From: Lasiodiplodia sp. COLG20
Taxonomy: Eukaryota; Ascomycota; Dothideomycetes; Botryosphaeriales; Botryosphaeriaceae
DNA: 64,000 bases
Assembly: GCA_009801085.1 (NCBI GenBank)
Contig: VNWV01000048.1
Coordinates: 1-64,000 of the forward strand
Direction of reading: 5' to 3'
The notes under the pieces were generated by a model that saw only the letters and a list, made by a program, of their open reading frames with translations, was not told the origin of the DNA and did not search any database. The position numbers and the translations under genes were made by a program. This document shows, piece after piece, positions 1 through 64,000 of the stretch. Each line of letters begins with the position of its first letter. Position 1 is the stretch's first letter.

Positions 1-1131
1 AAAAAAAAAAGGAAAAGAAAAGGATGAGGCACACCTACGCTATGTTCTCTGGCCCTGCTATTCTTCGCGCTAGCCATCGGCTGCACTGTACACACATCGT
101 CCGTCTCGACCGCATCGCGCGATGACATGGCTCGGCTAATCAGGAAACGGGTAAACGAGAGATCCATGTCACCCACAGGCCTCCATTGCCGCACGGTTGA
201 AGACGATCAGAGTCAGTGTGGAATTCAGATTTGTGGTTCGGAGTCCCATGTGAATACTGGTGTGGAATCAAGACGGATAGGGGTTGCAGGACAAAAAGTA
301 CATGTCTACTCCTCGCAAGATAATTGGCCAGGGGAACATTTTCGGCGAGGTTTGCCTTTGACCTTGAGTCGTTTGGCCCACAATACTTGAAGCGTCGCGA
401 ACGTCGCCTGCGGAGGTTTTGCTCTGTGCTGTTGCAGAAATTCGCCGAGGCGCAAAAAGAGCCGAAGCTCAACATCAGCTTGGGCTTGGGAATTTGAGGG
501 AATGTCCGGACGTAGATGCAAATTTCAAGATACAAATGAGTCTAGACAGTACTCACGTAAGCGGGGTGTTGTATTTGCAGCGAAGGGCCTGGATATATCT
601 TGTTCTTCATTGGTTGCGGCGGCGAAAAGGGTTAGCGAGCGGCAATCAGCAAATGCGGGGCCCGGCGGTAAGGAACAGTGGCTGTGGAGAGAATTACGAG
701 CAGCGAGCAATGATCAGATACTAGCGTTGAAACGTGGAGTACGTTTGACATGGCCGACTCCATCTAGCCATGGTGGTGTGGGCGGCCCCGCGGCACGACT
801 CGCTGCTGCCAGCCTGAGCTCGAGTCAGCCTCTTCGTATGGGAGCTTCCGCCATCCACACTAGCTTTCTTGTCAGGACAACTCCCATAAAGAGTCCAAGA
901 TGCTATCACCTCTTGCAAAAGCACGTTCCTTCCCGTGATTGACTTCATCCATCAACTGGATAATCCGGAGGGAACATCACCCACTTCACCAACAGGACAG
1001 CAGCAACAACAACAACAAAACCTACCTTTGCCTCGCCGTTCTGAGGCACCATATTACTGGAGTACACGAAGCACACATCCGGACCCCTCTCCGAGCTCTC
1101 CGGGGCGGAATCTTCATCAGAGACCGCCGAG
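1..1131. promoter_or_regulatory. 5' flank and leader of the giant PKS gene; no gene seen
   Basis: No open frame here resembles a known protein or has convincing splice structure. The segment begins with an A-rich run, contains a 12-bp perfect palindrome CATCGCGCGATG at 113-124, and ends in a CAG/CAA-rich stretch at about 998-1022, just before the start codon at 1132. An unstructured CAA-rich leader is common upstream of well-translated fungal ORFs, so this is probably the promoter and 5' UTR. No acyl-CoA ligase, acyltransferase or other loading enzyme is encoded in the visible part, so any such gene lies further left or elsewhere in the genome. Confidence 0.55.
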
Positions 1132-1440
1132 ATGGACTCGATTGAAGAAATCCAACAAAAAGTGGCCGGCATCATTGCCGGCGTATTGGAGGATAGCAGC
1201 TTCGTAGACGGCGATGCAGACCGCAGCATTTTATACCGCGGCGTTGACTCCCTTCGCGCTCTCGAGTTGAGCGCCTGCCTGCAAACCGAATTCGATTTGG
1301 GCCCGGATGAGATTCCAAATACCTTCGTCTTCGAAAATCCCACCGTCCGCCAGGCGGCCGAGGCCATCACCGCAGCGCTCCGCGCAACGGCATCGGCGTC
1401 GACCACCTTGGAGTTCGGCTGGCCCACGCCTTTGAGTAGC
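1132..1440 (+). other. PKS loading region: stand-alone N-terminal ACP
   Basis: Residues 1-100 form a carrier domain with the phosphopantetheine motif GVDSLRAL (Ser40). Nothing precedes it: no AT, acyl-CoA ligase, GNAT, KSQ or starter condensation domain. The starter unit must therefore be attached by a separate enzyme or by back-loading from one of the two internal ATs. In characterised modular systems an N-terminal ACP usually follows a loading enzyme domain, so a bare ACP implies loading in trans. The following linker carries an acidic DDEDD-type patch before KS1 begins at about residue 121. Confidence 0.85.
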
Positions 1441-4400
1441 GGCGACGACGAAGACGATAACCAGGCCGGCGATGGTTCAGATACCGCTCGCCTGGCCATT
1501 GTTGGAATCTCCTGCCGCCTCCCTGGCGGTGCGGTCTCCCCCGAGCGCTACTGGGATATCCTCAACGAAGGCGTCGACGGCGTGACCGAAATTCCCGCCC
1601 ACCGGCTCGATCTGGATCGTCTGGTCGCGGAAGCCAAGGTCTACGTCCGCAAGGGCGCCTTCGTCTCCGACGTGGAGCATTTCGACCACGAATTTTTCGG
1701 CATCCCCGCGAGCGAGGCGGAAGCCATGGATCCGCAGCAACGTCTGACGCTCCACGTCGTCTACGAAAGCTTGAGCCGCGCCGGCTGGAACAAGCAGTCC
1801 CTGTCCGGACTCGAAGCCGGCGTCTTCGTCGGCAACAGCGCCGTGGAGTGGTCTGACGTGCTGCCGGACGCGACCTTGCACGGTGTCTACGGCCGCTCTG
1901 GCACAGCCTCCGCGGTGCTGGCGAACCGCGTGTCCCACGTCCTCGGTCTCGGAGGCGTCTCGGTCACAGTCGACTCTGCGTGCTCCTCGTCGCTGGTCGC
2001 CGTGGATCTCGCGTGCCAGGCCGTCCGCGAGGGCCGGTGCCAGGTGGCCGTGGCAGCCGGCGTGCACCTCCACCTCTCAGAAAGGCGCTGGATCCAGCTC
2101 TGCAGCACCAAGATGCTCTCCCCGAGCGCGCGGTGCCGCGCCTTCGACGCTCAGGCTGACGGCATGGTGCGAGGAGAGGGCGTCGCCGCGGTCGCCATCA
2201 TGCCTCTCCACTTGGCCTTGGCCCAGGGCCGCCCGGTTCACGGCGTGATTCTGGGCTCTTGGGCCAACCACGCCGGAAAGGCTGCTAACATTACTACGCC
2301 CACGGGCCAGTCGCAACGCAGAGCCGTCAGCGCTGCTCTGCGGAGCGCCAAGGTGCGCCCCAGTCAGGTGTCCTACGTAGAAGCTCACGGGACCGGCACT
2401 GCCCTTGGGGACCCCATCGAACTGGGCGCACTTGCCAGTGTTTTTACTGCGGATTCTGCTGTTGGAAATGATGATGCTGAGTCTTCGAAAGAGGAGGAGC
2501 TGGTTATAGGCTCTGCAAAAGCAAGCATCGGCCATCTGGAGTCAGCTAGCGGCCTGGCCGGTCTAATCAAGGCTATTTTCGTACTTAAGCAGCAACAGGC
2601 TACACCACAGCTGCACCTTGGAGGCCTCAATACCGAGATTGAGCGGGCGACTCGAGGCTTCCGCTTTCGTATAGTGACTCCAGAATCCGAGAGTCGTAAT
2701 ATTGCTCCGAAGGGTCAGCTGACGGACGAGGGGAAGGAGACTTACGGCCTTGTTTCCAGCTTTGGATTCTCCGGCACCAATGCCTGCGTTGTGCTCGCTG
2801 CGCCCCCGGGACTGCCAACCTCAAATTCCCTTGACGCCCCTATCACCAGGTCGTTGGGACCAAGCGTTGGAAAACGGTTCTTCATGACGCCTTCTGCGAG
2901 GGAGCATCCGTTGCTACTCAGGTCGGAGTCCGAGCTGCTCGACTCGGACGAGAAGTTGATTGCCTCAACCATACGGCTCGGGTCTTACTCTGCAGTCTGG
3001 GACGACCAGCTGGCACATCGTGCCTTCAGGCCACGCAAGGGGTCCTTCCCATTTTCTGTCATCCTCGAACTGATCCTTGCAACTGCTTGCAGGGCGCTCA
3101 GTGCAGATAGATTCGGCGTCGCCATTGAGGATCTGGACATACACGACAAGGCTAGAGTTGCTTTTCTGACAGAAGAAGACGTCGTTAGATGTTTCATCGA
3201 TAGAGAGACACAGAATTGCGCGGTTTTCTTATCACCAGCGGCGAGCGTTGGGTCGTTTTCGGTGCTGGTACGGTGCCGGGTTCGCGCAACGGCACAAGAA
3301 AGCACCTCTGAGTCTCTTTCTCTGCGGGCATTCAACCAAATTCCGGCGCGCATAAAAGAGCAGTTGGCCAATTTAGAGAAAGTTCCGCTTCCAACATTAT
3401 ACGGCCGCCTAGACCGCCTTGGATATTCCGTTGGTGGCGAGGCTCGGAGGATCACACGGCTCTTCCAGTCAAATACTGATTCTTCTCCTCGCCGGAGAGT
3501 GGTCGCATTTGTACCGTTTAGCCATGCCGATGCGGGATTTCTTGTGCATCCAATGGAATGGTCGAGCATCGTACAAGCCGTGCTCTTTGCTGCGGCTGAC
3601 GATGAAGGAAAGTCGCTTTCCCTACCGTCGGTTGAGGAGAGCTTATCCAATCTGTCTGTTTCGGCCAGACCGGCTGGGCAAACCGGCCCACGTTGGGTTG
3701 TGGCGGAGGTATTGCCCTGCCCTGACGGCCGCATGATCGCGAATGTTACGGTAATCGACCACGACAGCGAAAGTGTTGTGCTGCAGGTAGACGGTCTTTC
3801 TCTCGTGCAGATGAGCCAGAGCCAGCTTAACCAGCGGTCCGACACTGGCGACGTTTGTGGGGCCGAAGTGTATGTGTCCGACTGGAAGCGCCTCAGGATT
3901 CCCGATTTCCAAGTAGCAACCAGCATCTTGGAAATGGGATCAGAGAGCATGTTAATGGTTCCTTCCATTCTGCAAAGCGCCAGGGAGGACGCCGTTCTCA
4001 CAGACGCACTCCATCAAGCCTTTCCAAACTTAATACAGACGCACAAGACAGTACCTTGGGAGCAGCTGGCACCAGGCGGTACTTCCCCGCTGCTCATTGT
4101 GCCACTACCACGTTTGCAGATGGATTCAGCAAGCACTGGCGATGCAAATCCAAGTACCTGGGCGGCACAAGCAATGGCTTTAGTCCACTTCTGCGGCGAG
4201 TTGGCGTCGCGGTCGACCGAGACATGGAAGCCAACCGTAGTCCTGGTGGGAAGCGGAATAATGAACACTCCCGACGACGACACCCAGACGTACGGCGCGC
4301 AGTCAGGCTACCTCGGGATATGCAGAACGGCCCGCTCCGAGTACGAGAGCATCGACGTCCGTTTGATCGACGTGCTGCAGGCATCAGGGGAGGAGGCGGG

Positions 4401-7400
4401 CTGCCGATCCTTAGCCGCCGAGGACGCAGCAGTGCTGTCCGCTGTTTTCGGCTGGATCCAGGATCATCCTGACTTGTCCCGGCTTCTGGGGCCCGAGATC
4501 GCCATCCGCCGAGGCGAGGTCTACTTGCCGCGCCTCGTGCCGCTCGATCCCAGCCACACCCGCACACGCAGCACTGTTGGAACTGATGTGTCTGCAGCTG
4601 TCAGCTTTGATGTTGCCTCGCCGCAGGAAGGGAGGGCATGGAGAGGCATGACACAGCTCGTCCAGCACGCCGCCAAGCAGCAACCCGAGGTTCAGTGCCT
4701 TGTCCTTCTGGAACCATCCGCTGCGCTAGTCACTGGAGAGAGAGATGGCTTGCCAGCCGGCGCAAGGATAACATACGCCTCGTCGTGTCCTGCCACGATT
4801 GCTCGCCAGGCGCTGCAACTGTGTTTCCGGCCGACGCACGACAAATTGTGCCTCCTACCTAATGAGGACCCGACAGCCCCCAGCCTCTTCGACTACGCAC
4901 ACTTCGACGTCATTCTCGTTTCAGCGTCCAGCGCCGATCTGTCGAAGGCGGCATCTTGCCTACTCCCCGGCGGCATGATCCTGGTAACGCTGGAGCCGGG
5001 CTGCGAGGATGCTGGCGCAGAGGCGGTGGCTGCCGAGCTCTCCCGGCTTGGCCTCTCCGTATCCCGGACCGATGGTCGGGATAGGATCCTTGCAGTGGTC
5101 CGGCCCGACGCGAGCGGCACGACTGTCACTCCCGTTGCCTCTTCTTCTGGCATCATCTCCGACGGCGACCGTGGCTGCTTCGTTGTTACGGGCGGCACGG
5201 GTGGCCTCGGGCTGCTGTCTGCCCAGCATCTCATCCGCCAGGGTGCTCGTCATGTTGTCTTGCTATCTCGCAGCGGACGTCCCGCGCCTGGCTGTGAGAA
5301 GCTCTTGCAAGAAGTGCTCTCGAGCAAGGGCGCCGAGGTGCACGTTGCGGAAGCCGACATTTCCGATGCCAGCGCCCTGTCGCACCTCCACGAGACGCTG
5401 CGGCAGCGACAATGGCTGCCTGTGCGCGGCATTATCCACGCTGCCGGCGTGCTTGCCGACGCTACTTTGGCTTGCCTGGATGCCGGCAGCTTTGACGTCG
5501 TCAATAAGCCCAAAGTCGTGGGCACGCGTCGCCTGCTCGAGCATCTCTGCGGTGACGCTCACAATGGCGACATCGAATTCTTCGTCGGCTTCTCGTCCGT
5601 GGCAACCCTTCTGGGGTTGCCGGCGCAGGCTAGCTACGCGGCTGCAAACGCCCAGCTGGACGCAATCGTAGCCCAGATGCGTGCGGTTCATGGAATTCCA
5701 GCAGCCACGGTGCAGCTGGGCGGCGTGTCTGACGTAGGCATGAGCGCCCGCGTCGCCGACCATGTTCACGCTTGGGGGGTCGGTCAGATTGCGAGTGGAG
5801 ACTTCGGCGCGATGCTCCAAAAGGTTATCCAGATGGCCAAACTGCCGCGCCACCGCACTCTCGTGGGTGCAAACCTGGATTGGAAGACACTCCACTCGAC
5901 TCGCAGGCCTCAGCAGAACCGCGTTCTATCCACCTTCATGCCAGCGCCGCACAAACTGACACCCCATAAGCGCGTTCAGCAAGAGAGCGGCAACGCTGCA
6001 AGCAACACTGCAGCGTTAAAGCCAGCTATGTCGCTCGAGGAGGTGGAGCAGATTGTGAACCAGACTCTGGAAGACGTTGCAGGGTTGCAAGTAGCGAAGG
6101 AGGAGTCACTGTACGAGTGCGGCCTCGACTCCCTGTCCGCCGTCCAGTTCAGGAACGTGCTCGCTCAGCGCTTCGAAGGCGTCGAACTCGCCCCAACCCT
6201 CGTGTTCGACTATCCCACCGTCGACCACCTCACCCAATACATCCACCAACAGCTACAGCAGCGTGCCGCGGCCGCTCGCCCACCACCACCTCCGCAGCCG
6301 ACACCGTCAGCACCCGCCACCACCAGCAATGCCCCCACATCCAACGTGGGCGACATGGACGGCGCAGTCGCAGTCATCGGCGTCGAAGCTCGCATGCCCG
6401 GCTCAGCCAACAGCTTCGACGAGTTCTGGGCGAACCTGTGCGCGGGCGTCGACGGCATCGGCGACGTGCCGTACGCGCGCTTCGACGCCGACGACTACCT
6501 CGACGACAACCAGCTGGCGGGCGGCAAGACGGCGTACGTGCTGCGGGCGGGCTTCGTCGACGGCGTCGAGTGGTTCGACAACGAGCGCTTCGGCATCACG
6601 CCCATGGAGGCGAAAGTCATGGACCCGTCGCAGCGCGTCATGCTCGAGACGGCGCACCGCGCCTTCGCCGCCGCCGGCTACGACAGGGACGCGCTCAAGG
6701 GCTCGAAGACCGGTGTCTTCGTGGGCAGCTTGTCGCCGGATTGGCGGCAGGTGTTGACGGAGCACACGGCGTACAGCGGCACGGGCAGCGCGCTGTCTAT
6801 CATCGCGAATCGCGTGTCGTATGTGCTGGGCCTGGTTGGGCCGTCTATGGCCATTGACACGGCGTGTAGCTCCAGCCTGGTGGCCATGCACCTGGCGCTG
6901 CAGAGCATCCGCGCGGGCCAGTGCGAGATGGCGCTGGTGGGCGGCGTGCAGACGATCCTCAACGTCGCGCCCTTCATCAACGGCTGCAAGGCGCGCATGC
7001 TCTCGCCTGACGCGCACTGTAAGGCCTTCGATGCCAGCGCAGACGGTTACGTCAAGGCCGAGGGCTGCGGAGCCCTCGTCATCAAAGACCTCGCCGCGGC
7101 CCGGCGCGACGGCGACCGCATCCTGGCCCTCGTCCGTGGCTCCGCTGTGAACCAGGACGGCCGTTCTGCCAATCTCACCACGCCGTACGGGCCGTCGCAG
7201 CGTGCTCTCATGGAGCAGGCGCTGCAGGGCGCAGGAGTCTCACCCGACGACGTGTGCTACATCGAGACCCATGGTACCGGCACGCCCCTGGGCGATCCCA
7301 TCGAGGTCGCCGCGATCCGTGAGGCATTCACCAGCGAGACACGCGCTGCTCAGCGCCGTCCGTTATACCTTGGCGCTGTCAAGTCGGCCATCGGACATCT

Positions 7401-10400
7401 TGAGGGTGCAGCTGGCATCGCCGCGCTCGTCAAGGCTGTTGGAGTCATGTCCCGTGGGCAGCTGCCGCCGAACCTGCACTATCGCTCCCTCAATCCGTAT
7501 ATCAACCTCAAAGACGCAAGCGGTTGGATCCGCATTCCCACCGAAGTTGTTGATCTGGCGAATGCAGACAGCGAGCGTCGGCCCCTTGTCTGTGGTGTCA
7601 GCGGCTTTGGCTTTGGTGGCACGAATGCACACGTCGTACTGCAAAGCTATGACGGTGGCGATCAGAGAAAGGCAGAGACGAGGACAGAGACTCAGCCCTC
7701 AGTGCAGCCGATTGATAAAGTTGCGTTTCTGTTCCCTGGTCAAGGCTGCCAATTCGTTGGTATGGGCCAAAAGCTGTTCGGCGCTGATCGAGCATTTGCG
7801 GACGCGGTTGAGCGATGCGACCGGATTATGCAGGAGCAAGGACTCCTTGAGGGCAAGAGCCTGATACGCGACGTTCTGTGGCCTTCGATACCGCAGGACC
7901 CGCCGTTGGTGGAGGACGCGCGGTTCACGCAGCCGGCCATCTTCGCCATCGAATACGGCCTCGCGGAGGCGTTGGCAGCGCGCGGAATTCGCCCAGCTGC
8001 CGTCTTGGGCCATTCCTTCGGAGAGTTCGCAGCTGCCGTGACCGCGGGCATCATGACGTTACAGGATGCCGCGAAGCTGGTTGCCGTCAGGGCCCGAGTG
8101 GCTGCGGACATGGTATCGACCGGAGCCATGTTCCTCATCCACGCTCCTGCAGAGACAGTGCAGAAGGCCATTGACACTTTCCACCAATCCAACGGCTCAA
8201 AAGACCAAGTGGCAATCGCAGCTACCAATGGCCCGCGCATGACCAATATCGCTGGCACCGAGGAAGCTTGCGAGGCGGTTTGCAAGGCCGTTAGGGCCCC
8301 CAAGGTTCGACTCGCCATCCCGCACGCCTTCCACTCTCCGTTCATGGAGCCCCTCCGGGAACACATGAGTCGCGACTTGCAGGGTGTACGGCTTGCAGCA
8401 CCGTCGTTGCGCTTCTTCCCTACAGTCGCGGGCCACACCGACGCAGATACCAGCAAGCCCGCTTCATCGCCGGCGCGTGAAGCCGAGTATTGGCTGGATC
8501 AGGTAGTGCGCGGTGTGGACTTTATGGCGGGTATGCGGCGCTTGGCCGAGGCGGGCTTCGATACTTTTGTCGAAATCGGTCCTCGGCCAACGCTGATCAA
8601 GATGGGCCAGCGTTGCGTTACTTCCGATGCACAGGGTCCCCAGCGTCATTGGGTGGCATCGTTACATGACGAAGGCCCGGAAGCAGAATCGCCCCTGGAC
8701 CACCTTGAGCAGCTTGCCAAAATGCTTTCAGAAAAGAAGGGGAGCGGACAGAAGGCGAAGGTTCAGGGCGGAGCTAGGCGCTTCTGGAGACCACTCCCGC
8801 ACCGCATTGTAAAGCAGGTGGTTCCGACGTCGGAGAAGGGTGTTTTCACCTTTGAACGCAAGCTGGGCCGGCAGCTCGGCAAACTCCTAGAAGAGCATCG
8901 AGTCAACGGGATAGCTGTCGTTCCCGGGGCCCTCTACATTGACGCCGCCTTGGCCCTGTTTGCTGGTGCGAGGTCGATCCGCGCACCTGAGCAAGGCCCA
9001 TCACCCGTGTTGACGAATGCCAACGTGAGCAGCATCGAGCTGCATGACCTCGTCTTTGAGCGGCCACTGCAGCTGCCCACGGCGATGGACCTTGGAGGTC
9101 TATCCGCCAAACAGGGCATTGTCGTGGAAGGCAGGTTGGCTCTTTCAGGCACTGGAGGCACGGTGCGTATCGCTTCCAGAGCCATTGAAAATGCAGCTAC
9201 CGCAACGCCTCACTTCTCCTGCACGGTTAGCAAACTGGCCAGTCGAAGCGCCGCTTCTGCTGCAATTGACATTGCGGCTCTAACGAAAAGCCTCCTCCAC
9301 GTTAGCGCTGATGCCGTGTACGAAGCATCTGCAGGATTTGGCGTCGAGTATGGCACACGGTTCCGCTGTATCGAGGAGCTGTGGAAGGGAGAAGGTGTGG
9401 CAGTGTCCCGCCTACGTGCTCCGAGGACTGACAACGGCTTCCTACTTGACGTGGGCATGCTCGACGGCGCGCTGCAGACGGCAGCGTTCACAGTTGAGAG
9501 GGAGCAGGCATACATGCCCTTCAGCGTCGAGTCGGTGACAGTGAAAGGGTCGATTGCCAATGCCGGCCAGGAGTTCTACTCAATTGCGCGGCTTCGTGGG
9601 CGTGAGCAGAATATGGTGGAGATGGACATCACTCTCGTGGACGCCCGTGGTATCCCGGTCGTTGAGTTACGGTCAATGAAATCAAGGGCCGCGCCGAGGC
9701 AGGATTCAATTCTCAAGAAGTCGGTCTACGAGGTGGAATGGGTGCCGCTGCCGAATGGTGTCGAACGTACGCACCATTTCCAAGGAGACATGCTCCTCAT
9801 GGGCACCCAAAAGGGTTCTATTGACGAGACCTGGATCCGCAAATTGGCTTCGAGCCTCGGTATGAAACCAAAATTTGTCGACGCGACGAAGGTCTCCGGC
9901 CAGGACTTTTCGCGTGCCGGCCTTGTTGTGGTAGCGCCGGCGGCACCACCGTCTGAGAATGACATGATTCCGGCAACAGAGACAACAGTGGAACAAGGAT
10001 TGACCAGCTTGCAAGCTGCCTTGCGCACATTGGCTGCAGTCGAGTCGGCAGACGAGGTGGCGCCCGTGTGCCTCATCACTCACAATGCCGTCCCAGCCGG
10101 GAGTGGTAAGGTCAATCCAGCCCACGCCACACTTTGGGGACTCGCGCGTAGCGCTAGAGTCGAGTACACAGACCTCACTGTCGCTACTATTGATGCGGAT
10201 GATGCGGCAGTCTCAGGAAACTTGCATGGCCTCATCTGCATCATGACGCAGCATCGCAGCAAATGGAGCCAGGGAGAGGCTGAGTTCGCGGTGCGCGGCG
10301 ACAACGTCTTGGTGCCGCGCATGGTCGAATCGTTCGCTGAGGGCTGTCGTCTGCCGCAGCAGCTGGCATGGCGACAGGCATCGCAGGCGGGCGGACTAAG

Positions 10401-13400
10401 CAGTCTCACCTGGATTCCGCTGGCCGAGCCGCGGGCGCCTGGACCTGGAAGCGTGCTGCTGCAAGTCAAAGCGGTAGGGTTAAACTTCAAAGATGTGTTG
10501 ACCGCTACGGGCGTTGACGTCGATGCGGTTGACGTCGGAACTGACTGTGCGGGGATTGTACGCGCCGTTGGTCAGGGTGTGACAGGGATCTCGGTGGGCG
10601 ATGACGTCTTCGGAATTGCCCCAGGCTGTTTTAAGGACCTCGTCATCGCGCGCGCCGACCGCCTAACCTCCACACCTGCCCGCCTAACCGCTTACGAAGC
10701 GGCTACACTCCCCTCGGCATACCTCACTGCCCGTCTAGCCCTTCTCGATGCTCCTTCAATCAAGCCAGGAGACCGCGTGCTGGTGCATGCGGCTTCAGGC
10801 GCCGTCGGCCAAGCGCTCGTACGCCTGGCCCACCAGCACGGCTGCACCGTCTACGCCACTGCCGGCAGTGAGGCCAAACGAGAATATCTGTTGAAACAAC
10901 TGGGTGTTGCGGCAGCTTTTCCTTCTCGCGATGCAGCGGCCTTCCAGCGCGAGCTGCGCACCCACCTGGCCCGCGAGGGGGGTACCATCGATGTAGTCGT
11001 GAACAGCCTTGCCGATGCCTACATCCCTAACTCGGTATCATTCTTGCGCCATGGCGGCCGTTTTGTCGAGATTGGCCGCAAATCCATCTGGACGGCGGAG
11101 CAGATGCGTGCTCATCGACCGGACGTCGAGTACCGAATCGTCGAGCTAGACAAGTTGCATTCCCAACCTGGCAATGTCGCCCAACACCTCGCCGAGGTGG
11201 CCTCGCTCGTTGACCAGGGCTCTCTTGAGCCCATCGTTAGTGAAGTCTTCCCTAGAATCAAAGTCGTCGAGGCGTTCCGCCGCATGCAGAGGGCGCTGCA
11301 TATTGGCAAGGTCGTGGTCTCAATCGAGGACATGCCCGACACACGTGCCAGCGCTGACGTCCTCTGTCCGGCCCGCACCCAGCCTGAAAGTGTCGAACGG
11401 GCTATATCCGACATCTCTTCCTGTGCGGCTGCCGATCTGGGCGTGCCTGTGGATGAGATAGAACGCGGCTGGAGGGCACTCTCTCTTTACTGCTTCCAGC
11501 AACTCCGTCACGCAGCTCAGCGAGTTGGTCCAAGTGGTGTGGTCGAGAGGCAGCGAAGACTTTACCAGCGGTACTGCCGCGGAGATCCTACGCGGCAGTT
11601 TTCTCCTAACGAAGAAGCGCCCTTGGGACTGGACGGTATTGCAGATGCGTACCCTTTCCTGGTTCCTCAAGTGGAAATGCTACGCCAGGTTGATGGACAC
11701 CATGAAGCTGTCTTCCGTGGTACCACTGATCCCTTGACCCTCCTATTCTCTGGTGGCGCCAGCAAGCGCATTGCGCAGGATCTCTATGAGAAAGGAATCT
11801 TCGCCCGGTTCTGCAACCAGGTCGCCGCAGACGTCGCAGGCTACCTCGCTGGCTCGCTAATGCCAGGTGCGACGATGAAGATGCTGGAGGTTGGCGCTGG
11901 GACTGGAGGCACAACTAGCCGTGTACTGCCCAAGCTAGGCGACGCCGTGCAGTCCTACCACTTCACTGACTTGTCAACATCCTTCCTGCGCCACGCGGAG
12001 AAGCGCTTCGCAGCGCAGTATCGCTATGTCAACTACCACCTGTTCGATGTCGAGAAGGACCCCGTGCCTCAGGGGGTGCGTAGCCAGAGCTTCGACGTCG
12101 TGCTGGCCTGCAACGTCTTGCATGCCACGAAAGACCTTACTCGTACCTTGACACACGTGCGCCAGATCCTCAAGCATGGTGGTTACCTAGTTCTCTCGGA
12201 AGTTACGGCACCCTCATACTTTGCTGACGCAACATTCGGCATGACTTCTGGATGGTGGCTCTTCGCAGACCTGGAGCTCCGTCCAGACTACCCTTTGCTC
12301 ACTGCCCAGCGATGGAGATCGTTCCTCCTAAACACCATCGGGTTTGAGCACGTATGGATCAGCGAGCAAGGTGGTCCCTTGCACAACCAGTCTGTCATTG
12401 TGGCCCGCACGCCTTCAGCATCTGCTATGTCGCCGCGCATCTCACGCCCCCTATCCACCGCTAGCACCAACGACCGGAATGGTGTTGTGGTCCTCGCCGG
12501 TGGCCTAGGAGGCCTGGGCGTTCTGACTGCACGCCTGCTTCTGGAGCGCGGCTGGAAGCGCTTCGCCTTCCTCTCGCGCTCCGGCGAGGTGCCAGCCGAC
12601 GCCACCAACGAGTGGCAGCACTTCATCGCCGGCGGGCCACAGCACCGCATCCACCGCTGCGACGTTGCGGACCGTTCCGCCCTCGAGCGCGTCCTAGATG
12701 AGGTACGCCAGCAGCAGGGCCCGATCGTGGGCGTCGTGCAGGCCGCGGGCGTGCTCGACTCAGCGACGCTCCCCAACCAGGACATGGCGCGCTTCCGGGC
12801 GCTGATGGGCCCCAAGGTCGCCGGCAGCTGGAACCTGCACGTGGCGACGCAGCGCGACCCCGTCCGCTTCTTCGCCCTCTTCTCGTCCATGGCGTCGGTG
12901 CTGGGCTCGGCCGGCCAGGCCAACCACGCCGCCTGCAACTCCTTCATGGATGCTTTGGCCGCGCATCGCCGCGCCCAAGGCCTTCCCGCCGTTTCTATCC
13001 AGTTCAGCAGCGTGTCCGCTGTGGGCGAAGCTGCTCGCCGTCGTGCCGATTTGCGCCATACCATCGGATACCTTTCTATCCCGAAGCTCCTGGCTCGCAA
13101 CGGTATCGAGGCCCTTGTGGACTCGGACGCGGTGGCTGTTGCGCTGAGCCCGATTGATTGGGCTAAGATGCTGGCGAAGTACCGTGTGCCGCCAAATCTT
13201 TTCCAGGCTTTCTTTGGACGCGCCGTGCAAGCAAATGCCAGCGGAGCGGCAGAGAAGCCTGTGGCGAGTGGAAAGCCAGCTGTGCGGCAGCAGGACAGGA
13301 AAGCCAAGTCCGATTCTACCAACAAGAAGGCTGCTGCTACATCTCGGCGGACTCAGAAAAAGACACCAAAAGAAAATAAGGCAACGGCGGTCAAGCGCAG

Positions 13401-16400
13401 CGCCCTGCCTCCTGCCAATAAGTCCAATGCCGACCATGAATCAGAAGCCAGGACTCTCGTAGTGAGCGCTTTCCGCGAGGTCCTTGGCTACGAGCCGCCA
13501 CGTGATGATATGGGCTGGAAGGACGCAGGTGTCGACTCCCTGCTGTCGATTGAGCTGCGTAACGCCATTTGCGCTCGCTTGGATGACCTGGGTGTCTCGA
13601 AGAAGGTACCCGTCACGTTTGTGTTCGATTACCCGACGGTCCGGCAGGCGGTCGGTTTCCTGGCTGCCGCGATCGCGTCAAGCGCGGGTGCTACCTCGGT
13701 CGAGCAGGCGATTGTGGAGAAAAGGAGCTCTTCTTCGAAGAGTACCAGAAAGTCAAACAAGCAGCGCAAGATGGCCTCAAAGACGCCTAATGCCAATAAG
13801 AATCACGAAGCACCCAAGCCCGCAGTAGTGGAGAGCGAAGACTTCTTGAGCCTTGTACTGGAATCCTGGCAGGAGACCATATCGACGCCGATTCGCCCGG
13901 AACAAGCTTTCGTCGACTGCGGCCTCGACTCTCTCTCATCCGTGGAGCTTCTGTTCGCTTTGCAGACCCGGCTGGAAGATCGCATTCAGCTCCCAGAGAA
14001 CCTCGTGATGCAGCAGCCCACACCACAAGACGTCGCTTCGTGGTTCCTGCAGCGGCTTGGAAGTAATGGAAATGCTCGCAGTGCAACAACAGAAGCATCA
14101 CCATCATTTGGGGAGGGTACTGATCATATGTCCCTGATCATAGAAGCCTGGCGCAGCACCGTTGGTACTGATCTCGGTGCGGACGATGATTTCGTCGAGG
14201 CAGGCTTGGATTCTCTTTCCTCCGTGGAGCTCCTGTACGCACTTCAGCAAGCCGTCGGTGAAAGCGTTGAGGTGCCTGAGGGGATTTTCTTGTCGCAGAA
14301 AACACCCAGAGCTCTCGCGGCATGGCTTGATGACAGGTTACCCCGTTCAAATATGGAGCACGGTACTGCTACAGCGGTCAGCGAACACGAAGACCTTTCT
14401 GATGAGGAGGAATCTTCGCTTTCCTCAGATTCGTTATCTTCGGAATCAGACGAGATGCCGGAAGAGTCTGACCAGACGGAATCCACGGAAGAGAGCGATG
14501 ACGACGACAATGATGAACATCTCGACAACGTGGAGAAATGGGAGGATGCTGAGCGCATTGTACACTCTGCTATTGAAGATGTACTTGGATATAGCATCGA
14601 CTCGCGCGCACCGTTCACCGATAGCGGCGTCGATTCACTCTCGTCCCTCGAGATCCGCAACGCACTGCAAGCAAAAGTACCATCCGTGATCAAGGTACCC
14701 GCCACAGCTGTTTTCGACTATCCCTCCGTTCAAAAGCTGGCGGGATTCTTGTCGCAAAGAATGGCCGAGTTAGAAAGGGCCAACAGACCCACAAGTAAGC
14801 CATCCCGCTCAGCGAAGCTTCAGACAAAGAAGCCTGTAGCCAAGGCCAAATTCCCCAGCAGGAAAGCGCCCAAACAAAGGGTTGAAAAGGCATCCCGCGA
14901 GAAAATGGAAGAAACGGAGGATCCGATTGTCATTGTTGGCATGGCCAGCCGGTTCCCAGGCCAGACCGACGACCGAGTTGAGGGCTGGTTTGAGTGGCTG
15001 CTGGATGGCAAGGATGCCTTCGTTGAGATCCCCCACCGCCGGTTCGACATCGACGAGGTCTATCACCCAGGCGGCGAATCGCGAGCGGGCAAATCGTACG
15101 TCAGAGACGCCGCTTTCGTCCATGGCGCTGAAATGTTCGACCACGCGCATTTCGGCATCGTCGAGGCCGAAGCCGCAAAGATGGATCCTCAGCAAAGGCT
15201 CCTTTTGGAGACGAGCTTCCAGGCATTGCATTGCAGCGGCTACACCAAGCAGAGCCTCGATGGACTGGACATTGGCATCTTCGTCGGGTGCTGCTCCAAC
15301 GACTGGTCTAAGATGCCTGAAGCCAGAGGCAGTGCCTTTTCGGGCACTGGTGCCGCCGCCTCGATCCTCTCTAACCGTATCTCGTACGCGCTCAATCTCT
15401 GCGCCCCGAGCATGACCATCGACACGGCCTGCAGCAGTGCGCTTGTGGCGCTGGATGCGGCAGCATCAGCTCTGAAGCTCGGCAAGTGCCGAGCTGCCGT
15501 TGTGAGTGCTGTCAATTTAATGCTGTCATACGGCACCTTTGTCACCGAATGTGAAGCATCGATGCTATCTCCTTCAGGAAAGTGCAGAGCGTTCGATTCT
15601 CGCGCCGATGGTTTCGCTCGCGGTGAGGGCTGCGGCAGCGTGGTTGTGAAGAAGCTCTCTCAAGCCCGTGCCGACGGCGATGAAATCTTAGCCGTCCTCG
15701 CTGCCACGGCCATCAACCAGGATGGTAGAAGCGCCGGGCTCACGGCTCCCAATGGTCCCTCTCAAGAAGCTGTCATTCGCAGTGCCATCGAAGCCGCCGG
15801 ACTCCGGCCTGAGCAGCTCATTCATCTGGAGAGTCACGGCACGGCGACGAAACTGGGTGACGGTATCGAGTGGACTGCTCTAGAGAACGTATTTGGTGAC
15901 CGCTCATCCAGAGAGCCGCCGCTTTATGTGGGAAGCGTGAAGGCCAACGTGGGTCATCTTGAAGGTGCTGCAGGAATGGCGGGCTTGATAAAGTCTGTGA
16001 TGATCCTCAGAAGCGGCAAAATTCCTCCGCAGGCCAATTTCGAGACACTCAACCCGCTCTTCGAAACAGGCCATGCCCTAGCTGTTCCTACCAAGTTGAC
16101 CTCGCTCGATGGCATTGATGTCAGCAAATTTGCTTGCGGCATCTCCAGTTTTGGATTCGGCGGCACCAACGCCCACGCCATCGTCCGCCTCCCAACGGCC
16201 AGCGAGGTGCCGCACAGTTCCCTCGGGACTCATCGTCTTCTTCGAACGCCATGGCCCTTTGATGGACGCAAGTATATTCCTTGGCGTCCCAGCGATAGCC
16301 CGTTCGTGACCTCCAAGGTCTTGCGCGATGGTGACCGTTGGGCAGTTTACCGCGTTTCCCTGGGTGAGCGCCTTCGCAAGGAGCTACTGGAGCAACACCG

Positions 16401-19400
16401 CGTCCGCGGCACAACTATTGTACCTGCGGCAGCCATCATAGAAATGACCCGCGCTGCTCTTGAAGCTCATCTTGTGGAAGAATCGGCGAGCCTTGAACTT
16501 GTCGAGCTTATCCTGGCCAAAGCAATCTTAGTCCAGGATGTGACCCCTGCCAATCCAGTGTTTCTGCAGTGTGCAACACTGGCCAACGGAACAGACAGCG
16601 GAAAGAGTTGGCATATTGAGACAGAATGCCAAGGAGAGGTCATTCTTCACGCCACAGTCGCCTTCGGCCGTTTCGACGCGGACACGACCGAGTCTACTTT
16701 AGATGTCGAGGATGCCAGCATGTTACACTCAACCCTCATCAAGCCTTCTGATTTTTACAGGCGTGCTGCGGACAGAGGTCTTGAATACGGGCCACTTTTC
16801 CAAGCTCTTACCCGCATTGCAGTCAAGCGTGACGGCAGCAGCGCCTTTGTCAAGATTGGCAGCTCTCAGTATGAGACGTCGACGTCGCCATCATCCACGT
16901 TCATCCTTTCTCGAAACGATTACTTCGTCCCTCCCCATCTCTGCGACGCTGCTTTCCAGGCTTGCTCTCTTCTTCACAGAGAGGACGCAGCAAATCAGAC
17001 TTTCCTGCCTTTCCAAATCGGGCAGGTGCGTTGGCACACTACCAGAGATCAGGTTGATAGGCGACCTAAGTATGCCATATGCCAACGGCATGGCGGAGGA
17101 CCTGATTTACTGGTTGCTTCTGTCGCCATATACGACCAGCGGGGTGAACTTCTCCTGTCAGTTGGAAATTTCGTGGCCCAGGCCATACAGAGAAGCAAAG
17201 AGACCCTAGACGTCATTGAAAATGCCGCTGGGACGGCACAGAAGGAGACGGATCAGCACATGAGCGGCTCAAGCAGCGGGGTTTCCGAGTCACGATCAAC
17301 AGCGGTAATTCCTGAGCGCATGTTCAGAGAGTCGCTCCAACTGGTCTCCACCAGCCGTTCTGTGAGTAGTGGGACAGGGTTCACGCGCTTCGCCCTCATT
17401 CGCTCTTCGTCTGGGAGATCTACAACCCGAGAGCTCTCGCGGCTCCCTATCCCTCAAGTCGATGTCCATCCCACACACAACCTCCATCAACGCCTTTCGT
17501 CGCTGTCAGGCATTGAAGGATTGCTCTTTGCTCCACCAGCACGTCTCAATGACCCTGATGGAGACGGCTCTCTCGAAATCCTCGATGTCGTTAAAGCGTT
17601 AGACGGGATGAGTGTACCGATACCACTGACGATTATCAACACGGCTGACGTCTCGGCTCCCCCGGGAGACGGCAGAGGTGCGCTAGAAGTTCCAGAGAAC
17701 AACTGGACCCTTTCAGGCCTCATCCGCGCATGTCGAACAGAGCTCCCCGACCTCAAGATTTTCCTCTGGCACATTGACCCAGCGTTGGCTCAACGCGACG
17801 GCTTTTTCACTTCTCCACCCGCACTTCATGCGGCTTCGCTGCTGCCACTGGAGCAAGAGCTCTTCACCGATGCCAACGGCCAATACACTCCCCGCCTACA
17901 GCCCATCGCTCCGATGGAAAAGGAAGTGGTCGGCCTCGAATGCCAAGTCGGCGCGGACGCGGAACCGGACTTTGGGCACCTCCGCATCGTACCCCTGAGA
18001 CGGCAGCCTGGCGACGGACCTGGACCGGACGAGGTGGAGGTGCAGGTGCGCGCGGTGGGACTGAACTTCCGCGACGTGCTGAACGCGATGGGCCTGAACT
18101 TGGGCGTTCCGGGGCCGCTGGGCGCCGACTGCGCAGGCGTCGTCAGCCGCGTCGGCAGCAATGTGCAGAAGTGGCGCATTGGCGACGAGGTGCTCGGAAT
18201 TGCCCGCGGCTGTCTGCGATCCTACGCCACCACTGACCACCGCAGGCTGATCGCTAAGCCCGCGGACATGACGTTCGAACAGGCGGCGAGCGTTCCATCG
18301 GTCTATGCTACTGTTTATCATTCGTTCGTCGACGTAGCTCGGTTGAGGGCTGGACAGACGGTCCTCATCCACGCCGCTGCAGGAGGTGTTGGCTTGTTTG
18401 CTATTCAGCTCGCCAAACACCTCGGCGCTAACATCATAGCTACCGTGGGCAGCCCTGAAAAGGAGAGATTGGTCCGCTCATACGGCGTGCAACTCGTGTC
18501 AAGCTCCAGAGATGTCCGCAAATTCGAGACTGATATGGGACAGTGGAGAGCCAGACCGGACGTGGTGCTCAACTGCCTCACCGGTGATTTCATCCCCGTT
18601 TCTCTGGGCTTCTTGGCACCTTCAGGCCGATTCATCGAGCTCGGAAAGCGTGAGATCTGGACGGAAGAACAAGTCAGTAGTGTACGGCCCGACGTTCAGT
18701 TCGTGGTGGTAGCCATCGACAAGATGCTGGCGGAAGATCCTCAGGCTCATGCGGACCTCCTCTTGAGGGTCGAGCGTGAGCTGTTAGCCGGTTGGTCGCA
18801 GCCTCTGCCAATCCAGAAATTCGCATTCACCGACGTGGCCAAGGCCTTCGCCAGCATGAGGCGCGGGCAGCACGTGGGTAAGGTTGTTCTGTCTCTTGAG
18901 CACGCCTCCCTTTCCAACGCTGCCGGAGGTTCGGTCCTGTCGACCGTGCCAAACCTTGGACGTCTCCTGCGAACCGGAATGGATGACGCCATGGTTGAAT
19001 TTTTCTCTACTGAGTTCGACAGGACGGAGTTACTGGCAGGACTCGAGGCTGTGGACCAAATCGCAAGGACATATCTGCAGCAGTGTATGGCTTCTGCCAT
19101 GCCGTCTCAAGTAACGCCGCATCTCCGAGCCCTCTACGATCTTTATCGCCACCAACGGCCCTCATATGGCGCCAAAGGAGCAGCAGATGTGAAGCGGATG
19201 TACCGTAGTGTTGGGGCGCGTGTGGATTTCCTAGAGCACGTGCGTCAAGAGCACCTGGCCATGTTAACGGGGGACACGGATCCTGTCTCGGTGCTTTTCT
19301 CTGACCCAGCGCTAACCAAGCGCCTCTACGATGAATCACCACTTGCGGCTCTATTCAACAAGGTTATATCCGGAGCGCTGATATCCGTCGCTGCGGAAAC

Positions 19401-22400
19401 GGGTCGCCTCAAAGCCATTGAAATCGGTGCTGGCACTGGTGGCACAACCCGCAGTGTTTGTGATGTATTGGGGTCTCTCTGCCGCTCTTTCTGCTTCACC
19501 GATATCTCCACGTCCTTCTTCAACCGCGCACAGCAGGAATTCGCACCGTCCATACCGGGCTTCCATACCGCATTGTTGGATATTGAGCGCGACCCTGAAT
19601 ATCAAGGGTTCATCTTGGGCAGCTATGACCTCATTTTGGCGGCTAATGTGCTCCACGCCACAGCCGATCTGTCAGTAACCCTCGCAAACATCCATGCGTT
19701 GCTGAAGCCGGGCGGCATCCTCGTCCTCTCTGAGCTCACTGATTCCTCGGTGTGGGCGGACGCTACCTTCGGATTCACCAAGGGCTGGTGGCTCTCCACC
19801 GACGACCGTCGGTCCAGCGGTTGCGGTCCTCTGATCAGTTTGGCTCGCTGGAACGACGCCTTCCGCCGCGTCAACCTCGAGCCCGTAACATCGAGTGATG
19901 AAACGATAGCTGCACAGACGATCATGGTTGCTCGCAGACCGTTTCATCCTGTAAACCATTTCCGCTCTACGATTCCTCCTGCGGTCGGTCAGCGTGCCCG
20001 CGGTGTTCCTTCTACAGTCGACGAAGGGGTGTATGTCATCACTGGTGGTACCGGTGGACTTGGTCTTCTATCCGCTCATATCTTGATTCTGGAGGGTGCT
20101 CGGCGCATTGCTCTTCTCTCGCGCTCGGGAACCGTCCCAGGAGAGGCTGAAGCAGAACTTTGGGCTCTTTTGCAACAATCACGCTGCCAAATCAGCATCC
20201 ATCGCTGTGACGTAAGCGATGAGGTGCAGCTCAGACGAATCTTCGATTCGTTTGGCGTCCCTGTCGTAGGCATCATCCATGCTGCCGGTCACCTGTCGGA
20301 TGCCAGTATCGGCAATCAGTCAACAGCCACCTTCAGCACGGTGATGCGCACCAAGGCGAGCGGGTTGCTCAACCTGCACCGCCTCTCCCTGCAGCATCCA
20401 GTCAAGATGTTCGTCGTCTTCTCCTCCGCCTCCGCTTTTTTCGGCTCCGCGGGTCAGACCAACCACGCCGCTGCAAACTCCTTCATGGACGGCCTCGTCC
20501 GCTGGCGCAGGCGCGTCGGCCTGCCTGCTTCGTCCATCATGTGGGGAGCTGTCTCTCAAGTTGGCGATGCGGCTCGTAGGGGTGCTGATCGCAGGAAGAA
20601 GATGCTGTACGACCCCCTGTCTCTCGTCGACGCCGCCGAGGTGCTTTCAACCGTGCTCTTTGGCGATTTGGACGTTGTGCTCGCCGCTCCGATCCGACCG
20701 GCGTCTATAAGCGGCGACTACAGGGGCAACAAGCGCATATTCGGCAGCCTGCTTCCATCGAAAAATGTAAACACCGCGAATGGCACCCAGGAGACCATTT
20801 TCAGGACCTCCGAGCCGGCTCCAAGGCTGCAGCCCGTCCTTGGATCCCAGCAGAAGACCGCTCCATCAACGAGCGGAAGCAAGCACGCAGACTATGATAG
20901 AGTCTTGTCAACCATCCGCTCGCTAGCTACCAAGTATATTGGTCGCCAACCTGCGGATGACGAGCTGCTGGTGGGTGCTGGCCTTGACTCGTTGTCAGCG
21001 ATCGACCTTCGCAACTCCATCCAAGCAAAACTGCTCCCTTCGGGCACAAGGCTGCCCGCCAGCACCGTGTTCGATCACCCCAGTCCGGCCGATCTTGCCC
21101 GGCTGGTCTGCTCGAAATTAGGAAGCGGTTCGGTTCCGAGTGCGTCACAGCCAGCGCCCAGTCCAAGCACCTTTTACAGGCCAGAATCAACTGCGCCGGC
21201 GCCAACACCAGCAGTGACGGTGCCGTCGGTGGCAATTGACGATGTTCTGCTCGTCGTACGTCGGGTGGCCAGCCGTCTTTTGTCGCGCATCCCCCAGGAT
21301 GATGAGCCCCTTGTTGCTGCAGGTCTCGACTCTTTGACTGCGATCGAGTTCCGTAATATCCTCCAGAAAGAGTTCGGGATAACTCAACGTCTGAAGCCGA
21401 CTCTTGTATTCGACCATCCGACGTCAAGAGAAATTGCAGACTTCCTCCTGCCGATTTTGTCCTCTGGAAATCTTGCAAGGACCTCCACGACCGTTGCAGC
21501 TCCCAGCGCCAGCTTTCAGTCATCGAACAGAGCCACGATGCAGGCAGTTTCTAGCCAAGTATCAGAACAGCCTGCGAGGCCTGTTATGCCGTCCACGCTG
21601 GAGCCTACATTTGTACCTCGTGATCCTCCGCGAGCATCTGAACAAGTCACCGTCGCTCCTGTGAACAAGGCCTTGGAGATTGCAGGTATCGGGTGCCGAC
21701 TTCCGGGTAGGGCCAGTGATCCGGGCAAGTTCTGGAAGAACCTGATAGACAAGGTTGACTGCATTGTACCTGTTCCTCACGACCGTTTCGACATGGACGA
21801 TTTCTACGACCCTGTTCCGGGAACAGAAGGCAAGTCGTACGTCGACCAAGCCGCCTTCATCGATGACATTGACCTGTTTGATCGGCATGCGTTCAACATG
21901 TCTCCTTCGCAGGTCTCCCAGATGGACCCTCAGCAGCGTCTTGCGCTCCAGGTGGCGCTGGAAGCCTTTATGGACGCTGGATATGAAGACAGGACAAAGT
22001 TGAGGGGCAGCAACACCGGTGTCTTTGCCGGTGTCTGCTCCAACGACTGGCATAAAGTCAAGAAGGACCCGAGCTTTCTGGGCGGCGGTTTTGACGTCGC
22101 CGGCGGGGCTAACTCGATGATCGCCAACCGTATCTCCTTCGAGTTTGGCCTCAAGGGTCCTTCAGTCGCCATCGATTCTGCCTGCTCCAGCTCGCTCCAG
22201 GCCGTTGACATGGCCAGGCGGGCTATCCTCAGCGGTGTCTGTGACCGTGCGCTAGTGCTGGGTGTAAACCTCATTCTCTCGCCGGATACTTTCATCGGCG
22301 AATGCCAAGCAACGATGTTGAGCCCCAGCTGCAGGAGTAAGGCGTTTGATGACGAGGCCGACGGCTTTGCCAGAGGAGAGGGTTGTGCCGCAATAGTGAT

Positions 22401-25400
22401 TGAGAAGCCTGGTCATGGTCCGAAGAGCGATGCATACGCCGAGCTTATCGGATCCGCATCCAACCACGACGGCCGCTCTGCAAGCTTGCTGGCGCCTAAC
22501 GGACCTGCTCAGACTGCCGTCATCAACGCAGCGCTTGCTGAGGCGGGTATCGCTGGCTACGAAGTCGACTTTCTCGAAACTCATGGCACAGGTACCAAGG
22601 TCGGAGACCCGCTCGAATTCAACGCCTTCCAGGAAGCCCTAGCCCCTGGTCGCTCTACTCGGCGCCCATTGCACATTGGGGCCCTGAAGACGAACTTTGG
22701 TCATCTTGAAGGCGCAGCCGGAATCGCTGGCCTCGTCAAAGCGGCTCTCGTGCTCCAGCATGCGCAGGTGCCGGCTAACCTCCACTTCCGTAAACTCAAC
22801 TCCCACATCGACGCTGAGGGATTCCCGGTCGTGTTTCCTGGCCAGACGGTTGCTCTACGGGCAACCAACGGCCCGCTGGTAGGCTCCGTGTCCAGCTGGG
22901 GCTTTGGAGGGTCCAATGTCCACGCAGTGCTACGTCAGGCGACTCATCCACGAAAGCCGCAGGAAGAAGACATCAGACATGAAACGGAACAGAGCATCGT
23001 TACAACGGACATCGCGCCGTGCCCTGGACTTGTTGCCATGTTCACAGGTCAGGGAAGCCAGTCCGTTAACATGGTCAGCTCTCTCTACCGCAGCGATTCC
23101 ACGTTCCGCAGCTGCATCGATGAGTGTGCCGCCATTGCCGACGACCTTCTCGACAGGCCTCTGCTATCCGTCCTCTATCCTCCAGCGGGTGACGAGGCTC
23201 GGGCGGCACAGCTAATCGAAGACACGTCGTACAGCCAGGTGTGCCTTTTCGCCGTCGAGCTCGGACTATTCCGCATGCTGCAACGTGAGGGTTTCAGCCC
23301 AGCCGTCGTGCTGGGCCACTCTCTAGGAGAGTTCGTTGCGGCACATGTGGCGGGCTGCCTCAGCCTACGCGATGCAATGCGTCTTGTTGCCACCCGCGGC
23401 AAGCTGCTTGGTGCGCTTCCTCGCAACGTTGGCAGTATGGTTGCTCTAGTGGCCAGCGCGGAGGAAGTAGCTGCTACACTGCGGAGACTGCAGCTTTCTC
23501 AGTGCTCCATCGCCGCCATCAACAGTCCCCGGATGACAGTAGTATCGGGCGCTAAGCACGAGGTTGACGAGGTCAGCCGGTCCATCGGCTGCGTTGCGCG
23601 GCCTCTTAAGGTGTCTCATGCTTTCCACTCGCCGCTCATGCGTCCTGCGCTGCGAGGCTTCGAAGAAGCTCTGGCCAACGTCAAGATCCGGGCACCGCAG
23701 CCGGGAGGCATCCAGCTGGTCAGCTGCGTGACAGGAAGGCTCGCCGGCGCGGAGCTGGAGAATCCGGCGCACTGGCTCTCGCACATCGTCGACCCGGTGC
23801 GCTTCCTCGACGCGGTTCAAGAGGCCCACCGCCTGGGCGGCCGCTGCTTCGTTGAGATCGGCCCCAGAGCCGTCCTTGCCAAGCTCGTGAGGCAGTGCAT
23901 CTCAGCGCCGCTGACCATTACTGCTACTCAGGACCCGCCCAAGGACGACCATGGTGCTTGGAATGAGGCAATTGCCAAAGTGCGTGGGGTTGTGAATGCG
24001 CAGCTCCCACCTGCCGTTGCCATCGCACAGCCGTCTACCGCTCCCACCACACGCCCAGCTATCTCCAAGCGAGCCGAACGCTTTCCATACCGTAAGACAC
24101 AGCATCCTTTCCTCAAAAACCGGAAAGATCACTCCGACGGCCGTGTCACATTCACCGTTGCCATTCGTCACGGACTTGCCTCTCTCCTGAAGCAGCACGT
24201 CGTCCACGGACGGGTTGTCGTCCCTGGAGCTCTTCATATGGAACTAGCCGCAAGTGCTGCTCGACAAGTACACAGCTCCTCTGCTGGCTATATCGTTCTT
24301 GAAGATGTGACGTTCTCTGCCCCATGTGTCCTATCCGCAGAAGATATGCAGGGAGACGACTCAGGAAAGATCCTTCCGTCGCTCTTCTGCACTGTCTGCC
24401 CCTCGGATCGGACTATCAGCATTGCGTTCGGCCAAGGCAGCCCTGAGACACTATCGCCTAACGTAGAGGCACGGTATGTTGTCTCGGACAACAACAGCGG
24501 TTCTCGCACGGGTAGTGTTAACGCAGGCGTGAACAACTGCACCTCGCCCAACGATGAGCATCAGGCCGCCGCAGAAGTGTATAAGCACTTTGAACTCAAG
24601 GGGCTGCAGTACGGCCCGCACTTCCGGACACTTCAAAGCATCTCCGGATCCCGCTCGCAAGCGCACGCTCGCCACTCTTTAGCGCTGATTGGACACGGCA
24701 TGTTTGCCCACCCGTGTCTGCTCGACGGAATCTTGCAGACCTCCGCCGGTCTCTTCCTCGACACTCTGGCGTCAACTCCGGCGCGCATGCCGTTCAATGT
24801 CGAGCGTATTGAGTTCCTCCAGCCACTGCCCTCTTGTGTTAACGTCGTGGCTACGAGGACGGATAACGCGACTGACGACAGGTTCTTGCGCATCGATCTC
24901 GCCGTATATTCCGAGAACGACGACGAGCTGTTAATGATGGTGAGTGGGCTGCAGAGCCGCCCAGCGCCTACGTCCGGGGCGGCATTGGCACCGCTTAAAG
25001 AAGCTGGCACGCCTCTATTCTACCAGCAAGCCTACGCACACGAGGAAGTACGACGCGAGGCTCAGATCTCCGCGCAGAGTGTACAACAGGTGTCATACGC
25101 GGTGGTTGGCGACAGATTTAACCCCATCAAACGACGCCTCATTGATACACTCGGATACTCCACCCAAGTGATGGAGCTAGAGACGCTCACTCCTCACCAA
25201 GCAACAAGCCACAGAATGAACACCGGCAGTGTCCATACGGTGGTCGTCGACTGCCGGGCGTTTGATGAAAGCAGACCTCGGCTGAGCGGCGTTGACACCG
25301 ACTGGGAGGAGGACCTTGCGACGTCAACCCTGGCGTACTATGCCTCTCTTTGCAATAGCGAGCATCTTCCGGATTGCCTCGTGCACATCACTTCGGGTGC

Positions 25401-28400
25401 CCTCAACCCGGGGTCTGCGGTCAGAACAGTCAAGGGCGCAGCCTTGGTGGGAATGGCGAAGGCTTTCAAAGTCGAGCAGTACCACCTTCCGATTACTATC
25501 ATGGCTCTGGACGTTCAAGATGAAAATATGACTGCGCCGTCGCTGATCGTAGACGAGATCGTCGCTGCCGTCAGGAGCGATAGCAGCAATGGCGGCTTCA
25601 TTCAAGTTGGCCTTCGAGGAAGCACAAGATCTGTTCCCGTCACGGTCATGGCGCCTGTTTCTTGCGATGGCCGAAGCGGCTTTGAGGACGGACGATCATC
25701 TCTTCGCCTTCAGACCACTGCAGAGGTAACGCGACTGCTGGCCAGCAGCACGACCACGTTTGCAGAGGAAAACCGCGCCATGGTAGACCGCTTTTCGCGC
25801 GCCGATACCGAGCTTCAAGACATCTGCTCGCAATTGATGGCCCATGCCGCCTGGCAAACACAGAGATGGGAAGTTACGCCGCACCTGCTGCGCACATGGC
25901 AACGATACCGCACCAGCCCTCCACGTGAGGCATTTTCAGCATTGCTAGACAGGCTGGCACGACTCCGCACCGAATATCCTGATGCGACTGGCAACAAGAG
26001 CCTTCTGGGCCCGCAACTGGTGCTGCTCGAGTCAACAGCCAAGCAGCTGAACGAAGTGTTTACAGGGCGCGTTGACCCATTGACCCTCCTTTTCGCCGAC
26101 CAGAACCAGGACGCAGCTGGCGAGTTGTACAAGAGCACCTTCCTCGCACGCCACTTCAACAAGTTAGTCGTCGCGGCCGTCATCGATGCGATACAGACGT
26201 CGGCACTTCCAGCCGACTACACGGTTCAGGTGCTTGAGATTGGCGCTGGCACAGGCGGCACTGCAAGTTTCGTGCTGCCTGCGCTGCGGGATCTGGGTGT
26301 TCGTGTGCGCTACTGCTTCACTGACCTCTCGAGCAGTCTGCTCGCTCGTGCGCGTAAGAATTTCAGCCGCTATCCCTTTGTCGAGTACCGCGTGCTGGAC
26401 GTCGAACGGCCGTGCGAGCCACAGGGCTTCGCTCCCGAGACTTTCGATATCGTTCTTGCCACCAACGTCCTCCATGCTACGGCTGACCTTGACGCCGTCA
26501 TGGCCAACGTGCGGGAGCTCATGCTTCCCGGCGGACGATTGATCGTATCGGAACTGACACGCGTGATGCCTTTCGCTGACTGCACGTTTGGCCTAACCAC
26601 TGGATGGAACGCTCATGAGGACCGCCATCGACATGACGGCCCGCTACTCTCTGCAGCAAGTTGGTTCGATGTGCTCCGCAACGCCCGTCTACAGCCTCTG
26701 GCCCACTCTCCCCAAGAAAGCATCTTCGCCAACCAGGCAATTTTGGTGGCTGCCAGAGACGCCGCAGTCCTTCCTTCGACAAGACAAAGGCTGGACATCC
26801 GCAGGTCAGATGCGACGTACCTCATCACCGGTGGCCAGGGTGGCCTTGGTCTGCTCACAGCGAAAACCATGGTTGAGCAGGGGGCGCGAAACATCATCCT
26901 CGTCTCACGTAGCGGTAAGCCCGCCGCAGGCTCCAAGGATGATTGGGACACACTGAATGCACTCTGCGCGCGTTCATCCGTCCGGCTAGAGGTGTTCGGC
27001 TATGATGTTAGCGACGAGGGCAATGTGACGGCCCTGTTCAGCCGCATCCGCTCCTTGGGTCTACCGCCCATCCGTGGTGTCGTGCACAGTGCGGGCATCC
27101 TGCAGGATGGCACATTCACCGCGCAGACGGCCGCATCGTACCGCGCGGTGCTCAAGACCAAAGCTGCTGCTGCCCGTCTCCTGCAGGCCCAGCTCCCGCA
27201 TCTGGACTTCTTCGTGAGCTACAGCTCAGTGGCGTCGCTTCTCGGCGCTCCGGGCCAGAGCAACCACACAGTGGCCAACACCCTCCTCGACTGCGCTGCG
27301 GAGTGGCAATGGGCAGCAGCACACAGCGGCTCCCGCCCCTCATTCGCCTCGCTGGCAGTGCAGTGGGGCGCTGTATCCGGTGTGGGTGACGCTGCCCGCC
27401 GCGGCGCTGCCGATGCCGACAAGCGTTCCTCAAGCGTCCACGCCGCCATCCCCAAGGACACGGCTGAGGCCCTCATCCGGAAACTCTTCACCGTCGCCTT
27501 CCAGCGTCCCGTCGTCACGTTCGTGCCGTTCCTGTGGCACAACCTCTGGAAGGCCGACTGCAAGTTCGCCTCGGAACGTTTCGCTGCCTTCAAGCCCGCT
27601 CGATACCTGCCGCCCGCTGGTGTTACCCCTGAGGGTACTGCTACCCGTCAAGGCCCGACCCTCGATGTCAATGCCGATAAACCTGTCGAGTCCCGCCCCG
27701 GTCCGTCCGCACAGCCCGCAACCGCTACTCCCGCTCTGACGCAGATTCTGGACGAAACGGTCGAGGATGTTTTGGGACGCAGCGTAGAGTCGAGCGAATC
27801 GCTCGTCGACGCCGGCGTTGACTCGCTGGGTGCTATTGATTTCCGGAACAAGCTGCAGAAGAAAATTCCTGGCCTTCGCGCGCCGGCCACGCTGCTGTTC
27901 GAGCATCCTACCAAGGCAGCTCTGCTAGAGTTTCTCGCAAAGCACGCTCCAGCAGCCGCAGCAAAACCAACTCCGCTTCCTCAACAGCAGGTCCCGGTGA
28001 AACCAACACCAGAAGGCTCGGAAATTACGGCCGTTGTGTCGACTGGTAGTCCGCAAGGCGAGTTGGCCGTCGTCGGTCTCGCATGCCGTCTGCCGCAGGC
28101 CGATTCGCCGCAAGAGTTCTGGGACCTCCTTTCCAAGCACCCATCGACCGCATTCGGCCGCGTGCCAGCCGACCGCTGTGATATGGCCTCCGTGCTCGAT
28201 CCCTCCGGCAAGAGCCGGGCCGCAGCCTATACAGACACTGGCGCGTTCGTCAGAGATGCTGACATGTTCGATCACTCCGCTTTTGGTCTGCCTGCCTTCG
28301 AGGCCGCCGCCATGGATCCTCAGCAACGCGTGCTCTTGGAAGTCTCCTTGCGCGCCTTTGCCAGCGCTGGGTTGGATCGAGAGGCGCTTACCGGCTCCCG

Positions 28401-31400
28401 TGTCGGCGTCTACGTCGGCGCAATGAACTTCGATGCCGCGTTCAAGTCATCACAGCACGCTGGCGAGGCCCATGGCGCCGCAGCCGCCGCTCCATCACTC
28501 CTGTCGAGCCGTCTCTCTAACGTCTTCGGCCTCCAGGGACCTTCGCTCACCATAGATACAGCCTGCTCCTCAAGTCTTGTGGCGCTAGAAATGGCCGCCG
28601 AGGCATTACGCCAACGTAAGATCGACCGTGCTCTCGTAGCCAGCGTCAACGTCATCTCCTCCACCCGCACCTACGTAGCCGAATGCGCCGCCGGCATGCT
28701 CTCGCGCCGCGGTGTCTGCGCTCCTTTCGACAACCAGGCCGACGGTTTCGTGCGTGGCGAGGGTGCTGTGGCCATCGTGTTGCAACGCCTGGAAGATGCT
28801 ACCGGCGAGGTACACGCCGTGGTCAACGGTATAGCCACCAACCACAATGGCCGGACCGCCGCCAACCTCACCTCCCCCAGTCCATCCGCTCAGGAGTCCG
28901 TCATTCGCGCCGCCCTGGCTGACGCTGCTGTCGATCCCGCCCAGGTGGGATACGTCGAGTGCCATGGCACTGGCACCAAACTCGGCGACCCCATCGAAAT
29001 CAGCGCCCTTCAGAATGTCTTTGACGGCCCGTCTTCTTTCCCGCAGCAGCCGCTATTCATCGGCGCGGCCAAAGCCACAATTGGACATACGGAGAGCGCT
29101 GCCGGTCTGGTGGGTCTTTTGAAAGCTGTTCTGGTCCTGAAGCACGGCAAAGTTCCGCCGCTCTCGCACATAAGCCGCACCAACGAGCATCTTCAGCTGG
29201 AAGGCTCTCGTCTGGAGCTTCCCAAGTCATGGACGCAGCTGAATAGCCCTACCACCATCGCCGGCGTGTCCTCATTCGGTTTCTCGGGTGTCAATTGCCA
29301 TGCTGTCCTCCGCCGGCCTGATGCAGTTTCACTGCAGTTACCCAGGAGTCCATCTTTGCCGGAGCCCAAGCTGAACCGCGTCTGGTTCCCGTTGACATCA
29401 GTGCACTCCGCTGCCGGGGTTGAACTAACGCAAGATGTAACATCCAAACCTGGACAAGTGTACCCGGAAAATGGCTCATCCGTGCAGAATACTGCATTCT
29501 CAGCATCTTTCCGCCACGGTCTCTCCGCCACGTTCTTAGCGGAGAAATTCTGCGGTGCCAGCCGTCCGCAGCCCCTGCTTCTCAGCCTCGAGCTCATGTT
29601 CGCCGTCATGCAGCCGCAAGGGGTCAACAAGAGCGCTGTCGCCCTCCAATCTGGCGTTCTGAGAGCCCCTTACGACATCATTTCAGACTCCCAGAGCGGC
29701 CTTCGGGCTCAGACCATCACTGACGGCCTGCTTGGTGTGCAATGCGCGTTTGGCTCGCTGTCGGCCATCTTGTCAACAGCCAGCGTGGCTCCTGCCGCAG
29801 CAGCTGTTCCGAACCAGCTCGATGTGCAGCCCGGGGATGATGTGCTGGCCAACTCACAGCTCGGTTCCGCATCCTTCCCTCCGGGCGTCAGTGACGTGCA
29901 TCATGACCGGAGCGTAAACCGCGTTCGCTTCACGTTCACAAGGCCCAAGGATCAGCTCTACATCTGCCCGAGCCATGCAAACATCATCCAAGCCGCTTGT
30001 GACGTTGTCGTCTCTCTTCAGGGTTCGGAGCATCGCAACCCCCTGGTTGTCGGTTTCGACTCACTCACAGCCGTACCCGGTTCGTCAAAATTCACGGTCG
30101 ATATCGCCGTCCGTTCTTCCGGTGATGAAGAGCTATGCTTAGATATCCTGGCTATTGCCGAAGAGAGCAAGAGTGGCCTGCATGTTCGTGGTCTTCGTCT
30201 CGCCCTGGCATCCACGAATCCTGCCGCAATCAGTCTTACAAAGCTGGACCTCCGCCCCGTCTTGGACCTCTATGAGCTTTCTCATTCCCCAAGCGGTCGT
30301 GTTTGGCGCGTCGATGGATCCCAACATCGCTCTAGCGGTTTCGGCAGCGTCAACTCCATTTCCATCGATCAGCTGCAGACCGACCGCATGGCCGCAGACG
30401 ACGTCGCAGTCTTCCCTGCCACGGACCTTTCCACCACTTCAGAAGTTCTTGAGAAGTGGGCAACCAAGGCGAGCAACCGCCACCTCTGGATCCTCTGCAG
30501 CAGAGAAAACCCCCTGATGCCCGCGCTCCGGGCTCTTATTCAGACGTTCCGCCTGGAATACCCACGCTGCAGCATCGGCATCGTCACAGGCGAAGGCCAT
30601 GTTGAAGATTTGGTGCCTCGAGTGCCTATGGAACTCGGCCCAGAAGTCCACATCGCGCACGGTGGCCGCCTTCACCTCCCGTGCCTGCTTCCTGCTGCTC
30701 CCACGTCAAGATTCCAGCAGCAGGGACGCACAACTCCCAACTTGATGCGCGGTACCTTCGTCATCACCGGCGGCACTGGAGGTCTCGGTCTCGCCACCGC
30801 TGAAGCACTCCTCGAGGCAGGCGCGGCGCACGTGGCGCTGCTCTCCCGCTCCGGAAGGGCGACCAAGGGTTCGAACGAGCGTCTTTCGAGACTGCTGTTC
30901 AAAGAGTCGAGCAGGCTGTCGGTCCACCAAGCAGATGTGACCGATGAACGACAAGTGACCGACGTGGTGCGCCTACTCCAGTCGCGCTGGGGCTCCATTA
31001 CCGGCGTCTTCCACGCCGCCGGCCAGCTTTCCGGGGAAGGGGAGGGGGTGACCACCAAGGGATTCAACGGCGCCTCTTTCGAGCATCACCGCGCCGTCAA
31101 AGTCGACGGCTTGAGAACTCTACTAACAGCTCTACGCAACACCAGCGTCGAGGTCGTCGTCGGCTTCTCGTCAACGTCGGCACTGCTCGGGCTGCGGCAT
31201 CAAGCTGAGTACGCAGCGGCAAACGCGGCCATGGACGCTGTGCTTCTGGATGGGGAGCAACAGCAGAAACGCTACCAATCAGTCACGCGCTACGTCTCTC
31301 TCCAAATCGATGCGGTGGCATCTGTGGGCTTCGCGGCTCGGACGCTGTCTAGCGGCGCTGAACAAGAAGGGATGATGCCCCTGCCGAACTTCAAACGGGC

Positions 31401-33708
31401 TATCATACAGGTCGCCCAGAGCGCATCAGGCGTCGTCAGTCTCATGGATAGCCGTCGTGCTGCGGTGTGGCTATCTCGTCAGGGGGTCAAAAGGACGGCC
31501 CAGCCGTCGCCGAACGGCCCGTTCCCGGACACCAAAGGAAAAGAAGCAGCTGGCGCCAAAGTAACAGAGAGCCCCGTCAATGGGTCTGGAGCGGTGCCCA
31601 TGCTCATTCGCTCTGCATTCGAGGAGGTGACGGGGCACAGTCTCGAGAGCGATTCCACGCCGTTCTTTGATGCCGGCCTTGACTCGCTAACTTCCGTCTC
31701 TTTCCGCCACGTGCTTGAAGACCGCTTGGGTTGCACTCTACCCACGTCAATCGCGTTCGACTACCCAAACCTTAACAAATTGGTGTCCTTCCTGCATAAG
31801 GAGACAGCTGTCGTAACCCAGTCTCTTCAAGAAGCACCCAAGTCAATCAACAGGACCACTGCTGTTACTGCTGCTGCAACTTCTGCTCACGATGACGGCG
31901 ATATTGTCGTCACTGGCATGGACTGCGTCTTCCCAGGCGCCGACGGAATCGAAGCCTTCTGGGATGTTCTCATGTCGGGCAAAGACATGGTCGCCCCTAT
32001 CAGCCCGGACCGACTCGACCTCGAGGGGTACAACAAGCATCTGCATCAGACCGAAGGCGAAGACGAGGCGGCGGTGACGATCAGAGAAGCAGCGATGCTG
32101 TCGTACGACCAAGTCTTCAGCTTCGACCACGCCTTCTTCGGCATGTCTCGGCGCGAGAGCGAAGCCACGGACCCGGCCCAGCGGCTCGTCCTGCGCACCT
32201 GCTGGCAAGCCCTCCACCGCGCAGGCTTCACCCGCGACGAGCTCGAAGGCAGACGGGTCGGCGTCTTCGTAGGTGCCGGCCCCAGCGAGTGGAGCAAGGC
32301 GCTGGGCTTCCGCAACGCGCTGACGGGCGCGGGTTCGGCGGCCTCGCTGCTGGCGAACCGCGTGTCGTACTGCCTCGGCCTGCGCGGGCCCAGCCTCGTC
32401 GTCGACACGGCCTGCTCGTCCAGCCTGGTCGCGCTGCACCTGGCGCGCGCCGCCATCCGCCGCGGCGAGTGCGAGGCGGCGGTTGTCTGCGGCGTGCAGG
32501 TGCACCTGCACCCGTCGAGCTTCGAGCAGGTCTCGCGCTCCAAGATGGTCTCGCCGTCGGACAACCGCTCCAAGCCCTTCGACGCCGCCGCCGACGGATA
32601 CGGCCGCGGCGAGGGCTGCGGCGCCGTCGTGCTCGTCAGGGCGCGCGATGCTGTTGCTGCTGCTGTGCCGCCCCTGGCGGTGCTGAAGGGCTCCGCGGTC
32701 AATTCGGACGGCCGCTCGGCGAGCCTGACGGCTCCGAGCGGGCCCTCGCAGGTCGATGTCATCCGCGAGGCGCTGGCGGACGCGTGCCTCGAGCCTGGCG
32801 ATGTCGCGTACGTCGAGACGCACGGCACGGGCACGAGTCTGGGCGACCCGATCGAGTTCAACGCGCTCAAGAGCGTCTTCGGGTCTTCATCGTCGTCGTC
32901 ATCGTCTTCGTCGCAGAGGCGACTGCAGCCGCTTGTTCTCGGCGCGCTCAAGGGCCAGATCGGCCACCTCGAGGGCGCAGCCGGCATCTCCAGCTTCATC
33001 AAGGCCGTCCTGGCGCTCAACCACGCCGTCGCGCCGCCGAACGTCAATTTCCGCCGCCTTAATCCTGCTGTTGTCGGTGGAGGTGGGTTCGACTTCGTCC
33101 TGCCTACCAGGCCCCAGCCCCTTGATACCGGAGATGATGGGGCGGTCCTCGCAGCAGGCATCAGCTCGTTCGGCTTCGGCGGCACGAACGCCCACGTCGT
33201 CCTGACAGCAGCCCCTGCGGCTGAGAAAACAAGCTTCAGCAGCACCGCCGACGACGGACCGTCGCCCGCTCTGCGCCGCCTCCGCGCGCCGCACCGCTTC
33301 GCTCCGACCCTCGTCGAGCCGCCTGCCCGCTCGCTGCATCCCCGTCGCGGCCGCCGCACCCATGTCACCGGTGCGGCTTCTTCCCCTGTCACGGTCTCGT
33401 CGCCACCGCCGGCCACAACCGCCGTTCCGCCTCGTCTCTCCTCTCCTTCGTCGCTTTCGCAGGGAAGTCGCGGCCGCGGTGGTGGTACCTTCCAGATGCG
33501 GTTCCAGAGCAGTGGTGTTAGGAGTCCGAGAGCCAGTACGGCTACCGCCGTTGCTCCTGTCCTTTCGGCGAGTACATCCACCACGATGGCGCGGAGTAGT
33601 GTTCAAGAAGGCGGTACGGGGGTCGCTGGTGGTAGCAGCAGCTCCATCACCACGACCACAGCTGGACATCGGCAGTTCCGGTTCAAGTTCAGCGAGAGGA
33701 TGGGTTGA
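1132..33708 (+). CDS. giant intronless multimodular type I polyketide synthase
   Basis: A single 10,858-codon frame encodes six ketosynthase-led units. Domain order read from motifs: ACP; KS-DH*-KR-ACP; KS-AT-DH-ER-MT-KR-ACPx4; KS-DH-ER-MT-KR-ACPx2; KS-AT-DH-MT-KR-ACP; KS-DH*-KR-ACP; KS (* = degenerate). All six KS keep Cys (residues 284, 1912, 4767, 7018, 9145, 10428), the HGTGT/HGTAT His and the GHxE His. Both ATs have GHSxGE and HAFHS, the malonyl-type signature. The enzyme should assemble a reduced, C-methylated polyketide chain. Known fungal highly reducing PKSs are one iterative module of about 2,200-2,600 aa, so this is four to five times larger and architecturally bacterial-like. It has no visible intron although its neighbours are spliced, which fits acquisition from bacteria or retention of an intronless form; neither is proven. 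The start at 1132 directly precedes the first ACP. There is no thioesterase or reductase release domain; the adjacent hydrolase may serve. Confidence 0.93.
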   Translation: MDSIEEIQQKVAGIIAGVLEDSSFVDGDADRSILYRGVDSLRALELSACLQTEFDLGPDEIPNTFVFENPTVRQAAEAITAALRATASASTTLEFGWPTPLSSGDDEDDNQAGDGSDTARLAIVGISCRLPGGAVSPERYWDILNEGVDGVTEIPAHRLDLDRLVAEAKVYVRKGAFVSDVEHFDHEFFGIPASEAEAMDPQQRLTLHVVYESLSRAGWNKQSLSGLEAGVFVGNSAVEWSDVLPDATLHGVYGRSGTASAVLANRVSHVLGLGGVSVTVDSACSSSLVAVDLACQAVREGRCQVAVAAGVHLHLSERRWIQLCSTKMLSPSARCRAFDAQADGMVRGEGVAAVAIMPLHLALAQGRPVHGVILGSWANHAGKAANITTPTGQSQRRAVSAALRSAKVRPSQVSYVEAHGTGTALGDPIELGALASVFTADSAVGNDDAESSKEEELVIGSAKASIGHLESASGLAGLIKAIFVLKQQQATPQLHLGGLNTEIERATRGFRFRIVTPESESRNIAPKGQLTDEGKETYGLVSSFGFSGTNACVVLAAPPGLPTSNSLDAPITRSLGPSVGKRFFMTPSAREHPLLLRSESELLDSDEKLIASTIRLGSYSAVWDDQLAHRAFRPRKGSFPFSVILELILATACRALSADRFGVAIEDLDIHDKARVAFLTEEDVVRCFIDRETQNCAVFLSPAASVGSFSVLVRCRVRATAQESTSESLSLRAFNQIPARIKEQLANLEKVPLPTLYGRLDRLGYSVGGEARRITRLFQSNTDSSPRRRVVAFVPFSHADAGFLVHPMEWSSIVQAVLFAAADDEGKSLSLPSVEESLSNLSVSARPAGQTGPRWVVAEVLPCPDGRMIANVTVIDHDSESVVLQVDGLSLVQMSQSQLNQRSDTGDVCGAEVYVSDWKRLRIPDFQVATSILEMGSESMLMVPSILQSAREDAVLTDALHQAFPNLIQTHKTVPWEQLAPGGTSPLLIVPLPRLQMDSASTGDANPSTWAAQAMALVHFCGELASRSTETWKPTVVLVGSGIMNTPDDDTQTYGAQSGYLGICRTARSEYESIDVRLIDVLQASGEEAGCRSLAAEDAAVLSAVFGWIQDHPDLSRLLGPEIAIRRGEVYLPRLVPLDPSHTRTRSTVGTDVSAAVSFDVASPQEGRAWRGMTQLVQHAAKQQPEVQCLVLLEPSAALVTGERDGLPAGARITYASSCPATIARQALQLCFRPTHDKLCLLPNEDPTAPSLFDYAHFDVILVSASSADLSKAASCLLPGGMILVTLEPGCEDAGAEAVAAELSRLGLSVSRTDGRDRILAVVRPDASGTTVTPVASSSGIISDGDRGCFVVTGGTGGLGLLSAQHLIRQGARHVVLLSRSGRPAPGCEKLLQEVLSSKGAEVHVAEADISDASALSHLHETLRQRQWLPVRGIIHAAGVLADATLACLDAGSFDVVNKPKVVGTRRLLEHLCGDAHNGDIEFFVGFSSVATLLGLPAQASYAAANAQLDAIVAQMRAVHGIPAATVQLGGVSDVGMSARVADHVHAWGVGQIASGDFGAMLQKVIQMAKLPRHRTLVGANLDWKTLHSTRRPQQNRVLSTFMPAPHKLTPHKRVQQESGNAASNTAALKPAMSLEEVEQIVNQTLEDVAGLQVAKEESLYECGLDSLSAVQFRNVLAQRFEGVELAPTLVFDYPTVDHLTQYIHQQLQQRAAAARPPPPPQPTPSAPATTSNAPTSNVGDMDGAVAVIGVEARMPGSANSFDEFWANLCAGVDGIGDVPYARFDADDYLDDNQLAGGKTAYVLRAGFVDGVEWFDNERFGITPMEAKVMDPSQRVMLETAHRAFAAAGYDRDALKGSKTGVFVGSLSPDWRQVLTEHTAYSGTGSALSIIANRVSYVLGLVGPSMAIDTACSSSLVAMHLALQSIRAGQCEMALVGGVQTILNVAPFINGCKARMLSPDAHCKAFDASADGYVKAEGCGALVIKDLAAARRDGDRILALVRGSAVNQDGRSANLTTPYGPSQRALMEQALQGAGVSPDDVCYIETHGTGTPLGDPIEVAAIREAFTSETRAAQRRPLYLGAVKSAIGHLEGAAGIAALVKAVGVMSRGQLPPNLHYRSLNPYINLKDASGWIRIPTEVVDLANADSERRPLVCGVSGFGFGGTNAHVVLQSYDGGDQRKAETRTETQPSVQPIDKVAFLFPGQGCQFVGMGQKLFGADRAFADAVERCDRIMQEQGLLEGKSLIRDVLWPSIPQDPPLVEDARFTQPAIFAIEYGLAEALAARGIRPAAVLGHSFGEFAAAVTAGIMTLQDAAKLVAVRARVAADMVSTGAMFLIHAPAETVQKAIDTFHQSNGSKDQVAIAATNGPRMTNIAGTEEACEAVCKAVRAPKVRLAIPHAFHSPFMEPLREHMSRDLQGVRLAAPSLRFFPTVAGHTDADTSKPASSPAREAEYWLDQVVRGVDFMAGMRRLAEAGFDTFVEIGPRPTLIKMGQRCVTSDAQGPQRHWVASLHDEGPEAESPLDHLEQLAKMLSEKKGSGQKAKVQGGARRFWRPLPHRIVKQVVPTSEKGVFTFERKLGRQLGKLLEEHRVNGIAVVPGALYIDAALALFAGARSIRAPEQGPSPVLTNANVSSIELHDLVFERPLQLPTAMDLGGLSAKQGIVVEGRLALSGTGGTVRIASRAIENAATATPHFSCTVSKLASRSAASAAIDIAALTKSLLHVSADAVYEASAGFGVEYGTRFRCIEELWKGEGVAVSRLRAPRTDNGFLLDVGMLDGALQTAAFTVEREQAYMPFSVESVTVKGSIANAGQEFYSIARLRGREQNMVEMDITLVDARGIPVVELRSMKSRAAPRQDSILKKSVYEVEWVPLPNGVERTHHFQGDMLLMGTQKGSIDETWIRKLASSLGMKPKFVDATKVSGQDFSRAGLVVVAPAAPPSENDMIPATETTVEQGLTSLQAALRTLAAVESADEVAPVCLITHNAVPAGSGKVNPAHATLWGLARSARVEYTDLTVATIDADDAAVSGNLHGLICIMTQHRSKWSQGEAEFAVRGDNVLVPRMVESFAEGCRLPQQLAWRQASQAGGLSSLTWIPLAEPRAPGPGSVLLQVKAVGLNFKDVLTATGVDVDAVDVGTDCAGIVRAVGQGVTGISVGDDVFGIAPGCFKDLVIARADRLTSTPARLTAYEAATLPSAYLTARLALLDAPSIKPGDRVLVHAASGAVGQALVRLAHQHGCTVYATAGSEAKREYLLKQLGVAAAFPSRDAAAFQRELRTHLAREGGTIDVVVNSLADAYIPNSVSFLRHGGRFVEIGRKSIWTAEQMRAHRPDVEYRIVELDKLHSQPGNVAQHLAEVASLVDQGSLEPIVSEVFPRIKVVEAFRRMQRALHIGKVVVSIEDMPDTRASADVLCPARTQPESVERAISDISSCAAADLGVPVDEIERGWRALSLYCFQQLRHAAQRVGPSGVVERQRRLYQRYCRGDPTRQFSPNEEAPLGLDGIADAYPFLVPQVEMLRQVDGHHEAVFRGTTDPLTLLFSGGASKRIAQDLYEKGIFARFCNQVAADVAGYLAGSLMPGATMKMLEVGAGTGGTTSRVLPKLGDAVQSYHFTDLSTSFLRHAEKRFAAQYRYVNYHLFDVEKDPVPQGVRSQSFDVVLACNVLHATKDLTRTLTHVRQILKHGGYLVLSEVTAPSYFADATFGMTSGWWLFADLELRPDYPLLTAQRWRSFLLNTIGFEHVWISEQGGPLHNQSVIVARTPSASAMSPRISRPLSTASTNDRNGVVVLAGGLGGLGVLTARLLLERGWKRFAFLSRSGEVPADATNEWQHFIAGGPQHRIHRCDVADRSALERVLDEVRQQQGPIVGVVQAAGVLDSATLPNQDMARFRALMGPKVAGSWNLHVATQRDPVRFFALFSSMASVLGSAGQANHAACNSFMDALAAHRRAQGLPAVSIQFSSVSAVGEAARRRADLRHTIGYLSIPKLLARNGIEALVDSDAVAVALSPIDWAKMLAKYRVPPNLFQAFFGRAVQANASGAAEKPVASGKPAVRQQDRKAKSDSTNKKAAATSRRTQKKTPKENKATAVKRSALPPANKSNADHESEARTLVVSAFREVLGYEPPRDDMGWKDAGVDSLLSIELRNAICARLDDLGVSKKVPVTFVFDYPTVRQAVGFLAAAIASSAGATSVEQAIVEKRSSSSKSTRKSNKQRKMASKTPNANKNHEAPKPAVVESEDFLSLVLESWQETISTPIRPEQAFVDCGLDSLSSVELLFALQTRLEDRIQLPENLVMQQPTPQDVASWFLQRLGSNGNARSATTEASPSFGEGTDHMSLIIEAWRSTVGTDLGADDDFVEAGLDSLSSVELLYALQQAVGESVEVPEGIFLSQKTPRALAAWLDDRLPRSNMEHGTATAVSEHEDLSDEEESSLSSDSLSSESDEMPEESDQTESTEESDDDDNDEHLDNVEKWEDAERIVHSAIEDVLGYSIDSRAPFTDSGVDSLSSLEIRNALQAKVPSVIKVPATAVFDYPSVQKLAGFLSQRMAELERANRPTSKPSRSAKLQTKKPVAKAKFPSRKAPKQRVEKASREKMEETEDPIVIVGMASRFPGQTDDRVEGWFEWLLDGKDAFVEIPHRRFDIDEVYHPGGESRAGKSYVRDAAFVHGAEMFDHAHFGIVEAEAAKMDPQQRLLLETSFQALHCSGYTKQSLDGLDIGIFVGCCSNDWSKMPEARGSAFSGTGAAASILSNRISYALNLCAPSMTIDTACSSALVALDAAASALKLGKCRAAVVSAVNLMLSYGTFVTECEASMLSPSGKCRAFDSRADGFARGEGCGSVVVKKLSQARADGDEILAVLAATAINQDGRSAGLTAPNGPSQEAVIRSAIEAAGLRPEQLIHLESHGTATKLGDGIEWTALENVFGDRSSREPPLYVGSVKANVGHLEGAAGMAGLIKSVMILRSGKIPPQANFETLNPLFETGHALAVPTKLTSLDGIDVSKFACGISSFGFGGTNAHAIVRLPTASEVPHSSLGTHRLLRTPWPFDGRKYIPWRPSDSPFVTSKVLRDGDRWAVYRVSLGERLRKELLEQHRVRGTTIVPAAAIIEMTRAALEAHLVEESASLELVELILAKAILVQDVTPANPVFLQCATLANGTDSGKSWHIETECQGEVILHATVAFGRFDADTTESTLDVEDASMLHSTLIKPSDFYRRAADRGLEYGPLFQALTRIAVKRDGSSAFVKIGSSQYETSTSPSSTFILSRNDYFVPPHLCDAAFQACSLLHREDAANQTFLPFQIGQVRWHTTRDQVDRRPKYAICQRHGGGPDLLVASVAIYDQRGELLLSVGNFVAQAIQRSKETLDVIENAAGTAQKETDQHMSGSSSGVSESRSTAVIPERMFRESLQLVSTSRSVSSGTGFTRFALIRSSSGRSTTRELSRLPIPQVDVHPTHNLHQRLSSLSGIEGLLFAPPARLNDPDGDGSLEILDVVKALDGMSVPIPLTIINTADVSAPPGDGRGALEVPENNWTLSGLIRACRTELPDLKIFLWHIDPALAQRDGFFTSPPALHAASLLPLEQELFTDANGQYTPRLQPIAPMEKEVVGLECQVGADAEPDFGHLRIVPLRRQPGDGPGPDEVEVQVRAVGLNFRDVLNAMGLNLGVPGPLGADCAGVVSRVGSNVQKWRIGDEVLGIARGCLRSYATTDHRRLIAKPADMTFEQAASVPSVYATVYHSFVDVARLRAGQTVLIHAAAGGVGLFAIQLAKHLGANIIATVGSPEKERLVRSYGVQLVSSSRDVRKFETDMGQWRARPDVVLNCLTGDFIPVSLGFLAPSGRFIELGKREIWTEEQVSSVRPDVQFVVVAIDKMLAEDPQAHADLLLRVERELLAGWSQPLPIQKFAFTDVAKAFASMRRGQHVGKVVLSLEHASLSNAAGGSVLSTVPNLGRLLRTGMDDAMVEFFSTEFDRTELLAGLEAVDQIARTYLQQCMASAMPSQVTPHLRALYDLYRHQRPSYGAKGAADVKRMYRSVGARVDFLEHVRQEHLAMLTGDTDPVSVLFSDPALTKRLYDESPLAALFNKVISGALISVAAETGRLKAIEIGAGTGGTTRSVCDVLGSLCRSFCFTDISTSFFNRAQQEFAPSIPGFHTALLDIERDPEYQGFILGSYDLILAANVLHATADLSVTLANIHALLKPGGILVLSELTDSSVWADATFGFTKGWWLSTDDRRSSGCGPLISLARWNDAFRRVNLEPVTSSDETIAAQTIMVARRPFHPVNHFRSTIPPAVGQRARGVPSTVDEGVYVITGGTGGLGLLSAHILILEGARRIALLSRSGTVPGEAEAELWALLQQSRCQISIHRCDVSDEVQLRRIFDSFGVPVVGIIHAAGHLSDASIGNQSTATFSTVMRTKASGLLNLHRLSLQHPVKMFVVFSSASAFFGSAGQTNHAAANSFMDGLVRWRRRVGLPASSIMWGAVSQVGDAARRGADRRKKMLYDPLSLVDAAEVLSTVLFGDLDVVLAAPIRPASISGDYRGNKRIFGSLLPSKNVNTANGTQETIFRTSEPAPRLQPVLGSQQKTAPSTSGSKHADYDRVLSTIRSLATKYIGRQPADDELLVGAGLDSLSAIDLRNSIQAKLLPSGTRLPASTVFDHPSPADLARLVCSKLGSGSVPSASQPAPSPSTFYRPESTAPAPTPAVTVPSVAIDDVLLVVRRVASRLLSRIPQDDEPLVAAGLDSLTAIEFRNILQKEFGITQRLKPTLVFDHPTSREIADFLLPILSSGNLARTSTTVAAPSASFQSSNRATMQAVSSQVSEQPARPVMPSTLEPTFVPRDPPRASEQVTVAPVNKALEIAGIGCRLPGRASDPGKFWKNLIDKVDCIVPVPHDRFDMDDFYDPVPGTEGKSYVDQAAFIDDIDLFDRHAFNMSPSQVSQMDPQQRLALQVALEAFMDAGYEDRTKLRGSNTGVFAGVCSNDWHKVKKDPSFLGGGFDVAGGANSMIANRISFEFGLKGPSVAIDSACSSSLQAVDMARRAILSGVCDRALVLGVNLILSPDTFIGECQATMLSPSCRSKAFDDEADGFARGEGCAAIVIEKPGHGPKSDAYAELIGSASNHDGRSASLLAPNGPAQTAVINAALAEAGIAGYEVDFLETHGTGTKVGDPLEFNAFQEALAPGRSTRRPLHIGALKTNFGHLEGAAGIAGLVKAALVLQHAQVPANLHFRKLNSHIDAEGFPVVFPGQTVALRATNGPLVGSVSSWGFGGSNVHAVLRQATHPRKPQEEDIRHETEQSIVTTDIAPCPGLVAMFTGQGSQSVNMVSSLYRSDSTFRSCIDECAAIADDLLDRPLLSVLYPPAGDEARAAQLIEDTSYSQVCLFAVELGLFRMLQREGFSPAVVLGHSLGEFVAAHVAGCLSLRDAMRLVATRGKLLGALPRNVGSMVALVASAEEVAATLRRLQLSQCSIAAINSPRMTVVSGAKHEVDEVSRSIGCVARPLKVSHAFHSPLMRPALRGFEEALANVKIRAPQPGGIQLVSCVTGRLAGAELENPAHWLSHIVDPVRFLDAVQEAHRLGGRCFVEIGPRAVLAKLVRQCISAPLTITATQDPPKDDHGAWNEAIAKVRGVVNAQLPPAVAIAQPSTAPTTRPAISKRAERFPYRKTQHPFLKNRKDHSDGRVTFTVAIRHGLASLLKQHVVHGRVVVPGALHMELAASAARQVHSSSAGYIVLEDVTFSAPCVLSAEDMQGDDSGKILPSLFCTVCPSDRTISIAFGQGSPETLSPNVEARYVVSDNNSGSRTGSVNAGVNNCTSPNDEHQAAAEVYKHFELKGLQYGPHFRTLQSISGSRSQAHARHSLALIGHGMFAHPCLLDGILQTSAGLFLDTLASTPARMPFNVERIEFLQPLPSCVNVVATRTDNATDDRFLRIDLAVYSENDDELLMMVSGLQSRPAPTSGAALAPLKEAGTPLFYQQAYAHEEVRREAQISAQSVQQVSYAVVGDRFNPIKRRLIDTLGYSTQVMELETLTPHQATSHRMNTGSVHTVVVDCRAFDESRPRLSGVDTDWEEDLATSTLAYYASLCNSEHLPDCLVHITSGALNPGSAVRTVKGAALVGMAKAFKVEQYHLPITIMALDVQDENMTAPSLIVDEIVAAVRSDSSNGGFIQVGLRGSTRSVPVTVMAPVSCDGRSGFEDGRSSLRLQTTAEVTRLLASSTTTFAEENRAMVDRFSRADTELQDICSQLMAHAAWQTQRWEVTPHLLRTWQRYRTSPPREAFSALLDRLARLRTEYPDATGNKSLLGPQLVLLESTAKQLNEVFTGRVDPLTLLFADQNQDAAGELYKSTFLARHFNKLVVAAVIDAIQTSALPADYTVQVLEIGAGTGGTASFVLPALRDLGVRVRYCFTDLSSSLLARARKNFSRYPFVEYRVLDVERPCEPQGFAPETFDIVLATNVLHATADLDAVMANVRELMLPGGRLIVSELTRVMPFADCTFGLTTGWNAHEDRHRHDGPLLSAASWFDVLRNARLQPLAHSPQESIFANQAILVAARDAAVLPSTRQRLDIRRSDATYLITGGQGGLGLLTAKTMVEQGARNIILVSRSGKPAAGSKDDWDTLNALCARSSVRLEVFGYDVSDEGNVTALFSRIRSLGLPPIRGVVHSAGILQDGTFTAQTAASYRAVLKTKAAAARLLQAQLPHLDFFVSYSSVASLLGAPGQSNHTVANTLLDCAAEWQWAAAHSGSRPSFASLAVQWGAVSGVGDAARRGAADADKRSSSVHAAIPKDTAEALIRKLFTVAFQRPVVTFVPFLWHNLWKADCKFASERFAAFKPARYLPPAGVTPEGTATRQGPTLDVNADKPVESRPGPSAQPATATPALTQILDETVEDVLGRSVESSESLVDAGVDSLGAIDFRNKLQKKIPGLRAPATLLFEHPTKAALLEFLAKHAPAAAAKPTPLPQQQVPVKPTPEGSEITAVVSTGSPQGELAVVGLACRLPQADSPQEFWDLLSKHPSTAFGRVPADRCDMASVLDPSGKSRAAAYTDTGAFVRDADMFDHSAFGLPAFEAAAMDPQQRVLLEVSLRAFASAGLDREALTGSRVGVYVGAMNFDAAFKSSQHAGEAHGAAAAAPSLLSSRLSNVFGLQGPSLTIDTACSSSLVALEMAAEALRQRKIDRALVASVNVISSTRTYVAECAAGMLSRRGVCAPFDNQADGFVRGEGAVAIVLQRLEDATGEVHAVVNGIATNHNGRTAANLTSPSPSAQESVIRAALADAAVDPAQVGYVECHGTGTKLGDPIEISALQNVFDGPSSFPQQPLFIGAAKATIGHTESAAGLVGLLKAVLVLKHGKVPPLSHISRTNEHLQLEGSRLELPKSWTQLNSPTTIAGVSSFGFSGVNCHAVLRRPDAVSLQLPRSPSLPEPKLNRVWFPLTSVHSAAGVELTQDVTSKPGQVYPENGSSVQNTAFSASFRHGLSATFLAEKFCGASRPQPLLLSLELMFAVMQPQGVNKSAVALQSGVLRAPYDIISDSQSGLRAQTITDGLLGVQCAFGSLSAILSTASVAPAAAAVPNQLDVQPGDDVLANSQLGSASFPPGVSDVHHDRSVNRVRFTFTRPKDQLYICPSHANIIQAACDVVVSLQGSEHRNPLVVGFDSLTAVPGSSKFTVDIAVRSSGDEELCLDILAIAEESKSGLHVRGLRLALASTNPAAISLTKLDLRPVLDLYELSHSPSGRVWRVDGSQHRSSGFGSVNSISIDQLQTDRMAADDVAVFPATDLSTTSEVLEKWATKASNRHLWILCSRENPLMPALRALIQTFRLEYPRCSIGIVTGEGHVEDLVPRVPMELGPEVHIAHGGRLHLPCLLPAAPTSRFQQQGRTTPNLMRGTFVITGGTGGLGLATAEALLEAGAAHVALLSRSGRATKGSNERLSRLLFKESSRLSVHQADVTDERQVTDVVRLLQSRWGSITGVFHAAGQLSGEGEGVTTKGFNGASFEHHRAVKVDGLRTLLTALRNTSVEVVVGFSSTSALLGLRHQAEYAAANAAMDAVLLDGEQQQKRYQSVTRYVSLQIDAVASVGFAARTLSSGAEQEGMMPLPNFKRAIIQVAQSASGVVSLMDSRRAAVWLSRQGVKRTAQPSPNGPFPDTKGKEAAGAKVTESPVNGSGAVPMLIRSAFEEVTGHSLESDSTPFFDAGLDSLTSVSFRHVLEDRLGCTLPTSIAFDYPNLNKLVSFLHKETAVVTQSLQEAPKSINRTTAVTAAATSAHDDGDIVVTGMDCVFPGADGIEAFWDVLMSGKDMVAPISPDRLDLEGYNKHLHQTEGEDEAAVTIREAAMLSYDQVFSFDHAFFGMSRRESEATDPAQRLVLRTCWQALHRAGFTRDELEGRRVGVFVGAGPSEWSKALGFRNALTGAGSAASLLANRVSYCLGLRGPSLVVDTACSSSLVALHLARAAIRRGECEAAVVCGVQVHLHPSSFEQVSRSKMVSPSDNRSKPFDAAADGYGRGEGCGAVVLVRARDAVAAAVPPLAVLKGSAVNSDGRSASLTAPSGPSQVDVIREALADACLEPGDVAYVETHGTGTSLGDPIEFNALKSVFGSSSSSSSSSSQRRLQPLVLGALKGQIGHLEGAAGISSFIKAVLALNHAVAPPNVNFRRLNPAVVGGGGFDFVLPTRPQPLDTGDDGAVLAAGISSFGFGGTNAHVVLTAAPAAEKTSFSSTADDGPSPALRRLRAPHRFAPTLVEPPARSLHPRRGRRTHVTGAASSPVTVSSPPPATTAVPPRLSSPSSLSQGSRGRGGGTFQMRFQSSGVRSPRASTATAVAPVLSASTSTTMARSSVQEGGTGVAGGSSSSITTTTAGHRQFRFKFSERMG
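1491..6280 (+). other. PKS module 1: KS-DH(degenerate)-pseudoMT?-KR-ACP, no AT
   Basis: KS1 spans residues ~121-555 (Cys284 in DSACSSS, His419 in HGTGT). It is followed within ~75 residues by a dehydratase-like fold (~590-913), leaving no room for an AT. The DH has a His (629) in the first motif, but the surrounding HxxxGxxxxP pattern is lost and the second-motif Asp is replaced (HPMEWSS, Ser811), so it is probably inactive. A KR structural half follows, then a segment ending FDVILVSASSADL...LLPGGMILVTLEP that looks like the C-terminal half of a decayed C-methyltransferase lacking the SAM-binding GAGTGG. KR1 (~1348-1560) is intact, with TGGTGGLG and Tyr1502 in SYAAAN. ACP1 has Ser1667, then a proline-rich linker. 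Predicted output: a beta-hydroxy extension. Confidence 0.85.
6361..14890 (+). other. PKS module 2: KS-AT-DH-psiKR-ER-MT-KR-ACP-ACP-ACP-ACP
   Basis: KS2 (~1744-2170, Cys1912) leads a full AT (~2196-2510, Ser2295 in GHSFGE; HAFHS predicts malonyl-CoA). DH2 is intact (His2589 in HRVNGIAVVPGA, Asp2778 in MLDGALQ). ER2 (~3078-3400) has the nucleotide motif HAASGAVG. A C-methyltransferase (EVGAGTGG at ~3586; NVLHAT) lies after the ER and before KR2, not in the DH-MT-ER order of fungal highly reducing PKSs. KR2 has AGGLGGLG, but the catalytic Tyr position is His3932 (ANHAACN). Four carrier domains follow, with Ser4136, Ser4267, Ser4361 and Ser4502. The middle two resemble each other most and lack the FDYPT helix-IV motif. 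Lys-rich and Asp/Glu-rich linkers separate them. Predicted output: a fully reduced, alpha-methylated extension. Confidence 0.88.
14911..21460 (+). other. PKS module 3: KS-DH-ER-MT-KR-ACP-ACP, no AT
   Basis: KS3 (~4594-5022) has Cys4767 in DTACSSA, a variant HGTAT motif and VGHLEG. Only ~65 residues separate its end from the catalytic His of DH3 (His5089 in HRVRGTTIVPAA; Asp5272), so the AT is absent. ER3 (~5600-5925) carries HAAAGGVG at ~5747. The methyltransferase (EIGAGTGG at ~6097) again follows the ER. KR3 (~6300-6520) has TGGTGGLG with His6445 in place of Tyr (TNHAAAN). Two ACPs follow, with Ser6620 and Ser6734. The domain order matches module 2 apart from the missing AT and the smaller ACP array, suggesting module duplication followed by AT loss. 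Predicted output: a second fully reduced, alpha-methylated extension, with malonyl supplied by another AT. Confidence 0.87.
21661..27965 (+). other. PKS module 4: KS-AT-DH-psiKR-MT-KR-ACP, no ER
   Basis: KS4 (~6847-7269, Cys7018) is followed by the second and last AT (~7296-7600; Ser7397 in GHSLGE; HAFHS, malonyl-type). DH4 is intact (His7689 in HVVHGRVVVPGA; Asp7865 in HPCLLDGILQ). No ER is present. The structural KR half runs directly into a methyltransferase (EIGAGTGG at ~8369, NVLHAT) and KR4 (ITGGQGGLG, with His8712 at the Tyr position, SNHTVAN). One ACP follows (Ser8898). If colinear, this step adds an alpha-methyl alpha,beta-unsaturated unit, provided the KR works with His in place of Tyr. 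Confidence 0.87.
28060..31830 (+). other. PKS module 5: KS-DH(degenerate)-KR-ACP, no AT
   Basis: KS5 (~8977-9397, Cys9145 in DTACSSS, HGTGT, IGHTES) is followed by a dehydratase remnant (~9414-9700). It has lost both catalytic positions: no His in the first motif and Asn at the second-motif Asp (CPSHANIIQA). A short linker leads to KR5 (ITGGTGGLG, with canonical Tyr10027 in EYAAAN) and ACP5 (Ser10185). No AT, ER or MT is present. The architecture repeats module 1: both lack an AT, carry a dead DH and have a Tyr-type KR. Predicted output: a beta-hydroxy unit. Confidence 0.86.
31900..33708 (+). other. PKS terminal KS6 plus low-complexity C-terminal tail
   Basis: KS6 (~10257-10695) has all catalytic residues (Cys10428 in DTACSSS, HGTGT, IGHLEG) and a 10-serine run at 10585-10594. 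After the KS end (GGTNAHVVL) comes a piece, LRRLRAPHRFAP...LHP, resembling the entry into a DH in the AT-less modules. An Arg/Ser/Thr/Pro-rich tail of about 150 residues with no recognisable fold then runs to the stop. There is no AT, ACP or release domain. KS6 may pass the chain to a nucleophile or partner protein, be a truncated sixth module, or act as a gatekeeping KS. Confidence 0.8.
32884..32913 (+). repeat. serine-codon microsatellite inside KS6
   Basis: Ten consecutive serine codons (tcn/tct) encode a polyserine loop between the HGTGT block and the IGHLEG block of KS6, where KS domains have a variable surface loop. The frame is preserved and the catalytic blocks on both sides are intact, so it is probably tolerated. 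Confidence 0.8.
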
Positions 33709-35168
33709 AGATGGGAACTGGGTTGGAGATTGGTGATCGGTTGACTTTTTTTTTTTTCTTTGCGGTTTTCGTAGTATTGTGTTTGGCACATGGTTTGTGG
33801 GGTGGTTCCAGATTGTCTCTTTCTTTCCTCGCAAAATACGGTGTGGAGGCGCTTGTTGTTTGCTTCTGTTTGCTCTTGCTTTTTTGTATTTGAATTGTTG
33901 TAGACTGCATGGTTTGTTGCATTTAGTTGTAGAGTCTGTTTGGATGCTTAATTTGATTTCTTCAAGTAGCGTTCAAATCTGCTTTCGTCTTGAACCCTCT
34001 CGCACGAATTCTGTATTTCTGACATGGCAGTTGGCTCCGCACGGCTGCGTGTCCCTGGGAGTCAGGGGGAGCGGCCATGACCTCTGCGATGCTGGTTGAA
34101 GATCAAGGAGGAAGTGGATGGAGAGGAGAGTTTTGAGCAGGCGGTCATGAAGAGAAAGACTTGAGTCGCAAACTGGAGTCGAGCAGCAGCAGCAGGCAAG
34201 ACAATACAGAAGGCGGAGCAAACACAACTCCATAAATGGCATCGATTGTTGAATGCTCTCTGCAACTGACTCTGATACCCTGTTGTCCAATTATGCGCCT
34301 GAAGCCATCTGTTGTGGCTCGGTAAAGTAATGGAGCTAAGCCTATTGAGGTTAAACCATTCTTGCTGTCTCTTGCGGCTGAGAATCTCATAGGTACTCTA
34401 TAAGACCTTTGAGCTTATTTTATACTTGAATTATAGGTATTTCCAACGCAGATTTCTCTTAAGGATTCAGCCACATTACTGGCCAAGTCTTATCGTGGTG
34501 TTGTGAAGAAGACATGCACAACGAGACACACTTCTCTTGATAAACACATCAGAATTGCTTTATTGGGTACTTAATACAGGTCTGCAGGATAAAGACAAAA
34601 GTACTCTTCTATGGATATTTTAGGTAACTCTATACATGGTACGTGCCTCTTCGTACCATTAACATGGAAGTTTGGGGAATCCCCATTGTCGTACCACACG
34701 CCCGCTACGTCCATTCGTGTGAAGGCGAATTTATAGGTGATACCTCTCCGACAGGCTAGCGGCATCCCCTATCCGGCGAAGTGAATTACTTAATTGTAGG
34801 TGATGGGGCTCCTGAGACCACTGAATTCTTACTCACTCGCCTACGGATGATAGCTACTCATGTATCATCGGGAACTGCCGCCTCGTCAACCGTATCATGA
34901 AACGGAGTCCTCCTAATACAACCGCCATGATTCATTCAGGCCTGATTTGTATAGAATTCCTTGGCACTGGGCTGCCTTATCACGCATGAATTACCCCGAA
35001 GGCACGTTATATCCCATCGGGTTCGCTTCAAGGCCTTGGTATACATCACCACCTTCTGCTCGAGTTTTAGAGAGAGAAAGAGGGACGGATAAACCATCAC
35101 CGACTATCTCTTTTACTCTCCTTCGTTTCTAAACTACGTCTTGATACCCGTATCCAGCACCCACCACG
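33709..35168. other. intergenic, PKS 3' flank and hydrolase promoter; no gene
   Basis: This 1.46-kb stretch is AT-richer than the flanking coding DNA and has a T-run at about 33746-33757. No frame shows a recognisable protein. A 10-bp palindrome TCAGGCCTGA lies at 34936-34945, 224 bp upstream of the hydrolase start. It shares the half-site CCTGA/TCAGG with an inverted repeat upstream of the regulator gene. Confidence 0.6.
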
Positions 35169-36347
35169 ATGGCCTCGACAGACCGCACGGCCAAGATCCG
35201 CATCGTCTGCCTCCACGGCTTCAGCTGCAACAGCGCCATCTACCGCTTCCAGACGGCCCGGCTACGCAAGCGCTGGGCGGAGCACCTACGCCGACAACCG
35301 CTAGTAGCAGCAACATCCTCCTCCTTCCCATCGAGTGCCCCTTCCTCCTCCTCTCGAGCCACGAGCCCCGGCCTCGACGATCCCTGGCAACGAAATAATA
35401 CTCAATACTACTACGACAGCGACGAGGAGAGCAGCAGCGCCGCCACCACCACCAGCTCCTCCTCCTCCTCCTCAGCCGATCTCGCGGCGTCAACCAGTAG
35501 CCGAAGCAGCATCAGTTTCAGCAGCGACTACTATCCTCCTCCTCCGCCAAGCTACAACAGCGGGTCCGACGGCGGCAACAGCGGCAGCGGCGGCGTCGTG
35601 TTGTACAACGACGTCGAGTTCATCTTCCTCGAGTCACCACGCGCGGTCTCGGCCCCGGAGCAGCCGCTAGCAGAGGTGGCCTCGCTCTTTCCCGGACCGT
35701 ACCGGACGTGGTTCGAGCCAAGTACTAGCACAACAAGAACAACAGCCAAGCCGGATGATGGCCGCCGCTCGCGCCGGCGCGACCCGGCCGTCGAGCGGTG
35801 GGTGGTGGAGCAGGTCAAGCGCGCGGGCGGCGTGCACGGGGTGCTGGCGTTCAGCGACGGCGCGGCGCTGACGGCGGCGCTGACGCTCAAGGCCGAGGCG
35901 GGCGTCGCGGCGTGCCCGAAGCTCTGGGACTTTGTCGTGCTGGCGTGCGGTGTCGACCCGTATCCGGATCCTTGGCTGCATGGCAATGGGGAGGCGAAGG
36001 GGGAGGAGGAGGGACGGGGAGAGGAGGAGGAGACTAAGTGTTTGGCACGGTTGAAGACGCCCGGTCTGCATATCGTTGGGTTGCGAGATGAGGTCTACAG
36101 AGATCGTAGCGAGGCGTTGTGGGGCCTCGTGCATCCGCAGGCGGTTGCTGCTGGCCGCGACGTGAGTGCTGCTTCGGGCATGGCGGCGGAGGTCTATCGC
36201 TTCGATGATGGCCACAAGGTGCCCGTTCAGGACACTGACTTGGACGCCATACTAAGCGCGTGGCGGAGAGTCGTGGTGCGCTCAGGCCTTTTCAGAGATG
36301 CGAGTCCTGATGAGGTGGTCGCCGCATCACGTGTCCTAGCGGTGTAG
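35169..36347 (+). CDS. FSH-type alpha/beta serine hydrolase, putative trans-acting thioesterase
   Basis: Intronless, 392 aa. It opens with the FSH-family first strand and oxyanion motif IVCLHGFSCNSAIYRFQ. The nucleophile elbow is AFSDGAAL (Ser229), followed by Asp307 (GLRDEVY) and His349 (DDGHKVP), so the Ser-Asp-His triad is complete. FSH hydrolases (Pfam FSH1) are usually about 220-280 aa and occur in many fungal PKS clusters. LovG-type members release or edit acyl chains from PKSs that lack a thioesterase. This one is enlarged by a Ser/Thr/Asp-rich, low-complexity insertion at about residues 45-145, with no splice consensus suggesting it is removed. Its position 1.46 kb downstream of a PKS without a release domain, on the same strand, supports a role in product release. 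The substrate is inferred, not shown. Confidence 0.85.
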   Translation: MASTDRTAKIRIVCLHGFSCNSAIYRFQTARLRKRWAEHLRRQPLVAATSSSFPSSAPSSSSRATSPGLDDPWQRNNTQYYYDSDEESSSAATTTSSSSSSSADLAASTSSRSSISFSSDYYPPPPPSYNSGSDGGNSGSGGVVLYNDVEFIFLESPRAVSAPEQPLAEVASLFPGPYRTWFEPSTSTTRTTAKPDDGRRSRRRDPAVERWVVEQVKRAGGVHGVLAFSDGAALTAALTLKAEAGVAACPKLWDFVVLACGVDPYPDPWLHGNGEAKGEEEGRGEEEETKCLARLKTPGLHIVGLRDEVYRDRSEALWGLVHPQAVAAGRDVSAASGMAAEVYRFDDGHKVPVQDTDLDAILSAWRRVVVRSGLFRDASPDEVVAASRVLAV

Positions 36348-37156
36348 AAAGGAGTTTCGGAGTGAGTCTCTCTGTGGGGCTGAACATCTTCCGCGGAGAC
36401 TAATGTGTCCTGTAAACTTTCATATAGAGCAACCCTCGCCGAATCAAGGGACTTGCTAGTTTTAAATTACTCATTTCATGCTAAGTCGAGCACATGTTAC
36501 TCGTCAGCTCATAGAAGAGGGCAGAAAGGAGCTTCGGAATGACACACTTGGCTATTTAGGGACTCATATAGGCCCAATTCCATTAGGATGGATCCGATAG
36601 AGAAAACTGAGACGTTTCTCAGGCTCTCGTATTTCGTTTCCTGTCATGGGCCAGCATACGCGGCGGTTGTCACTTACTCGTTTCGCGTCTGAATCAAGCA
36701 TGCACCGGCCCACAATGTTGTTGAAGTTACCCCATGGAGTACAAGTGTACGACGTGAGCGACAATCAGAATGATCCAGGTCGAGATCAAGGTTTCCGGGG
36801 ATCTCGGAGAACCCCATGCACCCGACTGTTAACAGTAGGAATAACCAGTCATGACTCGCGGGAGTGACTCGTGCCTTCGATCTCGAGCCCAAAAGCGATT
36901 TGCATGCGATGTAACAGGAAACCATGAGTCGATTCAAGCAACGGGGCGCAGTCAAGCAATGCTAAGCGAGCTGATGCTTGCTGAGCGGTCTACGGAGTAC
37001 TTCCGGGAATAAACGATTGGGTGATCAGGCTAATTGCCATCTCTCATGAGCTCGGCTGACACGCGCGCGGAAGGCCTCAAAGCAAAATATAGAGATCCAC
37101 ATGTTCGAAACGCGGCTTTCAGCGACACCTTGAGCCTCGACGTTCGGGCCAACGGA

Positions 37157-37178
37157 ACCGTTACTCGTCGATAACGGT
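37157..37178. promoter_or_regulatory. perfect inverted repeat ACCGTTA-N8-TAACGGT upstream of the regulator
   Basis: Seven-base arms are separated by 8 bp (CTCGTCGA), about 240 bp upstream of the regulator start. A third AACGG copy sits immediately upstream at 37151-37155. Dyad sites of this form are typical for dimeric Zn2Cys6 factors, so autoregulation is possible. This is inference from symmetry only; it is not the TCGN5CGA site known for AflR. Confidence 0.4.
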
Positions 37179-37255
37179 GTGGAGAAAATACCCGACCATC
37201 CCACACTCACCTACCCCGAGTCATATCGTCTCAACCTAGTGGAGATGGTTCGGCC

Positions 37256-37270
37256 CGCCTGATTCAGGCG
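37256..37270. promoter_or_regulatory. perfect inverted repeat CGCCTGA-T-TCAGGCG upstream of the regulator
   Basis: A 15-bp dyad with 7-bp arms, about 150 bp upstream of the regulator start. Its CCTGA half-site recurs in the TCAGGCCTGA palindrome before the hydrolase gene. It is a candidate operator for a pathway-specific dimeric factor. Confidence 0.4.
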
Positions 37271-37420
37271 CCCACTGACGCCAGCGAGTATCACAGTCGC
37301 CAGCAACCATCTGGCCAGATAGAGTATTTATGGACCAGTCAGTCAGATAAGGAGACGGGCAAGAAACTGCACGCAAGCCCTGAAATTGTCCTCGTTCACC
37401 ATTGAGCTCTGAAAAGTCGA

Positions 37421-38729
37421 ATGGAGATGGCTTCACCTACGACCAAGTCTCGCCCCGTCGAATCGCAGCTACGGGGTATTAGAAAGAAGCGGATGGCTTG
37501 TGATGTCTGCCACGGGTCGAAAGTCCGCTGCAGTGGTGGCACTCCTTGCAACACCTGCAGCAGGATCAGTACCGATTGCGTCTACAGCTTTTCCAGTGTA
37601 CTCGGAAGGCCGAAGAGTCGCAGGACAAAGAAGACGGGAGTGGCACGTGAAGAAAAGGCGGCGGCGAAGACAACAACAACGGATCAAGCGAAAAATGCCA
37701 CCACGGATGCCAACGACCAAGAGCACGCACATGTTCCGGAAATGGACATTTCCGGCTTCTACCCTGGTGAGTAATCAACCATCCACTCAATTTTCACTCG
37801 CTAACCTCGCAACAGCCGAACACAATTACTACGATGACATTCCGCTCTGGGATTCCTACTCTTGTCTGGATTCTGACCAGACACAACTTCTTTGCAGCAA
37901 TGTCGAACATGTTCAAATCAGGCCGGAAGACGCTGTGACGAGTATTTCCTCAGAGATTCCTCCAGCGAGTCTCCCCGAGTCGAATGATGCGGAGTATATC
38001 GCGGGTCTGCAAACACTTTCTAGAAGCCTTTCCCCCGAAAAGAACGCCGAAATACCGCAGCTCATGTGTGATTGCTTGAAGCGTTGCGCAGTAGTGCTGT
38101 CCGGGTTGAAGGCGCTGGAGATGGATGTACAGTTCCAGATCGACGCTGCGCTGCTACACATCCGCAAAGCCACAGCCACTTGGAAGCAAGTGTTGCAGTG
38201 CAGTTGCTGCACGAGAGGAAACCCTGAGGATGCCGTGTACATGGTCATCAGCGGTGTACGAGCGGCTTTACGCTACCTCGTGGCTGTCTTCGGAAACGAG
38301 GTTGAGAAAGCCACTGATACATCATCTGGCAGCCTTTATTCCGATCCGCCCCAGAGCCTGCCCACTCCACAGGAAATGTCACCTCAAGAAGACTATCTTG
38401 CGTCCTCTAAGCAAGTGAGCAGCGCGATCGGAAGGTCGAACTTGGGAGGCTACGACATGGATGAAGAAGAGCAGGAACTTGTCGTAAAATTCATTGCGCT
38501 ACGGCTGGTTCGCGAAATGACGGACGTGCTGAAAATGTTGGAGGGGCGAGTTAACAAACAACAAACTCCATTGTTTTGGCCTGATACGGCACTAACTCAA
38601 CAACCGGCCGCCTGGAGTGACGATTTATTTCATCTCCAACCCTTACTGCAAGGGGTTAAGGAGATAGCCAAATCATTACAAGAAAGCCTGGGCAACTCAA
38701 GTACAGCCGAGCTTCAGCGGTATATATGA
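37421..38729 (+). CDS. AflR-like Zn(II)2Cys6 transcription factor
   Basis: Two exons, 37421-37766 and 37816-38729, joined across a 49-nt GT-AG intron with CTAAC just before the acceptor; 419 aa. The zinc cluster uses Cys27, 30, 37, 43, 46 and 53 (spacing 2-6-5-2-6), preceded by a basic RKKR segment and followed by a basic linker GRPKSRRTKK. The C-terminal part (from about residue 210) resembles the AflR regulatory domain, with a Cys-rich CLKRC, a helical DAALLHIRKATATW and CSCCTRGN. AflR-family factors are nuclear activators of clustered secondary-metabolite genes. Its position next to the PKS and hydrolase, on the same strand, makes it the likely pathway regulator. Two dyad repeats in its own promoter may be binding sites. 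It could also regulate unlinked genes. Confidence 0.88.
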
Positions 38730-39437
38730 TTTTCTCTACCGTAAACTAATTCAGTAAATCCCATTCAAGGGTGTATAATACTCGTCTGAAAAAAGGTGAA
38801 TACTAAATGGCAGTTTCAAAGCTGACGACGCTGCTGTGGTTATGATGCAGGATCAATAATTACTACCTATTTGAGTGGATCTTGAATGCGGATTGCCCTC
38901 CTCTGAGTCAGCCTTGCACCATACACGTTCAGTAATTTCCCTCTTTCCATCAGAACGCTGGCCGTACTTTCACAACGAGTCACTTGGTGTTAGGTAAGTT
39001 TAATTGACACTCAGTTGGTACCACCCTGACCTAAAGAGAGATCAAATAACACGAAGAACGCATTCAGGTAAGTAATTTATCCCTAAAATGTACGACAAAG
39101 TTGAATAAATCAAGACTCTAGGGACAAAACGCCGTAACAACTCGTACAGTCATCCTGTGTCATATTTGAATGTATTAGCCTACGATATTTACAGTAAATG
39201 GCACAAAGTGGGGACGATATGATAACCATTCCGAGTTGGCAGGCCGACTTCGGGCAGCTGTACTACTGTGCTGATGACGACAACGTGTGGCTTCCAGCAG
39301 TCCAGCCACTGCAACGGCAAACATCCGGACCATATCCCTGCAACTATATAGACTTGGAAAACGGTGCACTGTTCTGCAAGATCAAATCCCGTTCGATAGA
39401 TCCGTCTGGCCGTAGAGCTCAGAGTAGTTGCGTTGGC

Positions 39438-39453
39438 CGTGGGGGCGTGGGGG
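39438..39453. promoter_or_regulatory. tandem CGTGGGGG x2 (CCCCCACG motif) in the MFS promoter
   Basis: Two directly adjacent exact copies, at 39438-39445 and 39446-39453. Another copy lies at 39776-39783 in the opposite orientation. The core GTGGGG matches the SYGGRG consensus of the fungal carbon catabolite repressor CreA. The same 8-mer recurs upstream of the SDR and dehydratase genes. Confidence 0.5.
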
Positions 39454-39876
39454 ATCGCCGGCACAACAACCTGGAAGAAGCGGGGACGGCATGAGATGGC
39501 TGCCTTGGCCTTCTCTCATAGCCTATGTAGATTTTGGGGCTTTCGAATTCGGATCTCGGGCCAAGCAGATCCCCCGCAGCGGCGAATGGTGTAAACTCGG
39601 CTTTGATTTTACAACCCGACGCGTTGGCATGGTCTGATTGCTCAGCCTCTCAGGACCCCAGACTAGCCGACTATCAATCCATACCCTGCTAAACCTATTT
39701 CTAGAGCCTCCCCGGACGCTTACTCCGCGTCTGTCATCACCCCGCACAATGTGGTGGATCACTTCCCCGCAATTTCCCCCACGTATTCCTCACCGACCGA
39801 GATGCAATCTGTGTTACCAAAGATTTATAGCATAGTCGGAGCGTTCCTCTGTCCTGAATAAAAGTGTTGCGGCCCC

Positions 39877-39882
39877 TATAAA
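39877..39882 (+). promoter_or_regulatory. TATA box of the MFS gene
   Basis: TATAAA lies 77 nt upstream of the transporter start codon, a suitable distance for a TATA element with a short leader. Confidence 0.45.
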
Positions 39883-39958
39883 CGCTTTTTATGCGGACTG
39901 TTGTCAAACTGCTGTTGACTCCTTCGCATCTAAGATTAAGCCTGCCCGACACATCATC

Positions 39959-41866
39959 ATGGCTTCCCGTCCGGAAGAAAATACGAAAGCAGATGATTCC
40001 ACAAACAAGGACAGTTCCAAGGCCGAAGTGCACCATATTGATAAACTGAAAGATCAGACCGGCCCAGAGCTGCCTGCTCTTTTGGAAAACTTGAGTAAGG
40101 ATGAGTTCCGACGCATTGAGAAGAAGATGGTATGGAAGGTTGATCTGAGGATGCTGCCGCTGGTGATCATCATGTACATCTTGGTGGGTTATTGTTTCTA
40201 AGCCACTTTACGCATACTGAAAAAAGACCGACTGGTATAGAACTATCTCGACCGAAACAATATCGCAGCTGCTCGATTGGGTGGCATGGAACAAGATCTA
40301 AACTTGGTTGGCTCGCAGTACCAGGTAAGTTCACTTCAACCAATATGCGGCTTGGTATTGATCACAGTTCAGACCTCAGTGAGCATCCTGTTTGTGGGAT
40401 ACGTTTTAATGCAGGGTAAGCACCGGTCATGTTGAACTCTTTTGAGTGCCAAAACTGATTATCACAGTTCCGTCAAACCTGCTCCTCAAATCTGTGGGGA
40501 AGCCAGCTTTGTATCTTCCAACCGTAATGGGGCTGTGGGGAATCGTCTCAGGAGCCACTGGAGCGGTACACAACTTTGCTGGACTCGTATCATGTCGTGT
40601 ACTGTTGGGCATCTTGGAAGCTGCTTACTGGGTATACCTCCTCCAGCTGCTGCAATACAATTCAAACTGACAATATGAAGCCCGGTTGCGTCTTCTACCT
40701 TTCTTCCTGGTACACACGGAAAGAACTGGGCGTTCGGCTTGCCATCTTGTTCCAAGGCAGCTTACTGTCCGGAGCCTTTTCTGGTTTGATTGCGGCAGGA
40801 GTTCTGGACGGAATGGCTGGCGTACGGGGACTGGCATCGTGGTAAGTTATCATTGGGCGTACCTTTTTTCTCGTCTCATGAGCTGATTCTCCCAGGCGAT
40901 GGCTCTTCATTATTGAGGGAACTGCCACAGTCGTCGTAGCTATAGTTGCCATACTCTGTAAGCATTCGTTGGTCAAACATAACTCAGAAAACATTGCTTA
41001 CGCACGAACAGTGCTGCCAAACTTCCCCCACACGACGGGATGGCTGTCTGAGCAAGAGCGGCAGCTTGCCATGTGGAGACTGGAGCAAGATGCTGGAGAG
41101 ACGGATCAGAGCGAGGATGACAATTCCTCAATTCTCGAAGGGTTCAAGATGGCAGCCAAAGAGATCAAAGTATACATCGTGGCCCTCATGCTCATCTGCG
41201 TCGCATCCTCGGCTTCGGTGCTTAACTTCTTTCCCACTGTTGTCGAGACCTTGGGGTATGGCCGCACTGAGACACTCCTGCTTACTGCTCCTCCATACGT
41301 AAGCCACCAAAATATGACGGACAAGACCAAGTCGCTGACACTAATTCCAGGTTCTTTGCATGTTCACATCGTGCTTTATTGCGTGGAACTCGGATCGCAC
41401 CGGCGAGAGGTACTTCCATTGCACGGCGCCACTCTACTTTGCTATCGTGGCCTTTGTCCTTGCGGCATCAACCACAGCAATTGTGCCGCGGTACATCTCC
41501 ATCATGCTCATGGTCCCAGGCTTTTGGTCGAGCTGGTCTTTGGTGTTTGCTTGGGCCTCCAGTGCCATTCCGCGGCCGGCAGCAAAGCGTGCTGCAGCAT
41601 TAGCCATGATCAACTCCGTGGCCAACTGCGCGAATATTTTTGGAAGCTACTTGTACCCCACATCTCACTCTCCCAGATACAGTACGTGATGTCCCTGTCT
41701 GAAAGACCTTTCTTGGGATACAAGCTAACAGAATATGACAGTTCTCGCAATGGGTGTAAATACAGGAACCGCTTTGGTAGCGATTTTGGCGGGCACAGTT
41801 TTGAGGTTGATATTGGCTCGTGAGAATAGGAAAATGGGTCCTGGCGCCGTCAAGTACCCCCTCTGA
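39959..41866 (+). CDS. MFS transporter, anion:cation symporter (Dal5/TNA1-like) family
   Basis: Nine exons restored by frame continuity: 39959-40183, 40241-40324, 40373-40415, 40468-40631, 40681-40841, 40896-40957, 41012-41298, 41351-41681 and 41742-41866; 493 aa with introns of 48-60 nt. The N-terminus is hydrophilic. The first membrane helix is followed by the ACS-family signature NYLDRNNIAAARLGGMEQDL, then by about 12 hydrophobic segments, including PSNLLLK, the FYLSSWYTRKELGVR loop and RWLFIIEG. The central loop after LLPNFPHTTGWLS is typical of allantoate/nicotinate/sugar-acid permeases. It should import an organic anion across the plasma membrane. Since the three following genes look like sugar-acid enzymes, a sugar acid such as a galactonate-type compound is the likely cargo, by inference. 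The C-terminal exon is the least certain. Confidence 0.88.
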
Positions 41867-42434
41867 TTTTTGGATTGGACATGTACGGTAGTACAATGAA
41901 CATGTTGCGTGTCACGCGCATTTATGAATGATGTTGATATATTGATTCTTCCATCAGGTTGTAAAAGTTGCCATATCCCCGTGCTTCTGAATTGGAACGA
42001 GCGTGATGGGGCCCACGTTCCTGTCGTAGTGTTACGGAAAGAATGCTTCATGGTCGTATGTAGACTTCCTTCACCGCGGGGATACATAAAGAACCTCTTC
42101 GCGTCTTCTCCAAACATGAAACCCTTATGTACATATAAATTCTTTTGCGAAGCGCGGCTAAAATAAAGTTCAAAGTAATAAAGCATGACGGCAGCGCCCT
42201 TGTTGGGGTATATGGCTGCGATCGACGTCTCTTATCTCAAGCGATGTTTTCCATCGGATAGGATCCCCACTATTTCCGCAACGGGCTTGGGAAAGCCGAG
42301 GGCCGCCACGCCGGCGTTGTCTTATGTAATCAAATCAACCCAGAGCCGTGGGCGGGGTTCATCGAGCAATAGATATAAATAGTCTGGGCCCGTCTTGCGA
42401 CGTTTTTGCGAGGCAATTGATCTCCACGTGAGCA
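41867..42434. other. intergenic, promoter of the reductase gene; no gene
   Basis: Non-coding. TATAAAT at 42374-42380 sits about 55 nt before the reductase start. The exact CCCCCACG motif found near the neighbouring genes is absent; the closest match is a CGTGGGCGG segment near 42348. Confidence 0.5.
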
Positions 42435-43611
42435 ATGGCTGACCACGTTGACGTTCTTCTCTACGGCCTTGGGGCGTAAGTACTCCTTTTCGTCTCGTGG
42501 CTTATCAACTAATATTCTATATGCTCGTAGCATTGGCTCTTTCTACGCCTTTATCTTGGGGCGGGCGCCTAATGTGCGTCTGACCGTGGTAGCAAGGTCG
42601 AACTATGATGCAGTGAAAGAGAAAGTGAGCACATCTCCACATTCTTTATAAGACTGGAGGCTGAGTTCCTGAAGGGTTTGGTCATTGAAAGCGAGAATCA
42701 TGGCAACCATGTTGTCCGACCATTTGAGGGTAAGCAAAATTCGGTACGGAACAACAACAACTTATTGACATCTTGAAGTGGTAAAGACTCCAGCAGATCT
42801 TAAGAAAACCTTTGATTATGTTGTCTGCACAAACAAAGCAACCGACCAGGATGAGACGGCAAGAGCATTGGTCCCAGTCGTCGACCAAGGGAAAACGTCA
42901 ATCGTCATCATCCAAAATGGAGTTGGAAATGAGCCGCCCTTCCGGAATGTCTTTCCAAATTGCACCATCATCACCTGTGTGGTAAGTTATACCCATTTAC
43001 AACCCCACAATACAGTATCTGATTATCCTTAGACCTGGGTCGGTGCGATCCAGACATCGCCTGGATTTGTTATCCACAGAAAGTCCGAAGACCTGCAAAT
43101 CGGCCTTTTCAAGGATCAAGTGGAGTCTCAGGGTGCAACTGAACAAGCGAAGCTAGATCGGTTCGCGGAACTGCTCAAGCAGGGCGGCACCAAGTTTCAA
43201 GTCCTTGAGGACATGCAAGTCCAGCGCTGGGAGAAGGTGGTCTGGAACGCCGCATGGAACTCGCTCACAACACTCACCATGCTTGATACCAAAACTTGGC
43301 TGAATTCCTCGGCAAATTCGACGCCTCTCACTCGGCAGCTGATGCAAGAGGTGATTGATGTGGCACGTGCTTGCAACGTCGGTCTCGACTCTTCTCTCAT
43401 CGACCGCTTGATGGATAGGATTCTAGCTATGCCGGGCATCGGCAGTAGCATGCAGACTGATTGCAAGAACGGGAAACCGATGGAGGTGGAGGTGATTTTG
43501 GGATATCCGGTGCGGAAGGCAAGGGAGCTGGGAGTGAAGACTCCTATAATCGAGACCCTGTACACTCTGCTGCTCGGGGTTGATTTGAGGCTGCGGAATG
43601 AGTCAAAATAG
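42435..43611 (+). CDS. ketopantoate reductase family (PanE/ApbA) oxidoreductase
   Basis: Five exons: 42435-42475, 42531-42624, 42675-42729, 42779-42981 and 43033-43611; 323 aa. The N-terminal Rossmann motif is LLYGLGAIGSFYAF (G11-x-G13-x-x-G16), followed by VVARSNYDAVKEK, where the basic residue selects NADPH. The catalytic Lys/Asn block is QRWEKVVWNAAWNSL and the acid block is MEVEVILGYPVRKA, both characteristic of 2-dehydropantoate 2-reductases. Family members reduce a 2-keto acid to a 2-hydroxy acid. Fungal genomes carry several paralogues outside pantothenate synthesis, and this one, between a sugar-acid transporter and sugar-acid enzymes, may act on a 2-keto sugar acid instead. The second intron was placed as 50 nt (42625-42674) because the alternative acceptor gives an implausible 35-nt intron and inserts residues foreign to the family. 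Confidence 0.86.
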
Positions 43612-44064
43612 TGGTATCGCAGTAACGGAATACTCAATTCGGTACTCACCCGTAGATGTTTCGATTCGCTGAGCAAAGCCAGAGAGATGCAAAAATCCCA
43701 CACGACAAACCCCCACGAATGCGGGGTTGACCAACTTCCCCGCACTTTGCACCCTGGTCATTGCTGACACTCCGGATCCACCGACACTCAAAACAAGGAA
43801 TACCGCCCGAAATCGGAGCACGCAATCTGCATTGGAAGAGGGGAGACCCCCACGCTCGGTGTCGGAGCGGGAAGCACTGTGATTGAGTGCCACATTCCCG
43901 AACCCCCACGGATTGTTTCCTATGCTGGAAGTAACCATGCGACATATATCAAACCAACTTGAAGCATTGCCGAGGTCATTTCAAGAACATCTTTGCGGGG
44001 ATATTCGTTGAACGATCGATCCTGTCTGATAGCAACTACTCAGTGTCTTCGCAGTGGTATCACC
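43612..44064. promoter_or_regulatory. SDR promoter with three CCCCCACG motifs
   Basis: Exact CCCCCACG copies occur at 43710-43717, 43847-43854 and 43903-43910, all in the same orientation. The middle copy sits in GACCCCCACGCTCG, a 14-mer repeated exactly in the dehydratase promoter. The region is otherwise non-coding. Confidence 0.5.
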
Positions 44065-44968
44065 ATGGCCAATTCGTATGTTGAGAGTCTGTTCTCCCTC
44101 AAGGGCCGCACGGCCGCTGTCACGGGTGGAACCCGAGGGATTGGAGCAGCAATGGCAATTGCTCTCGCTGAAGCCGGAGCGGATGTTGTCCTTATACAAG
44201 TGTGCCTTTCCCAGTTTGTGTCTCTGACAATTTGTTAATACGTTTTCCAAACATACAGAGAGACGACAAGAACACTGCAACCAAATCCAAGATATTAGAG
44301 CTCGGGAGGAAGGCGACCATTGTCACCGCAGACCTATCCTCAGACACGGAGGTTGCCAGCCTTGCAGAACGCGTTCTTTCCGAGAAACATGACGTTGATA
44401 TTCTTGTGACATGCGCTGGTATTCAGCGAAGACACCCGAGTCACATCTTTCCCAAGAGCGATTGGGATGAGGTAAATGAAACAAATCCTGTCTCCAAGAT
44501 TTTGTGCTAAATTAGTATTTTCAGGTGCTGCAAGTCAATCTTTCCACCGTTTTCACGCTCTGTAGGGACTTTGGACGTTACATGTTGACGCGAGAGCCGG
44601 ATTCGCGAGGCCACCGCGGCAGTATCATCAATGTAGCGTCATTGGTGTCTTTCCAAGGCGGACTCACCGTCCCAGCCTATGCAGCCGCAAAAGGCGGAGT
44701 GGCGCAGTTGACAAAAGCTTTGTCGAATGAGTGGGCATCCAAAGGAATCAATGTTAATGCCATTGCTCCTGGCTATGTTGCCACAGATATGAACGAAGCC
44801 CTGCTGAACGATAAGGAACGCGCAGCCAGCATTCTGGCGAGAATTCCGGCAGGAAGATGGGGTAGTCCAGATGACTTCAAAGGTGCAACGGTTTTCTTGG
44901 CCAGCACAGCTAGTTTGTATGTATCTGGAGAGATTCTTACTGTGGACGGTGGCTGGATGGGCAGGTAG
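44065..44968 (+). CDS. short-chain dehydrogenase/reductase, KduD-like sugar-acid dehydrogenase
   Basis: Three exons: 44065-44199, 44259-44471 and 44525-44968; 263 aa. The start was chosen at the ACCATGG context instead of an in-frame ATG 72 nt upstream. It has the classical SDR cofactor motif TGGTRGIG (residues 20-27), the catalytic Ser in [12 protein letters not shown] with YAAAK (Tyr-x-x-x-Lys), and the C-terminal [11 protein letters not shown]. The overall pattern resembles 2-deoxy-D-gluconate 3-dehydrogenase / 2-keto-3-deoxygluconate 5-dehydrogenase (KduD) enzymes, which are cytosolic NAD(P)-dependent oxidoreductases of deoxy-keto sugar acids. It is convergent with the galactonate-dehydratase-like gene, 310 bp apart, which could supply a 2-keto-3-deoxy substrate. 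Exact substrate assignment is inference; the SDR class itself is certain. Confidence 0.88.
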
Positions 44969-45017
44969 GGAAAGCAATTTGGTAATCTGGAGGTAATACG
45001 GCCAGCCAAGAGGGAGA

Positions 45018-45023
45018 AATAAA
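45018..45023 (+). terminator. AATAAA polyadenylation signal after the SDR gene
   Basis: AATAAA occurs 50 nt downstream of the SDR stop, in the convergent 310-bp gap before the dehydratase stop. The position fits a fungal poly(A) signal for the + strand transcript. Confidence 0.4.
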
Positions 45024-45278
45024 GATTATTCATATATTTTCGCCTCGTGAAAGAATCACAAACACATCAGTGGAAGAAACGAGTGCTTAAAGTTTTGGAG
45101 TGCGAAAGCGTCGGGTATGTGCGGTGTTCGGAGGTTCAGCGGTTTGGAGGCAATGCGCAGCCGTAGTCTGCGCCCTGGTCTGTGGGCGGCGTTCTCAGCA
45201 GTACAGGGCAGAGTGGGAGTGAGTGGCATGTATATCGGATTCTGCATTGATGGATTTTGAAAACCTTCCGCATGTGAA

Positions 45279-46569
45279 TTACCATTCCCTGATCCCACCG
45301 TCAACCCCATAGAACTCCTTGCACTGCCAGGGTGCTGTCTCCTTTGCAATCCTCCTTACCATCTCTTCGTCAATCTCAATTCCCAGCCCAATTCCCGTTG
45401 GTGCTTTGACAAAACCTTCCTCGATGTCAAACACGCTGGGGTCCTTCAAATACGTCAACAAATCAATGTCACCAGCCTCGACATTGTAATGCATGCCCAA
45501 GCTCATCTCCAGAATGGCGAAGTTTGGTGTGCTCAACGCAACATGCAAGCTGGCTGCGAAAGCCACTGGTCCCAATGGACAATGTGGCGCGATTGCGACG
45601 TCGTACGCCTCAGCCATCTGGGCGATGCGCTTTGTCTCCGAGATTCCTCCTGCATGCGCAATGTCTGGCTGCAGAACGTCAACATCTTCGAGGAATGGCT
45701 TTACGTCCCAGCGAGTGTACAATCGCTCTCCGAAAGCAATTGGAATTGTCGTGTGGGCAGCGAGTTGCTTGATCGCCTCCGGATGCTCGCAAAGCAACGG
45801 CTCCTCGATGAACAGCGGCCGGTGCGGCTCAAGGGCTTTGGCAAGCTGCTTTGCCATTGGTTTGTGAAGACGGCCATGGAAATCGAGTCCAGCGTCAAGA
45901 CCGAGGGCTTTGACTGTCTTTAGGCGCTCGACAGTGGCTTCAACAGCGGAGGGGCTATCCAGCCAATTGACATCTTCGGTGGCGTTCATTTTCACACACT
46001 TGAGACCTTGAGCAATCCTTGCTTTGCTAGGGATTGTTAGTAATATGCAGTGTCAGGAGAGGATTGACGTACGCTGCCACCTCCACGTCGGCTGGGCGGT
46101 CGCCGCCGATCCAAGCGTAAACTTGAACTTTGTTGCGCACTTTACCACCAAGTAGCTCCCATACTGGGACCTTCAGTTTACGGCCTGGGTGATAAATTAG
46201 AAGAATTCCAATTGCCAGTATTTTTCAGCTTACCCTTCAGATCCCATAGCGCAATATCAATGCCGGAAAGAGCGGACATGAAAACTGGGCCTCCGCGGTA
46301 GAAACTATGTCTCCAGAACTTCTGCCAGATATGTTCGATGTTGCTGTGAATAGTGTTAATGAGGAGATACTAAAAGATTTTAATCGGTCGAACCTCGCAT
46401 CCATGCCAATAAGCCTGACAATCATTTCGTCCAAAGTACCCTCAACCGCAAGATCATGGCCTTCGAGCGTTGCCTCGCCCCATCCATGCTCCCCGGTTTC
46501 ATCGGTGATTTTGACCATTAGCCATCGTGGCTTGACACGGAAATACTCTATGGTCTTTATCTTCGCCAT
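45279..46569 (-). CDS. enolase-superfamily sugar-acid dehydratase, galactonate dehydratase-like
   Basis: Four exons on the minus strand: 46569-46394, 46343-46234, 46184-46073 and 46026-45279; 381 aa, close to the ~382 aa of bacterial D-galactonate dehydratase. It begins with [16 protein letters not shown] and [10 protein letters not shown]. The barrel domain shows the metal and catalytic residues of this subgroup: LDFHGR (Asp ligand and His), FIEEPL (Glu), FGERLY (Glu), HAGGI and APHCPLGP (catalytic His). These enzymes use Mg2+ to dehydrate an aldonic acid to its 2-keto-3-deoxy form. It faces the SDR tail-to-tail, and its promoter shares CCCCCACG motifs with the SDR and transporter, supporting one catabolic pathway. 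Substrate could be galactonate or a related aldonate; the family match is strong, the exact sugar is not fixed by sequence alone. Confidence 0.9.
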
Positions 46570-47073
46570 TGCTTAGAGCCTTTTGGTTGAAATGTTGGCT
46601 TGTTTGTATGAGACGATCATGCAATTGGGAAGCAGATAATTGTGAAAAGTAGAAAGGTGAAGACGAGGGTACTAAAGCATCGGAGCATTGAGCGTGGGGA
46701 TGGCGGGGGTGGCTGCTGCGGGGGTTACCCGCTTTGCCGCTTTGACTTCCCCCACGTTCAGAAATCCCACCAATCTTCACTAAATACGCATGGAGAAAGC
46801 GGTGACCCCCACGCTCGACGTCATTGAGTCAGAATATGGAGCCTTCGAATGCGGCATACCAAAATGGACATCAGCACCCCTGTTAAAGAAAACAAAAGCC
46901 GACGGCAAACAGCGGGACTTTTCTGAGACAATCCTCCCTCCAGCAGGGCTGCCCCGAAACGCGAAGGGGGTTTTCAATACTCCGGAGTGGCTCCAATACC
47001 TGTGTATATCTTATGAATAGATTGCAGAATAATCTGTGAAAGAGAACATGGACGTAGTTTGAACTACCGATGG
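46570..47073. promoter_or_regulatory. dehydratase promoter with two CCCCCACG motifs; no gene
   Basis: Exact motifs lie at 46749-46756 and 46806-46813. The second is part of the GACCCCCACGCTCG 14-mer also present in the SDR promoter. A degenerate repeat copy at about 46887-46950 matches one near 49.8 kb. No convincing coding frame is present. Confidence 0.5.
46887..46950. repeat. degenerate repeat, copy A
   Basis: The core AACAAAAGC...GGCAA.CA..GGGACTTTT...GACAA is repeated at 49783-49848 with scattered substitutions and an indel. Terminal features cannot be made out; it looks like a decayed short repeat or mobile-element relic. Confidence 0.35.
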
Positions 47074-48361
47074 TTATATCAAAAACACCAGTTGCTCACT
47101 GCTTGGATCTCCCACTACTTCTCCAAACATGATTACATGGACGTAGCAATCTCCAAGAACAACGTGGTACTTGTATGAAATTTCGGTGTTGCCGCAGCCT
47201 GTTCGAAACCCTGAGTCCTGCACAAGACGGAGAATGAATGGAACACTTCCTCCAAAGAGCACCCAAATTTTCATCTCCTCGCTGCATCAAATCAGGGCCC
47301 AGGCCAATGAGTCCATTCCGAGTGACGAAAAGCCTTCTTCCTGCAGCGGATGTATTCAGTTCTTGAGCTAGTGATGCATTGATAAGTTCATCTTCCACAT
47401 TCTCCTGAAGCAGTGACTGTGTGAACCGATCTGCCTCCTCTTCGCTGAAGGTTGGGTCCATCTCATGCAAGTCGCTGGTTAGTGTCTTAGTAAAGGCTTC
47501 CATCAGGGTACCTCCGCCAATGTAGCTGCTCCCGTAAATATTATCGAGGCGTAGAAACTCAGCCCATATTCGAAATGTTGAAAATTGGTGCAGAGCATAT
47601 GTAGATGCGACATGCGACTGAGGCGTTAATTTCGAAACGACGTCTACCATAGTCCCGAGAAATGAGAGGACACCATCACCGGACTCTTGAATCCGAGCCC
47701 GTTCTCCATTGGAAGCATAATAGAGCTCACCACGGGCCCGGCAGTTGAATGCGCTTATTTCCTTGTTGAAGTCTTTAACCCACGAAGGTGTAGAAGTAGC
47801 CACCTGGGCTCTGATTCCCTCCCCAGGACAGAAAGTGATCGGTCCGGATATTTGTTCAACAAAAGAAAGCTCACTCGTTCGTACAGTTCTTCCGGAGTGG
47901 CCTGGTAGTCTGCAGCGAGCCGAAAGTGTTTGGGGAGAAGTCCCAGTAGTGAAAAGATCTTGTCTCGGGGATCCTTCGATTCCCGCTCATGGAAGTTGTA
48001 CAAGCAATCCATGAGATTGATACCAATGTCGGATTGACAAAGCCGTTTTTTCCGTCAAACCGGGGGTGTGAATGGGTTTTCGAAAATTGAAGAGAGCATT
48101 GACCGTGGCCTCTCCGCACGATAGGGCTTCCAGCTTGTGAACCAGTTGGGTGAAGAACCAAGAGCAACAAGTTATTGAATGGGTGTAAAGCCTGTCGGCG
48201 GCCAGGACCAGATCGTCAAGCGAATATCTGAATTTCCCCCAGAACAGTGTTGAGACGGGCGGCAAGACGGCCTCTTGGACGGTCCACCTGCGCGTCCGCC
48301 AGCTCCGATTCATGAATGCTCGAAGTTCCCTACAGCAGGCGCCTCTACACGAGTCTCTCAT
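47074..48361 (-). pseudogene. HET-domain protein remnant, 5'-truncated and frameshifted
   Basis: Read on the minus strand, successive frames give the conserved C-terminal half of HET-family (heterokaryon incompatibility) proteins: RSWRTRRWTVQEAVL, then MDCLYNF...DPRDKIFSLLGLLP, then TPSWVKDF, then NGLIGLGPD...RGDE, and finally WVLFGGSVPFILR...YKYHVVLGDCYVHVIMFGE. Continuity needs frame changes at three places: near the six-T tract 48046-48051, near 47798, and near 47270. No intron consensus explains them. The N-terminal HET domain proper is missing, and in-frame stops lie just upstream of 48361. HET proteins trigger incompatibility cell death, so inactivated copies are common in fungal genomes. 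The breaks are described as found; sequencing error at homopolymers could account for some of them. Confidence 0.75.
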
Positions 48362-49181
48362 TCGTCCCCAGCGGTATAACTATGCCCACACATCAGCTCT
48401 GCCGCTCTTTTATAGGTGGCCTGCTAGAATCTCATGAGCTTGGGGGCTTTCGGTTTTCTTATGTGTACTTTTGACTTTTGGTTTGCTCGGTGGACTTTGC
48501 TTTCGCATCAAGCTGGTTTGGGTTTCCTCTCGCTCGAGAAAGCGGCCTGGTGCTATGTTTCTTGGGAAGTTTGCTTAGAACCACATATTGGGGACGCGGG
48601 GGAGTGTCACATATTTATCAATGCATTCAGCGGATTGCAAGCTCAATCAGCTCGTCAAATTCCAACTCACAAAGCCAGAAGACCCGTGTTTCAGCTGAAG
48701 CGTTGCGGTGGCTACCTACAGCTCACACTCTGTCTACCAGTGAAATCCCACGCTCGCATGCTTTTGTTCACATAATGTGAGGTTGTGTTGGGGTTGATTG
48801 GCAATGGCTTGCAGACGTTACGAGGGGCGGCAAACCGCATCTATCCAATAATGCTCAATTCCAGCCTTGCCTTCCCTGGACCTTAAGTTTTAGCATCCCA
48901 CCAAAACAATAAGACCAACCAAGGAAATTAGAATTTCAAGTCTAGCACCTCGGTCGCGCCGATTGGGTGGGGAGGAACACCGAGCACACCATCGCTTCAC
49001 AGCCACACTATTCAGATACAATGCCTCGATGAGCCTATCTCTACTATAGCCATCTGTCTAGGTCGAGATATATTAGGAACAAAGCAAACTCAGAAAGAAA
49101 GATGCAAGAACACACCAGAGCAAACGAAATGATTTACAGGAAAGAGTTTCGGACGACCACAACCTTGAAAGACAACCCTAC
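48362..49181. other. no gene seen
   Basis: About 0.8 kb with only short, unrelated frames. A TATAAA on the minus strand at 48408-48413 lies just upstream of the HET remnant. The missing HET N-terminal domain was looked for here and is not present. Confidence 0.5.
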
Positions 49182-49505
49182 CTAAAGTCCACATGTATTG
49201 ACAAATGGAAAAGTCTTTGTATTCAAGACCGACGCCAAACGGAAAAAGAAAACGGTAGCCTCGTTCTCGAGCCCATTCATCATCCACGGTTCAAGCATCC
49301 ATAGATTGTCACTGCCTTTCACGCACCCGCCCCCATGCTGCCTCTTGTAGTTACGACGAGAGTAGCGCTGATAGCACCACCGACAGCATAGGTTCTTGTT
49401 CATCTGCCGGCCCAGCGCCCAGCACGAGAACTCCATGTGCCGCAGCGTGCTGGAGTCCTCAATTGGTGAAGCGTTTCGGGTAGAAGTCGCACTGGATACT
49501 GCCAT
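49182..49505 (-). CDS. doubtful small hypothetical protein
   Basis: A 107-codon frame with a small Cys/Trp-rich patch (CCRWCYQRYSRR, then GGGCVKGSDNLW) and no signal peptide, membrane helix or recognised domain. It has no supporting neighbour or promoter evidence. The clustered Cys and Arg residues are the only reason to list it; it may be chance. Confidence 0.2.
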   Translation of the reverse strand: MAVSSATSTRNASPIEDSSTLRHMEFSCWALGRQMNKNLCCRWCYQRYSRRNYKRQHGGGCVKGSDNLWMLEPWMMNGLENEATVFFFRLASVLNTKTFPFVNTCGL

Positions 49506-50460
49506 TTTTTCCGCCTCGTGTTTTCGGGAGCTCAGTGCGCCTCTTCCGAAATTATCCGGGAGGCGTAGCGATAGTGGTGTTGGTGATGATGCTTTAGGAT
49601 TGTGAGGGCGGTGTGCGCGAGGCTGATGCGAGAAGCTGAGGAGGTGAACGGGTGTTGTATTGAGCTACCCGAAAGAAAGCACTAAATACCCCCCTCGGCG
49701 ATCGTGCCTGCCAACAGCGGCTGCGCGGTCGGTGCTAGGGCTGACGAGGTCGAGATCGAAAACCGGACAGAGGACGGTGAAAGGAGAACAAAAGCGGGGG
49801 CAAGCAATGGGACTTTTTCAGACAACCTTCTGCGTAGCAGGACTCTCCTGAAATGTTTGCTATCTTACAGTTGGATGTTTCAAAGGATGTATTGCAATAT
49901 AATAGCAATGGCTACTACGAATTTTCAGAGGGCAGCAAGACGACTATCTGTTGAGTGGAGCACCACAACACCAAGGCCCATCCGCGCAACTCCCTCCGTC
50001 ATTCCAACGGCTCAGATTCTTCCCCTCAATTCCACACACAGCTCTCGATATTCTTGTCCGCTTTCTCAAAACGCTTTAACAAGCATGTGACCTTACAACT
50101 TAGTCTAACTTTTAACGATGATCTTGCGCAAATGATGCGACTTGCGATAATATTCTGCCTGCAGAAACCTGATCTTTCCGCGAGGTGCGCGGCCATATGT
50201 GCCTATTGAGTTAGTGTTCAATTCAATTGTGCCGGACCGGGTCCTTCAAAAACGGCCAACCTGGTGGATTTACTATCCAAGATGGCTACCGATACGGCTG
50301 CGGGGCCAAGTGCGAGGTGGCCACTCACGGCAGTACAAAAACGATTTGCAAGAAAAAATAAAGCCAACTTTCTAGCTAAGAAAGGATTTAATTGAAGGCT
50401 AAAAACTAACCAGATCATTGGCAGAGCTCGAGATATTACCTTGTGAAAAGAGAACAATTT
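49506..50460. other. no gene seen
   Basis: Roughly 0.95 kb of non-coding sequence that includes repeat copy B near 49.8 kb. No domain, RNA gene or intact element is recognisable. Confidence 0.5.
49783..49848. repeat. degenerate repeat, copy B
   Basis: Matches copy A at 46887-46950 in the same orientation, with conserved blocks AACAAAAGC, GGGACTTTT and GACAA and several differences, many of them C-to-T or G-to-A. Confidence 0.35.
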
Positions 50461-51668
50461 TTAGACAAGGTCGACAGAAAGGAATGAGAAATGAATCATC
50501 AGATCTGGCTTAGTTGACCATTCTTTCAGCATCATTCGTTCAGTTTTCAACGCCAGTGCTACCAATGAAAACCACCTGTACTGACGCAAACCTGTCGCGC
50601 TAATTTAGTTACTGCTTTATGTTGGTCTCGCGTCTTGTTGGAAACTTACGCAGCGGTGGCTCCAAAAATTTCCGGAGCCCGAGCTTTGGTTAAGAGCGCC
50701 AATGTTACAGCAAAAAGTGCAGAGAACATGGTTGCTGCGAATATGCGCGCCAGAAGATTGTGGATGAAATACAAAACGATGACGGCAAGTGACGGTATCA
50801 TGGTCGACGTCAGAACGCTCAAGGCTCGAGATAAGGCACAGTACGGTTCGTTTCTCCATCTGACAAGTCCTGTTTGTGCCGCCTCTTCATCTATCCCATT
50901 GACGCACCTTTCCGTTTTGTAAAACCCTCGATCATACAGCCACGGGACCATTTTCTCCGCTATCCACTTTGTGCAGACATCATGGTCCCGGCTCGACAGA
51001 GCAACGAGGTCCTCCTGCTCTTCTTCGTATGCTTCCCACGGTCTCGCCTCAATACCTTCTGGAAATATACTTTCTCCGTTGCACCGCAACAGCCAATCCC
51101 TGAGCATGTTGAGGTCGTAGCCATTGGCTTTTTCGAGCTTGTGGACTTGGGCATATCGGAGCAAAGTCTCGTCTAGTGGCTATACGCGTGAGTTATTTGA
51201 TTAATCATAACTTGGAGCAAATTAATACTGACGGTAAGCCTTCAACTTTTCGTCTATCTCTGACATCATCCGCGCTTGTTTTCCTTGGATTCCCGGATTT
51301 CCAGCCGAATATATGAATGCGGATGCATCTTTATGGAAGATCATTCCGTTATCGCGGTCGAAACTGTCCATTTGGTGAAGTCTTTCTCCTAGATGTAGTA
51401 ATTCCGCTTGCTTGTACAGAAGATTGCGTGCACTCAATGAGGAGAAGCGTTTGAATAGGGCCATTCCGGGGGCTAGCCCCATGATGTTCGCAAGTTCAGG
51501 ATAGCCATTGCGTATCGAAGACTCCTTTAGCTCGCTCGACATAGTCGTTCCGAACACTGAGCTCGCCAGATGTTTTGGGTACCATCCATTGATTAAGGGA
51601 GTCTCGACCTCAGCCTCGCGGTCTCTATTGTCGCTTAAGCTCCCGATATAGGTAAACCCGGGCTGCAT
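50461..51668 (-). CDS. DUF6594-family fungal membrane protein
   Basis: Minus-strand exons 51668-51233, 51172-50650 and a less certain last exon 50575-50461 (about 357 aa). The N-terminal block NGYPELANIMGL...ALFKRFSSLSARNLLYKQAELLHLGERL and the later DEKLKAYHETLLRYAQVHKL are typical of DUF6594 proteins, common in filamentous fungi and of unknown function. The C-terminal part holds two hydrophobic segments (SLAVIVLYFIHNLL and FSALFAVTLALL) ending in EIFGATAA, the usual family terminus. The first intron (51173-51232) was set by frame continuity. An internal Met at 51542 could be the real start, since the first ~42 residues are not family-like. It probably sits in an internal or plasma membrane; its role is unknown. 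Confidence 0.7.
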
Positions 51669-52763
51669 GCCATGTCATCACCTGCAAGCGCTCTTTGTCG
51701 GCTCAGCTTGAGCCAACCACAACTTTGTGTGACCCCAGGGTGCGTCTGCATATGCAGTCATTTTGCAGAAACCCGTATTCGGCCTTGCGGGCAGTCCTGA
51801 CGATTGTGGGTCTCGCGCTACTTTCAAACACGCGATGTTCGTATCGGGATAGTTTTTCTTGAGAGTATGGCGAAACAGTAAAGTGGGATGCTTGTCGGTG
51901 AAAAACTTTTCTCGGGAGGCATGGTGTTGAAGTACACCCCCCGCCTCGGAAGGCTCCATTCGCATCATGTGAGAGCACAACCCCTCTCTGCAACGCCACA
52001 GGAAAATTCTGCCTTGCCCTTCGGGGAATATGAGCACCTGACTATTACAAACCACGTGTAGCCTATCACAGTGGTGGACGGTGTACCGTTGGTTTCGGCC
52101 GGTGAGCCCAACGCACCCAGCACTGGCTGCTGCTACGCCCCGTTTCTGAAGCCGGAGCAATATGACGTACAGGGTCGTTTCTCGGCATGTGGACCATTGC
52201 AAGGCTTCCACAAGGCTCCAGCCACAATCCTTCCAATGGGGCTCAGAGACGTGTCGGATTCATAATGGCCCAATATTCTGTGTGCACCCTCTCGCGGTCC
52301 CGTTTGCCCCGCACCCGCATGCCTTCCCTTGAGTTTTACGCGCTACATTGGCGAGTGATGCTCCACCTTTCGTCCCCGCGTCAATAGGAATACAACTCTC
52401 ATGACCGGATCGTGATGCACCCGCATCTGTAGTGGCGCGCGTCGACCAGCTTGGCTACTTGCTCCGATGGGCTCTGTGGTATGTCTAGTCATCATTAGTC
52501 CACACCTTCCTTATCACAAACCCGTCACGGTCTCTCCACTCTCCGTTCGGAGCCACTCCTCCAGTGGATCGTTACAGCTAACGCATACAACACCGAAAGG
52601 AGACAACTTCAGACTCCTTCCCGCCTGGGACGGTATGTGACAGATCTAATACTACCTTTCGATCGCTCTGCTGAGTTCTTTGAAAGATCTTCTTCCACCA
52701 GCCGAATGGCGGGAGTAAGCTTTGTAGGAAAGTCGTTGTGGACGACCAGGGCGACGACCTGAT
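51669..52763. other. no confident gene; possible 5' exons of the following gene
   Basis: A 177-codon minus-strand frame (51678-52211) shows no recognisable domain. A possible upstream exon of the retropepsin-type gene ends near 52714, followed by a 60-nt GT-AG intron (52715-52774) that would splice in frame into the downstream coding region. Its 5' extent cannot be fixed. Confidence 0.4.
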
Positions 52764-54802
52764 TTGCCTGTCAGTTTTTCCGCTCTAAATTTCGCCGAGA
52801 GGCCACTAAAGACTGACCTGTTAATCGCAAGACACGTCACGACGAATGGGGGCATCGCGACCAAGAAATTGAACCGTACGCGTCAGAGCGAGCATGCCAT
52901 CATCTACACGGGCAGCAAGCCACCCAAACCACCACGGGACGAACGTCGTTTGCGAAAAACCGCCATCCAAGCAACCATTCTCAAGAAGCCATACGTATTG
53001 CACGAGCTGTCACGCGTGGACTATGGCACGGAAGTTCGTGTGGAACATACAGACGAACTCACACATCTGGGCAAGGTGACATCCGTTGGCATACTCCTTA
53101 AGGAGTGGAAGAAGGTGAGAGGAGATACGGGGTCCAGTACGCAGAAAGCAGCCACTACCGAGACGGAAAATACTGCTAGCAGTCATGCGCCACAGTTGCA
53201 GCCATCAAGTGCCGTGATTGGACCGTGTGGGACTGGCTTTGTGGCCGAAGCAGATGCGGAAGAAGAAGCTCCACCACCTCAGCAAGCTGTCATCCGTCCA
53301 GATTCTCCGCCCCCTTCCGCGCAAACAGATCAGACTATTGCGAACTTGAAGCCTAAAGAAGTTATTATCAAAGGTGGTTGTATGGTGAGACTCAGCAGAA
53401 ACCAGAAGTCAAAGAGACTTCAACCCGACAGTAAGATACCGCTTTCTGGCCATTCAAATAGAATATTTCTCGCTAACGCCAGTCTAGCGAGCTCGAACGA
53501 AGTTTCCAAACTACCCCGAACAGTTCGTCAGCGAAATGGTCCTGAGCGCAAGAGCAGTTCAGCGGCGCCCACACAACAAACTCGGCGACCTTCGCAGGGT
53601 CTGAAATCGAAAGCACAGAACAACAGCCTCTCATCAGACACGATGGTCAGGGCTGACACCCTCACGGAAACAATCGAAGCTGCTGTGTCACGGGCCTTGG
53701 CCGAGCGGGACTCCAACAGGCAGAAGGCAGCGTCCGCCGAAGAGGTCATCAAACAGACGGCTATCCACAGCCAAGTGAACGGTCACTACAATGTCTTCCA
53801 AGCCAGGCCCATGGTCAACGGCCCCCCACCGCCATATGATGTCATGGAATTCGAAGAAGTTCCTTGGCTTCCCAGGAGCCAGAGGAGAACCAAGGAACCA
53901 GAACCCAGAACGGCGGACCGCAGCAGTTCGGATGAGCCTGCGCCCAACGTCCCGCCTCGTGCACCGACACCACCGTCGGGTGGAATAGAGAGTCCAGAAC
54001 AAGACAGTTACGGGGAATCAGACGCTTCAGAGTACGGACCAGAAGACGAACAACAGCCAGTCGACCAACAAATGCCGGACTGGAGAGTACATCAAGCACT
54101 CAATTCCTACCTGAAACCACGCCGAATCGGCACGGGTCGCGGTTCTTCCTCATCTCAGGCAGAATCAAGCCACAGCGAGCCTCAGCAGCAACAGGAGGGC
54201 ATGCAATTCCTCTTCTTCAATAGCGATGGGCAGCAATTTAGTCGCACGGGCCGCTTGGACACAGCCGCCGACTGCAACTTCATCTCGCCGCGCGCCGCGC
54301 GCGAGATCGCGCACTCTTATCACAAATACCGCGGCGGGTTGTTCAAGGTCGCAAACGGCGAGGTTGAAAGACCTGAGTGGCAAATTTTCACATCCTGGAC
54401 CATTAAGAATGACGACAATACGTTTTGGCATGACAGATTTATTGTGTTCAACAACCTGCCTTGCGATGTCATTATTGGCAAGGAGACTCTTCAGAAGAAT
54501 GATATAGTCCATCTGAACCCCAAGTTTGGAGAGGTCTTTGTGATTCAGTTAACGTCTTCGGAAAGTAAGCAACAATAAAGACTCTCCTTCGTATTGGAAC
54601 CCGTTACTAACTTGAACTTTTCTTGCGGTCGCATGAAGGCAAGAAAGAGAAAGAGAACAAGGAAGAAAAAAGAAGGCGCGTACAGGAGCACAACCGCAAA
54701 ATAGCAGCTCAGCAAAATATGCAAATACGCCAGGAGTTGGAACAGGAGTTTGCAAATGAGATGCATGCACAGCAAGGGTATTCTAGGCAGCACGGTCAAT
54801 GA
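52764..54802 (+). CDS. protein with C-terminal retropepsin-like aspartic protease domain
   Basis: Coding runs from about 52775 (acceptor CTGTCAG) to 54564, then after a 74-nt intron with a perfect TACTAAC branch site, from 54639 to 54802; about 650 aa. No ATG fits the open start, so the 5' end is incomplete in this model. The N-terminal ~110 residues (HVTTNGG...EHAIIYTGS...LSRVDYGTEVRVEH) resemble DUF6590-type fungal proteins. A long disordered Ser/Pro/Gln-rich middle follows. Near the C-terminus, GRLDTAADCNFISPRAA with CDVIIGKETLQKND is the retropepsin fold, with DTAAD at the catalytic DTGA position. The last exon encodes a charged coiled coil. It could be a domesticated retroelement protease or a lineage-specific defence-type gene; no reverse transcriptase or LTR is visible nearby. 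Confidence 0.6.
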
Positions 54803-55430
54803 TGGACGAGCAAACAAACAAGAGAGCTATGTGGGTGTGAGAGAAGTTTCGACACACATTAGCGTACAGGGTACGCGTAGACTGAAGCATACGTGGGTTT
54901 TCGCGAACTGGCTGGTTTGATTCTGCTGTAGAGTACTGTTTTTCCCCATGCGCAAGCAACGGGATAGATTTCAAATATTTTTGCGCGTACCGAATTTCAA
55001 CAGAACCTGACAATTTACTTTAGATCGAATAAAGTAGGGTGTGCTTTTTTTTTTTTTTTTTTTTTGGTAGAGATCCAAGCTCCCGTCTACTGACTGCATT
55101 TTAAATTTTGGCTGCAAGTCTGACTGCCACATACAACCATAAGTTGCAAGACGCAGGAACATCTTCACCGCCACCCCGAAAAAGATTTGTCATCTATCAA
55201 CAACGTTTTTGATCTTAGAAAAGCAATGAAAGGGAAATCTTCGATGCTGGATAATACCCAAAAACATGTATTGATTGGAAACCTGGAGTACAAATCTTCA
55301 CACAGCACGTGAAGTTCAGTGCCGGAGACGCGCATAAAAAGTGCAGGCACCTCAGCCCTCACATTCACCCACTCTTACCTACCCACTCAGGCTCATTCAT
55401 CCAACCAATCTCACTTCCTCCGCTTTCACC
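54803..55430. other. intergenic region with a 21-T tract; no gene
   Basis: Non-coding 3' flanks of the two convergent genes. A run of 21 T lies at 55045-55065; it may be a poly(A)-derived or microsatellite tract. Confidence 0.5.
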
Positions 55431-57835
55431 TCACGTAGCAACGCAATACGCATACCCCGGCCACAACCCAGAGCAGTCCCCGCCCAACGCCGGATTCAGC
55501 TCGTACAGCTCGTCCTGCGAAATACCCGCCGCAAGCGCCATATCGTAGCAATAAACGCCATCCTGCTGCAATACGTACTTGGTGCACCCAGCCGCGATGC
55601 CGTCCTGCGTCGGGCCAGGCGGCGTCACGCCCGTCGCGGTCGTCGTCGTCGGCGCCGCTGCCGTTGTCGTCGTGGGGGCCACGGTGGTGGTGGTTGGGGC
55701 AGCGGTAGTACTACTACCTCTACTCACGCCGACGCAGTACGCGTAGCCGGGCCACAGGCCGTCGCAGGCTTCGCCGACAGCCGGGTTCCAGGCGACGAAG
55801 TCGGACAGCGAGATGCCGGCGGCCGAGGCGATGTCGGCGCAGTAGCCCTGCTCGTCGGCCGAGGTGAAGAGGACGTAGGCGTTGCAGGTGCTGGTGATGC
55901 CGGTTTGGGTGGGGCCGGGCGGGGTGACGCCGCTGGTGGTGGTGGGGGTGGCGGCGGTTGTCGTGGTTGAGGTGTTGTCGTCGCCGCCGTCGGTGGTGGT
56001 GTCGGTTGCTGTGGGGGGAAGGGGGGGCTCAGGTCAGTGTTTGGGGGAGGGAGGAGTGGGAAGGGTGGGAAGGCTTACGTCCGTCAAGTTGCACACAGTA
56101 TCTGTATCCCTGCTCGAGTGTACAGGAGGAAGAGTTGTCGAGGCTGGGGTTCCACTCCAGCAGGTCGCTCAGGTTGACCTCGTAGAAGGAGGCGACGGCT
56201 GAGCAGGAGTTGATCTCCGCTTCGATCTCCTCGGAGCTTGCAGATAGGTACTCGGCGTATATGTTGCATCCACTGATCGTACCAGGTGCTGTGGGGGAAG
56301 GTGCTGCCGTCTGTGTAGCGGTCGTAGATGCTCTGGTCACTGAGATGGTTGCATTGGCGGCGATAAAGGGAACTGAAGTCAGGGTTGCAGTGTCGCCAAA
56401 ACATGTAGCTGGGGCAAAAGCGGTGGCGCAAGCGCCCGTTGTGATAACCGCACCGCCGTATCCGGAGTAGGTCGAGATGGTTCCTACCGGAGCGACGCAG
56501 TACGCCTTGCCCAGCTCTAAGTTGGTGCAGTTCGCATCAATCTCCGGGTTGAGGAAGTAGAAGTCGCTCAGGGCGATGCCGTTCTGAGAACTGACAAGTG
56601 CGCAGTAATCATCTTCGACCACTGTGTAGTATTTCCCGCAGTACGTGTTGGTTCCGTTGGCATAGTTCGTGGGTTGTGGAGCAGCGGTTGTTGCGCTTGA
56701 TTGGACAGGAGCCGTGTTGTTGGGTGACGCATCTGCGATATTGGCCGGGGCACTGCATTGATGAGTACCTCATGACCAACTTCCCTGAGCAAGCTACTAA
56801 CCTAATACATATTTGGTCTCCCACCATTTGACCCAAATTACCACACTTGTTGTTGATGTTGTAATTCCAAGATCGAAGTTGAGTCATAGTGATGTCCGGG
56901 GCGTGGTCATTGACGATGCTCCAGCAGGTATCGTTTTCCTGTACCGTGTAAATGTCGCAAGAATATGGAATGCAAAGCGAGGACCCAGCAGTGGGGAAGT
57001 TGGCGCACCACGCATCCAAGTCATTCAGCATGAGGAGCGAGACAGTGGAAACAGTGTGCGCAATAGATATGGAGTGACAGTCGTCTCCCTCCTGAATGAC
57101 ATAGGTAGATGAGCAGTCGACCGTCGGAGTGGTCGTTGGTGCTGCAGATGTTGTTGATGCGTTCAAGTAGTATTGTGTCGGTGTAGTGAAGGAGTATCCA
57201 GACTTGCCGCAACTGGAGGTTGAAGAAGTGAAGTTGTCGGCGAACTCGTCGCTGTACCCGAAGGGTGAAGAAAGTTCCAATTGACTGAGGCCCAGCATAC
57301 AATCCGAGCATTCCTGCTCAGTGCTGGTAGCAGTTTCATTGATCCAGTCTTGGAAGAGTAGCTGGCAGAAGTCTCCCGAGCTCCTAAAAGGAGTTCATTA
57401 ATAATTCAACATCAATGTAATCACGAGGACTTACGCGTCTTTTCTGCAGGTAGAGTTGAAAGTGTAGATGAAATGATCCAAAACGTAAGTAGCAGGATAG
57501 GCGAGGTTGCTTTCGACTATGATGTCTGTGGACGCCGTGCAAGCAGATTGAATAGAGAGCCTGACCTTCTCCAAGTCGCCGAAGCAGGAGTCTGTGCAGA
57601 GCGACTCGAGTTGCGTCTCGTCGAGGAAGACGAAGTCCACTGCAATTTCACCAAGCATGCCGTTGCAAGCTAAAGTGGCGTTCATAGCGTCGGTGCATGA
57701 TGCCGAGATACCAGCGTACTCAACGCTAAAAGATGTGTTTCCAAATTGCTGAGCAACACAACGTGTTGCATACAGCACCAAGTGGATGAACAAAAGATGA
57801 TGAAAAGAGCGTGGAAAAAGATTGACTGCCTTCAT
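55431..57835 (-). CDS. secreted multi-LysM chitin-binding protein
   Basis: Minus-strand exons 57835-57435, 57383-56802, 56752-56079 and 56008-55431; 744 aa. A signal peptide (MKAVNLFPRSFHHLLFIHL...CVAQ) is followed by a Cys-rich N-terminal domain of the kind seen in fungal LysM proteins. Then come about six LysM-like modules, e.g. YVIQEGDDCHSIS, YTVQENDTCWSIV, YYTVVEDDYCALV and, at the C-terminus, two near-identical ones ending in LWPGYAYCV. Thr/Pro-rich linkers separate them. LysM modules bind chitin or related N-acetylglucosamine polymers. It is divergent from the GH18 chitinase with a shared 626-bp promoter, an arrangement known for subgroup-C chitinases and LysM partners in filamentous fungi. 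It may protect the hyphal wall, sequester chitin fragments, or assist the chitinase; which of these is not shown by sequence. Confidence 0.88.
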
Positions 57836-58461
57836 GGTGTCGAGAGAGGGACAGGAAAACGAGTGAATGGTCGTGCATGCGCGTAAAGGCACAGAACAGT
57901 TGGACATAAAAGGTAGACGAGCGGGCATTGTATAATAATGCCCTAAAGATACAGCAATGGGTTGTACCTTGCATGGAAGGAAGCTTGGCTCTTTAGCCAA
58001 GAAGGGCAAGTGGTCGGTCCGCAAGCGAGTGGTGCCTTGTGGCGGCTGAAACAAGAGGGGTCCAGCCACCGGACCGTTCCGCAGTGAGCTTGTTGCCGTC
58101 TTGGCGTCTCCGGGCCCTTACCACTTTGACTTATCTTTTGGGGGCCACGAGCTCCTCCAGTTCGGCTACTACGGAATATTCGTCCGACAGATTTATTCCG
58201 CTACTATATCATGCCCTGATAAACGATTTTGGCGCTAAAAATCAATTTTTGGTGGTCTGCTTTTCATATGGTCCTCCGCTGGAGTGCATCTCCTCCTTGT
58301 AAATTGTATGCGTGACCTGATCCTTCAGCATCCAATCTGTATCTCATCTCCGCGGTCTCGCTCCGTTGCTATTGCCGAACTGAGGAGACTTTGGATGGCT
58401 GAATAGTTTTTAAGCGTTTTCGCGTCCTCAATGGAGTACACCACGCGTCTTCCGGCACATC
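57836..58461. promoter_or_regulatory. bidirectional promoter between LysM and chitinase genes
   Basis: 626 bp separates the two divergent start codons and contains no coding frame of note. The divergent layout suggests co-expression of the LysM protein and chitinase. Confidence 0.6.
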
Positions 58462-61400
58462 ATGGCTGCCAAACCCACCAGCAGTGGGAAACCACTGCGG
58501 CCTCTGACCGCCTTACTTACACTCTTTGCCCTGATATCCATTCTTTTGGCATTCTATCCCTCTCTTAAATCTCTCATTCAATCCTCAGACAGACTTTCCT
58601 TGCACACTGCCGACTATTTTTCTATTTCTTCATCTGACCGACTCTTCGCACGTGAAGACTATACATGCGATGTCGATAGGCCATGCTCTAACGGAGCATG
58701 CTGTGGAGAAAGTGGCAACTGTGGATACGGTATTTCCCCCTTTATGCTTCTTCATTTCACACAGCTAATCATACGCAGGCCCGACTTACTGTGGTGATGG
58801 CTGCACGTCGAACTGCAACGCCACAGCAGAGTGCGGGCAGTACGCCGCCGTGCCGGGGACTACATGCCCTCTGAACGTCTGCTGCTCCGAGTTTGGCTTC
58901 TGCGGTACGACAGCGGACTACTGCGACGACGGATGCCAAAGCGGTTGCGGCCACCCCTCCCCTCCCGCCGGCGGCAGCACCGCTGGCGTCAGGAACAAGG
59001 TCATCGGGTACTACGAAGCATGGGGTGCTCGCCGTGACTGCCACCCCATGAGTCCATCGGGCATCCCCATCGACGGCCTGACGCACATTAACTTTGCTTT
59101 TGCGTACATCGAACCAGAGACCTACAAGGTCACGACTATGGATTCACAAACTCCTGCCGATCTCTTCCAAGGCGTTGCAGATGTTGCCTCTTTCAAATCA
59201 GGAAACGAGGACTTGGAAGTCTTTGTTGCCATTGGCGGCTGGACATTCTCAGACAACGACACCGTGACCCAGCCGCTGTTCGGAGAGATCGCAGCTGATG
59301 CCGGCAAGCGGCAGACATTCGCCAACAACCTGGTGGCTTTTATGGAACTGTACGGATTTGACGGTGTCGATCTAGACTGGTCAGTCAGTGTGCCCGTGTT
59401 GCCCGAATTCCAACTAACAAAATGACAGGGAGTACCCAGGTGCTCCAGACCGTGGCGGCAAGGAGGAGGATACGCAGAACTACGTCCTCTTGCTCAAGAC
59501 ACTACGCGAAACCTTCGACACGCGGCCAAAGAAGTTCGGGCTTACCTTCACCATACCCTCAAGCTACTGGTACCTCCGCTGGTTTGACCTGCCGGGCATG
59601 GCCGAGTACGCCTCCTGGATCAACCTCATGAGCTACGACCTCCATGGCTTCTGGGACCGTCTGAACCCCATCGGCTCCATCATCCAGGGCCACACCAACC
59701 TGACCGAGATCAAACTCGCCACTGAGCTTCTCTGGCGCGTCAACATCCCCCCGGCCAAGGTCGTCTTGGGCGTCGGCTTCTACGGTCGAAGCTTCGAGCT
59801 GAAGGATACTAGTTGCACCGAGCCCGGATGTCCGTTTGGTGGCCTCTCGAAGGCAGGACCATGCACGGGCGAGGGTGGGATCCTCGGGTATTTCGAGATC
59901 CAAGACATCATTCAGGAGAAGAAGGATGTGAACGGCAAGCTGGTACGGAGGTCGAGCGAACCGACTTACCTCAAGGACGAGGCTGTCAAGTACATCACGT
60001 ACGACGATAATCAGTGGGTGTCTTATGATGACAGCGAGACGTTCGGACAGAAAGTCGACTGGGCGGACGAAACAGGGTAAGTACTTCTCCTGCCAGGCAC
60101 TAGTTTGGGCAAGCAGGGACCTTTCTGTTCAGGCGAGACCAATACTGACGGGACCCTGCAGTCTCGGCGGCCTCATGATTTGGTCAGTCGACCTGGATGA
60201 CGACGTCTACTCCGCACTCTCCGGACTGACCAACAAGACGCTTGGCGTCATTGAGACCGGTCCTGAAGCAGGCGAGATCGACGGCGACGGCAAGTCGGTG
60301 TCTCAAAACTGGGCAAGCCAAAACGGACAACAGTGTTTCCAAGGTGACTGTGTCGACGAGGATGGTCCGGCGGACTCGTGCGGGTCTGGGTATACACGAG
60401 TGGGCAAAAAGAAATGCGGGAACAAACAACACGAGAACATTTGCTGTCCACTGACAGGTCAGTGTTTGATCCACCCTTGAACTAGAAAATGACTGATCAG
60501 GTATTAGCTGCACCATCTTCATGCGAATGGCGTGGAGGCGAAAGCGGGGGTCTTTGCAACGGTCAATGTCACAGCGGCGAGATCAATCTTCTCAGCGTCC
60601 GCGGTTCTGACGGAGACGGTAGCCACCACCATTGCACGGCCGGCTTCCAGATATTCTGCTGCAAGGCTGACAGATGGGCCGCTTTGATCGACCAGTGCCA
60701 ATACGCCAAATGCGGCGAGGACTGTGATGACGACTACGAAGAGGTCACCTCTGTGTACACAACATCGTTAGTAATCCGTTAAACCAAATTCATTCCGAGT
60801 AGTACTAACACGATACAGTCAATGCGGCAGCGGCAAAGGCGGCGGCGATCCCTTCTCGTCGATTCCAGGAGAAGGTACCCGCAAGTACTGCTGTCCGAAG
60901 CCGGCAAAATTCACGAACTGCCATTGGGTCGGCAAGGGTGATTGCGCCGACAACACCTGCACGAACAGCGACGGGGAGGACGACGGCAGCATAGAGCTGA
61001 TGACCGACACCTACGGCGATGTCCCGTCGAGCTGCCACTGGGGCCGCAAGAAGGTCTGCTGCTGCAACCCGCCCGAGGACGAGAGCGCATTCCTCCCAGT
61101 GCCGCTCGAGTACCTTTTCCCGGAGGACGAACTGCCGTCCACCTCGGACACGGTCAAGTGGGACCTGCAGTTCCCCAATGGTGGTAGTACAACCGTGAGC
61201 CCAGACAAGCAGGCATTCGGATTCGTGCTCATTGACGGCGATTCTGCTGCCGTTTCCAATGTCGACAAACGCGATGGGTCGCATTTGGAGTTCTTGGACT
61301 GTGAGAGCTTGCAAGGGACTCATCAACAGACGGTTCGGTACGTATGCACATACACTGGACCGGGTTCCAACTGCGACGCTATGCTGGAGAACGGCATCGA

Positions 61401-63845
61401 AGGCACTGTGCTCAAGATGCCGGAAAGCTGCGGTGAAGGGACTTGGGCAGTAGCTCACAAGGCTGAGCTTGCAGCAAACCAGTCCCTACCTTCGCACCTG
61501 GCCGATATCTCATCTCCGGTCATGGAACTGACCTTTGATTACAATTTCGGTCTTGTCCGCAGGGACAGTGGCGAAATCTCCCTCCGGGTCGACTACTCCA
61601 ATATACCCGGATACTGGAATGCAGTGGTTGATACTCCCGGTTCCGAAAAGCGATCCGCCGAGCGCCGTGGATTTGGCAGTCTGAGTTGGTGGACCACAAA
61701 GTTCTCCGATGTGCGATCCAGCAGCGTCTTCACGTCTATCGAGAAGACGCTGAACGAGCGGCTGTACTCGAACACGAAGGAGTGCACTGGCCAAGACGCG
61801 TACCTGGATATTGTTGCAACCGGAACGCTTGCTGCCCACATCAAGTTCGGCATATCAATCGTCGGCACCATCGTGCCATGGAGTACATCGGAGGCGTACG
61901 CCTTCTTCGATGCGGAGACAGACCTCAACATCAACTACGACATTTCGGCTCTGGGATACATCCAGCAAAGCAGCACGGAGAGATATCCGCTCCTCCGGAC
62001 TCAGCTGCAAAAGACTTCGTTCAACCACCCGGGCATCGTCGAGATGACGCCCTTCGTCAACGCCGAGGTTGGACTCGTTGCAGACGTTGATCTAACGGGG
62101 AATTTCTCGGTGAGCTATCGCGCCCATACCGATGGCTACGTCTCTCAAGCATATCCTTCTGGCCTTGAGCAGGCCAAGGGAAGCGCGTTGCTGGACAAGA
62201 CCGACACTCCATTCAGCGGATCCATTCGCGCGGCTAGTAATGGCGGAATGCGCATCAGCATGATGCCCGAGGCCGGATTCGAGGTCAAGTTCAACAAGTA
62301 TGGGACTACTGGTGAGATCCTCGGATACAACATCACTGCTACCACAGACACATATGCAGCAGTGATGCTGGAGACGGAGGACAAGTATGTGGTTTCCATG
62401 GGAAGCGACAAAGTGGCGACCTCTTTGCTGTATGCAGAGGGAGGTACGCGGTGGATCGACTCGTGGAACGCAGATACGGCAGACACTTCACTCCATGGCA
62501 CTCAGCCAGGAGCCAAGCAGTTGGCTGCGGGCGCACCAGGAGACGACGACGACGATCCCAAAGGCGGACCCAGTGGGCACAGGATTGACTACGACGGAGC
62601 AGCGGCCTTGTCCCTATTCAAGTCGATGTTGTATTGCTCCAGCAAACAAGCCGAGATCTGTGACTGCTCGGATCTCTGTGAAGTACTGGGTTGTGATGGC
62701 GCCGACGACGACGAGTGGATCAACGCCCGACCAGACAGCACCAGCTCGCGTCGTCGCTCAGTCCACGGCCTGGACAGGAGAGCTGACGGCGAGCGATCTT
62801 TCCAAGTAACTAACCCCACAACTGGAAGGACCAATACTATAAGATACAACGATGAATTGGATTTCCCGTCTGTAGGTGAGTGGGAGCCAATTGACGATTC
62901 GCGGTACGATCGTGCCTATGGCTTTGCGGATTTCAACAACTGTGAGAACCCGACAATCGTGGAAAATGTCCTTCCAGACATTGCGGATGTCGAAGCTGGA
63001 GACCGTTTTTACCACAGTGAGTCTCTCGTCCTGCCTCCTTCGGAATACTGCTGACAAGAGGGGTAAGCCGACCACGTGTTCGAGATGCAAGACTTGCCCT
63101 TGGCACTGGGCGATATGGCGGCAGGACGGTTGCGGTCTGGAGCCGCGCCAAACACGCCGGCGATCAGCGCTCGGTTCTTCCTCGAGGCGTTTAATCAGCA
63201 AGGATTCCTGGCAAACGCGCCGGCGCTGCGTGGTGGTGAGATACGGGATATTCTTTCTGAGCGGCTGGCCATTACGCTGGGATCACGATCAAACTGGGCG
63301 CAGTTCGCGATCTATGAACAAAGTCTAAACATGTTCAAGGCGCGGGTAAGAAGAATTCGCGGTAATCCAGAGGTGTGATCGAGTGCAGGCTAACGAACAT
63401 ATAGATCATGGCCCTTAAGAGTGCGATGGAAGCTACTAAGTTCACGGACTTGGTGGAAGGTGGCGACAATCCTTGCATCATTGTAGCCGTGTTCCGCAAC
63501 ATTGTGGGGACATTCAACTACCTCAACCATGCAACGGTGAACGGCTACCTGATGACGACTCTCAACGACCTCCGGGACCAGTTTCAGCTCGCTGAGACGG
63601 CATGGAACGCAGCTAACCCGAACGATCAGGTCCAGCTGGTAGCGTTCTGGGATGAATGGATTCGAGATTTTCTCCAGCACGTGGTGACGACTGCCAGAAA
63701 CTGGGCCAACCGGGCAGCACAGGAGGCGGCCACTGAGTGGGCGGGACGGCCGACCAACCAGCAGCCGTATTACAACGATGCCCTCGTCGCGATTCAAAAC
63801 CTCATCAACCAGATAAATGCAATCAACGTGGCAGGGTTGAATTGA
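58462..63845 (+). CDS. subgroup-C GH18 chitinase with CBM18 modules
   Basis: Eight exons: 58462-58729, 58779-59379, 59429-60076, 60162-60457, 60508-60766, 60819-63016, 63068-63345 and 63405-63845; 1,662 aa. An N-terminal hydrophobic segment (about residues 13-32) acts as signal or anchor. Two Cys-rich CBM18 chitin-binding modules follow ([15 protein letters not shown] and [15 protein letters not shown]). The GH18 barrel runs from about residue 163 (VIGYYEAWG) to about 545 ([12 protein letters not shown]). Its catalytic DGVDLDWE (Asp284 to Glu291) is intact across the second exon junction. The long C-terminal region has Cys-rich repeats and a large extension typical of killer-toxin-like subgroup-C chitinases. 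These hydrolyse chitin in cell walls during growth, autolysis or interaction with other fungi. The size and layout match the family; LysM modules are supplied by the divergent neighbour instead. Confidence 0.9.
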
Positions 63846-64000
63846 AAAGGAAGGATTCGGATAGCTACCATTTCTGGAAGTTATTTGTGCCCAGGGTACA
63901 TAATAGATAGCACTGAGGTTGAGTTCACCAAGGCTATATCGCCGTTCTCTTTCTTCACTACCCATTTTTGCATACGACCCATATATGCACAATACAAAAC
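63846..64000. other. 3' flank of the chitinase gene; no gene
   Basis: Short non-coding end of the window; no further feature is supported. Confidence 0.5.

What the first reader, a model, noticed from the sequence alone, without database searches (positions are those of the whole stretch)
1132..33708. A 10,858-aa intronless multimodular PKS in a fungal genome
The frame encodes six KS-led units in one polypeptide, with domain order reminiscent of bacterial assembly lines. Established knowledge: characterised fungal type I PKSs are almost always one iterative module. The gene has no visible intron while every well-modelled neighbour downstream of 37 kb has them. Either a modular synthase was acquired horizontally or a fungal module family expanded in place; both would be a notable departure.
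Basis: partly seen in the sequence, partly recalled or inferred. Interest (0 to 1): 0.95.

Follow-up and report, generated by a model that had tools for sequence, protein, structure and literature searches.

The report
Fungal assembly-line polyketide synthase in Lasiodiplodia
A plant-associated fungus, apparently a Lasiodiplodia, carries a huge intact enzyme with six linked building stations, of a kind usually seen in bacteria and some algae; it probably works with a second giant enzyme to build one complex molecule, and seems to have grown by copying its own modules.

Summary
1132-33708 is one uninterrupted 10,858-codon frame with 6 KS, 2 AT, 3 recognisable DH, 2 ER, 3 MT, 5 KR and 10 ACP. 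It is not an assembly chimera: L. theobromae has the colinear gene at 92-93% identity, split into two gene models; relatives at 53% exist. A second PKS here (5,876-codon frame; 2 KS, terminal TE) is of the same family. All three L. theobromae models are listed with a contig of 371,828 bp, so probably one contig. PKS1 ends in a bare KS; PKS2 starts with MT-ACP and no KS. I read them as one two-protein assembly line with a split module (inferred). All eight KS form one clade (100/97), as do all six MTs (98/98), supporting growth by module duplication; BLAST scores and the KR tree support it less. The source of the founding module is unresolved: grouping with this genome's own fungal PKSs is not rejected (AU p 0.351, 0.236). 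Two oddities: MT sits directly before KR, unlike 17 comparators, and only 3 of 8 KS have an AT. Product, non-iterative use and expression are untested.

The parts
1132..33708 (+). PKS1, one open frame of 10,858 codons, six KS-led modules
1159..1380 (+). ACP0, N-terminal carrier (presumed loading)
1480..2823 (+). KS1 (module 1), no AT follows
2824..5166 (+). module 1 stretch in the position of DH and structural KR; no Pfam match at E<=1, read as degenerate
   Evidence: negative; position; inference
5167..5817 (+). KR1, Tyr type
6040..6255 (+). ACP1
6355..7668 (+). KS2 (module 2)
7714..8691 (+). AT2, GHSFG, HAFH (malonyl-type signature, recalled)
8779..9702 (+). DH2
10369..11325 (+). ER2
11503..12441 (+). 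MT2, between ER and KR
12475..13107 (+). KR2, His in place of the usual Tyr
13444..14763 (+). four tandem ACPs (ACP2a-d)
14914..16212 (+). KS3 (module 3), no AT follows
16270..17193 (+). DH3
17944..18897 (+). ER3
19075..19968 (+). MT3
20020..20637 (+). KR3, His type
20899..21459 (+). two tandem ACPs (ACP3a-b)
21661..22959 (+). KS4 (module 4)
23023..23946 (+). AT4, GHSLG, HAFH
24079..24978 (+). DH4
25834..26787 (+). MT4
26806..27477 (+). KR4, His type
27733..27948 (+). ACP4
28051..29337 (+). KS5 (module 5), no AT follows
29338..30744 (+). module 5 stretch in the position of DH and structural KR, read as degenerate
   Evidence: no Pfam match at E<=1; model of low confidence
30745..31404 (+). KR5, Tyr type
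31591..31806 (+). ACP5
31891..33231 (+). KS6, bare terminal KS (read as the KS of a split module 6)
   Evidence: split reading is inference
33232..33705 (+). 158-aa low-complexity tail; its end is kept in L. theobromae (P0122), and parts are recognisable by eye in relatives P0123/P0124
35169..36347 (+). FSH1-type serine hydrolase gene (392 aa), possible hydrolase of the cluster
   Evidence: PF03959, E 1.4e-22
37413..38729 (+). frame with a CxxC cluster like a Zn2Cys6 regulator (read by eye; no Pfam match)

Best explanation
PKS1 is an intact fungal modular type I PKS. With the related PKS2 (another contig of the same genome; 2 KS, terminal TE) it most likely forms a two-protein, 8-KS assembly line. 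Shown: the frame, the domains, conserved orthologues, one clade for all KS and one for all MT, domains conserved more than the rest. Inferred: a starter sits on the N-terminal ACP0; each KS extends the chain once; AT2, AT4 and the PKS2 AT load malonyl also onto the AT-less modules 1, 3, 5, 6 and 8; methyl branches come from six SAM methyltransferases; the chain passes from ACP5 to KS6 at the PKS1 C-terminus, whose module is completed by the KS-less MT-ACP start of PKS2; PKS2 adds two units and its TE releases a methyl-branched, largely reduced chain or lactone. The array arose by repeated duplication of ancestral module parts, not by import of a ready-made bacterial assembly line.
For: Frame and domains. 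PKS2. In the two proteins one KS lacks a module (KS6) and one module lacks a KS (PKS2 start; apart from the lone ACP0). KS clade 100/97, MT clade 98/98. Constraint: 95.9% identity to L. theobromae inside domains (6,909 aa) against 85.6% outside (2,688 aa). Bare KS6 kept in P0122, P0123 and P0124. Composition native. In the PF00698 scan (best candidates only) no match on C43 outside PKS1 and none near PKS2 besides its own.
Against: In this assembly PKS1 lies on C43 (78.6 kb) and PKS2 on C1 (8.46 Mb); physical linkage rests on contig lengths in L. theobromae only. The first 549 aa of PKS2 gave no significant match to DH or structural KR (hhalign probability 0.7%; Pfam only a chance-level unrelated hit, E 0.26), though the corresponding stretches of modules 1 and 5 gave none either. 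No starter and no loading enzyme was identified. For 5 of 8 KSs (KS2 by one bit, KS3, KS4, KS6, PKS2 KSb) the best non-orthologous BLAST hit lies outside the family. In the KR tree the Tyr-type KRs (modules 1, 5) and His-type KRs do not join, which fits mosaic origin as well. P0238, a 'Physeter catodon' record, falls inside the KS clade, and excluding it costs 17.6 log units (AU p 0.112). Several KS branches are long. A common clade does not exclude a transferred founding module.
Confidence: 0.6

Rival explanations
1. PKS1 and PKS2 are paralogues serving two pathways. KS6 is a relic, and PKS1 is unloaded by the FSH1 hydrolase encoded 1.5 kb downstream; the KS-less start of PKS2 is a methylating loading module.
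For: FSH1-type hydrolase next to PKS1; the two genes are on different contigs here; no sequence proof of a DH/KR stub at the PKS2 N-terminus. That such hydrolases unload fungal PKSs (LovG) is recalled.
Confidence: 0.2
2. A bacterial multimodular PKS cluster was acquired as a whole by horizontal transfer.
For: Outside the family the best KS hits are bacterial or unnamed metagenome proteins and score above this genome's own iterative-type KSs, and in 5 of 8 KSs above all non-orthologous family members; the MT tree places the family next to bacterial MTs that directly precede an ACP (88/65, then 87/87, weak); His-type KRs occur in bacterial MT modules.
Against: The six iterative-type KSs of this fungus tested also hit such proteins best apart from their own close kin, so this is no diagnostic; the eight KSs form one clade rather than scattering among bacteria; none of 15 non-fungal comparators has the MT directly before KR; composition native; union with the own HR-type KSs or MTs is not rejected.
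Confidence: 0.1
3. The founding module, or a smaller multimodular ancestor, came from another eukaryote (alga or protist) and expanded in the fungus.
For: The only non-family row inside the KS clade is P0238, a tandem KS-AT-KR-ACP protein filed under sperm whale, which I take for a contaminant of unknown, perhaps protist, origin (guess); chlorophyte algae have MDa-size PKSs with AT in trans that grew by module duplication (PMC4661987, passages).
Confidence: 0.07
4. Assembly or frame artefact, or contamination.
For: The contig is short, begins in a dispersed repeat, and its last 147 bp are identical to an internal stretch of C1.
Against: Colinear orthologue across module borders in L. theobromae; no N and no long repeats in the gene; FSH1, GH18 and LysM frames on the same contig.
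Confidence: 0.03

Closest known systems
L. theobromae gene models P0002 + P0122 (annotated 'PpsC' and 'PpsA') and P0236 ('PikA1, modules 1 and 2')
   Same: The same genes: 93% and 92% identity to PKS1, 87% to the 3,332-aa PKS2 piece used as query
   Different: There PKS1 is split into two models, both named after bacterial enzymes
Bacterial modular cis-AT type I PKSs with C-methyltransferases
   Same: Repeated KS-led modules; His-type KR in many MT modules (9 of 15 non-family KRs of MT modules; 3 Tyr, 3 untyped); TE at the end of the last protein (recalled)
   Different: 5 of 8 KS without AT; MT directly before KR (7-20 aa, 16 of 16, orthologues included) against 95-292 aa from MT to ER/KR in 15 comparators
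Bacterial trans-AT PKSs
   Same: AT-less modules, tandem ACPs, modules split between proteins (that these are trans-AT traits is recalled); AT-less module 3 (residues 4594-6133) scores best in the PDB against 7zma, 'Putative polyketide synthase' (that it is a trans-AT bimodule is recalled)
   Different: AT domains are present in 3 modules; no discrete AT found near either gene
Chlorophyte multimodular PKSs (PMC4661987, passages only)
   Same: Eukaryotic MDa-size PKSs, noniterative, module duplication, ATs displaced in trans
Fungal iterative HR-PKS and PKS-NRPS type genes (own genome C67, C15, C11)
   Same: SAM methyltransferase in the module
   Different: One KS per frame; MT 72-129 aa after DH (4 frames) and 483-495 aa before KR (2 frames); KS in another clade in the best tree

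Membership tests
Modular type I PKS (assembly line) | Several KS-led modules in one polypeptide | tested here: met
   6 KS in PKS1, 2 in PKS2
Modular type I PKS (assembly line) | Catalytic residues kept in the condensing domains | tested here: met
   Cys-His-His in the six PKS1 KSs and in PKS2 KSa by alignment; PKS2 KSb read by eye
Modular type I PKS (assembly line) | Each module used once, in order | not testable with these tools
   Needs product or biochemistry
Modular type I PKS (assembly line) | Terminal release domain | tested here: met
   PF00975 at the PKS2 end; none among the Pfam matches of PKS1
cis-AT PKS | An AT in every extension module | tested here: not met
   AT after KS2, KS4 and PKS2 KSa only, 3 of 8
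trans-AT PKS | AT-less modules served by a discrete AT | tested here: inconclusive
   AT-less modules yes, but three integrated ATs exist and no discrete AT was found near either gene
Fungal highly reducing iterative PKS | One KS-led module per protein, MT between DH and structural KR/ER | tested here: not met
Fungal highly reducing iterative PKS | KS in the fungal HR clade | tested here: inconclusive
   Separate in the best tree, union with three own HR-type KSs not rejected (AU p 0.351)
Split module between PKS1 and PKS2 | KS-only C-terminus of one protein and KS-less module start of the other | tested here: met
Split module between PKS1 and PKS2 | DH/KR remnants at the PKS2 N-terminus | tested here: inconclusive
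   no significant match; modules 1 and 5 likewise undetected
Split module between PKS1 and PKS2 | Same gene cluster | tested here: inconclusive
   Equal contig length 371,828 in L. theobromae; different contigs here

The most novel reading that the evidence does not exclude
Fungi evolved their own collinear, multi-protein polyketide assembly line: ancestral modules were copied within the lineage leading to Lasiodiplodia until eight KSs stood in two proteins, most copies lost their AT and share three ATs, the C-methyltransferase was moved to lie directly before the ketoreductase, and one module was split over two proteins. Assembly-line logic would then have arisen in fungi independently of bacteria.
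Probability: 0.35. Interest if true: 0.95.

Novelty: new variant of a known kind. Interest (0 to 1): 0.8.

Why it matters
Fungal PKSs are taught as iterative one-module enzymes (established knowledge). An intact 6-KS polypeptide plus a 2-KS partner, conserved between this genome and L. theobromae with domains more conserved than the rest, means that collinear programming may exist in a fungal genus, and makes two open questions testable: how assembly lines arise by module duplication, and how AT-less and AT-bearing modules share acyltransferases. It also shows that such genes sit in databases as split models with bacterial names.

Tried and rejected
Assembly collapse or chimera: rejected. Contig C43 filling a short run of N upstream of PKS2 so as to make the two genes direct neighbours: looked at with the C43 right end and not supported (the end carries a Yip1-like fragment instead). 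Donor search: best KS identity outside the family 45-52% per KS, no donor. Placement of the founding module: unresolved. hhalign of the PKS2 N-terminus against DH-KR stretches: no significant match. AlphaFold of the module 5 DH/KR stretch: mean pLDDT 45.8, hotdog-like strands with a helix around residues 184-290 but too poor to use; no fold search was run. Domain models were built from PKS1/PKS2 themselves, so divergent comparator domains can be missed. In the KR count, 173 of 1,179 non-family KRs without a directly preceding MT and 2 of 6 with one did not fit the motif and were not typed; in the family one MT-linked KR and one MT-free KR were not typed, and one family KR counted as MT-free with His is a KR split in two hits (P0123).

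Literature: nine searches (open-licence library only; listings cut at 20 of 59, 20 of 49, 10 of 27) listed no title or abstract start about a multi-KS non-iterative type I PKS of fungi. Passages found by term were read in PMC8582187 (its classification contains a class 'multi-modular: multiple KS'; 12 of 27 places shown), PMC8336260, PMC10219381, PMC6739476 (PKS cluster counts only) and PMC4661987 (12 of 46 places shown); the rest were seen in listings only. Most subscription journals and all preprints were not covered. A report of a bacterial-type hybrid NPS/PKS in ascomycetes (Lawrence et al. 2011) is recalled, not read.

Full report
What is there. The window is bases 1-64000 of contig C43 (78,636 bp) of a 43.5-Mb, 88-contig genome. 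The frame 1132-33708 on the plus strand has 10,858 codons with no internal stop. Pfam and family-specific HMMs give this order: ACP | KS1-(degenerate stretch)-KR-ACP | KS2-AT-DH-ER-MT-KR-ACPx4 | KS3-DH-ER-MT-KR-ACPx2 | KS4-AT-DH-MT-KR-ACP | KS5-(degenerate stretch)-KR-ACP | KS6-tail. Totals: 6 KS, 2 AT, 3 DH, 2 ER, 3 MT, 5 KR, 10 ACP. The stretches after KS1 and KS5 give no Pfam match even at E 1. The next gene, 35169-36347, is an FSH1-type serine hydrolase.

It is real. A search of 5.8 billion proteins (445 candidates scored) returned, as best hit, a 5,641-aa L. theobromae protein that aligns colinearly with residues 1015-6666 at 93%, and a second search (1,584 candidates scored) returned a 3,981-aa protein aligned with 6888-10858 at 92%. 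Both are listed with one contig of 371,828 bp; residues 1-1014 and about 6667-6887 are not covered by either model. Two unnamed proteins (P0123, P0124) align with 7362-10835 and 7358-10749 at about 53% and keep the bare KS6. Identity to L. theobromae is 95.9% inside domains (6,909 aa) and 85.6% outside (2,688 aa), as expected for a functional enzyme. The host is therefore a Lasiodiplodia or close kin (inference); over the PKS2 query piece it is 87% identical to L. theobromae, 88% (over 54% of the query) to L. hormozganensis and 95% to an unnamed record.

A second gene of the same kind. The KS scan of the own genome found a 5,876-codon frame on C1, 1419181-1436808, minus strand. Its order is MT-(KR-sized stretch without match)-ACP | KS-AT-DH-MT-KR-ACP | KS-DH-ER-MT-KR-ACP-TE. 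Orthologues exist in L. theobromae (P0236), L. hormozganensis (P0235) and an unnamed source (P0234). In the window's genome the two genes lie on different contigs, and the neighbourhood of C43 is unresolved: it begins in a dispersed repeat and its last 147 bp repeat an internal part of C1.

How it most likely works. Between the two proteins there is one KS without a module (the end of PKS1) and, apart from the lone ACP0, one module without a KS (the start of PKS2). I infer that they make one split module, and that the pair forms an assembly line of eight condensations ending at the PKS2 TE. Reductive domains predict beta-hydroxy at modules 1 and 5, full reduction at 2, 3 and 8, alkenes at 4 and 7, and an unreduced methylated position at the split module 6; up to six alpha-methyl groups come from MTs. 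The three ATs carry GHSxG and HAFH or RPFH, which I take as malonyl type (recalled). Five of eight KSs have no AT, and the AT scan found no separate AT on C43 or beside PKS2, so the integrated ATs probably serve neighbouring modules. The loader of ACP0 is unknown. A P450-like frame (read by eye) lies beside PKS2 (L022:2186-3733).

Two unusual features. First, in all 16 MT-KR pairs of the family (orthologues included) the MT ends 7-20 aa before the KR, after ER (47-60 aa) or 276-304 aa after DH; in 15 non-fungal comparators whose MT is followed by ER or KR the gap is 95-292 aa, with the MT 118-146 aa after DH where a DH was found (10), and in own fungal frames MT follows DH by 72-129 aa (4) and precedes KR by 483-495 aa (2). 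In PKS2 a structural-KR match (SpnB_Rossmann, E 1.4e-4, below its curated cut-off) lies before the MT, so the MT seems to lie between structural and catalytic KR. Second, the five KRs of MT modules have His where KRs carry Tyr, while KR1 and KR5, in MT-free modules, keep Tyr. Non-family KRs without a directly preceding MT: 1,006 Tyr, 0 His, 173 untyped of 1,179; with one: 3 His, 1 Tyr, 2 untyped of 6; in the rows, where an MT within two domains upstream counts, 9 His, 3 Tyr and 3 untyped of 15. As His-type KRs also stand in modules with DH and ER, here and in bacteria, I assume that they are active (inference).

Origin. In a 60-row tree (IQ-TREE, mixture model) the eight KSs and two relatives form one clade, 100/97, together with P0238, a tandem PKS filed under sperm whale and probably a contaminant. 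The six MTs and two relatives form a clade of 98/98. This supports growth by duplication of modules. Two results fit it less well: in 5 of 8 KSs the best non-orthologous BLAST hit lies outside the family, for KS2 by one bit; and the KRs fall into an MT-linked His group (94, below the star threshold) and a Tyr group (95*) that do not join, so parts of modules may have different histories. The trees do not tell the source of the first module: forcing the KSs together with three own HR-type KSs costs 7.3 log units (AU p 0.351), the MTs with five own ones 5.8 (p 0.236); excluding P0238 costs 17.6 (p 0.112). GC of PKS1 (0.600) and PKS2 (0.618) lies within the range of nine other PKS frames of this genome (0.523-0.668), which speaks against recent transfer only. 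No algal or protist reference set was available.

Known or new. The genes are in public databases, split and named after bacterial enzymes. My searches of an open-licence library found no account of a fungal multi-KS assembly line, though a classification tool foresees the class (PMC8582187, passages). Chlorophyte algae have comparable giants with ATs in trans that grew by module duplication (PMC4661987, passages). I rate it a new variant of a known kind: assembly-line PKS logic in a fungus, with mixed AT supply, displaced MT and a probable split module.

Noticed in passing
window 1-96: The contig begins in a short dispersed repeat; a 900-bp query from here has 40 further matches listed in the genome, all within bases 1-96 of the query.
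   Followed up: partly
L024:4490-4636 (C43:78490-78636): The last 147 bp of the contig are identical to C1:4896004-4896150, part of a Yip1-like gene there, and diverge sharply before it: assembly branch or partial duplication.
   Followed up: partly
window 55434-60077: LysM-domain frames (minus) next to GH18 frames, the first with a chitin-binding domain (plus).
   Followed up: no
window 43033-46052: Ketopantoate reductase (ApbA_C) frame and a mandelate-racemase/enolase-like frame near the PKS; membership in the cluster unclear.
   Followed up: no
L022:2186-3733: P450-like frame beside PKS2, read by eye from the heme-binding motif.
   Followed up: no
P0238: A protein filed under sperm whale with tandem near-identical KS-AT-KR-ACP modules is the only outside row in the KS clade; likely a contaminant in that record.
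   Followed up: partly
bacterial MT modules (P0226, L053, L057, L058, L062, L063, L066): His instead of the catalytic Tyr in KRs of modules with a C-methyltransferase is seen in 9 of 15 non-family KRs, across several bacterial phyla.
   Followed up: partly
own genome C12:171636-172385 (frame 1788 aa): A KS-AT-KR-ACP frame resembling a partially reducing PKS such as mellein synthase (guess from architecture).
   Followed up: no
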